NCBI GenBank assembly: GCA_003279445.1
Contig: QCHT01000012.1
Location: 1 to 45,501 of the forward strand
Length of the DNA: 45,501 bases
Reading direction: 5' to 3'
Source: Prochlorococcus sp. AG-402-G10
GTDB lineage: Bacteria; Cyanobacteriota; Cyanobacteriia; PCC-6307; Cyanobiaceae
Under the pieces are notes generated by a model, which was not told the DNA's origin, searched no databases, and was given only the letters and a program-made list of their open reading frames with translations. This document shows positions 1-45,501 of this stretch, one piece after another. The translations under genes and the position numbers were made by a program. How positions within the stretch are numbered: the first letter of the stretch is position 1; every line of letters starts with the position of its first letter.

Positions 1-159
1 CAAAGAAAATAAGTACAGTAATTTATCTAGCTATTCAATGATTTTCAAAAAGATCGATGGAACTTCGAAGATTTCTTAGATGCACAGATCATCAGGGACT
101 ACAGATCTTTCAACTTGGGACTAGTCTGTAGTCTATCTATTAATTAATTACTTGTTCTA

Positions 160-438
160 ATGGCACTCGAAACCACTGTTATCACCTTCAAACTTAATGG
201 AACTTTTTCTGAATGGTCAGCCATTTTTGATAGTGATGAAGCTAAAAAAAGGCATGCAGAACATGGGATAAAGCCTCTCTATAGAGGAGTTGATAAATCA
301 GACCCTCAGAAGGTGATTGTTATTCATCAGCATCAGGAAGGGGCTTTAGATAAGTTTCTTGCAGCTAATGGTGATTGGATCGCTACTCATGATGTTGATA
401 TGACCAGCTTTGATCAGTCAGTTTGGTCTTCAGATTAG
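160..438 (+). CDS. DUF3764 family protein
   Basis: A 92-residue protein that I recognise as DUF3764, a small cyanobacterial family without an assigned reaction. It is soluble, with no signal peptide or membrane segment, and alternates short hydrophobic strands with charged helices (conserved-looking HGI, VIVIHQH and D-V-D-M blocks). The ATG at 160 is the first start in the frame. It stands alone. The structured RNA begins about 45 bases after its stop on the same strand. The family call is from memory of the pattern, and the function is unknown. Confidence 0.8.
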   Translation: MALETTVITFKLNGTFSEWSAIFDSDEAKKRHAEHGIKPLYRGVDKSDPQKVIVIHQHQEGALDKFLAANGDWIATHDVDMTSFDQSVWSSD

Positions 439-459
439 TTGCTGAGATAGTTAACTATA

Positions 460-494
460 AAAGAGGTGTTTATACTCTTTGGGTGTTGGTCTTA
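460..494 (+). repeat. 35-base promoter-like repeat, copy A
   Basis: This segment matches 2650-2684 at 34 of 35 positions (difference at 488/2678). It contains TATACT at 471-476, a good -10 box, and lies just downstream of a CDS on the same strand in both places. Here it directly precedes the structured RNA at about 483, so I read it as that RNA's promoter. Confidence 0.6.
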
Positions 495-585
495 GTTGGC
501 TAGAAATGCAATAGGAGTCCGAGCTCGTTGGTTAAAAAAAAGAGCTGGACTCAAAGGGGGACATCGAAATACGTCCCCCTTCTTC
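483..585 (+). ncRNA. Two-hairpin structured RNA, copy 1
   Basis: A non-coding segment closely matched, in inverted orientation, at 34799-34903. Hairpin I pairs GAGTCC (515-520) with GGACTC (547-552), extended by AGCTC (522-526) with GAGCT (542-546), leaving G521 bulged. Hairpin II pairs AAGGGGGAC (554-562) with GTCCCCCTT (573-581) around the ten-base loop ATCGAAATAC and looks like an intrinsic terminator. The other copy keeps the loop but swaps two base pairs in hairpin II with compensation on both sides, which is evidence for RNA structure. A -10 box lies at 471-476. I cannot assign it to a named Yfr RNA. Confidence 0.7.
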
Positions 586-683
586 ATGCTCAAAAATAAA
601 TTGAAAGTTTGAACAGAATCTATCGATTTCTTCTAATCCCTCTAAAGTATTTATGAGTGTGCCTGCTTTAGTTGTGCATCGGA

Positions 684-839
684 ATGCTGGCGATCAAGCT
701 ATTGATTAGATTGGCTTATGGAGAGCAGGCAGATCCCTTAAACCAACAAGTAGAAAGTTTTCTGTTTTGGGATTTGCCGCAACTTAGGACAATTTTTGAT
801 CGGAAATGTCCAGCGATAGAACCAGCTACCTATGACTAA
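684..839 (+). CDS. Doubtful 51-residue ORF
   Basis: An open frame of 51 codons from ATG 684, with no recognisable domain. Just upstream in another frame a short coding-like run (about 653-710) ends in TAG, so the segment may be the broken end of a lost gene. The rest of 590-915 holds nothing I recognise. Confidence 0.25.
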   Translation: MLAIKLLIRLAYGEQADPLNQQVESFLFWDLPQLRTIFDRKCPAIEPATYD

Positions 840-915
840 TTTCTCAGCCATGAGAGCTTTTTCACTATTTGTATTGTTTCTCTTAATTTGATTACCCTGC
901 TCAGTGCTTCTGAAA

Positions 916-1839
916 TTAAATGATATATTGAAGAAATAAAAACCAAAAGGGTATTGTAATTAAAGAAACTATAGTGCTATAGGTAACTAAAGAAGTAGCA
1001 ATTTTTTGTTCCTGCCCATATGCTTCAGCTAATAGCAGAACAGAAATTGCGGTAGGTGTTGCAGCTTGCAAAACGAGTGCATTACACATCAAATCTGACA
1101 AGTGGAGAGCTTTGCTAAGGATCAACATTAAGGATGGAAGAATAATTAGCTTTATAAGCAAGCTGGGCTGAAGTAATAATCGAAAGTCTCTTTTAAGAGG
1201 TTTCTCTGCTTGCTCAAAAGCTCCCAAGCGTATACCTACAACCATTAAAGCTAGAACAATTACAATCCCTGATGGGATTGAGAGAAATGAAGTGATTTGA
1301 GTATTCCATGGTGTTAATTGAACAAATATTGCTCCAACTAGTCCCTTGCTCGCAGGGCTGCTAGTAAGAGCATTGATAAAAATTTTCCAGTTAGCTTTTT
1401 TCTTTTGTTCTTGTGAGGAGGTCGATAAAAGCATGGGACCTAAGCTCCATACAAGTAACGTTGCACCCAGGTCATAACCAATACTGAAATTGAGTGACTC
1501 AGTTGGTAGAAGAGCTAATGAGACAGGTATCCCGAAATAACCAGAATTGCCGAAAAGGCTACCCAATAGCAGGCTACGACTACCAATATGACTTCGAATT
1601 TTTGGGAGAGTTCTAATTGCGGCTATCAGTATTCCAATAACAAGTAAGGCCATTACAAGAGCCTGAAAAAGAAGCCAATCCAGACCGCTTTTAAGTAGCA
1701 GTCCCATCAAACTCACTGGTACCCCGTAGTTGATAAGTGGCTTGGCTATTTGAGAGGAAAGTTCTGGCTTATAACGTCCAATGAAATAGCCCAGAGCAAG
1801 TAAGGGCAATAATTCATAAAAGAGCTTGAGAATTACCAT
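916..1839 (-). CDS. AEC-family transporter (auxin efflux carrier type permease)
   Basis: A 307-residue polytopic inner-membrane protein with about ten hydrophobic helices. It fits the AEC/PIN-like secondary carriers (PF03547). Typical features are the N-terminal LLPLLALGYFIGR helix, the G-N-S-G-Y-F-G-I-P motif near residue 97 and the short polar central loop with QEQKKK. Family members export organic anions such as malate, but the substrate here cannot be told from sequence. Length is usual for the family, and the start is ATG at 1839. It is monocistronic in appearance: the next minus-strand ORF upstream (1948-2121) ends 108 bases away. Confidence 0.88.
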   Translation of the reverse strand: MVILKLFYELLPLLALGYFIGRYKPELSSQIAKPLINYGVPVSLMGLLLKSGLDWLLFQALVMALLVIGILIAAIRTLPKIRSHIGSRSLLLGSLFGNSGYFGIPVSLALLPTESLNFSIGYDLGATLLVWSLGPMLLSTSSQEQKKKANWKIFINALTSSPASKGLVGAIFVQLTPWNTQITSFLSIPSGIVIVLALMVVGIRLGAFEQAEKPLKRDFRLLLQPSLLIKLIILPSLMLILSKALHLSDLMCNALVLQAATPTAISVLLLAEAYGQEQKIATSLVTYSTIVSLITIPFWFLFLQYII

Positions 1840-1947
1840 TTATTACTTTGGCTTATACAATGATGGACCTTCATCGAAGGAAGGCCTTCCTAATTAATTT
1901 CTTAAGATAGTGCTTATTGAGAGAGACATGAATCTCTATTAGCTGTA

Positions 1948-2121
1948 TTAATCCGTTCTTGTATGAATCCAACCAAAGTGTTTCAACATTTTTTGATGGA
2001 TATAGAACTTATTGGTTTTATTAAAGATAAAAGGCTCATTTCGTTTGTTCCTTAAAATCTGTAGGGCTACATGAGTTTGAATTCCTAGAAAAGCAAGTAC
2101 AAGTAGAGGTAGAGCAATCAT
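1948..2121 (-). CDS. Small single-helix membrane protein
   Basis: A 57-residue ORF with an ATG start. It has an N-terminal hydrophobic helix (residues 1-22, rich in Leu and Ala) followed by a basic, aromatic tail ending WIHTRTD. The residue pattern is typical of short picocyanobacterial membrane proteins. I do not recognise a family. It lies upstream of the AEC transporter on the same strand and might share a transcript. Confidence 0.55.
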   Translation of the reverse strand: MIALPLLVLAFLGIQTHVALQILRNKRNEPFIFNKTNKFYIHQKMLKHFGWIHTRTD

Positions 2122-2237
2122 CAAGTCATAACATTCATAAGTTCAATCTATTAAAAATTATCTAGTTATGTGAGAACATTCTTTAGATTCTCAAAATGCT
2201 TTAATGTCAATGTAGGTATTTGACCTACTGATATTCA

Positions 2238-2423
2238 ATGTCTGGAATCCTTTTTTTAATATTCAAGCCACTCTTGTTTTTAACTCTGAAAAAGTTTTTT
2301 AAGAAACAAATGAAAGCATGGATCGTTTCAGCTTTGGAATGGTTAGCACTTCAAACAGACAATGATATTGATGATGTAATCGTTATACGAGTTAAAAGTG
2401 CAATGAAACTAGGTGTTGTCTGA
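2238..2423 (+). CDS. Small membrane-associated protein, unknown
   Basis: A 61-residue protein with a strongly hydrophobic N-terminal helix (residues 3-18), a lysine-rich stretch (KKFFKKQMK) and an amphipathic C-terminal half with D-N-D-I-D-D. Its stop (TGA 2421-2423) is one base before the ATG of the next gene at 2425, so the two are probably translated from one message. Confidence 0.55.
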   Translation: MSGILFLIFKPLLFLTLKKFFKKQMKAWIVSALEWLALQTDNDIDDVIVIRVKSAMKLGVV

Positions 2424-2424
2424 C

Positions 2425-2649
2425 ATGTCTTCTCTTCAACACCCTTTATTCCATAGAACAATCAAAGCTTTATTAATAGACGTTCAAGAATCAGGGTATG
2501 AACCACCAACACTTGAGAATAGAGAGGCCTTTAAGAATGAGCTTCTACAGGAATTAGAGGAAAGCATCTCTCCCATTATTGAGCGATGTTGTTATCAGAA
2601 TCCTTATGTAAAAAGGAACGACGAGGAATCAAATCTTCCTAAGTGTTAA
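2425..2649 (+). CDS. Hypothetical protein coupled to the preceding gene
   Basis: A 74-residue soluble acidic protein from ATG 2425. An in-frame GTG at 2413 would overlap the previous gene, so I prefer the ATG. It holds a helical segment with E-N-R-E-A-F-K and several glutamates, then two adjacent cysteines (E-R-C-C-Y) near residue 59. No domain is recognised. A 35-base promoter-like repeat starts immediately after the stop. Confidence 0.6.
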   Translation: MSSLQHPLFHRTIKALLIDVQESGYEPPTLENREAFKNELLQELEESISPIIERCCYQNPYVKRNDEESNLPKC

Positions 2650-2684
2650 AAAGAGGTGTTTATACTCTTTGGGTGTTGTTCTTA
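2650..2684 (+). repeat. 35-base promoter-like repeat, copy B
   Basis: Matches 460-494 with one mismatch and carries the same TATACT (2661-2666). The hairpins that follow copy A are absent here, so this is a duplicated promoter without the RNA body. A 14-codon hydrophobic ORF beginning with ATG at about 2727 is the only nearby open frame on this strand. Confidence 0.5.
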
Positions 2685-2755
2685 CAAAGGTAGAGGCAAG
2701 AAGTAAAGACACCATCACTAAAACAATGATTTTGGTAATACTGTTTGGCACATTC

Positions 2756-3034
2756 CTATTCCTTTTCTGATCCTTGCCTTAGTTTAATCTCCTCTGTAGT
2801 CATTGGTATGCCCTTTCGATCCATTCTGGGCTCAGTCATCTTTTTAAACTTAGCTTCGTAATAACGTTTTCTTAGAAGGTCAAATTCTGAAAGGTATGTA
2901 TCAGGTGTACTTCTTAGTTCGATCTCTTCACTAAATTTTCTTTTTTCTTTTTGCTTCTCGATTTGTGCTTGACGCTGAAAAGCAAAAACCCAACCAATAC
3001 TCAAACCCAAAAAGAATGTAATTGTTGAGATCAT
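2756..3034 (-). CDS. Membrane-anchored coiled-coil-like protein
   Basis: A 92-residue protein. One N-terminal transmembrane helix (residues 3-19, ending W-V-F-A-F) is followed by a highly charged helical tail (QIEKQKEKRKFSEE and so on), suggesting a membrane-tethered helical rod. The start is ATG at 3034. No family is recognised. The 39-residue ORF upstream at 3085-3204 is on the same strand. Confidence 0.6.
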   Translation of the reverse strand: MISTITFFLGLSIGWVFAFQRQAQIEKQKEKRKFSEEIELRSTPDTYLSEFDLLRKRYYEAKFKKMTEPRMDRKGIPMTTEEIKLRQGSEKE

Positions 3035-3084
3035 AGAATTTCAGATGCTTTGATTCTGTTCATGGTGACTATGGTCGCTACTCC

Positions 3085-3204
3085 CTATGTTTCCCAATCT
3101 GTTCCATCATCATCATTTTCGCACTCATAGTTCAATAGAGATTCCATAACGTTCTCCTTTTTTTCTTCTTTGTTTGGCTGAACCTTTTCTTCTTGTTGAG
3201 GCAT
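3085..3204 (-). CDS. 39-residue acidic-tail microprotein
   Basis: The ORF starts MPQQEEK and ends with S-L-L-N-Y-E-C-E-N-D-D-D and a short W-E-T tail. The same layout (MP-Q-Q start, lysine-rich middle, SLLN followed by an acidic/Asn end) is seen in the frameshifted ORF at 17343-17451, so the two appear to be paralogous microproteins. Function unknown. It is missing from length-filtered ORF sets. Confidence 0.5.
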   Translation of the reverse strand: MPQQEEKVQPNKEEKKENVMESLLNYECENDDDGTDWET

Positions 3205-3489
3205 CAAAAAGTTTTTAGTGAAACTGCCCGGTCGCTAAATAGTTTAGGCTAAAAGTGAGTTTTTCATTAACCACGAGTTAGTATTTTATTGTCATTGCGA
3301 GGAAAAAGGTAAGGTTGTTTTTATATGTTTTGAGCGTTGTTGGTGTTTTGTTGGTTCGAGAAGTCCGTTTCTACTTCTTTACTCTTTTGGACAATTATGT
3401 TGTGAATGAGTGGAACATTCAAAGTGCTTTTGGAGTCGAGCGCATAGATATGTATTCTGCAGACCCGAATTGCTTTTTAAGCAATTAGC

Positions 3490-3594
3490 TTAGGAAGCAA
3501 GATTAATGGAAGCTAATACAGTAAAAATCCAGGCCGCAGCTTTTTTCTGATGAACTCCAGCTTGAAACAAAGGCTTAAAAGGATTGAATTCCAA
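3490..3594 (-). CDS. EFNPFKPL microprotein (34 aa, TTG start)
   Basis: The frame reads L-E-F-N-P-F-K-P-L-F-Q-A-G-V, then a lysine pair and a single hydrophobic helix ending INLAS. The first eight residues match the microprotein inside the hli cluster at 11907-11978. The only possible start is TTG 3594, as an in-frame TAG lies just upstream, so this may be a decayed copy. No other gene is supported in 3205-3489. Confidence 0.45.
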   Translation of the reverse strand: MEFNPFKPLFQAGVHQKKAAAWIFTVLASINLAS

Positions 3595-3768
3595 AGGCTA
3601 GGTATAAATGCTCACACCATCTTACAGCCTGAAGGCGCTTGTCGCGTAAGGATTTATTCCAATTTATATTAGAAGACCTTTTGGGACTAATTAGCAAAAC
3701 TTTTCGATCCTTCCTTTTGGCTTGTTGTTTTACGGTGCGAGTACTAGTTAGCAGCTTTGACTTTACTC

Positions 3769-3855
3769 TTACCATTCGAAGCCTGCTTGCTCTACCTCAC
3801 AGATAGGATAAGCCAGGCTGACTGGTGAATCTCCAATCTTTTCACTGGTCAGTAT
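3769..3855 (-). pseudogene. Rubredoxin-like C-terminal remnant, copy 1
   Basis: The frame reads S-E-K-I-G-D-S-P-V-S-L-A-Y-P-I-C-E-V-E-Q then A-G-F-E-W and stop. This aligns with the second half of rubredoxin (K-F-E-D-L-P-E-D-W-V-C-P-L-C-G...F-E). The first metal cysteine of the second CPxC is Tyr here, and there is no first CxxC and no start codon. A matching remnant lies at 12473-12640. Confidence 0.45.
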
Positions 3856-3964
3856 AGGGCATCAGTTATAGTTTTTAACCTTAGAGAAAAGTAGTGGTTA
3901 AAAAACTTCGATGTCGGGCTTTTCTTACTTCTATTTTTCCTTAATCTTGTAACACCTAAATCAA

Positions 3965-4912
3965 ATGACTTGGTCTATCAATGCAATTCCTAGCCAAGAA
4001 GGCCGAACAGTTTTTGTAACGGGTGCAAATAGTGGCTTGGGCTTCGACACAGCACAGGCTTTATTAGAAAAGGGTGCGACTGTAATTCTTGGGTGTAGAA
4101 CATTAGAAAAAGCTGAGAACTCACGACAAAAACTTCTTGATGAAACTGATTGTGGCAAAATTGATGTCATAGAGATAGATCTTGCTGATTTAGAAAAAGT
4201 AAATAAGGCTCTAGATCAAATTTCTGTCAAATATAAAAGATTAGATCTTTTGATTAATAATGCTGGTGTGATGGCACCTCCTCAAACATATAGCAAACAA
4301 GGGTATGAACTTCAATTTGCAGTTAATCATCTTAGTCATATGGCATTGACGCTTAAGCTGCTGCCATTAATTGCTAAACAACCAGGGGGACGTGTTGTAA
4401 CTGTTTCTTCTGGAGCTCAATATATGGGCAAAATTAAGCTAGATGGTCTTCAAGGAGGGGGAGAATATGATCGATGGTCTTCCTACTCACAAAGTAAACT
4501 TGCGAATGTTATGTTCGCCTTAGAGCTGAGCAAAAGATTACAGCAATCAAATTTAGATATTGCCTCATTATCTGCCCATCCGGGTTTAGCTCGCACGAAA
4601 TTACAATCCACATCAGTAGAACTTAATGGATCTTGGCATGAGGCTATAGCCTATAAATTAATGGATCCGATGTTTCAGAGTTCTCGTATGGGAGCTCTCC
4701 CGCAGCTTTTTGCCGCAACTGACCCAGCTGCAAAAACAGGAGAGCAATATGGACCTAGGTTTAATTTCAGAGGTTATCCTAAGGTTTGTCGTATAGCGCC
4801 ATCAGCTTTAAATAGCTATGAAAGAGAACAGCTATGGCAAGCGAGTGAAACACTCATTGGAGATGTAGTTGATATAAGTAAAGGGAAAGAACTTTTGAGT
4901 AAAAGGAGATAG
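3965..4912 (+). CDS. Short-chain dehydrogenase/reductase, protochlorophyllide-reductase/retinol-dehydrogenase-like
   Basis: A 315-residue cytosolic NAD(P)H oxidoreductase of the SDR superfamily. Visible motifs are the Rossmann TGANSGLG at residues 19-26, NNAG at 98-101, V-S-S-G with Ser148/149 and the catalytic YSQSK with Tyr174 and Lys178. Arg45 after strand 2 suggests NADPH preference (inference). Length and the long C-terminal part resemble the light-dependent POR / retinol-dehydrogenase subgroup, but the cysteines that bind Pchlide in true POR are not evident. The substrate is therefore unknown. It is preceded by about 100 bases of AT-rich leader, and the ATG at 3965 begins the frame. Confidence 0.85.
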   Translation: MTWSINAIPSQEGRTVFVTGANSGLGFDTAQALLEKGATVILGCRTLEKAENSRQKLLDETDCGKIDVIEIDLADLEKVNKALDQISVKYKRLDLLINNAGVMAPPQTYSKQGYELQFAVNHLSHMALTLKLLPLIAKQPGGRVVTVSSGAQYMGKIKLDGLQGGGEYDRWSSYSQSKLANVMFALELSKRLQQSNLDIASLSAHPGLARTKLQSTSVELNGSWHEAIAYKLMDPMFQSSRMGALPQLFAATDPAAKTGEQYGPRFNFRGYPKVCRIAPSALNSYEREQLWQASETLIGDVVDISKGKELLSKRR

Positions 4913-4927
4913 CTATTCTTGTCCAAA

Positions 4928-5044
4928 ATGACGACATTTTTGATAGCAGGTAATTTGCAAAGCTGCTTTGAATTGAATTTTTCTGATGATAAAGGGCATT
5001 GGACTGTCAAAACAACCGTTACTAATCCAGCTTTTGCTGATTAA
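4928..5044 (+). CDS. 38-residue ORF downstream of SDR gene
   Basis: A small ORF starting MTTFLIAGNL, 15 bases after the SDR stop on the same strand. Its stop overlaps the stop of the convergent gene at 5041. It has no domain, and its position is consistent with a two-gene operon. Confidence 0.4.
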   Translation: MTTFLIAGNLQSCFELNFSDDKGHWTVKTTVTNPAFAD

Positions 5045-5337
5045 TCAAAGTCAATGCCAACCTCTTCTTTAAGATCCCTATCTAAGTCTGGAAGATGTGG
5101 TTCTATCCAATGATCTTTATTTTCAATACCAGCAGCAGTTGCATAATTCATAATGTGCTGATCTACTTGTTTATAAATATCATGTAAATTTAAGTCTTGA
5201 CGAATATCATGTGCTATTTCTGCAACCTGTTGTTCTGTCAAGCAATGATCAGGATGTAGTAAATCACAACATGGAATTCTTTTTTCGATTAACTCATTTA
5301 TGTTGATTTTAATTTCGTAATCGTGATGTACAGTCAT
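5041..5337 (-). CDS. Hypothetical protein, His/Cys-containing
   Basis: A 98-residue soluble acidic protein. A segment R-I-P-C-C-D-L-L-H-P-D-H-C near residues 20-32 could bind a metal (inference). A helical region E-Q-Q-V-A-E-I-A-H-D-I-R-Q follows, with a D/E-rich C-terminus. ATG at 5337. No family is recognised. It is convergent with the 38-residue ORF, overlapping at the stop codons. Confidence 0.6.
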   Translation of the reverse strand: MTVHHDYEIKININELIEKRIPCCDLLHPDHCLTEQQVAEIAHDIRQDLNLHDIYKQVDQHIMNYATAAGIENKDHWIEPHLPDLDRDLKEEVGIDFD

Positions 5338-5449
5338 CCTGAAAGAAAACTTTTATTTTTATTTTAGTAGTTTTTCTAAAAATATCTATGTTCGGTTTGT
5401 TCTAGCTGCTCTTCTTTTTCATTGAGCTGATTATTATTCCTGCGAATGC

Positions 5450-5578
5450 ATGTGGGGAGGTCTGTCTAGGGAAATGGATATCACAAGTGTAGAGGGAGCT
5501 CTTTGTGTGTCTTTACAAGCTATAGAGGGAGGAGTTAGTAGAGAATTTTTTGAAGTTAGAGAGATTTTAGATGTTTGA
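5450..5578 (+). pseudogene. Truncated ORF whose end is repeated at 10181
   Basis: A 42-codon frame from ATG 5450 ends V-R-E-I-L-D-V-stop. After the stop the frame continues K-L-A-G-I-E-L-A-Q-E. The stretch at 10181-10220 gives V-R-E-I-L-D-I-L-K-R-A-G-I-stop, so the two are copies of one coding end, this one broken by TGA. Parent protein not recognised. Confidence 0.4.
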
Positions 5579-5920
5579 AAGCTTGCTGGTATTGAGCTGG
5601 CACAAGAGTCCAGAAACCCCTTCATTCTTCTTCAATTGAGTAATATTTGTGTAAAGGGAAAGGTAGGCGTATGGGGTTATGCGTCTTTGCTTGTAGATTT
5701 CTTGAGTTATTTTGTGTCGGTTATTACTGGCCGGTTTATTCGTAGAGACCGAAGTTCGGTGTGTATACCGCATCATTCCCTACGGTTTATAGCACCATCG
5801 AAAGAAACGATTTGGCTCATAGTGAATTTGTTGTTCCCATTCGTAGTGATGTATTCAGTTACTCGTTTCTCACTTGCCCCTTCCTTCTATTGCCCTGTTT
5901 ATGTCATCTCTGATAGCGAG

Positions 5921-6151
5921 ATGACTAAATTAAAAGCTCAACAACATCAAGACGAACTTGACTCAGTAGTGGATCAAAGAAAAAGATTAGAGGATGCTTA
6001 TGAGAAGCAAAGAAAGCATTTCCTTGAGCGAGAGAAATCCATCAAAAGTGAGTTGAAAGCGTTTGCTCCATTTGTAAGTAACCCTGTTAAAGAAACAGTT
6101 GAGAAAGCAGTTGAAGCAATTAAAGACACTGCGAAGAAAGTAGTCGCCTAA
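5921..6151 (+). CDS. Coiled-coil protein with amphipathic lysine-rich tail
   Basis: A 76-residue protein from ATG 5921. The open frame extends back to a TTG at 5636, and that extension would add a hydrophobic segment near 5810-5870. I prefer the ATG because the upstream part lacks a good start. The body is a charged helix (residues 5-45) followed by repeated amphipathic turns (V-K-E-T-V-E-K-A-V-E-A-I-K) resembling late-embryogenesis or phasin-like helices. Function unknown. Confidence 0.5.
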   Translation: MTKLKAQQHQDELDSVVDQRKRLEDAYEKQRKHFLEREKSIKSELKAFAPFVSNPVKETVEKAVEAIKDTAKKVVA

Positions 6152-6241
6152 GGTTTGTTTATTGGTTAATTGCCAAAACGATAGTGCTTTCGAATTGCTT
6201 TCTGCACTTCCCAAGTTTAAAATATCCCTTCGGGAAAAAAA

Positions 6242-6439
6242 CTAAAGCATCTCCTTCAAATTGACAGGTTCTCCACCATCAGGTGTAACTGTGATATCAA
6301 CTTCAAGTGTTAAACAGGTTTCTTTCTCGCTATATTCCCAAGGGAATGTGCTTGGATTACAAATCTAGATTGGCCAGCTTTTTATGTCTCTATCTTCAAT
6401 TTTTCTTAGAGAGTACGGAGATTTGACGGGAATGTTCAT
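6242..6439 (-). pseudogene. Cupin_3-like protein, interrupted and truncated
   Basis: From ATG 6439 the frame reads M-N-I-P-V-K-S-P through K-S-W-P-I, then TAG, then I-C-N-P-S-T-F-P-W-E-Y with E-K-E-T-C and V-T-P-D-G-G-E-P-V. This is the strand pattern of the Cupin_3 (DUF861/EutQ-like) family, where W-E-Y...E-T-C-Y...V-T-P-D-G-G-E-P-V is typical. The amber codon probably replaced TGG. The C-terminal half of the barrel is missing. Confidence 0.55.
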
Positions 6440-6487
6440 TGAATCAAACTTAGATGTATGGGGTTGATTGCGTTTATTATTTCTTAT

Positions 6488-6652
6488 ATGGAAAAGCCTC
6501 AGTGGAAACCTTCAGAAGAAGAACGAGAAGTAATGGAAGCTGTCTGGATGCAGGTTAAAGGTGCATGTGAGAAACTAAAAGAAGAAACTAATGCGCAAGA
6601 CGAACACATCAAAAAAATGCTTAAAGAAATGGCTGATCGTTATTATTCATGA
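6488..6652 (+). CDS. Small helical hypothetical protein
   Basis: A 54-residue protein from ATG 6488 (an in-frame ATG at 6458 would add ten hydrophobic residues). It is almost wholly a charged helix, with EEEREVMEAVW, a cysteine near residue 26 and a D-R-Y-Y-S end. The stop TGA (6650-6652) overlaps the next ATG as ATGA, indicating translational coupling with the membrane protein that follows. Confidence 0.55.
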   Translation: MEKPQWKPSEEEREVMEAVWMQVKGACEKLKEETNAQDEHIKKMLKEMADRYYS

Positions 6653-6828
6653 TGGAGAATATCAACGGAGGATATGTTGCGCTTGTAGTTGTTGGACTTG
6701 TGTTTTTTGCTCTTCAGGTCTGGTGGATAAGTATGACAATTAGAAATGGTAGGAATGAAAGAGTCCTGATAAATCAGAATCAGACTGACGAGACCAAGAA
6801 GAGACTTGAAAAGCTCTTTTCAAAGTAA
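6649..6828 (+). CDS. Single-pass membrane microprotein, coupled
   Basis: A 59-residue protein starting at the overlapping ATGATG. One transmembrane helix (residues 9-28, V-A-L-V-V-V-G-L-V-F-F) is followed by W-W-I-S and a basic tail of Asn, Gln and Lys. Its coupling to a soluble helical partner suggests that both act together at the membrane (inference). The following 6829-7030 contains only a start-less open stretch (I-G-L-T-P-E-E-A-G-E-T-T) that I do not call. Confidence 0.55.
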   Translation: MMENINGGYVALVVVGLVFFALQVWWISMTIRNGRNERVLINQNQTDETKKRLEKLFSK

Positions 6829-7030
6829 AAGGCTTGATTTGAAAGTTTTTTTGTAATTGGACTTACTCCGGAAGAAGCTGGAGAGACTACTGTGAATCAT
6901 TTAGCAAAAAGGTGCCAAGTAAATCTACTAACGGTTTTCGCCGAATCGATCGAGTTCCTCTAGCATTAACCCTTATTAAATTTAGAATCAGCGTGCCACC
7001 CGCTTGCTACTTAATTCGATTTAAAGAGAG

Positions 7031-7207
7031 TTAAAATAAGTCCTGCAGGAACTTCTCTTTAACCTCCTCATCTTCACATCCATTTTGGAATAGAAAATTT
7101 GCTAGAGATGAACTCATAAAGCTGTCTCGAGTCCACTTTGGGTTTGATTTGATGAAAGTCTTCATCTTTTCATAAAGAACATCTGAGATTTCTGTCTCTA
7201 ATTTCAC
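7031..7207 (-). CDS. DUF2811 family protein (short paralogue)
   Basis: A 58-residue protein with a GTG start at 7207 that overlaps the stop of the upstream paralogue (GTGA). It contains the DUF2811 pattern: E-I-S-D-V-L-Y-E-K-M, then S-N-P-K-W-T-R-D, F-M-S-S-S-L-A-N-F-L-F-Q-N-G-C and a D-L-F end. Function unknown. With 7204-7566 it forms a coupled tandem pair of the same family. Confidence 0.7.
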   Translation of the reverse strand: MKLETEISDVLYEKMKTFIKSNPKWTRDSFMSSSLANFLFQNGCEDEEVKEKFLQDLF

Positions 7208-7566
7208 AGCATTTCCCTCTTAGAAAGTTTTTGAGGGAAAACATTTTCGATATATAGACGTGAAATTAAAGTCGACTCGATCCCTTGTTGTATGAGGAAC
7301 CTAGCGACAGCAGCTTGAACGAATCTATATTGGTCCCAATTTGGATGACTTTCGATGAATGCTTCCATAGATGCCTTTAAGGGGGCTGGGATATCAGAGA
7401 CGAAGCTAACTACAGAACTTTTCTTCACATGGCTATCAAGGGGGGGCAGTCCTTTTTTATTCTTGCAAGCTTGAGGTTCCATCTTTATTACCTTTCTCGA
7501 ACTATCTTTACTATCCACTGGTTCTTCATGGCTAGTCAAGAGAGTTTTTATACTCTCCGTTATCAA
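7204..7566 (-). CDS. DUF2811 family protein (long paralogue)
   Basis: A 120-residue protein with a low-complexity polar N-terminus (residues 1-50) and then a DUF2811 domain. The domain shows V-S-D-I-P-A-P-L-K-A-S-M, S-H-P-N-W-D-Q-Y-R-F and A-V-A-R-F-L-I-Q-Q-G-I. The extra N-terminal part is not typical of the roughly 60-residue family. A better-fitting alternative start is not visible in the frame. It is coupled to the shorter paralogue downstream by a 4-base overlap. Confidence 0.7.
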   Translation of the reverse strand: MITESIKTLLTSHEEPVDSKDSSRKVIKMEPQACKNKKGLPPLDSHVKKSSVVSFVSDIPAPLKASMEAFIESHPNWDQYRFVQAAVARFLIQQGIESTLISRLYIENVFPQKLSKREML

Positions 7567-7867
7567 GCTGTCTCATCTTGAGATCGTGTCTCTATAAGGA
7601 CTCTCTAGGATTTGGAATTTTTTAAGCTAATTTTGGCATTTAATGGCAAGAGCCTTAAATTCAGTCTTGTATCATTTTCACTTATCCACAGGCTCCAGTT
7701 AGATAAGAGCTTTAGCCCCCTTGTCAGTGGAAAGCCTGTGGAGAACTAATGAATTGCTGAGGAAAACTTAGACTTACACCATAGGAATGATTTACTTCTT
7801 ACTCTTCTCCCAATCTCATAGTTTGTCTCTTTTTCTCTTCGAAAGGTTACGGACTTGTCACTTGCAA

Positions 7868-8700
7868 TTAATTACCATAATGGACTTTTGAAAATACTAA
7901 TAGTTCTGTGTAACTTGAGATAGAATTAGCTATCTCAAAAATTCTTCTTTTAAGGGGTTTTGAAAGTCCTAATAAAGTTACTTCAGTAGATATTTTACAT
8001 TCAATATCTCGACTTAGTTGAGACATTAGAAGGGTTGGAACGTTTAATTGTGTAGCCATATTTTTAAGATCACTCACTATTCTTCCCAGCTCTGCATCTC
8101 GGCATTCCATGTATTTCTGACCATCCATAATTTATATATAGTCGATCACAACTAAACCAAGTTCATTAGGGCCTTGTTTTTTCTTGATTCTTTCGCATGT
8201 GGCACGTATCCCTGCAACAGTGATTGAGGCTTTATCGCTGATAAAAATGGGTAACTGGCCAAGAGTTTCAATACCCTTTCCAAGGATTGGCCATTCGTCT
8301 TGTTGAAGTCTTCCTGCTCTAAGCCTTCCTGTTTCAATTCAACTTCTATTGAAAGCAGACGATATGTTATAACACCGTTTACTCATCTCAAGGCCAAAGA
8401 GGCAGACAGGTAAGTTGTGAAGCTGGGCAACATTTTTTGCGATTTTCAGGCATAGTGATGTTTGGCCCATTGCAGGTCTGCCAGCAATAATAATCAAAGA
8501 TCCTCGTTGGAGCCTTGAGTCATTGCATCTAGGTCGTAGAAATTTACTGGAATGCCAGCGATAGAAGTAGCGGTAGAAAGACTTTCTATTTCGTCAAAAA
8601 ATGAGGTGAGAATTTCTGCTGTTGATGAGATTTGTTCTGAGTTCTTGAGTTGTTCAGTTGCTTCCTTCTCTCTTTTCTCCTGCTATTGATCCATTGCATA
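7868..8700 (-). pseudogene. dnaB-like replicative helicase, degraded
   Basis: Reading the minus strand through several frames gives DnaB RecA-like core motifs in order: [15 protein letters not shown], then [11 protein letters not shown] (Walker A), [30 protein letters not shown] (Walker B) and L-N-V-P-T-L-L-M-S-Q-L-S-R. There are at least two internal stops and several one-base shifts, and the essential Walker A lysine is Gln. The DnaG-binding N-terminal domain is absent. It cannot be functional, so the working dnaB must lie elsewhere. Confidence 0.85.
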
Positions 8701-8759
8701 TTTTTGTCTGGACCATCATCTAAACCATAAAATTTTGTCCTTGTCAGAGGAAGAAATAC

Positions 8760-8963
8760 TTAAGCCTCGATTCCACGTGAACTCTTTGGATTATCTTTAT
8801 CTTCTTCAAAAAGAGTCTCGAGAAGCCTTTCCAGTACTGCACCTCTGGGCTCTAGGTCCCATCGTTCTTTGAGCTTATTAAAGCGTCTGACGATACGCTC
8901 GGGAAGCCTGAGTGTGACTTCTGAATAGGCTTCATTTTGGCTGTTTTCAGGCTCTTGAGACAT
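8760..8963 (-). CDS. Ribbon-helix-helix-like small protein
   Basis: A 67-residue protein. The core E-V-T-L-R-L-P-E-R-I-V-R-R-F-N-K-L-K followed by a helix with L-E-R-L-L-E-T-L-F fits the ribbon-helix-helix fold of small DNA-binding repressors (strand, turn, two helices). After the TAA the same frame stays open for about 55 more codons (F-L-P-L-T-R-T-K-F-Y-G-L-D-D-G-P-D), so the gene may have been longer and truncated by this stop. It lies just upstream of the dnaB remnant on the same strand. Confidence 0.55.
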   Translation of the reverse strand: MSQEPENSQNEAYSEVTLRLPERIVRRFNKLKERWDLEPRGAVLERLLETLFEEDKDNPKSSRGIEA

Positions 8964-9132
8964 GTCTTGGACTCATCCAATTAGGACTAATTACAGAGTT
9001 GCACGAAGGGAAAAATTGGCCATCTTTTAAATCCACCCTGCTTCAAAAGAGAGAGCGTCGCTTCCAATCAAGGTGTTGATTGTGTTGGAGTAAAGTTATG
9101 GAGGCATTGAATTCTCTCTGAAAATTAAGACA

Positions 9133-10095
9133 TTGACTTCAATTGGATTTGGAACTTGGGCTTGGGGAAACAAGGTGCTTTGGGGATACCGATCAGAACA
9201 ACAAGATGATGTCTTGCAGGACACATTCAATGAAGCAGTTAATCAAGGTCTTAAATTCATTGATACAGCAGATTCATATGGGATAGGTAATTTAAATGGT
9301 CGCAGTGAAGAACTTTTGGGAAAGTTTTTTAAGAAACTACCACCCTCTAAGCATAAGAATCTGATAGTGGCTACAAAACTAGCTCCATATCCTTGGCGTT
9401 TAGGTAGAAAGGGTTTTAAATCTGCCTTTAATGCAAGTAAAACAAGACTCCAAGGAAAACTTGACCGAGTTCAATTGCATTGGAGTACTGCCAGGTATGC
9501 ACCATGGCAGGAAGTTCAATTGATGGATGGAATTGCTGACCTTTATGAAAGTGGTTTCATCCCTCAAATAGGTATTTCCAATATGGGTCCTAATCGTTTG
9601 AGATACTTTCATAATCGTTTCAGAATGCGAGGTATCCCTTTAAAGAGTCTTCAAATACAATTTTCTTTATTGTCACCTGAACCAAATAAGTTTTTACAAA
9701 TTAAAGATGTATGCAAGGAACTTAATATTGAACTTTTAGCATATAGTCCATTAGCACTAGGTGTACTTACAATACCTCCCAATGAGAAAAGATTCCCAGT
9801 ATCAACTGTTCTGAGAGGCAGCCTTTTTCGGCGTCTTTTGCCTGCCAGTATCGAATTGAGAAAGGAGTTAAACAAAATTTCACTTGATCACGGAGCTTCT
9901 CAAGCACAAGTTGCTTTGAACTGGTGTAGAGCTCATGATGCAATGCCCATCACTGGGCTTCGTAATCCAAAGCATGCAAAAGATGCTGGTCATGCATTTA
10001 AATGGACGCTAAGTAAAAAAGAGAAGCAAGCATTAGATGTATTGAGTAAGAGTTGCAAGGTACGAATGCCTAATAATCCATTACAGAGTGATTAA
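9133..10095 (+). CDS. Aldo/keto reductase family oxidoreductase
   Basis: A 320-residue NADP-dependent TIM-barrel enzyme. The catalytic tetrad is visible: Asp44 and Tyr49 in F-I-D-T-A-D-S-Y-G, Lys82 in V-A-T-K-L and His116 in V-Q-L-H-W. Late motifs A-Y-S-P-L-A-L-G and Q-A-Q-V-A-L-N-W bind the nicotinamide and the 2'-phosphate. The frame has no ATG near its start: the call uses TTG 9133, but ATT or CTG codons up to a TAA at 9091 would allow a longer N-terminus matching family length. The substrate is unknown. No partner gene is close, and it follows 170 bases of non-coding sequence. Confidence 0.88.
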   Translation: MTSIGFGTWAWGNKVLWGYRSEQQDDVLQDTFNEAVNQGLKFIDTADSYGIGNLNGRSEELLGKFFKKLPPSKHKNLIVATKLAPYPWRLGRKGFKSAFNASKTRLQGKLDRVQLHWSTARYAPWQEVQLMDGIADLYESGFIPQIGISNMGPNRLRYFHNRFRMRGIPLKSLQIQFSLLSPEPNKFLQIKDVCKELNIELLAYSPLALGVLTIPPNEKRFPVSTVLRGSLFRRLLPASIELRKELNKISLDHGASQAQVALNWCRAHDAMPITGLRNPKHAKDAGHAFKWTLSKKEKQALDVLSKSCKVRMPNNPLQSD

Positions 10096-10180
10096 TATTT
10101 CAAATTTTTTTAAAGAATAGTTACCTGTTCATTTCTCATTAGCCATCAATCCCATTCTTTTTCACCTTGCAAGAGATATA

Positions 10181-10220
10181 AGTTAGAGAGATTTTAGATA
10201 TTTTGAAGCGTGCTGGAATT
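10181..10220 (+). repeat. Repeat of the 5554-5593 coding end
   Basis: About 35 of 40 bases match 5554-5593, allowing one gap. It encodes V-R-E-I-L-D-I-L-K-R-A-G-I-stop, but no start or upstream body is present, so it is a remnant. Other bases of 10096-10249 show nothing recognisable. Confidence 0.5.
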
Positions 10221-10249
10221 TGACGATGGAGCATAGACTGTTCTTGATT

Positions 10250-10675
10250 TCATTCTTGTTCAATTAAATTATTTTTAGTCCAGCGATACCAAGTTGGCTT
10301 TTGATTGATTTTTTCTTGTATTCTTTTTCTTATTAATTCAATGTCTTTTTCTTTAGGTTCCCAGTCTTGGTATAGGTCGACTGGCCACTGTTCTTTTTTG
10401 AATTTGCGCTCTGGATTTGGAGCCATTCCTCTATTTTTCATTTCATCTATGATGTCTAAATATCTTTCATGCAAATACTTACCTTTGTTATAGAAGAACT
10501 TTACGTGCCCAATATTTAAGGTGAATTCTTTGGGTAGTTGTTCTTTAGTTCTCTCCCAGGTTCTTGATTTTATTGAGCGCTGGAGTGCTGAACCTATCAT
10601 GAAAATCTCTCTATATTCCGCCACTAAGTGTTGATCAGATAATTCACTTGGCCTGACCAGGTTAATTCTTGTCAT
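10250..10675 (-). CDS. denV: Pyrimidine dimer DNA glycosylase / AP lyase (T4 endonuclease V type)
   Basis: A 141-residue enzyme that excises UV-induced cyclobutane pyrimidine dimers. The ATG at 10675 (not the longer frame start at 10726) gives M-T-R-I-N-L, exposing the catalytic Thr2 after Met removal. Arg3, Glu23 in A-E-Y-R-E, His16 and the C-terminal Q-K-P-T-W-Y-R-W all match T4 DenV, as does the G-H-V-K-F-F-Y-N-K core. The family is widespread in phages and picocyanobacteria. With the nearby hli genes it suits a light-damage response. Length is normal for the family and all key residues are present. Confidence 0.93.
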   Translation of the reverse strand: MTRINLVRPSELSDQHLVAEYREIFMIGSALQRSIKSRTWERTKEQLPKEFTLNIGHVKFFYNKGKYLHERYLDIIDEMKNRGMAPNPERKFKKEQWPVDLYQDWEPKEKDIELIRKRIQEKINQKPTWYRWTKNNLIEQE

Positions 10676-10718
10676 AAAAAAAACTCTTTTCTGATCAATT
10701 GAGGAACCACTCGTTTTA

Positions 10719-10817
10719 CTAAGCACCTTGCAAGATTTGAATCATCTTGCCTCCATCCTGATTATCACCATCATCCCATGCATTTTCAAGAGGCTCCAGT
10801 GCAACAAGAACTACCAT
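10719..10817 (-). CDS. 32-residue ORF upstream of endonuclease V
   Basis: The ORF starts M-V-V-L-V-A-L-E-P and has an acidic N-A-W-D-D-G-D-N-Q-D-G-G stretch. It ends 43 bases before the glycosylase ATG on the same strand and could be a leader or small partner. No homology is recognised. Confidence 0.35.
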   Translation of the reverse strand: MVVLVALEPLENAWDDGDNQDGGKMIQILQGA

Positions 10818-10932
10818 TGGATAAAAATACTAAAGAATGGCTTTCAATATAGATATATTTCCTGTATATGCTTGAAGTTCAGCTAAAGATATCGCAGTCA
10901 ATAAAAGAAAATATTAATTGCAAAGTTCCTTT

Positions 10933-11052
10933 CTATTGAAAGCAATTTGTATGATTCAGCAGAATTTTGATTGAAAGATCTCTCCAAGGAAAAGCTCCGA
11001 TGTAAAGCAAACCAGCCCAAGAGGTCATGAGTAGTAGTGAGGAAAAATTCAT
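10933..11052 (-). CDS. 39-residue hydrophobic microprotein
   Basis: Starts M-N-F-S-S-L-L-L-M-T-S-W-A-G-L-L and is mostly one hydrophobic helix with a short charged tail. The ATG overlaps the stop of the preceding frame (ATGA). It lies downstream of the hli terminator, so it belongs to a separate unit. Confidence 0.4.
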   Translation of the reverse strand: MNFSSLLLMTSWAGLLYIGAFPWRDLSIKILLNHTNCFQ

Positions 11053-11219
11053 AACAAACCCATATATCCAGCTGTAAAACCAATGACCCAGAATAAAGCA
11101 AATGCTACTAATTCACTAAATGGTGAATTTAGAGCAATAGAAAGTTGTTGAGTAATTTGAATTTCTCTTGGTAAAGATTAAGAATATGCAGCTTGGAAGA
11201 TTTGAACTTTGGAACTCAT
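11049..11219 (-). pseudogene. Membrane microprotein with in-frame TAA
   Basis: From ATG 11219 the frame gives M-S-S-K-V-Q-I-F-Q-A-A-Y-S, TAA, then a continuous reading P-R-E-I-Q-I-T-Q-Q-L and a hydrophobic helix ending G-Y-M-G-L-L. The frame stays open on both sides of one stop and is coupled by ATGA to the next ORF, which suggests a recently inactivated gene. Confidence 0.4.
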
Positions 11220-11280
11220 TAAATCTTTCTAATATTCTGCTTGACAAGCCAAGCAAAACTCCACCTGCATAAAAAGTTTT

Positions 11281-11315
11281 CAAAAGTAGCCGTAAATTTT
11301 TTATGGCTACTTTTG
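11281..11315 (-). terminator. hli-cluster terminator
   Basis: Perfect 11-bp inverted repeat CAAAAGTAGCC / GGCTACTTTTG with a 13-base spacer, 27 bases after the last hli stop. On the minus strand it is followed by GAAAACTTTTT. It fits the 3' end of the hli transcript. Confidence 0.65.
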
Positions 11316-11341
11316 ACTTCTTATAATCTCTAGTTAGTAAA

Positions 11342-11461
11342 TTAGTAGAGGCCTGGAATAATCCAGCCGAAAAAACCGTAATTGATTATTAGTGAAAATA
11401 AACCAATCATAGCTAGTCGGCCATTAGTTTTCTCAGCAACTGCCCAGAAATTGTTGTGCAT
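11342..11461 (-). CDS. hli: High-light-inducible protein (39 aa)
   Basis: One-helix chlorophyll-binding-like protein of the thylakoid membrane that protects photosystems under excess light. Helix motif A-E-K-T-N-G-R-L-A-M-I-G-L keeps the E-x-x-N-x-R pigment ligands, and the C-terminus is I-I-P-G-L-Y. The frame extends further upstream, but ATG 11461 overlaps the previous hli stop as TAATG, marking translational coupling and fixing this start. Confidence 0.9.
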   Translation of the reverse strand: MHNNFWAVAEKTNGRLAMIGLFSLIINYGFFGWIIPGLY

Positions 11462-11664
11462 TAGAAAATACCAGGCAATACTTGACCTGTTGAAACGTAG
11501 GAGCCTAATAAAGCAATGAAGCCAATCATTGCCCAACGTCCATTAGCTTTCTCAGCTTCTTGAATATAACCTGAATAGTTTTCTACCAGTTCAGGTTGAG
11601 CTTCAATAGGAAAAACATTTTGACGATCACCTGATTCAGTGGTGACGTAAGAAGAAGAGGTCAT
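11461..11664 (-). CDS. hli: High-light-inducible protein (67 aa)
   Basis: A polar N-terminal arm of about 35 residues precedes the helix A-E-K-A-N-G-R-W-A-M-I-G-F with intact E-x-x-N-x-R, then G-Q-V-L-P-G-I-F. It is the longest and most canonical member of the cluster. ATG at 11664. Its stop overlaps the next hli start. Likely co-transcribed with all five neighbours toward the terminator at 11281-11315. Confidence 0.92.
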   Translation of the reverse strand: MTSSSYVTTESGDRQNVFPIEAQPELVENYSGYIQEAEKANGRWAMIGFIALLGSYVSTGQVLPGIF

Positions 11665-11679
11665 TTTACAAAGCGATGT

Positions 11680-11787
11680 TTAAAAGATGCCTGGGATAAT
11701 TTGACCTGTGGTAGCGTAAGCACCAAATGCTGCAACAAAACCAAGCATGGCTGCCCAGCCATTAAATTTTTCTGCTTCAGGAGTCAT
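11680..11787 (-). CDS. hli: High-light-inducible protein (35 aa)
   Basis: A minimal Hli of 35 residues: M-T-P-E-A-E-K-F-N-G-W-A-A-M-L-G-F then a Gly/Ala-rich helix and G-Q-I-I-P-G-I-F. The pigment-ligand Arg of E-x-x-N-x-R is Trp here, as in a recurrent picocyanobacterial subclass. It sits 15 bases upstream of the 67-residue hli gene. Confidence 0.9.
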   Translation of the reverse strand: MTPEAEKFNGWAAMLGFVAAFGAYATTGQIIPGIF

Positions 11788-11906
11788 GAAAGTAAATAGT
11801 GATAGTTAATTGATGATTGGAATGGGCTATTTAATGAAAGCCTAAAGTCCTTATAAAGAGATGTTTGAAGAAATTCGCCTACTCTCAAAGAGGGAATCCT
11901 TAACAA

Positions 11907-11978
11907 CTAATTTGCAGGAACCTTTTTATAAACAGCCTGAACAAATTGCTGTAAAGGCTTAAAAGGATTAAATTCCAT
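11907..11978 (-). CDS. EFNPFKPL microprotein in the hli cluster (23 aa)
   Basis: The ORF M-E-F-N-P-F-K-P-L-Q-Q-F-V-Q-A-V-Y-K-K-V starts 3 bases after an hli stop. Its first nine residues match the ORF at 3490-3594, which adds a hydrophobic helix this copy lacks. The conserved N-terminus and operon position argue for a real peptide or the stump of one. Function unknown. Confidence 0.5.
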   Translation of the reverse strand: MEFNPFKPLQQFVQAVYKKVPAN

Positions 11979-11981
11979 TAC

Positions 11982-12125
11982 CTAAACAATCCCTGGAATA
12001 ATTTGACCTGTGGTTAGATAAGCGCCAATAGCCGCCCAAAAACCCATCATTGCAGCCCAACCATTAATGCGTTCTGCAATAAGCTTTTCTGGCTCAACTT
12101 GAGGCTTTTGTGTTACTTTTTTCAT
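11982..12125 (-). CDS. hli: High-light-inducible protein (47 aa)
   Basis: The first gene of the cluster: a basic N-terminus (M-K-K-V-T-Q-K-P-Q) then A-E-R-I-N-G-W-A-A-M-M-G-F and G-Q-I-I-P-G-I-V. The usual Arg of the pigment motif is Trp. A leader of roughly 100 bases upstream holds an inverted repeat (12212-12235), possibly part of the cluster's control region. Confidence 0.9.
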   Translation of the reverse strand: MKKVTQKPQVEPEKLIAERINGWAAMMGFWAAIGAYLTTGQIIPGIV

Positions 12126-12211
12126 TTGAATGAAACTGATAAAGGAACGAACAAAGCCAGGCTTGATTCGTATGTAAAGAACTATAACAGATAATGTTAC
12201 GTAGTGTGACG

Positions 12212-12235
12212 TCTAGGCTCGTAGGCTGGCCTAGA
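12212..12235. promoter_or_regulatory. Inverted repeat upstream of the hli cluster
   Basis: TCTAGGC (12212-12218) and GCCTAGA (12229-12235) form a perfect 7-bp repeat with a 10-base spacer, 87 bases before the first hli ATG. It could be an operator or an RNA hairpin. The rest of 12126-12470 is AT-rich and shows no gene. Confidence 0.35.
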
Positions 12236-12472
12236 GGTAAAAATATTGTCTTTCAAAGTGATCTTGATTATTGGGATTATTTGATTTATTCCTGTTAAAA
12301 ATAAAGCTAAATTTATAAAAAAAGATATAGTTAGAAATATAGATATCTAGACAAAAATATATTTTGTATCTGAATTGGCCTCTTTAGCTAATATATAAGA
12401 TTGTTTTTGCTAGTTATAGTCTTAAAGGAACAAGTTGGAATTTATTCTTGTACGGAGTCTTTGAGCTTACTC

Positions 12473-12640
12473 TTATTGTTCGAGCCCTGTTCTCTCTGCT
12501 TAATAAATAGGGCAAGCCCAGCTTTCTGGCAAACCTTCTAACTTTTTTCCAGTTGAGATTTCTTTATTAGCGCTATTCATTGCTTCATGAGGTTTTTGTG
12601 CTTTTTGCACTTTTGCTGTGAAGGCAAAGTTGCTTTTCCT
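12473..12640 (-). pseudogene. Rubredoxin-like remnant, copy 2
   Basis: The minus frame reads N-S-A-N-K-E-I-S-T-G-K-K-L-E-G-L-P-E-S-W then A-C-P-I-Y, stop, A-E-R-T-G-L-E-Q, stop. It aligns with rubredoxin [20 protein letters not shown]. Two base changes would restore C-P-I-C-E. The N-terminal CxxC is not found. The copy at 3769-3855 keeps the other cysteine. Confidence 0.5.
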
Positions 12641-12711
12641 AAATAAGTGACAAAAGAATCAGCACAGAATTGGATAAGAAGTCCTATGACAGCTCCTCAC
12701 ATAACCGTTCT

Positions 12712-12750
12712 GTTAAAAAACAAATTCATGTAATCATGGTGTTTTTTAAC
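12712..12750. promoter_or_regulatory. Hairpin upstream of the Yfr2 RNA
   Basis: GTTAAAAAAC (12712-12721) and GTTTTTTAAC (12741-12750) make a perfect 10-bp stem with a 19-base loop, about 35 bases before the RNA start. It may be an operator or the terminator of a transcript coming from the left. Confidence 0.4.
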
Positions 12751-12787
12751 GAGGGGTTGTCAAATAATGACCTTTAGGTACGATTCG

Positions 12788-12878
12788 TTTGTGAGGAGTT
12801 TAGATCCTTCAGCAGTGGAAACAAGGAAACACTTGCTCAAGATCTTCAAAAGGACCTGCTTAACGGCAGGTTTTTTTT
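12788..12878 (+). ncRNA. yfr2: Yfr2-family small RNA
   Basis: Carries the family hallmarks: a 5' TGTGAGGAGT (12790-12799), complementary to the conserved ACUCCUCACA loop of Yfr1, then the unpaired GTGGAAACAAGGAAACACTT core (12816-12835), and an intrinsic terminator ACCTGC / GCAGGT (12854-12871) followed by T7. A TACGAT -10 box lies at 12779-12784. Yfr2 RNAs occur in most cyanobacteria and kiss with Yfr1. The ends are set by eye. Confidence 0.82.
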
Positions 12879-12931
12879 GTCTGGTCATATCCAATACTTT
12901 CTCTTAGTGCGTTGCCCGCTTGAATACTTTC

Positions 12932-13090
12932 ATGAGAGTAATTTTCTTGTTTTTAGTAAGCCTTTCCCCTCTAGCGGCAGGTAGTGTTAGCTCGTTGCCG
13001 CCAAAAAGGCCAACTCCCCGATCAAGTGGACTCCTGAAACCTTCATGTACAAAACTTTTGGGAAGAACATTGATATTAAAGGATTCTTGA
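12932..13090 (+). CDS. Small exported protein candidate
   Basis: A 52-residue ORF with a Sec-like signal peptide: M-R-V, a hydrophobic core (I-F-L-F-L-V-S-L) and a likely A-A-G cleavage near residue 17. The mature part is Pro/Ser/Lys-rich with one cysteine. No family is recognised. Only 52 bases after the Yfr2 terminator. Confidence 0.4.
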   Translation: MRVIFLFLVSLSPLAAGSVSSLPPKRPTPRSSGLLKPSCTKLLGRTLILKDS

Positions 13091-13195
13091 GTTTAGGATT
13101 GTCTACATTTTGCTATAAGAGACTCTCGCCACATCCAGAGATCAATTGGTAGACTGTATCCTTATTTTTCATTAGCCAGTAACTTGTTTTCTGTG

Positions 13196-13333
13196 ATGCC
13201 ATGGGATCTGAGCGATATTGCGATGTGTGGATGGATTAATATTCTCACCCTCATTTCTTTATTCTATTTCGACCAAGTTTTGATTGTTCATAGCGAACAG
13301 ATCTCACCTGAAACAATATCGTTCCCCCAATAA
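13196..13333 (+). CDS. Doubtful 45-residue ORF
   Basis: Open from ATG 13196 with one hydrophobic stretch (I-L-T-L-I-S-L-F-Y-F). It lies in a zone of decayed genes and has no recognised homologue. It could be chance. Confidence 0.25.
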   Translation: MPWDLSDIAMCGWINILTLISLFYFDQVLIVHSEQISPETISFPQ

Positions 13334-13345
13334 GAAGTCCTACGT

Positions 13346-13625
13346 CTAACTTGGCTTTAGCCAAATCTTTACTTTTGCGCCCCTAGGTTCTTCTAACTTC
13401 GTAATTTGAATCTTTCCGCAATTACCGTCTTCAACTCGTCGAACAATCATTAAGCCAACCCCCATGCCATTTGAATTAGACATAAATCTTTTCTTCCTAT
13501 CAGGAACATAAAGAGGGTTGAATCCACGGCCTAAATCCTCATTTTACAGTAAACATATTCAAGCAAATGACTAACATATACACGAATGACACCATCCTAG
13601 TCAGCCCCTTTACTTGCAGCTCTGT
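13346..13625 (-). pseudogene. Histidine-kinase-type ATPase fragment
   Basis: With one frame correction near 13545 the minus strand reads D-G-V-I-R-V-Y-V-S-H, N/E-D-L-G-R-G-F-N-P-L, then N-G-M-G-V-G-L-M-I-V-R-R-V and G-K-I-Q-I-T...K-I-W-L. That is the end of a HATPase_c domain (G2 box G-x-G-x-G-L). An in-frame stop, a frameshift and the absence of H and N boxes show that it is dead. Confidence 0.55.
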
Positions 13626-13633
13626 TTGTCTAT

Positions 13634-13806
13634 CTAATGTTCCTCTTCTTGCTGATGTTGAGGCGATGTCTAAGCTATTAGTCTCAATGGGTGTAGCTAT
13701 ACCGTCATTCTAGATCGTATTGAAGCTGGGACATTTCTCATTACAGTAGCAATCACACGTTCTCCCTTAACTATCTCTTCTGTTATTCCAGAGCACTTAG
13801 AATCAG
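13634..13806 (+). pseudogene. murA-like fragment (UDP-GlcNAc enolpyruvyl transferase)
   Basis: First part [15 protein letters not shown], second part (shifted frame) [15 protein letters not shown] then P-E-H-L. Both are signature segments of MurA that in the intact enzyme lie about 180 residues apart, so a large internal deletion has fused them. Non-functional. The essential murA must be elsewhere. Confidence 0.7.
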
Positions 13807-14244
13807 TCATTCACGTTTAAAAGTAATGAACTTTGAGCCAATAAAATTATTTACTACTGCGTAAGTTGAACCAATAATCCAAGCTATATTATATGTATCA
13901 TAAACTCTATTAATTGCGAATATTATTACTGAGCTTACAAAGTATCCAATTGCATATACTAGTAGAAATGAAATGACCAGCCTACTATTGTTAGGTGAGT
14001 TAACTCTAAATACCCATTTTTTCCCCATTTGATAAGAGTTAATAAGACCAACGCTATATCCAATGGTATAAGCTAAAATAATATTTCCTGATAAAAAATA
14101 TAAAATAATATATATAATATAATTATAAAAAGTTGAACATAAGCCAACTATTATAAACTTAATTAATTCTCTTTTAGTTCTAGATAAACTTTTATTCAAA
14201 ATTCTATTTTTTATTATACTTTTAATCATTATAACTTCCTTCAT
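13807..14244 (-). CDS. GtrA family membrane protein
   Basis: A 145-residue protein with four transmembrane helices, of the GtrA family (PF04138), small partners of polyprenyl-linked glucosyl transfer or surface-polysaccharide modification. Visible: [13 protein letters not shown] in helix 1, Q-M-G-K-K-W-V-F in the central loop, and the C-terminal [13 protein letters not shown]. The frame opens at 14307 but ATG 14244 has a good Shine-Dalgarno (AGAGAGGA). No glycosyltransferase partner is adjacent. Confidence 0.82.
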
Positions 14245-14399
14245 GTGATCCTCTCTCCATCTAAGCACTTGGCAGGAGTATAAAAGATAAAGGACACTTT
14301 TCCACAATGTTCTAATAGCGAGCTCTTTGGTGAGGGCCTAGTCCTTGTATATTTTTTGTATGGAACATAAACTTTCATCTCTAAAACTTTAAGATCAGC

Positions 14400-14790
14400 T
14401 ATCGCTTAAAGGCTTTTGTATAAGCACCATTTACTCCACGGAGAAGTATCTCAGGTTGTTCGAGAAATTCTTAGTTGATTGTTCCGATACATGTTTATCT
14501 TCATTTAATTGGAGATCTTTGTGGAGCAAGCAGTCTAGGAATTTTGTTCCAGTTATATATGCACCATTCATTAACTGCAGATCATCAATAAGAACAAGTC
14601 CCGGTTCTTTTTGTTGTAGTTTCTCTGCCTGCTTCTTCAGTTATTTATTTTGGTATTCTGCTTTCCACTTGGTCTATATAAGACAATGATTTTTTGACAT
14701 ATTCCATCCTTTTTTCAGTTGAGAGAAGAGTGCGTGTTAACTCATATCTACGAACCTTTCGCCATAGGCGCAACACAGACTCAGGGATAG
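14400..14790 (-). pseudogene. Remnants of an unidentified gene
   Basis: The minus strand contains coding-like stretches in changing frames: L-R-L-W-R-K-V-R-R-Y-E-L-T-R near 14740, L-V-L-I-D-D-L-Q-L-M-N-G near 14590, and Q-P-E-I-L-L-R-G-V-N-G-A-Y near 14440. They are separated by stops. The parent gene is not recognised. The plus-strand ORF here has no support. Confidence 0.35.
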
Positions 14791-14796
14791 GTTTAT

Positions 14797-15009
14797 TTAA
14801 GGGCAATTAGGAGGATGAAATAAACTTAGGATGAGTGTAAGAAGCAAGCTAGTAATAATACAAGTAGAGACTGGGAAATAAAAAGTCGAGTTATCTCCTT
14901 TTAAAATTATGTCTCCTGGTAAGCGGCCTAATCCTATTTGTCTTAAATAAGGGTATAGAACACCTATAGCAGTAATTCCAAGGCCTAAAGTAATTAATAG
15001 TCTTTGCAT
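14797..15009 (-). CDS. DUF2905 family membrane protein
   Basis: A 70-residue protein with two transmembrane helices flanking the diagnostic G-L-G-R-L-P-G-D-I segment (residues 26-34) and a short F-Y-F-P-V-S-T turn. This is the complete DUF2905 layout, and the length is normal for the family. Inner membrane, function unknown. ATG at 15009, monocistronic. Confidence 0.88.
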   Translation of the reverse strand: MQRLLITLGLGITAIGVLYPYLRQIGLGRLPGDIILKGDNSTFYFPVSTCIITSLLLTLILSLFHPPNCP

Positions 15010-15131
15010 CTCAATTCATTATCATAACGATGTCGCTTAAATAGAGAGCCGCCCTAAATTATTTTGGCTAAATAATTTACTAAAAATCAAGTAAGAAGGG
15101 AATGCTATATTCTAAAATATTATTTTCTTAC

Positions 15132-15755
15132 TCATGCAAAGCTAACTCTAACAAAGTTTTCTTTCGTAAATTTGATATGGCTAACGAAATAAGGTTTGTA
15201 AGTAGTATTGTTTTCAATATAATTTTTTCCTAATGAAGAGCTTATATATCTAATTTTTTTGACTGCAAAATCCTGGACATTTACTTTTGAAGAGATATTG
15301 ATCTTCCCAATATCTCTAACTGACTCTACATGCACTGGGGAAATATTACTTGATGAATTCTTAAGAACATCAAGTGTTACTAGGCTGGTACCACCTACTG
15401 CTAAAAGTGAAATGGCACCAAATTCAAGTAACTTTTTAGTCTGAGTTATGGTATTCGATTGACCTAAATCCCCTTTGATTAAAGCTATAGCATCTAGAAT
15501 AAAATTCTCAATAGGATTAAGGTTTTTATTTTCCACCTGTCCTTTTTTGATAGGAGTGGGAGTTGTTGTTAATTGATTTTTTTCAACGGTATTTATTATT
15601 AGCTTATTATTAAGGTACTCATCATACTTGCTCAGTGAGTAAATAGAAATTCCAAAAATTATAGGAAAGAAGAAGAGGCTGAAAAACCCATAGCTAATTG
15701 GTTTAGAGGAGATAACTACATTCTCTACTCCTATAGGAAGGAAAAAGCTAATCAT
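15132..15755 (-). CDS. Hypothetical membrane protein
   Basis: About 207 residues from ATG 15755 (a TTG at 15776 opens the frame). Hydrophobic helices near the N-terminus (F-F-S-L-F-F-F-P-I-I-F-G) and at the middle (L-E-F-G-A-I-S-L-L-A-V-G-G) flank a Thr/Lys/Asn-rich linker. The C-terminal 70 residues look extracytoplasmic, with many Ser, Asn and Val. It is AT-rich even for this region. A 7-codon ORF with a strong ribosome site lies just upstream. No family recognised. Confidence 0.55.
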   Translation of the reverse strand: MISFFLPIGVENVVISSKPISYGFFSLFFFPIIFGISIYSLSKYDEYLNNKLIINTVEKNQLTTTPTPIKKGQVENKNLNPIENFILDAIALIKGDLGQSNTITQTKKLLEFGAISLLAVGGTSLVTLDVLKNSSSNISPVHVESVRDIGKINISSKVNVQDFAVKKIRYISSSLGKNYIENNTTYKPYFVSHIKFTKENFVRVSFA

Positions 15756-15959
15756 GAAATAAGTGAACTTGAACAACTAAATCATTCTTTTAAGCAAAGG
15801 TCCATGAGTATTTCCCCCTTTTATGTGAGAACTGTTGTAAAGCTTTTGATTCTGTAATTAATTAGCGTTTCTTTCCTTTTACAAAAATAGAAAAATCACA
15901 TGATGTGGTTCATCCCATGAAGGATTTAGCAAAGTGAACTTTCTATTGCCTTCCAACAC

Positions 15960-16118
15960 TTAGTTGTGATCAATTTGATCTTGATGCACATAATATTGTT
16001 CATGCTCGAAATCATTGGGAGGAGATACCGCACTCACGGGATGAATGACGATATCGCAACCCTTCATTGTTCGTACACCTCCATTAACAAAAGTGACCTG
16101 AGGTGTTTCTTGAAACAT
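15960..16118 (-). CDS. 52-residue conserved-looking ORF
   Basis: Starts M-F-Q-E-T-P-Q-V-T-F-V-N-G-G-V and continues K-G-C-D-I-V-I-H-P-V-S-A-V-S-P-P-N with a His/Gln-rich tail. The well-formed residue composition suggests real coding. It may be a short jelly-roll or a stump of one. It lies 45 bases downstream of the OsmC remnant on the same strand. Confidence 0.45.
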   Translation of the reverse strand: MFQETPQVTFVNGGVRTMKGCDIVIHPVSAVSPPNDFEHEQYYVHQDQIDHN

Positions 16119-16162
16119 TAGAATGGGGAGAAAATTAAGATATATTTTAATACCTCTTTTTG

Positions 16163-16562
16163 TTAGTTGTCTATTTGACTATGACTTTTAATGAGCTTTT
16201 TAAGACTTCTGATTATCGGGCAATTTTCCGTTGCCATCTGAAGAACTCTTAACCTTTCTATTGATAAATCAATGGGCATAAAAAGTTTAATAGAAATAGA
16301 TTTAATCTCCCTAGTTCCTTTCCCAATCATCTTTTTATAAATCTCTTCTGTAATCTCTCCGATCTCTCAACCTTCTCTCTAGGCCGCAATACCCAAAACT
16401 GTCAAAAAACATGTTCCCAATGCAGTTGCGACTAGGTCAGTGGGTGCAAAATTATGACTATGAACCTCGTGATATATAGGTGAATCGGTAGTTAGCTTTT
16501 CTCCTGAAAGAGAATGGCGAGCTTCGTTATGTAGGTTACCAAGATATGTACAAATAATCGTG
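16163..16562 (-). pseudogene. OsmC-family (peroxide-related) protein, broken
   Basis: The minus strand reads Y-L-G-N-L-H-N-E-A-R-H, then A-P-T-D-L-V-A-T-A-L-G-T-C-F-L-T, stop, and after a shift I-K-S-I-S-I-K-L-F-M-P and A-T-E-N-C-P-I-I-R-S-L. This is the OsmC/Ohr layout with both redox cysteines (G-T-C and N-C-P) still visible, but a TAG, a frame change and a missing start inactivate it. Confidence 0.75.
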
Positions 16563-16563
16563 T

Positions 16564-16790
16564 TTATACTTCATACAACTTGCAGTTCGCTTTTGTGGGA
16601 TTGCTAAGGGATTCTGCCTCCAATCTAAAATTTTTATCTTTTTCTGGGATTGGTAAATTGTAATTGAAATCATGCATCCTCCAAACGTCATTTACGCGCC
16701 GTTAAGGATGGTCAAAGGTGACACCAACTTCATAATCCTCCTTTCCGAGTATTAAATTTATATGACAACCAAAGCATTTACTCAAGAGAG
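16564..16790 (-). pseudogene. Interrupted gene upstream of the OsmC remnant
   Basis: One frame reads K-C-F-G-C-H-I-N-L-I-L-G-K-E-D-Y-E-V, V-T-F-D-H-P, TAA, then R-R-V-N-D-V-W-R-M-H-D-F-N-Y and stops before OsmC. Only one stop interrupts it. No ATG begins it (TTG possible). Family not recognised; the C-x-x-C-H run hints at metal or haem (weak). Confidence 0.4.
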
Positions 16791-16989
16791 TTTATGCCTA
16801 TTTGAATACCTACCAGGGTAGAATCCTGTGCTAACAAATAACTATTTGATGCTTTTTGAAATCGTAGACTAAGCAAGTGGAGAACAATCCTAGAAGTTCC
16901 ACCTGAAAAATGATACCTTTTTGATTCCCCCCTAGTGATTAGGCTGAAAAGTTTGCAAAGGACTCAGAGATTCCTTCTAGGCCGTTGGA

Positions 16990-17118
16990 ATGGCAGCGCA
17001 TAACTTTTATGTCGGCCAGCAGCTTGGTTCTGCAATGGACTGTAACCCCTGACGAAAGGCGGAAGTTTGGAAAAATCTAGGTGAATTTATTTGGGTTGCT
17101 CTTAAAAGAGTTTTTTAA
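16990..17118 (+). pseudogene. 43-codon frame with one internal TGA
   Basis: M-A-A-H-N-F-Y-V-G-Q-Q-L-G-S-A-M-D-C-N-P, TGA, then R-K-A-E-V-W-K-N-L-G-E-F-I-W. Open on both sides of a single stop. Not recognised. It ends over the stop of the convergent lipoprotein gene. 16791-16989 has nothing else. Confidence 0.3.
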
Positions 17119-17258
17119 TGGTCATGTCCATGGTGATCATGGTCTTTGTGCATTTCCTCTGAGGGGGGATTGTCTGTGTCTGAGCCACATCCACTTAAGG
17201 CGAAGGGGATTAACAGTAAGGTTGCGGATGCAAGAATAGGAAGAAAGGCTTTCCTCAT
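17115..17258 (-). CDS. Histidine-rich small lipoprotein
   Basis: A 47-residue ORF with a lipoprotein signal: M-R-K, hydrophobic core and lipobox L-S-G-C at residues 22-25. The mature part, about 23 residues, is acidic then His-rich (H-K-D-H-D-H-H-G-H-D-H), a probable Zn/Cu/Ni-binding tail. It would sit on the outer face of the inner membrane or the inner face of the outer one. Role in metal buffering is inference. An opposite-strand frame of 70 residues here is a shadow. Confidence 0.72.
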   Translation of the reverse strand: MRKAFLPILASATLLLIPFALSGCGSDTDNPPSEEMHKDHDHHGHDH

Positions 17259-17342
17259 TGATTTTCTGCTTGCTTTAATAATGATAACCATTCTTGAGGC
17301 TTTGTCTAGCGAGGCTTGGGTGGCAGGCTCTTCTTATATTTC

Positions 17343-17451
17343 TCAGCTACCGCCATAGTTATTCTCATAATCATCGTTTAGTAGAGACTGGAGTCGCTTC
17401 TTGTTGTACTCCTCTTTGGTCCTGGGGAATCATTCCTTGTTGTTTAGGCAT
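17343..17451 (-). pseudogene. Frameshifted 35-residue microprotein
   Basis: From ATG 17451 it reads M-P-K-Q-Q-G-M-I-P. Removing one base of a C4 run (GGGG at 17424-17427 on the plus strand) restores R-T-K-E-E-Y-N-K-K-R-L-Q-S-L-L-N with a D-D-Y-E-N-N-Y end. The layout matches the intact ORF 3085-3204. Either a mutation or a sequencing error in the homopolymer. Confidence 0.55.
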
Positions 17452-17535
17452 CTTTAAATATTAAGTAGTGTGGATTGGCTTTTCATTCATCTAATTTTTA
17501 GGATCAGTGACTTAAATGGATTTGAAGGGGGATGA

Positions 17536-17646
17536 GTGAAAAATAGATTGCTCCACTGGCAATTCTATTTAAGTTCTTTGGGCTTCAGATGGGTTGCTTG
17601 GATTTCCCTTGATACAAAATATTCCTATTATTTTAAAATGCTTTGA
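17536..17646 (+). CDS. 36-residue ORF with good ribosome site
   Basis: GTG start preceded by AGGGGGA. Rich in Trp, Tyr and Leu (L-L-H-W-Q-F-Y-L). No family recognised. Possible small membrane-associated peptide, weak call. Confidence 0.3.
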   Translation: MKNRLLHWQFYLSSLGFRWVAWISLDTKYSYYFKML

Positions 17647-17836
17647 AGTTTATCTACCTAGGTCAAAACATGGGAGTGCAATTGCTCCAGCGTTAACACT
17701 GATTTACTTTTAAGATTTTGTCGTTTAGACCTGGATTAGGGACATGGGTTGATTATTCGTAGTTATTAGCTCAATGCCTTAGAAAGATCTTCCGTACCTG
17801 GTAGTCTTCCGCTAAAAAAAAACAAGGAGTATGGCC

Positions 17837-18064
17837 ATGAGTAATCGATTCAGTCCCTCATCAAATGAGAGGTCATCGATATATTTTTCAGCTGAAGAAA
17901 ATCGTGGGAGGCGACTTTTGGAGATGCACAGAAGGCTAAAGGCGTTGCAAAACAAGAGATTTCATTTGCGAAATGAATTGGAATCGGTAGAGAAATATCT
18001 AACCTCTCTTGATAGCCAAATCAAAGGCCTTGAATCTTATCAACAGTTAATCTTTGATCAATAG
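17837..18064 (+). CDS. Coiled-coil hypothetical protein
   Basis: A 75-residue protein with a Ser-rich N-terminus and then a helical rod (R-R-L-L-E-M-H-R-R-L-K-A-L-Q-N-K-R) with heptad-like Leu spacing to the end. Of two in-frame ATGs (17831, 17837) the second is chosen, since AAGGAG (17824-17829) lies 7 bases before it and only 1 before the first. Likely dimeric. Function unknown. Confidence 0.65.
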   Translation: MSNRFSPSSNERSSIYFSAEENRGRRLLEMHRRLKALQNKRFHLRNELESVEKYLTSLDSQIKGLESYQQLIFDQ

Positions 18065-18143
18065 TCTCACTATTGTGAGGCGAATAAAAAGCAGAGGAAG
18101 GAGCAAGTTTAATGTTGGGTTCTCAGTCTGTTACAAATTTGCG

Positions 18144-18467
18144 TCAAGCATCCTCTTTGGAGATAACTTCTGCTTCAATTACATCTTGATTTTCAACAAA
18201 ATTATAGGCTTTTTTCTCGATCCAATTATTAATTTCAGCTACTAAAGGTAGAGATCCACGGCATATAAAAATGGCAGTTGGGAAAATACTTATAACTCCA
18301 ACTATGGGACTTTTAAAAAGTAATTGACCTGTTTTCACATAGAAAAGAATGATTAATGCTGATGGAATCAATATACTAAGTATTTTCTTGATAGATTCCA
18401 GCCAGCCGACACGATAGATCCACCAAATACAGAATATAGAAGCAATGTATAAGATAACATAAGTCAT
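18144..18467 (-). CDS. Three-helix membrane protein, unknown
   Basis: A 107-residue protein with hydrophobic segments near residues 2-18, 28-44 and 52-70 and a polar acidic C-terminus (V-I-E-A-E-V-I-S-K-E-D-A). I-Y-R-V-G-W and G-V-I-S-I-F-P-T-A are notable, but no family is recognised. It stands alone. The 197-base gap upstream holds two tiny unconvincing ORFs. Confidence 0.6.
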   Translation of the reverse strand: MTYVILYIASIFCIWWIYRVGWLESIKKILSILIPSALIILFYVKTGQLLFKSPIVGVISIFPTAIFICRGSLPLVAEINNWIEKKAYNFVENQDVIEAEVISKEDA

Positions 18468-18664
18468 AAATTGATTATAGGAATCTCGGCAACTGTCAGT
18501 GAGTCTTTGTTGCTTTTATCAGCTATTGGGGTTAACAAAAAAATAGTGCTTAACCTCTGCAAAAAATCATGGCTTGGTCAATCCTTCAGGCTGGCATTTC
18601 TTGTTTTTATTATCACTTATATCTAAATATTTGAATGGATTACCCTGAGAAGAAGAAAGAAATG

Positions 18665-20422
18665 CTATGAGGAACAACTGTAGTGGGATACGCCCCCGAC
18701 ATTAAAGAATTTTTTTGGTTTTAGGACGTCGTACTTCATCTCTATTGTTGATGATTGCTCGTCGTAGGGATTGCTGAGTACAATTTGCAACTCCTTGATG
18801 AGGCTGTAATCACCTCGTTCAGCTTTCTTATAAGCTTCTTCTATTAGCCACTCGCGCCAGGTGTACTTCGGGTTGATACGTTTCATCTTATTGGATATCA
18901 CTGTTGGCTCACCGCAGCTTTTTATGCGATCCCTCCACTGTAGAAGCCAATTAGCCCATTGCTTATCTATCTGTTCTGAGCTGGGAAGATAGAAGCTCTC
19001 TTTTAATGCTGTCATTTGCTCTGGAATATTAGATAGCTTTCGGAAAAAGACCGTGTAGTCCACCTTGGAGAGAACCATTAACTGTAGTAGTTCGTTTACT
19101 AGAGTTGCGTCATAGTTGATTAGACCGAGCTTCTTTGCCCACATGCCCTCAATCTCCTGACTCATATCTTTGGTGAATCCGTCTCTGATTTGATCGAGTC
19201 TTGCTAGTGCCTTCGTGTTGTCTGTGAGCAGAGGCCTGATAGCTGTCCAGAACATTTGGAAATTGGCTTCGGCCGCAACTGGTTGGTTGAAGAATGAGAA
19301 ATGCTCTCCTCCACCTGTCCAGGGTTGAAATCTGGGCTCGAATAGTTCGCAGAATCCGAAGGGGCCATAGTCGAGTGTGAAGCCACCTGCGGCGCAGTTG
19401 TCACTATTGAAATTGCCCTGGCAGTAGCCAACACGCATCCAATTGGCTACTAAGGATATGAGCCGTTCGCGAAAGAAATAGGCTAGTTCGACCACTTGAT
19501 CGCTGAATATAAGATTCGGGTCAATTACTTTCTGGTAGTTCCGCTCGATTAGGTGCTTCACGATCATTTCTAGCTCATTCAGAGCCCCCTGATGTGCATT
19601 GCTGCGTGCGCGACGGGCAAATAGCTCAAGTTGTCCGACTCGCAGAAATGATGGTGCGACCCGTGTTGTGATCGCGGTATGATTGTCTAACATGACGTCC
19701 GGATCGATGGATCTGGAGTCCTGGGCGTACCAGGGCCTGCGTACTGTTTCGGCTCGGGATACATACAAGGTTAGTGATCGTGAGGTGGGCACTCCCAGAG
19801 CATGCATGTATTCCTGCGCAAGGAACTCTCGCACGCTAGAACGAAGTACTGCACGTCCATCGGCGCCACGGCAGTATGGCGTCGGGCCTCCCCCTTTCAG
19901 TTGCATCTCCCAGCGTCTGCCATTAAAGATACCTTCAAACACGGAAATTGCCCGGCCATCACCGTAGCCATTGCCAGTTCCAAATGGACACTGTTGTATG
20001 TATTCAGTGCCGTAAATCGATAGGGCATAGCCGGTTGCCCAACCAATAGGACGCATGGGCTCCTGTGCCACTGTGATGTCGCCTGAAAACAGACGGCGGA
20101 ATTGTTCATCAAATACAAGGTTATGGCTTAACCCCATTTCGTTAAATAAGGTTTTGCTGTGTGCTATGTATTCCGGATCTGGAATGGCCGTGGGAGTCAC
20201 AGGTACGTAATGACCCGAGAACACTTGACGAGGGTTGTGGTCGTGCCCGTCATCGTTCGCTTGAGGATCCGCTTGGAGTGAATCCATGAATGAATAGTCA
20301 GCCCGTTGTGAAAACTCAGCGAAAGTTTTTGTTGTCGGTGATTCGCATAGGTTGGAGGTGGCTGGTATAGGGCTTATTTTCACTTGAGAAAATGCGTAAA
20401 TTTTTGGGAACCCTTTGCTCAA
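18665..20422 (-). CDS. selO: Protein adenylyltransferase SelO (YdiU/UPF0061)
   Basis: A 585-residue pseudokinase-fold enzyme that transfers AMP from ATP to Ser/Thr/Tyr of target proteins in redox stress. Visible: [40 protein letters not shown] (metal site) and D-Y-G-P-F-G-F. It ends S-C-S-S, the position of Sec/Cys in SelO proteins. The frame begins with TTG 20422. ATG 20287 is possible but would cut conserved-looking sequence. GC is about 50-58% against under 40% around it, suggesting transfer. Confidence 0.92.
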
Positions 20423-20621
20423 GGGTTTTTCTTACTTCTATTATCTCTTAAAACAAGAAATGATCACTCTTTAGAGAGTTGAATCATGATGAAAATTGTA
20501 GAATCTTGCTTTTAATTCCTTCATCTACTTGCCATGAACGTTAGCTTGTAGCATCGACATCTTGACCTTTCTTTAAGTTTCTATTGTTTTCTAATCCCTA
20601 AATTACCTCTTTAAGATTGCC

Positions 20622-20768
20622 ATGCTTTCGCTAACAGTTGCAACAATCACCATTGGAGAAGGAAGCCTTAGCGTAACCATTGTTGGTGTTGTATCTTTAG
20701 TTCTATTTGTACTAGTTGGCTTTATAGCAGAATCCAATCTTTCTAAATTTGATTCTGACTTGAGCTAA
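20622..20768 (+). CDS. Single-pass membrane microprotein
   Basis: A 48-residue ORF starting M-L-S-L-T-V-A-T-I-T-I-G-E with a Val/Leu-rich helix (residues 19-38) and an acidic tail F-D-S-D-L-S. It shows the composition of photosystem- or translocon-sized small subunits, but no family is recognised. Divergent from selO. Confidence 0.6.
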   Translation: MLSLTVATITIGEGSLSVTIVGVVSLVLFVLVGFIAESNLSKFDSDLS

Positions 20769-20894
20769 TCGAAACTTTTCCTTTTCTTCTCTTCTAATTG
20801 CTTTTGATCAGAGAACTAGGAAGAGTTTGAGACATAATTTGAGATACTAGTCACTTTGGAAAGCATAGTCTTAGATGTAAATAATTTTTCGTTT

Positions 20895-21063
20895 CTAATT
20901 CTTTCCCTTGTAGTAGTCAATTAGTTTCTTAGCATGTTGATTGGTTAAACAACTAATCCTTGAACTGGCAGGAATATCAAGCAAAGTACATACAGCAATT
21001 AAGTCATTAGTACCAACGTTTAGTTTTTTCGGCAAGCTCAAGAACTCTTAGTGATCTAGACAT
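20895..21063 (-). pseudogene. IF-2 N-terminal-like small protein, frameshifted
   Basis: From ATG 21063: M-S-R-S-L-R-V-L-E-L-A-E-K, then after dropping one A of an A6 run (T6 at 21024-21029) L-N-V-G-T-N-D-L-I-A-V-C-T-L-L-D-I-P and C-L-T-N-Q-H-A-K-K-L. This is the IF2_N helical fold (R-V-x-E-L-A-x-x-L-N-V). Correct length after repair is 55. A relic of the same family is at 39596. The start overlaps the upstream stop as TAATG. Confidence 0.55.
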
Positions 21064-21197
21064 TACTTATAAGCCTGTCCTGCTGGGGCTATGGTTTCTA
21101 AAGCTTGTATTGTCTCTTTGGGTTCTCTTATTCGACTGCGCTTTTTGAAACCAAACCATCCTTCTTCTTTTATAACTCTTTGAATAGCACCTATCAT
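21063..21197 (-). CDS. 44-residue basic protein coupled to the IF2_N-like ORF
   Basis: Starts M-I-G-A-I-Q-R-V-I-K-E-E-G-W-F-G-F-K-K-R and is strongly basic in the middle. Stop overlaps the next ATG (TAATG), so both would be co-translated. No domain recognised. Confidence 0.5.
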   Translation of the reverse strand: MIGAIQRVIKEEGWFGFKKRSRIREPKETIQALETIAPAGQAYK

Positions 21198-21428
21198 TGC
21201 ACCAAAAAAAGAATGTTTCGATCAGAAAAAGAATGAGCTTGATGGTGTAGAAGCTTGCACCATTCTAAGCTACTGGATTAGGTAAATCTAATGATTTCAT
21301 GAGGTTATTAGATGTAAAGTCTTAAACCTTTGCTTTTAGTCAATATCCAAATTTAGTAGTGTTAATTTCGCCTGGTATTTGCTTCCTGTCTTGCAATGGG
21401 ATCACAGAGAGTTTTTTGATCTGCTTTG

Positions 21429-21632
21429 CTATTTAGACTCTTCTTTTACCCATTCTCTATACCATTGGCGATCATCCAGCAACCTAAGTACTGGCCAATT
21501 AATGAGGGTGGATGCAATTAGAATACCGAAGGCTGAAAATCTTTCAGAACAAGTGATAAAGAGAAGAGTTGGTGTGACGGCCATTATTGCCGAAGTAAGT
21601 AATGCTCTTCTAGGGGACATTTTGGTGCGCAT
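21429..21632 (-). CDS. Two-helix membrane protein
   Basis: A 67-residue protein: basic start (M-R-T-K-M-S-P-R-R), helices near residues 9-26 and 33-50, and a charged amphipathic tail (D-D-R-Q-W-Y-R-E-W-V-K-E-E). The opposite frame (21379-21645) is less convincing because this one obeys the positive-inside rule. Function unknown. Confidence 0.55.
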   Translation of the reverse strand: MRTKMSPRRALLTSAIMAVTPTLLFITCSERFSAFGILIASTLINWPVLRLLDDRQWYREWVKEESK

Positions 21633-21860
21633 TTTTTTTTATTAGTTGAAAAGTGTGAATGGAGTTTAAAAAGAACTTTGTCTTTGCTTTTAACCCTTTT
21701 TGATTTCTGCAGGCTTACTTTTAGTTAGCCAGTAAAATAGACAAATTATAGTCTCTAATCTCAGCGAAAAGTGGAGGTTTGAGTTAACGAGTGGTATTTT
21801 TTACCTGACATTGATTTCAATTAAAATTGGTGGTGTGAAAGAAATGGTGATGAAGCCAGT

Positions 21861-22556
21861 TCAGGAATGGTCTGAGTTACTTGCATTATCTTTCTGTTTA
21901 TTTATAGAAGTTTTTTCTCCAATGAAGTAGCTGAGGTCCTCTGGCGGTAAACAACTTTTATTTGCACCATTCTTAAAAGCAAAGCGTAGAAATTCTGCAG
22001 CATATTGGATTCGGAGCCTTCTGCTAGCTGAACCAGGTTCTCCTCCATGACGTTCTACAAGTGTTTTTAAGACTGTATAACCATTGGATGCCTGAGGTTC
22101 GCTAGTGAGAATAATTAAGGTGCGGTCAATTGTCGTGCGGTAGTTTCTGTTCCATACCCGTGCACTTTTATTCCCATTACTTGTTTTATGTAATTTGAAT
22201 TTTACGGATAACTTTTCCCAGTCGAGTTTTCCATAGAAAGCAGACTCCTTATTTTGTTTTACTAGCTCATATGCTTCAGATAAATTCTTGCCTTGAGAGC
22301 TCATTATTGATGAGATATCTGCAGAAATGTTCAATATCCATCCAGCACTTGTCCCTACCCATGGAATAAAATCTGGGTCACTCTTAGCCTTTGGTCCAAG
22401 CACTATACTTGCTCGCTTGCCGTTTTCGTAACGAACAGTTAGTTGAACCTTTTGTACATGACCATTCCCAATACCACGCACCATCCATCCATCCCCACAT
22501 TCTTTTCGAATGTTTTCGCGTAAGGATGTAATCCATTTTGCAGATTTCTCGACCAT
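21861..22556 (-). CDS. Tyrosine-recombinase-like protein lacking the catalytic domain
   Basis: A 231-residue protein. The N-terminus (R-E-N-I-R-K-E-C-G-D-G-W, V-Q-L-T-V-R-Y-E-N-G-K-R-A-S-I-V-L-G) looks like an integrase arm-binding domain, and residues 70-220 resemble a helical core-binding domain (R-L-R-I-Q-Y-A-A-E-F-L-R-F-A, L-P-P-E-D-L-S-Y-F-I-G). No R...H-x-x-R...Y catalytic region follows, in frame or shifted, in the next 200 bases. It may be a truncated integrase of a former island, or a DNA-binding derivative. No tRNA or att site is found beside it. Confidence 0.5.
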   Translation of the reverse strand: MVEKSAKWITSLRENIRKECGDGWMVRGIGNGHVQKVQLTVRYENGKRASIVLGPKAKSDPDFIPWVGTSAGWILNISADISSIMSSQGKNLSEAYELVKQNKESAFYGKLDWEKLSVKFKLHKTSNGNKSARVWNRNYRTTIDRTLIILTSEPQASNGYTVLKTLVERHGGEPGSASRRLRIQYAAEFLRFAFKNGANKSCLPPEDLSYFIGEKTSINKQKDNASNSDHS

Positions 22557-22662
22557 TGTTTTGTTTTAAAAAAGGAGATAAAAACCGAATAAATTTTGCT
22601 AAAGGGTTAGATCGATCGGTATAAGAACAGATCTGGTTGTCATTTGTTAGTAACTTGTTTTT

Positions 22663-22752
22663 ATGAATGTTATTGCTTCAAGGGGGATGGTCTGTGTGAA
22701 TAGACTTTGCTTAATAGCAGTTCTCATAGGCTGCTCTGTGATTCCACATTAG
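22663..22752 (+). CDS. Possible lipoprotein leader peptide
   Basis: A 29-codon ORF ending in C-L-I-A-V-L-I-G-C-S-V-I-P-H, a lipobox-like L-I-G-C near the end. Probably a lysis-type or orphan lipopeptide, or chance. Confidence 0.25.
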   Translation: MNVIASRGMVCVNRLCLIAVLIGCSVIPH

Positions 22753-22895
22753 CTAACTTGTCCTGCCTTGATTGCATTGACTGCGATAGATACTAATAAC
22801 ATCATCATATACTCTGAGAATGTTTCACCATCTAGCTCTACTGGATACGACTCGGCATGCATTAACGAAGAACTTCCGCTATGGCTTCTTATCAC
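22749..22895 (-). CDS. 48-residue hypothetical protein
   Basis: From GTG 22895 (an ATG at 22862 gives 37 residues): V-I-R-S-H-S-G-S-S-S-L-M-H-A-E-S-Y-P-V-E and then E-Y-M-M-M-L-L-V-S-I-A-V. The frame is open further back without ATG. Composition suggests real coding. Family unknown. Follows 22937-23221 on the same strand. Confidence 0.45.
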   Translation of the reverse strand: MIRSHSGSSSLMHAESYPVELDGETFSEYMMMLLVSIAVNAIKAGQVS

Positions 22896-22936
22896 TGGCT
22901 GTATAGGAAAGATTGAAATATTAAAAATCTTGTGAA

Positions 22937-23221
22937 TTAAGCAGCCTTATCTTCTTGGTTATCTGAAATAGAAGGAACCAAATTTAATAGTTGTTCATCT
23001 ACCCCAGTTGTCTTATCAGAATTAGATGAAAAAGAAGCTCTTATTAAAATCTGAATCAGATTCTTAATTGATAGAAGAAGCCTCTTGGTAATATCGAACA
23101 TATTTTCAAGTTCTCCCTTAATAGCCTCCTGGGAATCGTCTTTACTTACAAAAGTCGTAAGAGTCCATCCAGTTAGGCCGATAATAAATAGAGTGAAAAA
23201 TACAGTAATAATGTTGAGCAT
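22937..23221 (-). CDS. Membrane-anchored hypothetical protein
   Basis: A 94-residue protein with an N-terminal transmembrane helix (residues 3-24, ending G-W-T-L-T-T-F) and an amphipathic helix (I-T-K-R-L-L-L-S-I-K-N-L-I-Q-I-L-I-R) followed by an acidic tail. ATG at 23221. No family recognised. Confidence 0.6.
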   Translation of the reverse strand: MLNIITVFFTLFIIGLTGWTLTTFVSKDDSQEAIKGELENMFDITKRLLLSIKNLIQILIRASFSSNSDKTTGVDEQLLNLVPSISDNQEDKAA

Positions 23222-23288
23222 TCTGAAGTAGATGCAGTTTCCTATGTATATCTATTCTTTCTAGATATGGCAAGTTCTTAATATTGCA

Positions 23289-23651
23289 TTAGCTATTTGT
23301 AAAAGCAAACTGCTTTAAAATGTCTAGATCAATTATTGTTAAAGTACTTTCTTCTGTCGCTTCAAGGTTGACAAGAGGGGCCATGCCATCTTCATATGCT
23401 TCTTTCCATCTTGGTGCACAAAGGCACCAATGGTCCCCTGCCTTCAAACCGGGGAAGCCTATTTGAGGGGTTGAAAGATCATTCCCTTGAGCCTTGCTAT
23501 ACGAAAGAAATTGATCTGTCATTACGGCACAAATGGTATGCATGCCCATATCAGTTGCATCTGTTTTGCATGAACCATCTCGATACCAACCAGTCATAGG
23601 ACTACAGCTACAAGATTGAAGTTTGGTTCCTAAAACGTTTTTAATGTCCAT
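23289..23651 (-). CDS. DUF2237 family protein
   Basis: 120 residues from ATG 23651 (an upstream in-frame ATG at 23675 adds eight polar residues). Hallmarks: N-V-L-G-T-K-L, G-W-Y-R-D-G-S-C, H-T-I-C-A-V-M-T-D-Q-F-L, S-K-A-Q-G-N-D-L-S-T-P and D-H-W-C-L-C-A-P-R-W-K-E-A-Y. Cysteines are conserved, including the C-L-C pair. DUF2237 proteins are cytosolic and uncharacterised. Length is typical. Confidence 0.93.
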   Translation of the reverse strand: MDIKNVLGTKLQSCSCSPMTGWYRDGSCKTDATDMGMHTICAVMTDQFLSYSKAQGNDLSTPQIGFPGLKAGDHWCLCAPRWKEAYEDGMAPLVNLEATEESTLTIIDLDILKQFAFTNS

Positions 23652-23743
23652 AGTTTTGTTGTTACGGTCTTTCAATTACTTTGTGTCTCAATTCAAAATA
23701 GGGGTTAATTGTTGAGTTGTCTGTTGAAAGGTTTTTGATTCAA

Positions 23744-23941
23744 TTATCCTTTTTGTGCCGCGAGATTTCCTCTGAACCCTCTGTCTTTGCTTCCTTTAAA
23801 CCATTTAGTTCTTGAGAGACACTCCTTTTCTATATGCAAGTGACCTGTTTCTAAATAATGCTCATTTCTACTGGAAGCTTCATCAAGAACGGCTTTATAT
23901 TCTTCTATTGAAAGAAGTTTTCCTAATGATGATGACGTCAT
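23744..23941 (-). CDS. Hypothetical soluble protein
   Basis: A 65-residue charged protein. Helical N-terminal half (I-E-E-Y-K-A-V-L-D-E-A) and a basic C-terminus with K-W-F-K-G-S-K-D-R-G-F-R-G. No family recognised. Same strand as DUF2237, 90 bases upstream. Confidence 0.5.
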   Translation of the reverse strand: MTSSSLGKLLSIEEYKAVLDEASSRNEHYLETGHLHIEKECLSRTKWFKGSKDRGFRGNLAAQKG

Positions 23942-24094
23942 AGTTATTAGCTTTTTTAGATGATGGGCTAATAGTTAGAAGATGTCCGGCTGATACGGCA
24001 CAATGTATGGAAAATCAGACTTCTCTGTAATTTTGGTACCTATTAATATCTAGCTGATTTGAGAACGCAGCGATTTTTTCTTTATGATGAGTAA

Positions 24095-24208
24095 ATGGAA
24101 AATGACTTTGCTGCAGCGGTTCAGAAATACTTTTTCTTTTTGCTCGTGGTCATTGTTTTGTTAGTAGTAATTGGGATAGTCTTAATTTTGATATCTTCAA
24201 TGCTATGA
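24095..24208 (+). CDS. Hydrophobic microprotein (37 aa)
   Basis: M-E-N-D-F-A-A-A-V-Q-K-Y then a 22-residue Val/Ile/Leu helix. Ends in ATGA overlapping the next ORF. A minimal membrane anchor. Confidence 0.55.
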   Translation: MENDFAAAVQKYFFFLLVVIVLLVVIGIVLILISSML

Positions 24209-24333
24209 ATGAAAAAATAAATCCTTATAATGACTCCTTGGACCCTTCAGACGAATACTGGAGGGAACAAAACCCTGATGAAGAAGATAAATCATATTTT
24301 CCCTTTGAAGAATCAAGACCTCCTCATTATTAA
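24205..24333 (+). CDS. Acidic Pro/Tyr-rich microprotein (42 aa), coupled
   Basis: Starts M-N-E-K-I-N-P-Y-N-D-S-L-D-P-S-D-E-Y-W and ends P-H-Y. Acidic, lacking hydrophobic helices. The ATGA overlap with the hydrophobic ORF implies a membrane-anchor plus soluble-tail pair (inference). Confidence 0.55.
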   Translation: MNEKINPYNDSLDPSDEYWREQNPDEEDKSYFPFEESRPPHY

Positions 24334-24417
24334 TTGATGAACGATCGCCTGTGAGGAGTAAATAGCGCTAACTCTAAAGCTCAATAAGATAAGTTCAGCC
24401 AATCAACTTGATTACTT

Positions 24418-24717
24418 ATGACTAGTGAAAAAGGTTTAAAGATGACACCACGTGAAATCTTCCGTACTCATTCTTACCCAGTATTAGCAGCAGTAAGTAC
24501 GCTTTCACTTGTGATTGCAGCTTTATCTGTAGTTGAGGCTTCTCAATCCTTAAAAGAAGCTTCTAAATCTTTAGAAGAAGTTTCTAAATCTTTAGAACCC
24601 ATTTCGACTTGGGCTAACAACCAAAATGATTGTGTTGAAAGGACTTTTCGTATTAAGGGGCAAAATACAAGAGGTATCGTATCCAAGGTGTGGAGTTGTA
24701 ATGGTGGAGGTGATTAA
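24418..24717 (+). CDS. CNGG-type two-cysteine membrane protein, member 1
   Basis: A 99-residue protein: short cytoplasmic arm, one transmembrane helix (residues 20-40), then a repeated heptad (S-L-K-E-A-S-K, S-L-E-E-V-S-K, S-L-E) and a C-terminal module N-D-C-V-E...V-S-K-V-W-S-C-N-G-G. The last module recurs at 25630-25866 and 39990-40217. The two cysteines may form a disulfide outside the cytoplasm. Known as a dispersed Prochlorococcus pattern, function unknown. Confidence 0.65.
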   Translation: MTSEKGLKMTPREIFRTHSYPVLAAVSTLSLVIAALSVVEASQSLKEASKSLEEVSKSLEPISTWANNQNDCVERTFRIKGQNTRGIVSKVWSCNGGGD

Positions 24718-25067
24718 ATTATTATTCCGTGTTCTTAGCAAGATTAACTTGGACGTATAGTCCTCTCCTTTGCACTTTAATAAGTTATTTGTTGCTATTT
24801 TCGATTTCATCTAAATAACTAGAGCAAACTATACCTTTCCTTTCCCAATAGATTTTATTAACTTTCTTAGTGTTTATATTGCAAAGCACGCATTTAAAAG
24901 TTGATATCTTATGGACAAAATTAATGACAATGTATTGGAAGCCAACCTCCAGCCTTTCAATACGTTTGCTTGAAAAATTAGTCTTTACTTGCTAGTCCAG
25001 TTCTTAAAAGTGCTTTGAAACTTTTTGGTTTAACTGGCATGCTTTAATTAGCTATTGAACTTTAAGC

Positions 25068-25211
25068 ATGGTTTTAGGGAGATTGATCAAGTCTGATAAA
25101 AGAGCTGCAGGATATATTCAAAAGAAATTTAAATTAACTAACTATCAAATGCTTTGCCTGTCTTGGTTACTTGGCTTTTTAATGGGAATAGCAGTTGCAA
25201 CAATCTTTTAA
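25068..25211 (+). CDS. 47-residue single-helix membrane protein
   Basis: Basic N-terminal half (L-G-R-L-I-K-S-D-K-R-A-A-G) followed by a helix L-C-L-S-W-L-L-G-F-L-M-G-I-A-V. Positive-inside orientation suggests an outward C-terminus. The 350 bases before it hold only a 20-codon ORF, and nothing recognisable lies in 25212-25629. Confidence 0.55.
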   Translation: MVLGRLIKSDKRAAGYIQKKFKLTNYQMLCLSWLLGFLMGIAVATIF

Positions 25212-25629
25212 TGAAGAATGCCTTTAGAAAGGCAGCTTAATGAGCCTTGTAATTTTAAGAGTCTATGAAATCACTTCATCTGACTAATTCTTTTGAAAAT
25301 TTATTCATAGAAGTCTGAAGAACTTTGAGGCTATTGAAGTCTTCTAGAATAAGTTTAAAACTAATCTTTCAGAGAAGTTAGTCTTTTGGTTATTGTTGGA
25401 CCGCTTAAATCAAAAAGTAATTTATTTTAGATGTAGATGCTTGCTTACAATAATTGATCAGCATTTTAGCTTCCTTATATAAAGGCTGGCTGTATTATTT
25501 AAGATTGCTTGCGATATATAGATGCTTGATAATTAGGTGAAATGTACATAAAGGTTAAGTAAAAAGTATGAGGAAGATGTGATCTCTTGCCTTCACCCTA
25601 ATATTATTCTCTTATATGAGATTTAACGA

Positions 25630-25866
25630 ATGGGAAAGAAGTCAAAGAAATGTTCTTCCGACAAAAGCAGAAGAATGCTTTGGTTTGCATTTTCTGCAGC
25701 AGGATTAGGTGCAAGAGGACTTGCTGCACTTGCGCTTGTTGCAATCTCAATAAAGATGCATCCACTTCAATATCAATCGAAGTTATTCAATGCTTGTGTT
25801 GAGGAAATTAAAGAGACAGGAAAGCCTATTTCAGATTCAGTTAGATTATGCAATGGCGGACAGTAG
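25630..25866 (+). CDS. CNGG-type two-cysteine membrane protein, member 2
   Basis: 78 residues: basic start (M-G-K-K-S-K-K-C-S), one helix around residues 17-42, then N-A-C-V-E-E-I...I-S-D-S-V-R-L-C-N-G-G-Q. Shares the C...V-x-x-C-N-G end with members 1 and 3. ATG at 25630. Confidence 0.65.
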   Translation: MGKKSKKCSSDKSRRMLWFAFSAAGLGARGLAALALVAISIKMHPLQYQSKLFNACVEEIKETGKPISDSVRLCNGGQ

Positions 25867-26019
25867 CTTAGCTTTAGTTGTTATGGATGATATCTGCCAC
25901 TAACCAATAAACTAATATGCATAGATCATTAGCTCAAAATGCATGGGGCTTGATTGAAATGGAATTAGGAATACTCTAAAAGTATAATAGGCAATTTTCA
26001 GAGATTTGATTTTCCGCCG

Positions 26020-26298
26020 ATGAATCCTATTGATCTTTTAAAGGAATTACTCAATACGTTTAGCAAGAAAGCAAAATATAAAGATAGAGAAATGAAGCGA
26101 GTCTTTCAGTGGCGAAGATATTTGGAATGGGAGGGCTTAAGCAAGCATGAAAAACTTGCTGCTAAAAGACTTTTCTTTGTCCCAATAGCGGCCTATTTTG
26201 TATTTTCTTTTATTAATCGACATTTTATTACTCTTATATTTCTGATAGGACTCTTTTTTGTATATAAGAAGTTTGAGAAAGGGAAGCTTCTGAAATGA
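26020..26298 (+). CDS. Hypothetical memb. protein with charged arm
   Basis: 92 residues. A basic helical arm (residues 1-48, F-Q-W-R-R-Y-L-E-W-E-G) precedes two short transmembrane segments separated by I-N-R-H-F. K-F-E-K-G-K at the end. Reminiscent of small inner-membrane proteins; no family recognised. Confidence 0.55.
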   Translation: MNPIDLLKELLNTFSKKAKYKDREMKRVFQWRRYLEWEGLSKHEKLAAKRLFFVPIAAYFVFSFINRHFITLIFLIGLFFVYKKFEKGKLLK

Positions 26299-26500
26299 AA
26301 CCCCTCATTTCTTGCCTCTTTCTGATCGAAGAGACTAACCAATCAAGAGGAAGAATGATTACTTGTATCAAGCTGAACAGCACCAAAGAAATCGAATTGA
26401 TATGATAATTATGTAGCAACAACTACAGAAAAACGTTCGACTCGCAACATTGCTGAGCTGCAGTTCGACTCAAGCCAGGGAACGGGGACTTGAGCTAACA

Positions 26501-26614
26501 ATGAAAGGTTCAATGTCTCTTATCTATCGAGGAAAAACTTACACACAAAACAAGGCAGTTGCTTCTAAGCAGCATTTTTCACTTATTTATCGTGGTAAGC
26601 AGTATCAAAACTGA
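26501..26614 (+). CDS. DUF4278 family protein (37 aa)
   Basis: A tandem of two L-I-Y-R-G-K-x-Y motifs (residues 7-14 and 30-36) with an Ala/Lys linker, the signature of DUF4278, widespread small cyanobacterial proteins of unknown role. ATG at 26501, followed 23 bases later by a terminator. Confidence 0.8.
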   Translation: MKGSMSLIYRGKTYTQNKAVASKQHFSLIYRGKQYQN

Positions 26615-26636
26615 ATTAGCTAACGGCTGATTTTCT

Positions 26637-26668
26637 AGGAGCTCTTTTTTAAGGGCTCTTTTTTAATG
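26637..26668 (+). terminator. Terminator of the DUF4278 gene
   Basis: GGAGC and GCTCT pair across a T-rich loop and are followed by a T6 run (about 26659-26664). Imperfect but well positioned. Confidence 0.45.
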
Positions 26669-26751
26669 CCATAGAGTTTTCTTCTTAGTGAATTCCATCA
26701 CAAGAATGATTGAACTTTAAGATAAGGAAATGAATTGTTCCATGAAATAAA

Positions 26752-26779
26752 AAATCTCTCTATCCATATAGAGAGATTT
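26752..26779 (-). terminator. Perfect 12-bp hairpin terminator (minus strand)
   Basis: AAATCTCTCTAT / ATAGAGAGATTT around the tetraloop CCAT. On the minus strand the stem ends in TTTTTTATTT, as a strong intrinsic terminator, probably for a transcript from the DUF1651 gene. Confidence 0.65.
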
Positions 26780-26875
26780 CCTCTGACCTGAGAGATCCCC
26801 ATCACCCAGCCAATAACCTAACACTAGCAACTATCACGCGGCTTGAAAAAAGGTGTAACACTAGATATAGGCAAA

Positions 26876-26986
26876 ATGGAAGAAAAGTATCCTTTCGGCC
26901 CTATGACTAGGGGCACCTCCGCCCCTTTCAAGAATCTCGTCGCAGCAGCGGCCCTTGCTATTGAGGCTCTTGGACACCATCTGTAG
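26876..26986 (+). CDS. 36-residue ORF in a GC-richer patch
   Basis: Starts M-E-E-K-Y-P-F-G-P-M-T-R-G and ends with an Ala-rich helix. The patch 26780-27030 is GC-richer than its flanks and holds small hairpins, so an RNA gene is an alternative. Confidence 0.35.
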   Translation: MEEKYPFGPMTRGTSAPFKNLVAAAALAIEALGHHL

Positions 26987-27194
26987 TGTCTTGGCTATTA
27001 AAAACAAGGGCGCTCTTGCGCTTTGAAGATATCAGTGCTTTACCCTGTGGAAAACTCTTCGTGGAGAGAGGGGTATCCTTGGTAAGGCAATTGTTACGAT
27101 GCTGCATATTTTATGTTTCTTTTTTAATATCCTGCTGAATAATTTTTGCACCTCAAGAATGGGTTTGCTGATGAGGGTTTTCTAGGGCCTAGCT

Positions 27195-27476
27195 TTAAGC
27201 AACATCATTATTGATTTGAGGATCTATTTCTGCTAGCTCCCAGCCATTGTTAAGCAATTCATTCCAAGTCTCTATGGAATCTTCTAGGTTCATTGTTCTT
27301 ATGTTCTTCAAAGTAGTTGGGATCCCGCCTTTGTTTGAATGCCAGAGTTGAGTAATAATATTAGGCATGCGCATGAGGGACTTTGGATCTCTAATGAAAA
27401 GCAACATCAATTCCTTCTCTGGGTTAACGAGCCATCCTGATGGCGTGACCACTCCTTGTTTGATTCTGTAAGACAT
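27195..27476 (-). CDS. DUF1651 family protein
   Basis: 93 residues from ATG 27476 (GTG 27506 also in frame). Contains G-W-L-V-N-P-E-K-E-L-M-L-L-F and the late T-W-N-E-L-L-N-N-G-W-E-L motif of DUF1651, a picocyanobacterial family of unknown role. Soluble. It precedes the 15-bp inverted repeat at 27537-27592, which may control it. Confidence 0.78.
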   Translation of the reverse strand: MSYRIKQGVVTPSGWLVNPEKELMLLFIRDPKSLMRMPNIITQLWHSNKGGIPTTLKNIRTMNLEDSIETWNELLNNGWELAEIDPQINNDVA

Positions 27477-27536
27477 TCTTTGTGAATAATTCAGGACAAA
27501 ACTCACCTGTGCTAGGACGACACGCAGTTCCTTTTA

Positions 27537-27592
27537 ACTAACAGACCTACGTTAAATAGTACTAATATACTAGTCACCGTAGGTCTGTTAGT
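27537..27592. promoter_or_regulatory. 15-bp perfect inverted repeat between divergent genes
   Basis: ACTAACAGACCTACG (27537-27551) and CGTAGGTCTGTTAGT (27578-27592) with a 26-base AT-rich spacer. Lies between the DUF1651 gene (minus) and the ion channel (plus). No T tract follows, so an operator or recombination site fits better than a terminator. Confidence 0.55.
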
Positions 27593-27664
27593 CAAGCGAT
27601 TCGCAGGAAATCCGGTAGGATTTGCCTAGCTTGTGAGAAGCGTTGTTTGAGTCCTTAGCTAGTA

Positions 27665-28453
27665 ATGAATGAACTTCGTTTAAGAATCTATGAGCAAATA
27701 ATTAACAAGGATTCAGGCGGTAAAACCTCTCTGTTCAACAAAGTCTGTGGCGTTACCATTTTTATTTCGATTTTTTTTGCAGTCATAGAGACTGAAAACT
27801 CGATTGATTATCAATTTGGGAATCAGATAGACGTGATGGATTGGATTATTGGTGGTTTGTTCTGCATTGAATATCTATGCCGCTTATGGATTGCTCCACT
27901 TGAAGGGAAATATGGCAAGGGTTTCGCAGGAGTTTTGCGTTACATTGTCTCGCCAATGGCAATAATAGATATTATTGCAATAGTCCCTTCTTTTATAGGT
28001 GTTCGGGCTGAATTAAAAATCTTGAGGATTATTCGGCTCCTGAGGATACTGAAAATTGGAAGAAGTGAAAAATTCAAGCAAAGTATCTTTCACTTCAACT
28101 ATGCACTTAAGTCCAAGAGTCAAGAACTGCAAATATCGACATTCTATACAGTCTTGCTTTTACTATTAAGTAGCACCTTTATGTATCTTGCAGAGTCGTC
28201 TATTCAACCGGAATTACTAGGATCGATTCCTAGGTGTCTTTGGTGGTCAATTACAACTGTTACTGCTGTTGGTTATGGTGACTCGCTTCCTGTTACGGCT
28301 GTTGGGAAAACAATTGCATCAGTAACTTCTCTCTTGGGCATTGGTGCTATAGCTATTCCTACTGGGATACTTGCATCTGGGTTTAGTGAATCAATTGGCA
28401 TGCAAGATAAAAACCTTAACGATTTAAATAAAAAATTAGACCTCAAGGCCTGA
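27665..28453 (+). CDS. Voltage-gated potassium channel (Kv-like)
   Basis: A 262-residue six-helix ion channel of the inner membrane. The S4 voltage sensor (R-A-E-L-K-I-L-R-I-I-R-L-L-R, about residues 114-127) has regular Arg/Lys spacing. The selectivity filter T-A-V-G-Y-G-D lies at 200-206 before S6 (I-G-A-I-A-I-P-T-G). A short cytoplasmic coil (N-L-N-D-L-N-K-K-L) ends the protein. Prokaryotic one-domain channels assemble as tetramers and conduct potassium. Start ATG 27665. No partner gene. Confidence 0.93.
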   Translation: MNELRLRIYEQIINKDSGGKTSLFNKVCGVTIFISIFFAVIETENSIDYQFGNQIDVMDWIIGGLFCIEYLCRLWIAPLEGKYGKGFAGVLRYIVSPMAIIDIIAIVPSFIGVRAELKILRIIRLLRILKIGRSEKFKQSIFHFNYALKSKSQELQISTFYTVLLLLLSSTFMYLAESSIQPELLGSIPRCLWWSITTVTAVGYGDSLPVTAVGKTIASVTSLLGIGAIAIPTGILASGFSESIGMQDKNLNDLNKKLDLKA

Positions 28454-28613
28454 AAGTAATTCTAACTATTTTATAGAAGGCACTAAAAAACCGCCCATCA
28501 GGCTCTACAACATTAGACAAAAAAAACGCCTCAAAGAGTAGAGCTCTATTGGACAATTGTGTGACGAGTTCCTATATCTTTTATACTCCTGTCCAGTGCA
28601 TTTTTTCACCCAT

Positions 28614-29471
28614 TTAAGAAAATAAAGTTCCTTGAATAATTAGAGCTTTCTCCCTTTTGCTTAGATGGACTTCTTTTACATATTGCTCTGAATAGGCACA
28701 GTTCTTACAGCTTTCATTTGGCTCTGGGATTTCGTGTTGATTCATCAAGTTAACCATTTCGTCAACCTTTTTCTCTATCCAATTGCTATTCCATTTATAG
28801 GGAACTAGATACTCTTCAAAATGCATTGTCTGATAAAAGCCATCTTCATCTCTCTTGGCATTGCAGACCAAGAAGTAAGAAGTTGGATGAACATCAAAAC
28901 CCATCCCTGAAAGTAGGTAGGCATAGAAGTCCATTTGGACTTTGTAGCCGTCATGGTAACAGTCGTCTAAGTATTCTTGTTTGTCCACTCGACCATTCTT
29001 GGCTTGTGATTTGTAGTCAACGATAATCAATTGCTGAGTGTTTGTATCTTGCCATATATCATCTATTCCTCCAGTAAGAATTATGCTTGTGTTTTTGTGT
29101 CTAAGCTTTAATCCGTGATGCAATGAGTCCCTCCAGTTGTCAATCTCTGGATGATCAAAAGGAACAACATGCCTTAAGCCATTAGGTGCAAAAAGGCGAT
29201 GTGCTTTGTGGTTTTCTCGGCAATGGTCAAATTCTTTTTTTAGTAGTAAGTCAGTTGTTTCATTGAGCGTCCATCCTGGTGTTCCCGGAGCATCAAGACC
29301 CTTTACGCGATCTAAGTAGAAGCACCTTTTGCAGGTTAGGAAATTGGAGAAACGACCTCTACTGATCTTGAAGTCAGTTTTTTGATTAGGGGTATAAGAA
29401 GAGGATGCTCTACTGCGCAAACCAGTCGCTTTTACAGGTTCCTTTTTGCAGTTTCGTTTGAGGTCAATCAT
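28614..29471 (-). CDS. PD-(D/E)XK nuclease with Fe-S cysteines (Cas4/RecB-like)
   Basis: 285 residues from ATG 29471 (a TTG two codons earlier opens the frame). Active-site order: G-G-I-D-D (Asp138), V-D-Y-K (Asp152, Lys154) and the Q-M-D motif (Gln179). Cysteines C-K-R-C (47, 50) and C-K-N-C (255, 258) flank the core as in Cas4/AddB [4Fe-4S] nucleases. So a single-strand-processing or repair exonuclease is likely. No CRISPR or recB partner is nearby. It lies 24 bases after a two-helix membrane protein and may share its transcript. Confidence 0.8.
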   Translation of the reverse strand: MIDLKRNCKKEPVKATGLRSRASSSYTPNQKTDFKISRGRFSNFLTCKRCFYLDRVKGLDAPGTPGWTLNETTDLLLKKEFDHCRENHKAHRLFAPNGLRHVVPFDHPEIDNWRDSLHHGLKLRHKNTSIILTGGIDDIWQDTNTQQLIIVDYKSQAKNGRVDKQEYLDDCYHDGYKVQMDFYAYLLSGMGFDVHPTSYFLVCNAKRDEDGFYQTMHFEEYLVPYKWNSNWIEKKVDEMVNLMNQHEIPEPNESCKNCAYSEQYVKEVHLSKREKALIIQGTLFS

Positions 29472-29494
29472 TTTCAAACTATTTCTAGCTGCTT

Positions 29495-29695
29495 TTATGC
29501 AGCCTTCTTTGCTTGGCTAAAGATGAACGCAAGCAATAAACCCATCCCTAGTAAAGGCAGAAGATTTTTTAAAAGATGAACTACAAAAAGAACGCCTAAA
29601 CCGCCACCAGCAAAAATTAGCCATTTAGGTAAAGGTTTTACAGCTTTCCTTCTCATTGAGCTATGAGGAGGCATTACCTCTGGATTAATTGCCAT
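29495..29695 (-). CDS. Two-helix membrane protein upstream of the nuclease
   Basis: 66 residues: polar Pro/Lys N-terminus (M-P-P-H-S-S-M-R-R-K), hydrophobic Gly/Leu segments at about 26-41 and 44-60. Close spacing to the nuclease suggests an operon. Function unknown. Confidence 0.65.
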   Translation of the reverse strand: MAINPEVMPPHSSMRRKAVKPLPKWLIFAGGGLGVLFVVHLLKNLLPLLGMGLLLAFIFSQAKKAA

Positions 29696-29910
29696 TCTTA
29701 TTTAAAACCTTTATTTAATAGTAAGTGGTTAAAAATAAACAGCAATCCCCTGTTTCAATCATGCGCAATTGCAAAATGAAGCTTCGTTCTCTTCGATGTC
29801 GTGAGTGGCTTTTCATAAATTTTGTCATTTTTTTCAGCTTGAATTGATTCACCTCTAATATATTGCTTTGCATCTGAATAGACCTTGCTGCGTTATTGGT
29901 TTAGCTATAT

Positions 29911-29962
29911 AAAAAACTTCTTCTCACTGCTATTAGTAGCGATCAAGAAGGTTAAGTTTTTT
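29911..29962. terminator. Long hairpin, possible bidirectional terminator
   Basis: Three stacked pairs: AAAAAACTT/AAGTTTTTT, CTTCTT/AAGAAG and GCTA/TAGC around a TTAG loop. Both strands end in T runs. No gene is found in 29696-30106 besides this. Confidence 0.5.
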
Positions 29963-30106
29963 ATGATATGAGGAATGCATTGCCCACTAGGTAATGGCTA
30001 TTTGCTAGGGCAATCACTTCCATAATCTTGATCATTTAGAAATTAATGTTTACTGCTTTGATTGACTAGGCATGTTTTATCGTTATAAATAAGCAACTAT
30101 ATTTAT

Positions 30107-30202
30107 ATGATGCTTCATTTCTTCGTGCTTGATTTACTGGCTTTATTGCTGCTAGCAATATGCATTATCCAGTTAAGTGAAGAAAAGTCGGAAAAGGCTT
30201 GA
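30107..30202 (+). CDS. 31-residue membrane microprotein
   Basis: M-M-L-H-F-F-V-L-D then a Leu-rich helix and a S-E-E-K-S-E-K tail. Typical of single-helix subunits; unknown. Confidence 0.4.
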   Translation: MMLHFFVLDLLALLLLAICIIQLSEEKSEKA

Positions 30203-30280
30203 AATGTTCAGAAAGTCTTAGCCCTAAGAGTTGCGATGAGCAGGATAAAGCTAAACCATATATAGAAAAAAATTATCATT

Positions 30281-30406
30281 TTACGCCTTAAAATGTTTGT
30301 CAATACGAGGTAGTTGTGGCTCGAAGATAGGGCCAGGCCGTGTGTATGCGATGTAGCTTTTATCTCTAGAATTCCAGAGCATATTTATGCATGGCTTGGT
30401 GCACAT
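30281..30406 (-). CDS. Cysteine-containing 41-residue protein
   Basis: Starts M-C-T-K-P-C-I-N-M-L-W-N and contains T-R-P-G-P-I-F-E-P-Q-L-P-R. Coherent composition and a clean ATG argue that it is real. I recall similar short conserved proteins in picocyanobacteria but cannot name the family. Confidence 0.55.
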   Translation of the reverse strand: MCTKPCINMLWNSRDKSYIAYTRPGPIFEPQLPRIDKHFKA

Positions 30407-30482
30407 GGAGACCTGCTTCTGAAGTGTTTTGAAAGGCATTGAAGAAACTGTCGGAATCATTTCGCCTAGAATGCAAGAGTAT

Positions 30483-30512
30483 CCCTTTATAGTACATGAG
30501 TACTATAAAGGG
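30483..30512. repeat. Perfect 12-bp inverted repeat
   Basis: CCCTTTATAGTA / TACTATAAAGGG with loop CATGAG. No T tract. It lies inside a TTG-started plus-strand ORF (30429-30620) that I do not accept. 30513-30768 shows nothing else. Confidence 0.45.
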
Positions 30513-30768
30513 TCAAGTGTATGGCCTGATGTGTTTCTCTTTAGTTGCAGGTTTGATTATCTAAGGCTAGAAATTTGTTTTAGCTTAAGAATTTCCAACT
30601 TGCTTGTTACCGTCTTTTAGGCTCCTTGAGAGTTTAGAATGTGACTAGTCAAAGAACTTTTTGCCCCTTCTCTAAATGGTCAATTAATGAGGTCTCTATA
30701 GATTGTTTTAATGAATGAATACAAGGAATGGGTGGCAGTGAAGGAATTAGGTAGAGTTTGTAGAAGTT

Positions 30769-30936
30769 TTACCTTCTCTTTTCACTCCAGTGATACAAGT
30801 AATAAACAATTAAACTAAGTATGATAATTGGTGTATAGGTTCTAATTAAAGCAAGTCCTGCGAATGCGATTACAGGTAGAAGTATTAGACGTTTCGTTCT
30901 GAGTGATATGTATCGCCAATTTCGGAACTTTGCCAT
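30769..30936 (-). CDS. Two-helix small membrane protein, coupled
   Basis: 55 residues with a basic arm (M-A-K-F-R-N-W-R-Y), then two hydrophobic runs and a W-S-E-K-R-R end. Its ATG overlaps the previous stop (TAATG), so it is coupled to 30936-31109. Confidence 0.6.
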   Translation of the reverse strand: MAKFRNWRYISLRTKRLILLPVIAFAGLALIRTYTPIIILSLIVYYLYHWSEKRR

Positions 30937-31109
30937 TATGGAAAAGGAAAATCAGAGGTTGTTTTAAATAGGTCTGCAACTTTCATTATTACCCATAGAA
31001 CTAGAGCACCCTCTAATAATCCAGATAAGTACATTTGGTATCCAGATAAGCCAAACTCTTCTTGAGCGCGTTCAACAAGAGATTTGTGCCAGTCAATTAT
31101 TCTTTTCAT
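30936..31109 (-). CDS. 57-residue hypothetical, first of a coupled pair
   Basis: M-K-R-I-I-D-W-H-K-S-L-V-E-R-A-Q then Y-Q-M-Y-L-S-G-L-L-E-G and a hydrophobic helix. TAATG junction with the next ORF. The pair probably forms a membrane unit. 31110-31277 holds no gene. Confidence 0.6.
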   Translation of the reverse strand: MKRIIDWHKSLVERAQEEFGLSGYQMYLSGLLEGALVLWVIMKVADLFKTTSDFPFP

Positions 31110-31277
31110 CTTTATAACGGACGCTCAAAAAGGCTAGTGCAAAAGCAATCATGTATCATTACTCCTTAATGTGGCTTAATTGGTTTTTTATTTGACTTTC
31201 GATTTAGTTAAGTACTACAACCGCTAGAGTATGGATTCAGCTTATGCTTTTGATTTATAAATAGAATGATGAAAAGA

Positions 31278-32396
31278 TCAATTGTCAATACTTTCTTTCC
31301 AACTTATTAATGCCGAAAGAGTTTGTTTCACAATACCTGAGGCTATAGATAACTTTGATTGATTGATGCCTTCTTGAAGTGTTTTTGATGCTCCTGATAG
31401 CCATAGGTATACACCTGCATTCCAGTTAAGAGCTTTTACTAAAGCGCCTTTATTGTTAAGTGCATCAAAAGCATGATCCCTCCAACTATCAATGCTTTGC
31501 CACTTAATATCCTCGCCATAACAGTCATAGTCGCGAGGATGAAGGATCAATCGATGACGTTTACCTTGCTTTGTAAAGCTTGCTATGCATGTTCGACTGA
31601 TTGGCAGATCAGTACTTCCTTCAAGGCCTTTTATGGTTATAGCACTGGCTTCTCCAACTATTTGAAGACATTGCCAAGCACGATCTTCTGTGGGTGGATG
31701 AACAAATCCGCTGACAAGCAGATGTTCGCCCTGATGAGCTGTCCATAGTAGCTCCATGCTTGCTATAGGTGGACGCTTACCTATTTCATCTCGATATGAA
31801 ATGAGAGAGTCTGCGATTGGGAAATGGTCAGGTTGATAAATAAAGGCAAAATCATTTTCATGAAATCCAGACTGAACTTGCATTAGCGATAAACCACTTA
31901 GGTTCAGCCCTAGTGCCTGAAACAGTTCTTGCGATGTGACTCCATATTTTGTAGGCATACGCTTCCCACCATGTAGTACCAAAGGTTGCTTATTGGCAAG
32001 AAGAATTAAGAATGTGAGTGGATATATAGGCGATGTCTTATTTCTTCCATCAAATGGCATTCCAAAACAAAGTGGTCTGAGCTGGTTCTTTTTGGATATT
32101 AGCTTCGGTCCAAGTTCCTTATAAGTATCAAGCATCCCTGCTAACTCTTGAGGCTCAGGTCTTCTAATTCGATGAGCAATCATAAATGCTCCGATTTGGG
32201 CAGGTGTAGCTTTGGAATTTAGAATTAAGTTCAAAGCTACAGATGATTCTTGCCGGCTAAGCGATTTGCTAGTCTCCGTGCCACTCCCAATTTTTCTTAG
32301 ATAATACTTAAAGCCCTCTTTGCTTTGTTCGTTTATCGATGAAATCACGCTGCCACTTAAATTCTTTTGTAACTTAGGAGTATCATTGTTGCTCAT
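31278..32396 (-). CDS. Anthranilate phosphoribosyltransferase family protein (TrpD2-like)
   Basis: A 372-residue protein of nucleoside phosphorylase/phosphoribosyltransferase class IV fold. N-terminal helical part (A-T-P-A-Q-I-G-A-F-M-I-A-H-R-I-R) and the phosphate region H-G-G-K-R-M-P-T-K-Y-G align with TrpD, while the canonical G-T-G-G-D is replaced (F-G-M-P-F-D-G-R). Such YbiB/TrpD2-like proteins are DNA-binding or of unknown reaction rather than tryptophan enzymes. ATG at 32396. It follows a separate acidic-protein gene by 52 bases on the same strand. Confidence 0.82.
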   Translation of the reverse strand: MSNNDTPKLQKNLSGSVISSINEQSKEGFKYYLRKIGSGTETSKSLSRQESSVALNLILNSKATPAQIGAFMIAHRIRRPEPQELAGMLDTYKELGPKLISKKNQLRPLCFGMPFDGRNKTSPIYPLTFLILLANKQPLVLHGGKRMPTKYGVTSQELFQALGLNLSGLSLMQVQSGFHENDFAFIYQPDHFPIADSLISYRDEIGKRPPIASMELLWTAHQGEHLLVSGFVHPPTEDRAWQCLQIVGEASAITIKGLEGSTDLPISRTCIASFTKQGKRHRLILHPRDYDCYGEDIKWQSIDSWRDHAFDALNNKGALVKALNWNAGVYLWLSGASKTLQEGINQSKLSIASGIVKQTLSALISWKESIDN

Positions 32397-32448
32397 TAAA
32401 ACTCACAATAATTGAACTTAAGGAAATACATCTCTTGCATCAGTTTTC

Positions 32449-32979
32449 TCAGTCTTCGTAGTGATCATCAATCCAATCCCGCATGTCCTGAATAGCAATT
32501 TTCGTGGCTGCCTCCAAGTCATCCTCTCCTACATTTAATCCTTTTTTCTTTGCTTTTCTTTCTAGGATTAGCATTACCTCATCTTCTGCGTCTGACCCAC
32601 TGTAGGAGAGTCCCTCGCTATCAAGTTTTTCTTGAAGCTTTTCAGAGGAAATTAATTTTACAACTTCATCTAAAGGAGTCGAAGTAATGCCAGAAAATGC
32701 TTTCCCGCTAGTTATTAAATAATCAAAGGCAAAAATCTTGTACTCGTCTGGATAACCATCCCCAAGCAATGAATTTTCTTCAAACTCTTCAATATCATCA
32801 TCATCCATCCCGTTTTTTTCCCAATATTGATTTTTGGCATCCTCCCCATCGTCAGGATCTAGGTTGAATGCCTCTTGATTCTCATCAAAAAAAGTCACCT
32901 TCTGTTTATTTGTCTTGCATAATTGAGCAATGTTCCAATACTGCTGAATCTTCTCTAGGAGCTTTTGTTCGTGAGTCAC
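32449..32979 (-). CDS. Acidic hypothetical protein
   Basis: 176 residues from GTG 32979, no ATG alternative. Very acidic (D-D-D-D-I-E-E-F-E-E, D-D-G-E-D), with helical segments K-L-L-E-K-I-Q and a C-terminal I-A-I-Q-D-M-R-D-W-I-D-D. No membrane segment. No family recognised. It lies 52 bases upstream of the TrpD-like gene. Confidence 0.65.
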   Translation of the reverse strand: MTHEQKLLEKIQQYWNIAQLCKTNKQKVTFFDENQEAFNLDPDDGEDAKNQYWEKNGMDDDDIEEFEENSLLGDGYPDEYKIFAFDYLITSGKAFSGITSTPLDEVVKLISSEKLQEKLDSEGLSYSGSDAEDEVMLILERKAKKKGLNVGEDDLEAATKIAIQDMRDWIDDHYED

Positions 32980-32999
32980 TTAATAATTAAATACTTTTA

Positions 33000-33365
33000 C
33001 AAAGCATAGTTGAATTGAAGTACTAGAGAGTGGGATTGACCAAAAGATAATATCAAGTTCCCATTTCTAAGTGTTTTGCCATGCATTACAGCTCATAGCT
33101 AGATTAATCATCACTTTTTTGACAAGTTTTGGACCTTCTTGGGGGAGAAGGTTGATGCCTGCAATAGATGCGAACTTGATTATTGGACTTTGCTTGAAAA
33201 TAAAGAATGATTGCTATAGCTTGTGAAATTAACTCTATTTTGAGCCATAGTAATTATATTGCCTAGAAATCTTCATAACAAAATTCATGTATTCCCTATG
33301 GGGGATGACAATTCTGAGCTTTAATTTCTCTAGCTTTGACGCTTTGTAGTTGGAGAATTTGACAG
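33000..33365. other. Gene-poor stretch
   Basis: AT-rich sequence with no ORF over 30 codons that looks coding and no strong hairpin. Confidence 0.5.
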
Positions 33366-33863
33366 TTAATCTAGGACCCAGTAGCCGCTCCAATCTGGCT
33401 TCATCCCATCATCTCGCAATTGGGGGTCTTGCTCTAAAACAACTGTGTACTCCTTTAATTGAATGATTGCAGCATGGTCATCTTTGTGGATTTGGTTCAT
33501 TGGTTCAGACCATTTGTTGCGTGCTTTCTTTTTTGCAACTTGGATTGATGGTGCAACGACAATCTCTAAGTGATGCTGTTCAAGAAGCTCATCGGTTTTA
33601 TATCCTCCAAAATTTACGAACCAGAGCTTATTTACTCCCTGCCTGGGATTACTATTTTTATTTATTAAGTTAACTTTGTAGCCATCTACAAATTGGATTG
33701 CTTTATAGCTATCTATGTGCAGACCTGAAGCTTTGCCAATCCACTCTGTTTTTAGATTTGGGAATGTGGACTCAATTGTTTCTCCGATTACCCAGCGAAC
33801 ATCGTGTATCTCTACATGACCTCCGTAAACCTTCCCTCCCAGAACTACAAGGTATAAATTCAT
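33366..33863 (-). CDS. DUF1543 domain protein (two repeats)
   Basis: 165 residues. First DUF1543 unit (residues 1-60): L-G-G-K-V-Y-G-G-H-V-E-I-H-D-V-R-W-V-I-G-E with L-H-I-D-S-Y. Second unit (about 80-165) begins L-W-F-V-N-F-G-G-Y. Function unknown, and the double unit is normal in this family. A 15-bp hairpin lies 16 bases before the ATG. Confidence 0.88.
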   Translation of the reverse strand: MNLYLVVLGGKVYGGHVEIHDVRWVIGETIESTFPNLKTEWIGKASGLHIDSYKAIQFVDGYKVNLINKNSNPRQGVNKLWFVNFGGYKTDELLEQHHLEIVVAPSIQVAKKKARNKWSEPMNQIHKDDHAAIIQLKEYTVVLEQDPQLRDDGMKPDWSGYWVLD

Positions 33864-33878
33864 TTAGTGAGAATTTCA

Positions 33879-33912
33879 TCATATAAGTCATCACCAATGA
33901 TGACTTGTATGA
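33879..33912. promoter_or_regulatory. 15-bp palindrome upstream of the DUF1543 gene
   Basis: TCATATAAGTCATCA / TGATGACTTGTATGA with loop CCAA and one mismatch, a G-T wobble in one strand's RNA. 16 bases before the start codon on the minus strand: an operator or a leader hairpin. Confidence 0.55.
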
Positions 33913-34104
33913 GATCAGTCGGTGAGAAATTTTAACTTTTCTGTTTAGCCTCTTCAGAAGATGTTCTTGAAGCTTGTCGCTGTAAAATTTCAGGCATTAG
34001 GACATTGAAGATTCACATAGTTTTACTTAATAATTTAGAGCTGACGTAATTAGTTTTAGTTTAGGTTGATTTCGAGGGGAAATTCTCTCCTTGGAGACGT
34101 TTTT

Positions 34105-34446
34105 TTATTTACCCATTGCTCTTCTAAGCTTTGTAGCTTCATCCATACCTTCCATGATTGTGAAAGTTGCATCTTTCGTTGCAGCATTCCTAAGCTTTGA
34201 TAGTGCTTGATAAGTAGAAGACTCATAAGCCTCAACGGCATCACGCATAGAGGGGAACTCACAAATAATTGCTAAATTTGCTCCTTCTGTTCTTTCTTTC
34301 CCTTGCGGCTCTGTGTCTTTTGCAAAAACTTTCCCTCCCACTTCTTTGAGCCATGGACTGACCTCTTTAACATACTCTGAAAACAACTCGTGATTAGTAA
34401 TTGTTGAGGTTGAAATCCAGTAACCTTTGGCACCTTTCTTATCCAT
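34105..34446 (-). CDS. DUF1330 domain protein
   Basis: 113 residues with a ferredoxin-like alpha/beta layout of DUF1330: K-G-Y-W-I-S-T-S-T-I at strand 1, Y-V-K-E-V-S-P-W-L-K, G-G-K-V-F-A-K-D, then N-L-A-I-I-C-E-F-P-S-M and A-Y-E-S-S-T-Y-Q-A. Function unknown, possibly a small-molecule binder. ATG at 34446. Stands alone. Confidence 0.85.
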   Translation of the reverse strand: MDKKGAKGYWISTSTITNHELFSEYVKEVSPWLKEVGGKVFAKDTEPQGKERTEGANLAIICEFPSMRDAVEAYESSTYQALSKLRNAATKDATFTIMEGMDEATKLRRAMGK

Positions 34447-34576
34447 AAAAAATTTAGAAGATCAAAAACTCTGTTTATATGATATACATTATTGATCTGG
34501 ATAAATAAAGTCATCGACAAAATCTTCTTCGTGAGTACCTCCAGATTGAATCCCTCTTACCTAGATCATTAAGTAT

Positions 34577-34729
34577 TTAAGCCGCATTAGTTTTATTTAC
34601 TGCACTCATTTTTGCGGCCATAGTTCTAGAAAAAACTTTCAGACAAAATACAATTGTTGCGATTAAACCCCATTCCCAAAATTTCTTTCTAATGGTAAAT
34701 AGACCTGTAAGTATTAATTTCCTTGATAA
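34577..34729 (-). CDS. Open frame without a standard start
   Basis: About 50 codons after an in-frame TAA: L-F-T-I-R-K-K-F-W-E-W-G-L then a helix I-A-T-I-V-F-C-L-K-V-F. No ATG, GTG or TTG precedes the helix. Likely a decayed small membrane protein. Confidence 0.3.
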   Translation of the reverse strand, partial: LSRKLILTGLFTIRKKFWEWGLIATIVFCLKVFSRTMAAKMSAVNKTNAA

Positions 34730-34798
34730 TTAGCTCCCATGTAGTTTTGATAAGTATCTATCAAGAAGAGAATAAAATATCTCATATAAAAGTTGATA

Positions 34799-34903
34799 TG
34801 AATAAGGGGAGCGTATTTCGATGCTCCCCTTTGAGTCCAGCTCTTTTGTTTCCTTTAATGAGCTCGGACTCCTATTTATGTATTAGCCAATTCAGGACGA
34901 TGC
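34799..34903 (-). ncRNA. Two-hairpin structured RNA, copy 2
   Basis: Minus-strand copy of 483-585. Identical blocks: GGAGTCCGAGCTC, AGAGCTGGACTCAAAGGGG and the loop ATCGAAATAC. Hairpin II is AAGGGGAGC (34831-34823) with GCTCCCCTT (34812-34804), differing from copy 1 at two base pairs with compensation. Promoter: TTTACT at 34915-34910 in the same distance to GGCTA as in copy 1. Downstream T-rich end CCCCTTATT. Confidence 0.7.
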
Positions 34904-35079
34904 AGGTAGAGTAAAAACACTTGTTTTCATAGCTTAAAGCAGCGCACTTATTTCCCTTCCATTCAGCCATTTCAAAATAGAGAGCTTTTTTGTAGTAATA
35001 ATTTCTTAATTCCAAATCCAATTACTTTGATTAAAAAGTGGATCTATATAAAAGCTAGATATTGATATCAATGATAAAG

Positions 35080-35967
35080 CTATCTTGTAATTGAACGCTT
35101 TAAAACAGAAACGTCCTCATCTTTGTAGCCTTGCTTGATTAGCTCTTCTTCTAACTCTTTTACTTTGGATGTTATTGGAAGCTTTATTCCTGACTCTTCT
35201 GCAGTTCTTAATGCAATTGCTAAATCTTTGTGGTGTAAATGTAACTTAAAGCCCAATGGATACTCATCTTTCAGCATCGATTGCGATCGATTGGAAAGTG
35301 CCCATGAATTTGCAGCCCCTTTTTGTAGTGCTTCGACAACTTTATTCATCGGTAGATTGAGTGTTTCTCCTAATGCAATAGCCTCGGCTACTGCTGCATA
35401 GCTTCCGGCGACAAGTATTTGATTAAGAGCTTTTACTTCTTGTCCTTTCCCAACACTCTCAAACGTATAGAAAGCGCTCCCTATTGCTTTCAGAACAGAA
35501 GATATTTTCTTGAAAGACGCATTACTTGCACCTATGAAGATCGTTAGAGTTCCATCTTTTGCACCCTCTGTGCCGCCAGTTACTGGTGCATCTATATACT
35601 CAATATTTCTCTTGGCTAGTCGGGCTGAGAAAAATCTTGCTTTAGAAGGACTGATTGTTGACAAGTCAATAACAATTGTTCCCTCTGTAAGGCTGCTTTC
35701 AGCTCCTGTAGGCCCAAATAGAACTGTTTCTACCGCAACTTCATCACTAACACAAATCAGTAAAACATCGCATCCTTTGGCAGCGTCTTTAGGAGTTGAA
35801 CACGACTTAGCTCCCTTTAGTTGCTTGCTTGTTTCAGCTAACCTGCTTAGGGTATGAACTTGTAAGTAAAAACCAGCTTTAAGCAAGTTTGCTGCTATTG
35901 GGAGACCTATTGCTCCAAGCCCGACAAATCCTAAGGATGCTTTTGTCTTTAGATTTTTTTGGGACAT
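35080..35967 (-). CDS. NAD-binding beta-hydroxyacid dehydrogenase (3-hydroxyisobutyrate dehydrogenase-like)
   Basis: 295 residues. Rossmann motif G-F-V-G-L-G-A-I-G-L-P (13-23), substrate motif D-A-P-V-T-G-G-T (126-133) and catalytic G-Q-E-V-K-A-L-N-Q with Lys179 and Asn182. Belongs to the 6-phosphogluconate/HIBADH superfamily that reduces or oxidises small 3-hydroxy acids such as tartronate semialdehyde or succinic semialdehyde. Substrate unspecified. ATG at 35967, normal length. Monocistronic. Confidence 0.92.
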   Translation of the reverse strand: MSQKNLKTKASLGFVGLGAIGLPIAANLLKAGFYLQVHTLSRLAETSKQLKGAKSCSTPKDAAKGCDVLLICVSDEVAVETVLFGPTGAESSLTEGTIVIDLSTISPSKARFFSARLAKRNIEYIDAPVTGGTEGAKDGTLTIFIGASNASFKKISSVLKAIGSAFYTFESVGKGQEVKALNQILVAGSYAAVAEAIALGETLNLPMNKVVEALQKGAANSWALSNRSQSMLKDEYPLGFKLHLHHKDLAIALRTAEESGIKLPITSKVKELEEELIKQGYKDEDVSVLKRSITR

Positions 35968-36020
35968 CTCAAATTGTTTTTATACTTTTTTATTAAATTA
36001 CTTGTTGAGACACAGAAGCA

Positions 36021-36119
36021 ATGGAAAAAAATTATAGAAAAAAGTGTAATAAAGAATTAATGTTTAAAAGAATTGCTTCTGCAAGGTTGAATATTTATTC
36101 AGAAGACTTCCTTCAGTAG
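36021..36119 (+). CDS. Doubtful 32-residue basic ORF
   Basis: M-E-K-N-Y-R-K-K-C-N-K-E. No ribosome site of note; could be chance. Nothing else is seen in 35968-36244. Confidence 0.25.
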   Translation: MEKNYRKKCNKELMFKRIASARLNIYSEDFLQ

Positions 36120-36244
36120 GATTTTGTTGTGGCTTAATGAGATATAGGACTAAATAGCGTTGGTTTCTTTTTGGTTGATTTATAGTTCTAAACAAGTTTG
36201 TTGATGATTTGGGTAATCTTTCTCAAAGTAATTTAATTATTGCG

Positions 36245-36685
36245 ATGGTTTCAAAAATCAAGCTCATTATTTTGTTCGATGGTGGATGTCCTTTTTGTCA
36301 AAGAGAAGTGTCTTTTCTTCGCTCAAAAGATGTTTCATGCTTAATCTCATTTGTAGACATTAATTCTTCAAGTTATAACCCAGAACTCTTTAGTGACATT
36401 AGTTATAGAGAAGCAATGGGTAGGATCCATGCAATTAAAGCTTCAGGAGAGGTCATCAAGAATGTGGATGTTTTTCGAGAAGCATATCGAATAGTTGGAC
36501 TGGGTTGGATTTATGCACCAACAACTTTGCCAGTATTAGCTCCTGTTTTTGATCAAGTTTATAAACTTTGGGCAAGTTGGCGTCTTACTTTGACCTGTCG
36601 TCCATCATTAGATCAACTTTGCAAGTTAAAGGATATCAATGCAAACCAAGGAAAGAGTGAAAAAGTAGAAGGAATTCATAATTAA
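36245..36685 (+). CDS. DCC-family (DUF393) thiol-disulfide oxidoreductase-like protein
   Basis: 146 residues from ATG 36245 (TTG 36209 opens the frame). The opening L-F-D-G-G-C-P-F-C-Q-R-E-V holds the family's D-x-x-C-x-x-C, followed by R-I-H-A-I and a conserved Y-R-I-V-G-L-G-W. DUF393 proteins resemble thioredoxin-like folds and are presumed redox-active; partner unknown. C-terminal tail with N-A-N-Q-G-K is polar. A 55-residue ORF follows 48 bases later. Confidence 0.87.
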   Translation: MVSKIKLIILFDGGCPFCQREVSFLRSKDVSCLISFVDINSSSYNPELFSDISYREAMGRIHAIKASGEVIKNVDVFREAYRIVGLGWIYAPTTLPVLAPVFDQVYKLWASWRLTLTCRPSLDQLCKLKDINANQGKSEKVEGIHN

Positions 36686-36733
36686 CTCATAGAATTAAAG
36701 GTATGTGAGCAACGAAGAAATTGCTTTGGCTTT

Positions 36734-36901
36734 ATGACTAAGCAAGGAATACTAGAAGAAAGGAAACTACGTTTTGAAGCAATGAGCAGCTATGAGAGAA
36801 AAGCTTTACTTAGGAAGAAAATGAAAGCCGAAGGGCTAGAGGAAGGCAGTGAAGTAATGCCCTTGTGTGTTGAAATCACTAGCTCTTTTCCTAAGATGTA
36901 A
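36734..36901 (+). CDS. Charged 55-residue protein
   Basis: Helical, with E-E-R-K-L-R-F-E-A-M-S-S-Y-E-R-K and a hydrophilic C-terminus containing one cysteine. Located in line with the DCC gene, possibly co-transcribed. Family unknown. Confidence 0.5.
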   Translation: MTKQGILEERKLRFEAMSSYERKALLRKKMKAEGLEEGSEVMPLCVEITSSFPKM

Positions 36902-36942
36902 TTCACTACGGTGGGTGATGGCTTTTTCTAAAGAATATGTAA

Positions 36943-37245
36943 ATGAATTATCAACTCCTGCTCGAATGTTATGCCGAAGGAACTGAAATCTCTTGGGAAG
37001 AAGCAGGTTTACTAGATATAGAGCTTTGTGCTCAAATTGAAAGTATCAAGGTATCTTCTAAGCAAGGTTGTATTGCAGTTGCTCCTAATCATATTTGTAA
37101 GAAAGCTCATGTCTGTGATGGTAGTTTTTGGATTACTTGTTTAGCCGCGGTTTTAGATCAATTAATGCCTCCTTCTTTAGGTGAGAAATCCCGAGGAGCC
37201 ACAGTAGTTGATGAGCTTGTTGAGCATGGCTATCTGGCTTCTTAA
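36943..37245 (+). CDS. Hypothetical cysteine-rich protein
   Basis: 100 residues with five cysteines (L-L-E-C-Y, E-L-C-A, Q-G-C-I-A, H-I-C-K-K-A-H-V-C-D, I-T-C-L-A). The I-C-x5-C and nearby H may bind metal. ATG 36943. Same strand as the two genes before. No family recognised. Confidence 0.6.
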   Translation: MNYQLLLECYAEGTEISWEEAGLLDIELCAQIESIKVSSKQGCIAVAPNHICKKAHVCDGSFWITCLAAVLDQLMPPSLGEKSRGATVVDELVEHGYLAS

Positions 37246-37351
37246 TTGCAAGATTGATTTTTGACTGACATGAGAACTTCTTCTCTCACTTGATTGAACC
37301 TGAGGAGATATGTTTGTGTAACTCGTGATAATTTAATAGAAAGAATCACCA

Positions 37352-37427
37352 ACAGTTGGAAAACTGTACTTAAAAGCCCCTCAAGATAATACTCTTGGAG
37401 TTATAAAGGTTACCTTCTTGGGCTTTT
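37352..37427 (+). promoter_or_regulatory. Structured leader before 37432
   Basis: ACAGTT/AACTGT (37352-37367), then AAAAGCCC (37372-37379) pairing with GGGCTTTT (37420-37427) around an inner CAAGA/TCTTG hairpin. It ends 4 bases before the ATG, so it can occlude initiation or act as an attenuator. Confidence 0.4.
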
Positions 37428-37431
37428 AGTA

Positions 37432-37725
37432 ATGCAATCACAAGGCGGCTTGTCAGAAGTTGATTTCGTGCAACGTATAAAACAATTTGCTGGTACTAAG
37501 TGGGAGAGTCTTACTGATACTCAAAAGACTTATGCCAAAAAGGTATGGGGAGTCATATCTTATAAATGGCGTTGGCAGATCGCGATGAATGTCCCCTACC
37601 TTGCAATTTTTCTTTTGGATAGAACTATCCCCGAAGTGCATCAATTTGATATGTCTTTAATATCAACAGTGACTTCCAAGCTACCGCTTCCAGCTTTTAT
37701 TTCTTCTTGGATAGGACTTGGATAG
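37432..37725 (+). CDS. Hypothetical protein with one hydrophobic segment
   Basis: 97 residues: soluble N-terminal helix region (V-D-F-V-Q-R-I-K-Q-F-A-G-T-K-W), basic Y-K-W-R-W then a hydrophobic stretch N-V-P-Y-L-A-I-F-L-L-D. ATG at 37432 directly after the leader structure. Unknown function. Confidence 0.6.
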   Translation: MQSQGGLSEVDFVQRIKQFAGTKWESLTDTQKTYAKKVWGVISYKWRWQIAMNVPYLAIFLLDRTIPEVHQFDMSLISTVTSKLPLPAFISSWIGLG

Positions 37726-37857
37726 TTATCTAAGTATTACTTTTAGAATACTTGGAATTAATTTAGATTCCGCAGTACTTTGATATAAGGTGTTCAAACT
37801 ATGTGGAAAATTAAATAAGTTCTTCAGTTTTTATAATTAGCTGCAAATAGTACTGAC

Positions 37858-38103
37858 TCAAAAGGTTTTGGTATATCGAATCTGAAAATTGTTCCAGGTT
37901 ACATTTTTATTTTCTACTTTAATATCTTTAACAGCTGAAATCTCTCCTTCTATTCCTTCACTTGATAATTGTTTGATGATCCTATCTATGACCACATCCT
38001 CTACTGGTTTGCGGTTGAAAAATGGAGTTAAATTTGCAAACCATGTAGAGCTGTTGTTGCTCACAACTTCTGAGGAATTAGTGATTTTCAAGTGGATTGC
38101 CAT
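37858..38103 (-). CDS. Hypothetical small protein
   Basis: 81 residues: beta-rich core I-H-L-K-I-T-N-S and I-E-G-E-I-S-A-V-K-D-I-K-V-E-N, amphipathic helix V-V-I-D-R-I-I-K-Q-L. No family recognised. The plus-strand ORF in the same place is its shadow. Confidence 0.6.
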   Translation of the reverse strand: MAIHLKITNSSEVVSNNSSTWFANLTPFFNRKPVEDVVIDRIIKQLSSEGIEGEISAVKDIKVENKNVTWNNFQIRYTKTF

Positions 38104-38259
38104 GAAGGAGCTTCTAACTTCATACTATTTTTCACTCCTGTAGGAAATGTGTCATCAAATCTACCCTTTTTTTGTTGAGTTGATAACTCAGAGAGATTAA
38201 TAAAAAAAAACTAAGATTTTGAGATATAGAAATACACCAGTCTTTAAATAGGAGATTTA

Positions 38260-38287
38260 GCCAGGCTTATTTTCTTGAAAGCCTGGC
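38260..38287. repeat. 9-bp perfect hairpin
   Basis: GCCAGGCTT / AAGCCTGGC with a 10-base loop. No T tract follows on the plus strand. Function unclear. Confidence 0.45.
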
Positions 38288-38596
38288 ATACATCCTACTT
38301 AAGACACCTTCGTTGTCCTTTCTTTAACTAGGTAGTTATCTAGATTACTGTTAGACACGACAATAATGAGACATTGATATCGACTATGCCAAGTCTGGCA
38401 CAAAACTTGGTAATGAGAGAACATTTTTCTTGTTTAGGATAACGTAATTCTTGAGACTTCTTACTGCTGACTATGTTAATTAACTTGTCAATTCACTTTA
38501 TACACCTACCTTGAATGCACAATTTACTACTCATCTGCTGAGAAAGAAAATGGTTCAGAACAATTTGTATGGAAAACCATCTGAGTTCAAATTATT

Positions 38597-38734
38597 TTAA
38601 AGACGCTCTCGAAGAGCTGCATTGTCCTTCGAAATCAATTTGCTAAAAAGATCCCAGCAGACCTTTTGTAGAGGTTTATCATTTGTGCAATTGGTTTTTC
38701 TTAATTCATATCCACCTACTTGTTTTTTATCACA
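38597..38734 (-). pseudogene. Coding-like remnant without a start
   Basis: Reads G-G-Y-E-L-R-K-T-N-C-T-N-D-K-P-L-Q-K-V-C then W-D-L-F-S-K-L-I-S-K-D-N and L-R-E-R-L. No ATG, GTG or TTG in the open part. 38288-38596 and 38735-38967 hold nothing recognisable. Confidence 0.4.
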
Positions 38735-38967
38735 TCACAATCTCGATTGATCTATTGAAGACTTTAGCTATAGGTTTTTCCTTAAGGTCAATCTTCCTTT
38801 CTTAAGAAGTTAGGTTTTGACTATCAAGACTTCGCTAACTCCCCTTAATTCTAATAATAAGAATCAAAAATACTTTCAAAATGTTTTCGCTGAGATTAAG
38901 TACCTTGTTTGGCACTTTTATCAGTTCTAAGAAGACTCAGTTAAAAGTCGTCTAGAGTTAAGCTTGT

Positions 38968-39153
38968 CTAAGCTGCTTTCTGATTGAATGCATACCTATA
39001 ACTAGCGAGATCAATAGGTTGAGTAAGGTAGTTTCTCTCTTGTTTTTTGTATTGGAGCACTTCCTTATATAACTCTAGTGTGAGCTCTGCCATGTCGTTC
39101 CTTTGAAAAATCTCTCTGCTAGCGCTTAATCTGTTGCTGAAAGTAGTTGACAT
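38968..39153 (-). CDS. Hypothetical helical protein
   Basis: 61 residues from ATG 39153 (ATG 39093 gives 41). Helix E-L-T-L-E-L-Y-K-E-V-L-Q-Y-K-K-Q-E-R-N-Y then a short tail. Unknown. Confidence 0.5.
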   Translation of the reverse strand: MSTTFSNRLSASREIFQRNDMAELTLELYKEVLQYKKQERNYLTQPIDLASYRYAFNQKAA

Positions 39154-39436
39154 GTAAAACCCTGCAGCTTGTGTTTGTTATACCTACACATTTATTTATT
39201 GCCATAGGTAAGAACTACGATTGACTTAATTGAAACGATTTTCTCGCGGACTTATTACAGAATTTCCTTTGAGGAGATCTTTCATCTTTGTTCATAGGAA
39301 CTTCTCGAGTATTTCTGGGCTGACTATATAAATTTGGCTTTTATCTAAAAGAGAAGGCTGTATCGTCTTCAAGATGGCAACTATAAGGTAAAACTTACTA
39401 TCATATTCTGAGATATAAGACCTTAAAGACCTCTAG

Positions 39437-39547
39437 TTAAGACGACCATAAAGTGACATTGCTGCTTTGCGTTAAAAAGAAAAAAAATACTTTTGACAGT
39501 AACCAACCAATCCCAAGGCAGATCACAACTGTCTTAACTAAGTCCAT
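39437..39547 (-). CDS. 36-residue membrane microprotein
   Basis: M-D-L-V-K-T-V-V-I-C-L-G-I-G-W-L-L followed by a Phe-rich core and a polar end. One transmembrane helix. Unknown. Confidence 0.45.
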   Translation of the reverse strand: MDLVKTVVICLGIGWLLSKVFFFFLTQSSNVTLWSS

Positions 39548-39595
39548 TTGATTCCCCTAGAGCTTTATAAGATATTTTAGGAATGATACCTAAGC

Positions 39596-39690
39596 CTATT
39601 TGGTTTTGTAATATTCAATCAACTTTCCAACATGCTTATTACTTAGGGAGCCTTTCCTTTAACCCATGGTGACCCCCAGCAAATTATAAG
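39596..39690 (-). pseudogene. IF2_N-like remnant
   Basis: Reads S-L-S-N-K-H-V-G-K-L-I-E-Y-Y-K-T-K-stop, parallel to C-L-T-N-Q-H-A-K-K-L-I-D-Y-Y-K-G-K-N-stop in 20895-21063, after an upstream N-L-L-G-V-T and a stop. So a second, more decayed member of that family. Confidence 0.55.
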
Positions 39691-39989
39691 TGGTAATTAT
39701 CCATGACTATAAATGTTTAACTCCTTGATGAAATCTAATGATATAGGTGACTTGTTTAAGGTTTATTATGCCTAGGTTTAATTAATTTATGTGCTTAGCT
39801 CTTACAACAGAATTCATAACATAGAAACCCCTAAGATAAGTAAAGCATGAGACAATGTATATCAACTTCTGTTACTAATTAGACATGAGAGCGAAGTATA
39901 GAATTCCATTACTTATTTAAGGACTTATTTGTAATGAGAGGATTAATAGATCTGTTAATACATTTATTCAAAGAAAACTCACCCTCATT
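39691..39989. other. Non-coding stretch
   Basis: AT-rich. No coding or strong structural signal seen. Confidence 0.45.
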
Positions 39990-40217
39990 TTATTTTACTT
40001 GATAAACCTTTGATCGCCCATTGCATTTTCTGACAGCCCAATTAATTGGAGCTTTCACACTTTCTTGCTCAATACAAAAACTTTGATATCTGGCCCATTT
40101 GGCTACTGGGCGAAGACTCAATGCAATTAAGGAAAGGCTTAAGGCACATAAAAGTAAAGCAAGGCCAGCGAAAACTCTTGCTAAATCAAAGTTGCTCTTG
40201 TCTTCAGCTTCAGGCAT
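39990..40217 (-). CDS. CNGG-type two-cysteine membrane protein, member 3
   Basis: 75 residues from ATG 40217 (ATG 40265 opens a longer frame with poor sense). Helix R-V-F-A-G-L-A-L-L-L-C-A-L-S-L-S then F-C-I-E-Q-E...W-A-V-R-K-C-N-G-R. Matches the C...V-x-x-C-N-G end of members 1 and 2. Confidence 0.65.
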   Translation of the reverse strand: MPEAEDKSNFDLARVFAGLALLLCALSLSLIALSLRPVAKWARYQSFCIEQESVKAPINWAVRKCNGRSKVYQVK

Positions 40218-40430
40218 TCTAATTAATGGTATTCCCTCAACTAGAAATACCATTATTAACACCATCGTGCTTAAGCATCATACTTGGGTTGACTTAATGA
40301 AGCGTTTCAGTACCGCCTATGTTTTTCGTTGTCTCAACTTAGAGCGACTTTAAATGGTTTTTTATATTGAATTATCTTGATAAAGCAACCCTAAAAGAGC
40401 GAAGCTTGAATAAGTAGCCAACCGATTTAA

Positions 40431-40952
40431 ATGCCTTCTTTTGTAACTTTGCTTTTATATCTTCTTGCTGGAGCATCCTTGGGCTCTCTTTTGCTTCTAA
40501 CTGGGATTCCTGCAGCTCCCCTTTTAGGAGCTATTTTAGGAGCTGGCTTGTTAAGTATTAGTGGCAAACTTGAAGTTGCAGCCTGGCCTTTAGGCACAAA
40601 AACAGTTCTTGGAATAGCAATAGGAACAGTTATTGGGACTGGACTAAATAGAGAAACATTGACGGAATTGCAGTCGCTTTGGAAGCCTGCCTTAATTATT
40701 ACTTTTACACTTCTAATAAGCGGGGTCTTGGTCGGACTTTTGATTAGTCGATTTCTTGGAGTAGATACAGTCGTAGCTTTACTCGGTGCCGCACCGGGAG
40801 GGACTATAGGGATGAGTCTTGTCGGGGAAGAATTTGGCGTTGGGGCTGCTGTTGCGGCCTTGCATGCAGTTAGATTGATAACAGTTCTCTTCTTGATACC
40901 TGCAATAGTGAATTTACTCGCCCCGCTTGGGAGCTTTGGTGCAACTAAATAA
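40431..40952 (+). CDS. AbrB-family membrane protein (half-length)
   Basis: 173 residues with five or so helices: T-G-I-P-A-A-P-L-L-G-A-I-L-G-A-G, G-T-V-I-G-T-G-L-N, and A-A-P-G-G-T-I-G-M-S. This is one of the two duplicated halves of PF05145 (AbrB duplication membrane proteins). Full-length relatives have about 350 residues, so here a single half functions alone or as a dimer. Substrate unknown. ATG 40431; the next plus-strand gene is 41285. Confidence 0.85.
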   Translation: MPSFVTLLLYLLAGASLGSLLLLTGIPAAPLLGAILGAGLLSISGKLEVAAWPLGTKTVLGIAIGTVIGTGLNRETLTELQSLWKPALIITFTLLISGVLVGLLISRFLGVDTVVALLGAAPGGTIGMSLVGEEFGVGAAVAALHAVRLITVLFLIPAIVNLLAPLGSFGATK

Positions 40953-41072
40953 TTGTTGCTCTGTTCTGGCTAAAAGCCAACAAATACCTAAATAAGGATG
41001 TTCCGGTACTAAATTAATTTTGAGTTGTGAGATTTAATTATTTTTCTCTCGATGTACTTTTAAAATATTTCT

Positions 41073-41150
41073 ATGATGCTTGGGCTTCTAATATCAGTAA
41101 GCCTTTTTCCTTTGTTTGTAGGCAGTTTGCATTTAGAACAACTTCCTTGA
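41073..41150 (+). CDS. 25-residue hydrophobic ORF
   Basis: M-M-L-G-L-L-I-S-V-S-L-F-P-L-F-V-G. A lone hydrophobic peptide; could be chance. Nothing else in 40953-41284. Confidence 0.25.
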   Translation: MMLGLLISVSLFPLFVGSLHLEQLP

Positions 41151-41284
41151 GTAACCTTCAAATTAAATAGGTTTTGCAGCATTCTTGTTCAGAATTCTTT
41201 GTCTGAGAGTTAGTGTTAAAAGATTTTATGCTTTAAACCCTTGCGAAATTTTTTAATCGGATTAACTTTGTAACAAGTTATACG

Positions 41285-41527
41285 TTGACAAAATTGCCTA
41301 AACAGCAATCCAAATTAGTTTCTGTACCCTGGGATTCAGCAAAAGAAAGTCGAAAGACATGGGTCCTCAAGAAAGGAGCAGAGCAAGTTAGATTTAGTAG
41401 GTGTCCAATGGACAATAGTTCTTTTAATGTTCAAAAGGATAGTGATCGTACCCTTACGCTTCAATCATTTCAAGCAAGGGATACCTATAGGAAATTAATA
41501 GAGAATGGCTATAAACTGAGATCTTGA
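41285..41527 (+). CDS. Hypothetical protein (TTG start)
   Basis: 80 residues opening at TTG 41285. W-V-L-K-K-G-A-E-Q-V-R-F-S then Q-A-R-D-T-Y-R-K-L-I-E-N-G-Y, similar in style to DUF1651 endings (A-x-x-x-W-x-x-L-I-x-x-G-W) but not convincing. Soluble. Confidence 0.5.
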   Translation: MTKLPKQQSKLVSVPWDSAKESRKTWVLKKGAEQVRFSRCPMDNSSFNVQKDSDRTLTLQSFQARDTYRKLIENGYKLRS

Positions 41528-41737
41528 ATACTACCCTGAAGACCCAGGCTTAGTTTTATAAGTGATGGAAATATTCCTTGATAGGTCCCTTGCTATAAAA
41601 AAAATAATCTTTGCTTCGTTAGTTTGAATGAATAAAGCTCAGGAATAACCCAACTAAAAAAGACGTAATTAGAGTCTAGGACTATTAATATAATCTATGC
41701 GAATCGACTATTCTTTCTTTCTTGCATGGATCATTAT

Positions 41738-41866
41738 TTATTTTCCTTGAGGAGACCCTGCATCAACTGTCCATGAGATATATCTAATTGTGCATGCTAC
41801 TAAACCAGTAATTACTGACATCTCAAGATTTACGTGAGTCGCAACAAAGGTGTTAGAGCTATCCAT
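41738..41866 (-). CDS. 42-residue hypothetical protein
   Basis: M-D-S-S-N-T-F-V-A-T-H-V-N-L-E-M then M-S-V-I-T-G-L-V-A-C-T-I. Weakly hydrophobic middle. Unknown. Confidence 0.4.
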   Translation of the reverse strand: MDSSNTFVATHVNLEMSVITGLVACTIRYISWTVDAGSPQGK

Positions 41867-42022
41867 TTGAAGAATCAATGGATGCAATAAAACATACTTC
41901 TTCAATATTAGGCAGTATGTTATGTTGCTTAGTTCTGTTAACTCTTACGAAGAATGCGAGACCTGTCTAAAATATTTGGATGAAAGCAAAAGGAGCATGC
42001 GAGAAACTTAATTAAAACCAGA

Positions 42023-42967
42023 ATGCGTATAGACCACCATATAGATGCCTTTAGAAATGTATCCTTGTCTTTGCTCATGAAAAACCTTTTCCCTTTGACT
42101 GTCTTTCTTGGACTATCAAATGTAATAAGCTGTCCCCAAATTTTTGCAGGTGAGGTTAGTTATAAATTAATAAATGGTGACACTATAACTGGTAATCTTA
42201 TGGAAGAATTAAGTTCCGAAAAGATTAAGGTAATTAATCACCCTAACCTTGGGATAATTGAGATAAGTCAATCTTCAATTAGATCAGGAACCACCACCAA
42301 GAATTGGCAATCATCTGTAAATATTGGATTCTCTGGCTCAACAGCAGGTGCAAATAATGAATTTGACTATTCCTTCGAGGGCAAGACAATATACTCTCTT
42401 GATAAAAATACTTTGGAAGTTAATGCATCAGTAGAAAATAAGAAAAGTAATAAAGACGTTATATCAAGGAAAGGTGCAGTTGATGTTCGCTATGATCGAT
42501 TTTTTGGAAAACTATCTAGTCTATACTCCTATACAGATTATAAATTAAATACATTAAATACAGTTGGAGTAAATGAATTAACTACTTCAATAGGTGTTGC
42601 AAGGAAAATTCTGAATGGGGAAAAACATAAATTATCCTTTTCTATAGGTCCAGGTATTAATTTTTATAGTGGAGGTAGCCTCTGCTCTATTGATAAGGAC
42701 TGTGATAAGTTGATTCCAGCAACTCTCCTCTCAACTTCTTACCAAATAGATTTAACTAGCAAGATTTCTTTAGAACTAGATGATACTTTCTCGACGGCTT
42801 TTTCTTCAAATACTAAAATTGGAAATGATTTCTCGACAACCCTTCGGTATTACCCAATGAAAGATTCTAAGTTCAATACATCTTTAAAATACGAGATAAA
42901 TTATGATAGTGAAATTAAACCAAGTACTGATCGTGGGTATAAATTTCTGCTAGGAACAACTTTTTGA
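42023..42967 (+). CDS. DUF481 family outer-membrane protein
   Basis: 314 residues from ATG 42023; ATG 42077 (M-K-N-L-F-P) starts a cleaner signal peptide with cleavage near Q-I-F-A-G. Next comes a small SH3-like part (I-N-G-D-T-I-T-G-N-L), then alternating beta strands for a barrel typical of DUF481 (YdiY), ending in Phe as outer-membrane barrels do (G-T-T-F). Localisation: outer membrane. Function unknown. AT-rich like its surroundings. Confidence 0.85.
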   Translation: MRIDHHIDAFRNVSLSLLMKNLFPLTVFLGLSNVISCPQIFAGEVSYKLINGDTITGNLMEELSSEKIKVINHPNLGIIEISQSSIRSGTTTKNWQSSVNIGFSGSTAGANNEFDYSFEGKTIYSLDKNTLEVNASVENKKSNKDVISRKGAVDVRYDRFFGKLSSLYSYTDYKLNTLNTVGVNELTTSIGVARKILNGEKHKLSFSIGPGINFYSGGSLCSIDKDCDKLIPATLLSTSYQIDLTSKISLELDDTFSTAFSSNTKIGNDFSTTLRYYPMKDSKFNTSLKYEINYDSEIKPSTDRGYKFLLGTTF

Positions 42968-43029
42968 TCTATTGATATATTTGACTCTTCTCAATTTACC
43001 GTTACAAATGGATAAAGCTATTTTAAAAT

Positions 43030-43164
43030 ATGTTTCGTTTGATTGAGCTTCAAGAATTTGCTTTTTTAGCCCTTGCTATCTATATCCTTCATATAAGCAC
43101 AAAATCTGAAAAGGGATTGTGGAGAATTACTGCCTCAAGAGCTGATAAGCTTAGAAAAATGTGA
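43030..43164 (+). CDS. 44-residue membrane microprotein
   Basis: M-F-R-L-I-E-L-Q-E-F-A-F-L-A-L-A-I-Y-I-L and a basic tail (S-R-A-D-K-L-R-K-M). It follows DUF481 by 62 bases. Unknown. Confidence 0.5.
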   Translation: MFRLIELQEFAFLALAIYILHISTKSEKGLWRITASRADKLRKM

Positions 43165-43359
43165 TTTATTTACAAGTACTTTTGTACCCTTTTCATTTTT
43201 AACTATGAGCTCCCTTAGCTGAGATTTATTTAGCAAAAGGTATTTTTACTTAAAAAGATTCCTGTATAGCCAATGGTTTTCTGAAGATTGTATTAATTCT
43301 TGCAATAGGGTTTGAATTATTAGCTACTTTAAGAACAGTTTAATTACGGAGGTGATCCA

Positions 43360-43461
43360 TTGTCGTATCTACCGATCGGACAACTGTCAATGGGAATCAA
43401 ATCAATTGACTTTTCACTGACTACTGCCTTGAAAGGTTTAATGATTAATAGGTTTATATAG
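43360..43461 (+). CDS. 33-residue ORF with a perfect 12-base ribosome-binding site
   Basis: GGAGGTGATCCA (43348-43359) is the exact complement of the 3' end of 16S rRNA (TGGATCACCTCC). TTG 43360 starts 7 bases after GGAGG, and the frame runs to TAG 43459. The peptide is short and unrecognised. The exact match could be coincidence, but the spacing is optimal. Confidence 0.4.
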   Translation: MSYLPIGQLSMGIKSIDFSLTTALKGLMINRFI

Positions 43462-43520
43462 CATCTTGAATTAGACCTATTGATTAAGGAGCTTGTTGCT
43501 TTGCAACGGCTCCTTTTTTT
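43447..43520 (+). terminator. Two hairpins ending in a strong intrinsic terminator
   Basis: AATAGGT/ACCTATT (43447-43453, 43475-43481), then GGAGC..GTTGC / GCAAC..GCTCC (43488-43513) followed by T7 (43514-43520). It ends a plus-strand transcript, possibly a small RNA including the 33-residue ORF. Confidence 0.7.
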
Positions 43521-43798
43521 ATGACTATTTTCATTAGGTGCCGTTATCTATCAAAGTAAGTGCTAGCTATAAAACTCTCCAATTCTATTGAGTTTCCTTT
43601 GTGCAAGGAAGAATATTCACGATGGACTTGATTGAATTGCTAGTACGGCTAAATTTGATATTTAATTTAATTCAATAGTATTTTTTGATTTCATTGATGA
43701 TTCTTTTACAAAGGGTGATGAGAGATAATTTAGACGTAAATATAAAGATAGAATTAACGTTGTTACTTTAAAAAATTGCTGAGGTTGTTGGAAAGCAT

Positions 43799-43894
43799 AT
43801 GAATAAAGAGTCTTGGATCACAGTAGTTGTTTACATTTATATGGCGAGTGTATTGCTTGCTTTATTTCTTTGGGTCTATAGATTTATAGTTTAG
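43799..43894 (+). CDS. 31-residue membrane microprotein
   Basis: M-N-K-E-S-W-I-T-V-V-V-Y-I-Y then a Leu-rich core and V-Y-R-F-I-V. One helix. Unknown. Confidence 0.45.
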   Translation: MNKESWITVVVYIYMASVLLALFLWVYRFIV

Positions 43895-44323
43895 GTCAGA
43901 CTTGGAAAATGAAAAACCTCTATTATATTTTTGCTTTTAAGCAGAATTAACTTATTACATTCTAAGTGCCAAGGCAGTCTTTGCTTTTCTAAATTTTCAT
44001 TGTGATGAGTTCGAATACCTGATCTTTTAAACAAAAGGTGGTGCTTCTCTGATTCCTGCTATGAATGCCATAGCTACTTCAAAAGCTAGCAAAGTAGATG
44101 TTTTCTCATCGGATCAAAGATGCATTGAACATATCTAACTTCCCTAGAAGAGTTGTTGGAGAATACTTGTAATCACGAAGAATCTTTTCTCAATCTTAAA
44201 AATATTGAGCATGAAGGATTCCTTGAAATAGCTTTCGACATTTTTTTCTTAGCTCTCTATTGCATTCACTGAACAGTCACACCATAATTTAGGTAATAGC
44301 TGCTTTTTGCATCTCCTTAGTTT
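43895..44323. other. Gene-poor stretch with coding-like fragments
   Basis: A 25-codon ORF near 44062 and a start-less frame near 44140-44273 (L-E-E-L-L-E-N-T-C-N-H-E-E-S-F-L-N-L) are seen. No product can be named. Confidence 0.35.
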
Positions 44324-44677
44324 ATGTCCCTTTTGCCATCCCTTGCATCGAAAAAGAAGCTATCAGATCTAGATCTGGATCTAGAACAGTTTGGGTATTC
44401 ATCAGAAGCCACTTCAAGTATTTCTTTAAATAAAATAGTTTCTTATACGACTCTATCGGATGGATTTAATAAGTATCAAAGCTTCTCAGCAGTTGTAGAT
44501 AATGTTATATCTACTTTTATCCTCATTTTTATTTATTTCTGTATTGCTTTAGAAGAGCTTGAATGGCTTCTTTCGTCAGATGATAAAAAAGATTCGGTGA
44601 AAATTATTGATGATAGTGGTTGGAACATCTATAAGGCATTGCCACGTTTATTAAATAGAAAAAGTAATGGAGTTTAG
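44324..44677 (+). CDS. Hypothetical membrane protein
   Basis: 117 residues: polar N-terminal half (D-L-D-L-D-L-E-Q-F-G-Y-S-S-E) and one central helix (S-T-F-I-L-I-F-I-Y-F-C-I-A-L), then an acidic and a basic tail. ATG 44324. No family recognised. Confidence 0.55.
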   Translation: MSLLPSLASKKKLSDLDLDLEQFGYSSEATSSISLNKIVSYTTLSDGFNKYQSFSAVVDNVISTFILIFIYFCIALEELEWLLSSDDKKDSVKIIDDSGWNIYKALPRLLNRKSNGV

Positions 44678-44704
44678 CTTACCTATTTAATATCTATTTT
44701 GCGC

Positions 44705-45079
44705 TCAGTTTCTTGTGCTGGGTGACTGGTAAATCTTTTTAATTATTTTACTACTAGAAGCATTTATAGCTTCTAGAGATGAACCTATAGCATTATCTGA
44801 CTTCGACAACCTTGGAAGCTTACTGAATACTTGTCTCCCTGAAGCTGTTAACCCTTTTATAGATGTAATTATTCTATTAGAGGTTTTCGATATTCTTTCG
44901 GTCATTTCTACCCCTGAAGCTTTTAAACTTTCAAGAGATGAGCTAAATGCATTATCTGACTTAGGTATTTGTATTTTGTAAATTTTACCGAATATCGCAT
45001 CTCCCGATGACTTTAGAATCCCTAAGGAAGAACCAATCGCATTCTCTTCGGTGGTTTTTTTATATTCACTGTTCTCCAT
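44705..45079 (-). CDS. Internally repeated hypothetical protein
   Basis: 124 residues made of four imperfect repeats of 25-33 residues. Each has D/E-N-A-x-x-S-S-L-x-x-L or S-x-x-x-x-I-K-G-L followed by K/T-A-S-G and a basic amphipathic helix. No membrane segment or signal. No family recognised. Likely an extended helical or amyloid-like scaffold (inference). ATG 45079. Confidence 0.6.
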   Translation of the reverse strand: MENSEYKKTTEENAIGSSLGILKSSGDAIFGKIYKIQIPKSDNAFSSSLESLKASGVEMTERISKTSNRIITSIKGLTASGRQVFSKLPRLSKSDNAIGSSLEAINASSSKIIKKIYQSPSTRN

Positions 45080-45413
45080 TACATGAACCGTATAGAACTT
45101 TCAGTTTAAGAATAATAGATTAACGGAAGATTGCTAGTACTAGAGTTATTAGTTTTTACATCAGCTCTTGTTTGATTGGAATAATCTTTTTAGCCCCTAT
45201 TTGAGCGGACCTCTATTTAACTAACTACAATTTAGCTTCTAAGTTGACTGCCTACATAGCTATTAATTACCCTATTGCCTATATTTACCAAATGTAAAGT
45301 GTATAGCTAAGTCATAATCCTAAGACATGCTTTAGCATTCTCTCAAAGACTCTCTAATTTATAAATCTTGAAAGCCTTTAGTTTTTTGTTGACTCTTCTC
45401 CTTATGTTGTGAG
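45080..45413. other. Non-coding stretch
   Basis: AT-rich. I see no coding or structural signal. Confidence 0.4.
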
Positions 45414-45501
45414 CTATATGAAGCGATCTTCATTGGATTCTTCTTCAAATAACTCTTCATTGTAATTAATTTCTTCGTTTTCTTCTTCAAATAACTCTGC
45501 A
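45414..45501 (-). CDS. C-terminal end of an acidic repeat protein (partial)
   Basis: The last 28 codons of a gene running off the window edge: two A/N-E-E-L-F-E-E-E units separated by N-E-E-I-N-Y, ending D-R-F-I. Strongly acidic. Product unknown. Confidence 0.5.
   Translation of the reverse strand, partial: AELFEEENEEINYNEELFEEESNEDRFI

What the first reader, a model, noticed from the sequence alone, without database searches (positions are those of the whole stretch)
483..34903. Two inverted copies of a structured RNA with compensatory base pairs
483-585 (+) and 34799-34903 (-) share a promoter-proximal element, hairpin I and the ten-base loop of hairpin II. In hairpin II the closing pairs change from G-C/A-T to A-T/G-C on both arms (AAGGGGGAC/GTCCCCCTT vs AAGGGGAGC/GCTCCCC(TT)). 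The distance from -10 box to GGCTA is equal in both. I cannot tie it to a named cyanobacterial sRNA.
Basis: partly seen in the sequence, partly recalled or inferred. Interest (0 to 1): 0.75.

Follow-up and report, generated by a model that had tools for sequence, protein, structure and literature searches.

The report
Multi-copy two-hairpin small RNA family
The two look-alike stretches are copies of what is probably a short non-coding RNA gene with two hairpins and its own promoter, and relatives with matching changes in the hairpins turn up widely among the tiny marine cyanobacteria of the Prochlorococcus group, which makes it a likely regulatory RNA that can be tested in laboratory strains.

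Summary
Both sites carry the element, with two double compensatory changes in hairpin II. They are 2 of 4 copies in this Prochlorococcus genome. BLAST finds it in 13 of 14 genomes of the genus and, with a high-light copy as query, in 112 of 151 genomes of the high-light genus. A covariance model finds it in 88 of 300 family genomes, and in 4 of 146 genomes of a phylum sample, all four in this family. Covariation is strong. In a pattern scan blind to pairing, 45 of 45 matches pair at one freely varying position and 44 of 45 at another. 106 aligned promoters place the -10 box at 501-506, not 471-476, so the predicted RNA is about 75 nt (513 to ~588), not ~105. Rfam has no match above threshold. 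13 published MED4 Yfr RNAs do not match, and the strain list of Yfr103 does not fit. The 2014 MED4/MIT9313 start-site paper is not held, so single copies may already be catalogued. Best reading: a multi-copy trans-acting sRNA family. Transcription and targets are inferred, not shown.

The parts
460..478 (+). Copy 1: conserved upstream box AAAGAGGTGTTTATACTCT, about -53 to -35 of the predicted start; likely activator or polymerase-contact site.
   Evidence: Aligned upstream regions of 106 copies: two neighbouring T positions kept in 102 and 96 of 106.
479..484 (+). Copy 1: weak -35 (TTGGGT)
   Evidence: Inferred from the fixed spacing; TTGA, CTGACG or ATGACG stands there in other clades. Not found by the consensus scan.
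501..506 (+). Copy 1: predicted -10 TAGAAA
   Evidence: TA at its first two positions in 94 of 106 copies; TAGAAA in 41, TATAAA in 5. TATAAA in the copy of the MED4-sized genome.
513..588 (+). Copy 1: predicted sRNA, about 72-76 nt
   Evidence: Start inferred 7 nt after the -10; end inferred from hairpin II and the conserved TTCTTCATG. No transcript data.
515..552 (+). Copy 1: hairpin I (515-520 with 547-552; bulge 521; 522-526 with 542-546; A-rich loop)
   Evidence: Fold, consensus, pair counts, pairing-blind test.
554..581 (+). Copy 1: hairpin II, probable terminator hairpin, loop ATCGAAATAC 563-572
   Evidence: Most high-light relatives have a T-rich run after it.
34908..34927 (-). Copy 2: upstream box AAAACAAGTGTTTTTACTCT
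34880..34885 (-). Copy 2: predicted -10 TAATAC
34798..34873 (-). Copy 2: predicted sRNA
   Evidence: Inferred from the same alignment; no transcript data
34833..34871 (-). Copy 2: hairpin I
   Evidence: Fold, alignment
34804..34831 (-). Copy 2: hairpin II with two compensated pairs relative to copy 1

Best explanation
The two sites are paralogous copies of a small-RNA gene. Each has an upstream box, a sigma-70-type -10 at fixed spacing, and a transcript of about 75 nt that begins at AGGAGUC. The RNA folds into hairpin I (11 bp, one bulge, clade-specific apical loop) and a GC-rich terminator hairpin II. Shown: the conserved anatomy, the covariation, the paralogy and the spread through the picocyanobacterial family. 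Inferred: transcription, the start site, termination at hairpin II, and the action. Most likely it acts in trans by pairing through its loops, chiefly loop I, with mRNAs, and several copies provide dose or separate control, as in other multi-copy bacterial sRNAs. I put the trans-acting sRNA gene family at about 0.77 and the loop-pairing mechanism at about 0.45.
For: Four copies in the own genome; 13 of 14 genus genomes; 88 of 300 family genomes in 39 of 59 genera; 112 of 151 genomes of the high-light genus by BLAST; 4 of 146 in a phylum sample, all four in this family. Pair counts on 54 MAFFT-aligned rows, 52 of them from other genera, with the structure taken from the own genus: 97.0% of cells paired, 13 of 20 pairs with double changes, 130 double-change cells against 48.0 in shuffles and at most 7 when slid. 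Pattern scan in which the arm letters vary independently: 45 of 45 complementary at one position (23 T/A, 22 A/T) and 44 of 45 at another, 9 of these as G-U. Single genomes hold subtypes that differ by compensated changes. Fixed promoter spacing, with TA at the first two -10 positions in 94 of 106. Loop lengths vary by single bases, against coding. In 37 high-light rows the loop is nearly unchanged while the promoter spacer varies. Downstream genes differ between copies, and copy 1 has no same-strand ORF of 80 aa or more until 3965.
Against: No expression data were seen. The consensus scans find neither promoter nor terminator at either window site; the low-light tail TTCTTCATG is a poor T-run. 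Of five relatives folded, one (L080, the MIT9313-sized genome) folds little better than its shuffles (z -1.12, 27 of 200 shuffles as good; the others -3.2 to -4.7). Loops differ between clades, so there is no universal seed. An 18-base antisense pattern to the high-light loop found in four genomes only family copies and scattered 3-mismatch sites, no more than the reversed control. In 9 of 107 elements a small gene starts 11 bases after the element, which leaves room for a leader role there. Most rows from other genera were recruited with a structure-aware model, which favours pairing; the genus BLAST set, the high-light BLAST set and one search are free of that.
Confidence: 0.77

Rival explanations
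1. It is a 5' leader (attenuator or riboswitch-like element) of downstream genes, with hairpin II as the regulated terminator.
For: In 9 of 107 elements one small gene (HPLFHRT type) starts 11 bases after the element, and in 5 another (IPRWEYMT type) starts 58-59 bases after it. Own promoter plus two hairpins is a leader-like layout.
Against: The downstream genes differ from group to group. Copy 1 in the window has no same-strand ORF of 80 aa or more before 3965; shorter ones of 40-78 aa lie between. The DUF1330 gene after copy 2 is ~350 bases away. The minimum-energy folds keep the two hairpins apart; no systematic search for alternative pairings was made.
Confidence: 0.1
2. It is a dispersed palindromic repeat or miniature mobile element; its spread is by transposition or repeat copying and the promoter resemblance is incidental.
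For: Multi-copy, variable position. Recent identical copies exist: in G096 the exact identity begins at the upstream box (-55) after different flanks, and in G265 it ends 8 bases after the element's tail.
Against: The three identical pairs examined have different extents (138, 245 and 1354 bases), which fits segment duplication or gene conversion better than one defined mobile unit. No match in phage records or, by pattern, in viral contigs. Promoter spacing is kept over 106 copies and pairing across genera. Terminal repeats and target duplications were not tested formally.
Confidence: 0.09
3. It is an already named picocyanobacterial sRNA, seen before strain by strain (Yfr103, one of Yfr106-108, or an unnamed start site in the 2014 MED4/MIT9313 maps). 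This can be true together with the best explanation.
For: PMC5069720 (passages read) reports Yfr103 as multi-copy, structured and with an imperfect palindrome at -29 to -58, which resembles the upstream box here. PMC7368042 (section 9 read) validates NATL2A sRNAs Yfr106-108 without giving sequences in that section.
Against: The Yfr103 paralogs of CC9605 are 290-328 nt, and Yfr103 is listed for RCC307 but not for MIT9211. Here the RCC307-sized genome (G036) has no match at E <= 0.01 and the MIT9211-sized one (G089) has three strong ones. 13 MED4 Yfr regions at their printed coordinates give no full-length match.
Confidence: 0.3

Closest known systems
Yfr103 (Prochlorococcus MIT9313, marine Synechococcus)
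   Same: Multi-copy, strongly structured, conserved upstream palindrome, picocyanobacteria (PMC5069720, passages).
   Different: 290-328 nt in CC9605 against ~75 nt predicted here; the strain list does not fit.
Yfr106, Yfr107, Yfr108 (NATL2A)
   Same: Low-light-clade sRNAs with conserved structures (PMC7368042, section 9).
   Different: Cannot be compared: no sequences or coordinates in the section read. The NATL2A-sized genome has family copies at 384029-384190 (+) and 1591339-1591514 (+).
Yfr11/Yfr16 and other Yfr8-Yfr21 RNAs (MED4)
   Same: Experimentally shown sRNAs; Yfr11/16 are a related pair (PMC2518516, passages and section 8).
   Different: 13 regions at the printed coordinates show only matches of 10-35 bases (best E 0.004 over 14 bases) and none by model R2, which however also missed 4 of 12 fetched high-light loci.
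Cyano-1 / Yfr2 family (RF01701)
   Same: Multi-copy cyanobacterial sRNA (recalled); one copy lies in the same window at 12785-12850.
   Different: The Rfam model matches at 12785 and not at either site here.

Membership tests
Structured trans-encoded bacterial sRNA gene | Conserved secondary structure with compensatory changes | tested here: met
Structured trans-encoded bacterial sRNA gene | Own promoter at fixed spacing | tested here: met
   106 aligned upstream regions, TA at the first two -10 positions in 94; the consensus scan is negative
Structured trans-encoded bacterial sRNA gene | Intrinsic terminator | tested here: inconclusive
   Hairpin II conserved; a T-rich run only in high-light members; scan negative in the window
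Structured trans-encoded bacterial sRNA gene | Detected transcript and base-pairing targets | not testable with these tools
   No RNA data; one antisense pattern search gave no shared target
Any Rfam 15 family | Score above the gathering threshold | tested here: not met
   Window; sensitive searches of both sites give only sub-threshold matches (best snoR2 on the other strand, 25.7 bits against 44); seven relatives from six genera
Yfr103 | Strain distribution | tested here: not met
Yfr103 | Sequence identity | not testable with these tools
   No sequence in the passages seen; Voigt 2014 not held
Phage element | Match in phage or viral collections | tested here: not met
   (pattern)
Insertion sequence end | Terminal repeats and target duplications | not tested
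   Only the extent of identity of three recent copy pairs was looked at

The most novel reading that the evidence does not exclude
A so far unrecognised sRNA family spans the picocyanobacterial family, from high-light Prochlorococcus through low-light clades to a few Synechococcus. It keeps one promoter-plus-two-hairpin plan while the hairpin I loop (from about 15 to 55 nt) is rebuilt in each clade and then held nearly fixed, so that each clade has retargeted the same scaffold.
Probability: 0.45. Interest if true: 0.65.

Novelty: new member of a known kind. Interest (0 to 1): 0.5.

Why it matters
Prochlorococcus has few regulatory proteins (stated in the PMC2518516 abstract), so a widespread multi-copy RNA regulator would be a sizeable part of its control system. 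The family gives exact coordinates in genomes that match laboratory strains by length, so existing start-site maps can confirm or reject it at once. It could be added to Rfam.

Tried and rejected
Rejected: a coding gene (no covering frame on the copy 1 strand; loop lengths vary by one base). Identity with 13 MED4 Yfr RNAs. NtcA control as a general rule: GTA-N8-TAC occurs exactly, centred at -41.5 by my count, in only 3 of 106 promoters, all in the clade of the MIT9313-sized genome; kept as a lead only. The 5' AGGAGU as an anti-Yfr1 motif (ACUCCU): not kept in the Synechococcus-like copies and buried in hairpin I. A shared antisense target of the high-light loop: none found. A longer RNA running past hairpin II: downstream sequence falls into several groups, and 29 of 110 rows find no similar downstream stretch at all.

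Full report
What is there. At 460-588 (+) and 34927-34798 (-) the window holds two copies of one element. Both have hairpin I, whose arms are identical in the two copies, and hairpin II with the loop ATCGAAATAC, in which two adjacent base pairs are exchanged on both arms between the copies. Both fold better than their shuffles, z -3.29 and -3.31. No Rfam family reaches its threshold there.

It is a family. A BLAST search of the own genome gives 14 matches at E <= 10. Four are strong (C12:483, C8:87276, C23:725, C12:34798); the other ten cover 14-25 bases at E 0.01-2 and were left out. In the genus 13 of 14 genomes match. A covariance model R1, built from 30 genus copies found by BLAST and aligned without structure (A1), matches 88 of 300 family genomes in 39 of 59 genera, with 1-6 matches each. 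It misses high-light genomes such as G029, so this is a low count. In a phylum sample it matches 4 of 146 genomes, all four of this family, the own genome included. A second model R2 that includes distant copies matched 9 of 27 chosen genomes at E <= 0.01: four known positives, three Synechococcus-like genomes (4, 2 and 1 copies) and two high-light ones with weak scores. 18 did not match, among them G091, where R1 had given a weak match. BLAST with a high-light copy then found it in 112 of 151 genomes of that genus, the query's own included. The 43 stretches of the sequence-pattern scan are all titled Prochlorococcus. Strain names used here (SS120, MIT9211, NATL2A, MIT9313, MED4, RCC307, WH8109) rest on my recall of genome lengths compared with contig lengths, not on a label in a call.

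Covariation. On A1 alone, 2 of 20 pairs show double changes. Searches gave 121 model matches, with repeats of the same places. From these I took 54 rows (2 of the own genus, 52 of other genera) into A3 and 28 distant rows plus 3 reference rows into A4; weak matches were left out, and one strong match (L130) was left out by oversight. With the structure mapped from A1, A3 has 97.0% of cells paired, 13 of 20 pairs with double changes and 130 such cells (48.0 in shuffles, at most 7 slid). A4 (29 distinct rows) has 96.9%, 8 pairs and 57 cells against 19.0; two of its five measures were reached by 12 and 58 of 500 shuffles. Because these rows were recruited with a structure-aware model, I used the pattern scan as a test blind to pairing: two arm positions vary independently in the pattern, while the rest of both arms is fixed. 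All 45 matches (35 distinct) are complementary at one (23 T/A, 22 A/T) and 44 of 45 at the other, 9 of them as G-U. Single genomes hold two subtypes, for example G131 with AGCTC/GAGCT plus GGGGGAC/GTCCCCC, and AGCAC/GTGCT plus GGGCGGG/CCCGCCC. Of five relatives folded, four are well below their shuffles and one (L080) is not (z -1.12).

Promoter and ends. 106 copies were set against each other at the first G of hairpin I, without gaps, over 66 bases upstream (rows with less were dropped; many are close relatives of each other). TA stands at the first two -10 positions in 94 of 106; TAGAAA is the commonest hexamer (41), with TATAAA in 5. The MED4-sized genome has TATAAA there. This places the start at the A of AGGAG (513 and 34873). 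Three copies of the MIT9313-sized clade carry GTA-N8-TAC centred at -41.5, the recalled NtcA arrangement; the other 103 do not. The T-rich run after hairpin II in most of 37 high-light rows, which were picked by a short 3'-arm motif, argues that it is the terminator; in the window the tail is TTCTTCATG and the terminator scan is negative.

Context. Copy 1 follows a DUF3764 gene by about 75 bases, and a DUF1330 gene lies ~350 bases after copy 2. Across 107 elements no neighbour is general: the commonest cluster lies beside 15. One small gene starts 11 bases after 9 elements and another 58-59 bases after 5. Three pairs of identical copies share 138, 245 and 1354 bases. Phage and viral collections gave no match.

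How it may work. Shown: a conserved, structured, multi-copy element with a promoter-like upstream region. Inferred: it is transcribed as a ~75-nt RNA, ends at hairpin II, and acts in trans. The hairpin I loop differs between clades, but in the high-light rows it is nearly invariant while the promoter spacer varies. That fits a loop held by targets or a protein partner. A search for a long antisense match gave nothing shared, so targets are unknown.

Known or new. Searches for named sRNAs: Yfr103 (one paper, passages read), Yfr101, 102, 104 and 106-108 (two papers; section 9 of PMC7368042 read in two parts, passages of PMC6778093), Yfr22-27, and Prochlorococcus sRNA work in general (listings; PMC2518516 passages and section 8). 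The MED4 regions of Yfr8 and Yfr10-21 give no full-length BLAST match, only 10-35 bases (best E 0.004), and no R2 match; R2 also missed 4 of 12 fetched high-light loci, so that part is weak. Yfr103 disagrees in length and strain list. The 2014 start-site paper is not held, so I cannot say that single copies are unpublished; in these searches I saw no paper that joins the clades into one family.

The identical copy pairs moved the mobile-repeat rival up slightly (0.07 to 0.09) and the best explanation down by 0.01.

Noticed in passing
26431-26494 (+): Glutamine-II riboswitch, 63.4 bits against a gathering score of 33.
   Followed up: no
12785-12850 (+): Cyano-1 (Yfr2-type) sRNA, 60.6 bits, followed by a hairpin and T-run by eye.
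   Followed up: no
L081:500-2150: A Synechococcus-like genome packs four family copies in about 2 kb, interleaved with a second repeated terminator-like unit (4 copies) that may be another RNA.
   Followed up: partly
L080 and L115: In the MIT9313-sized genome two identical copies sit in a 1354-base duplicated segment with small genes whose starts look like prochlorosin-type leaders (recalled family). By eye, the upstream box of these copies lies inside such a leader frame, as if the RNA gene had cut into it.
   Followed up: partly
G082 1005134-1062754: Five of the nine matches in that genome lie within about 58 kb.
   Followed up: no
L027, L054, L069 and relatives: A small gene of the HPLFHRT type starts 11 bases after the element in 9 of 107 cases; a relative is at window 2413-2649, where no copy of the element was found.
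   Followed up: partly
L030, L071, L126: These copies keep the hairpins but have a different upstream region; in L071 and L126 the -10 is also gone: decay or other promoters.
   Followed up: no
L074-L077, L091, L093: The NATL-type members have a ~55-nt hairpin I loop with much shared sequence.
   Followed up: no
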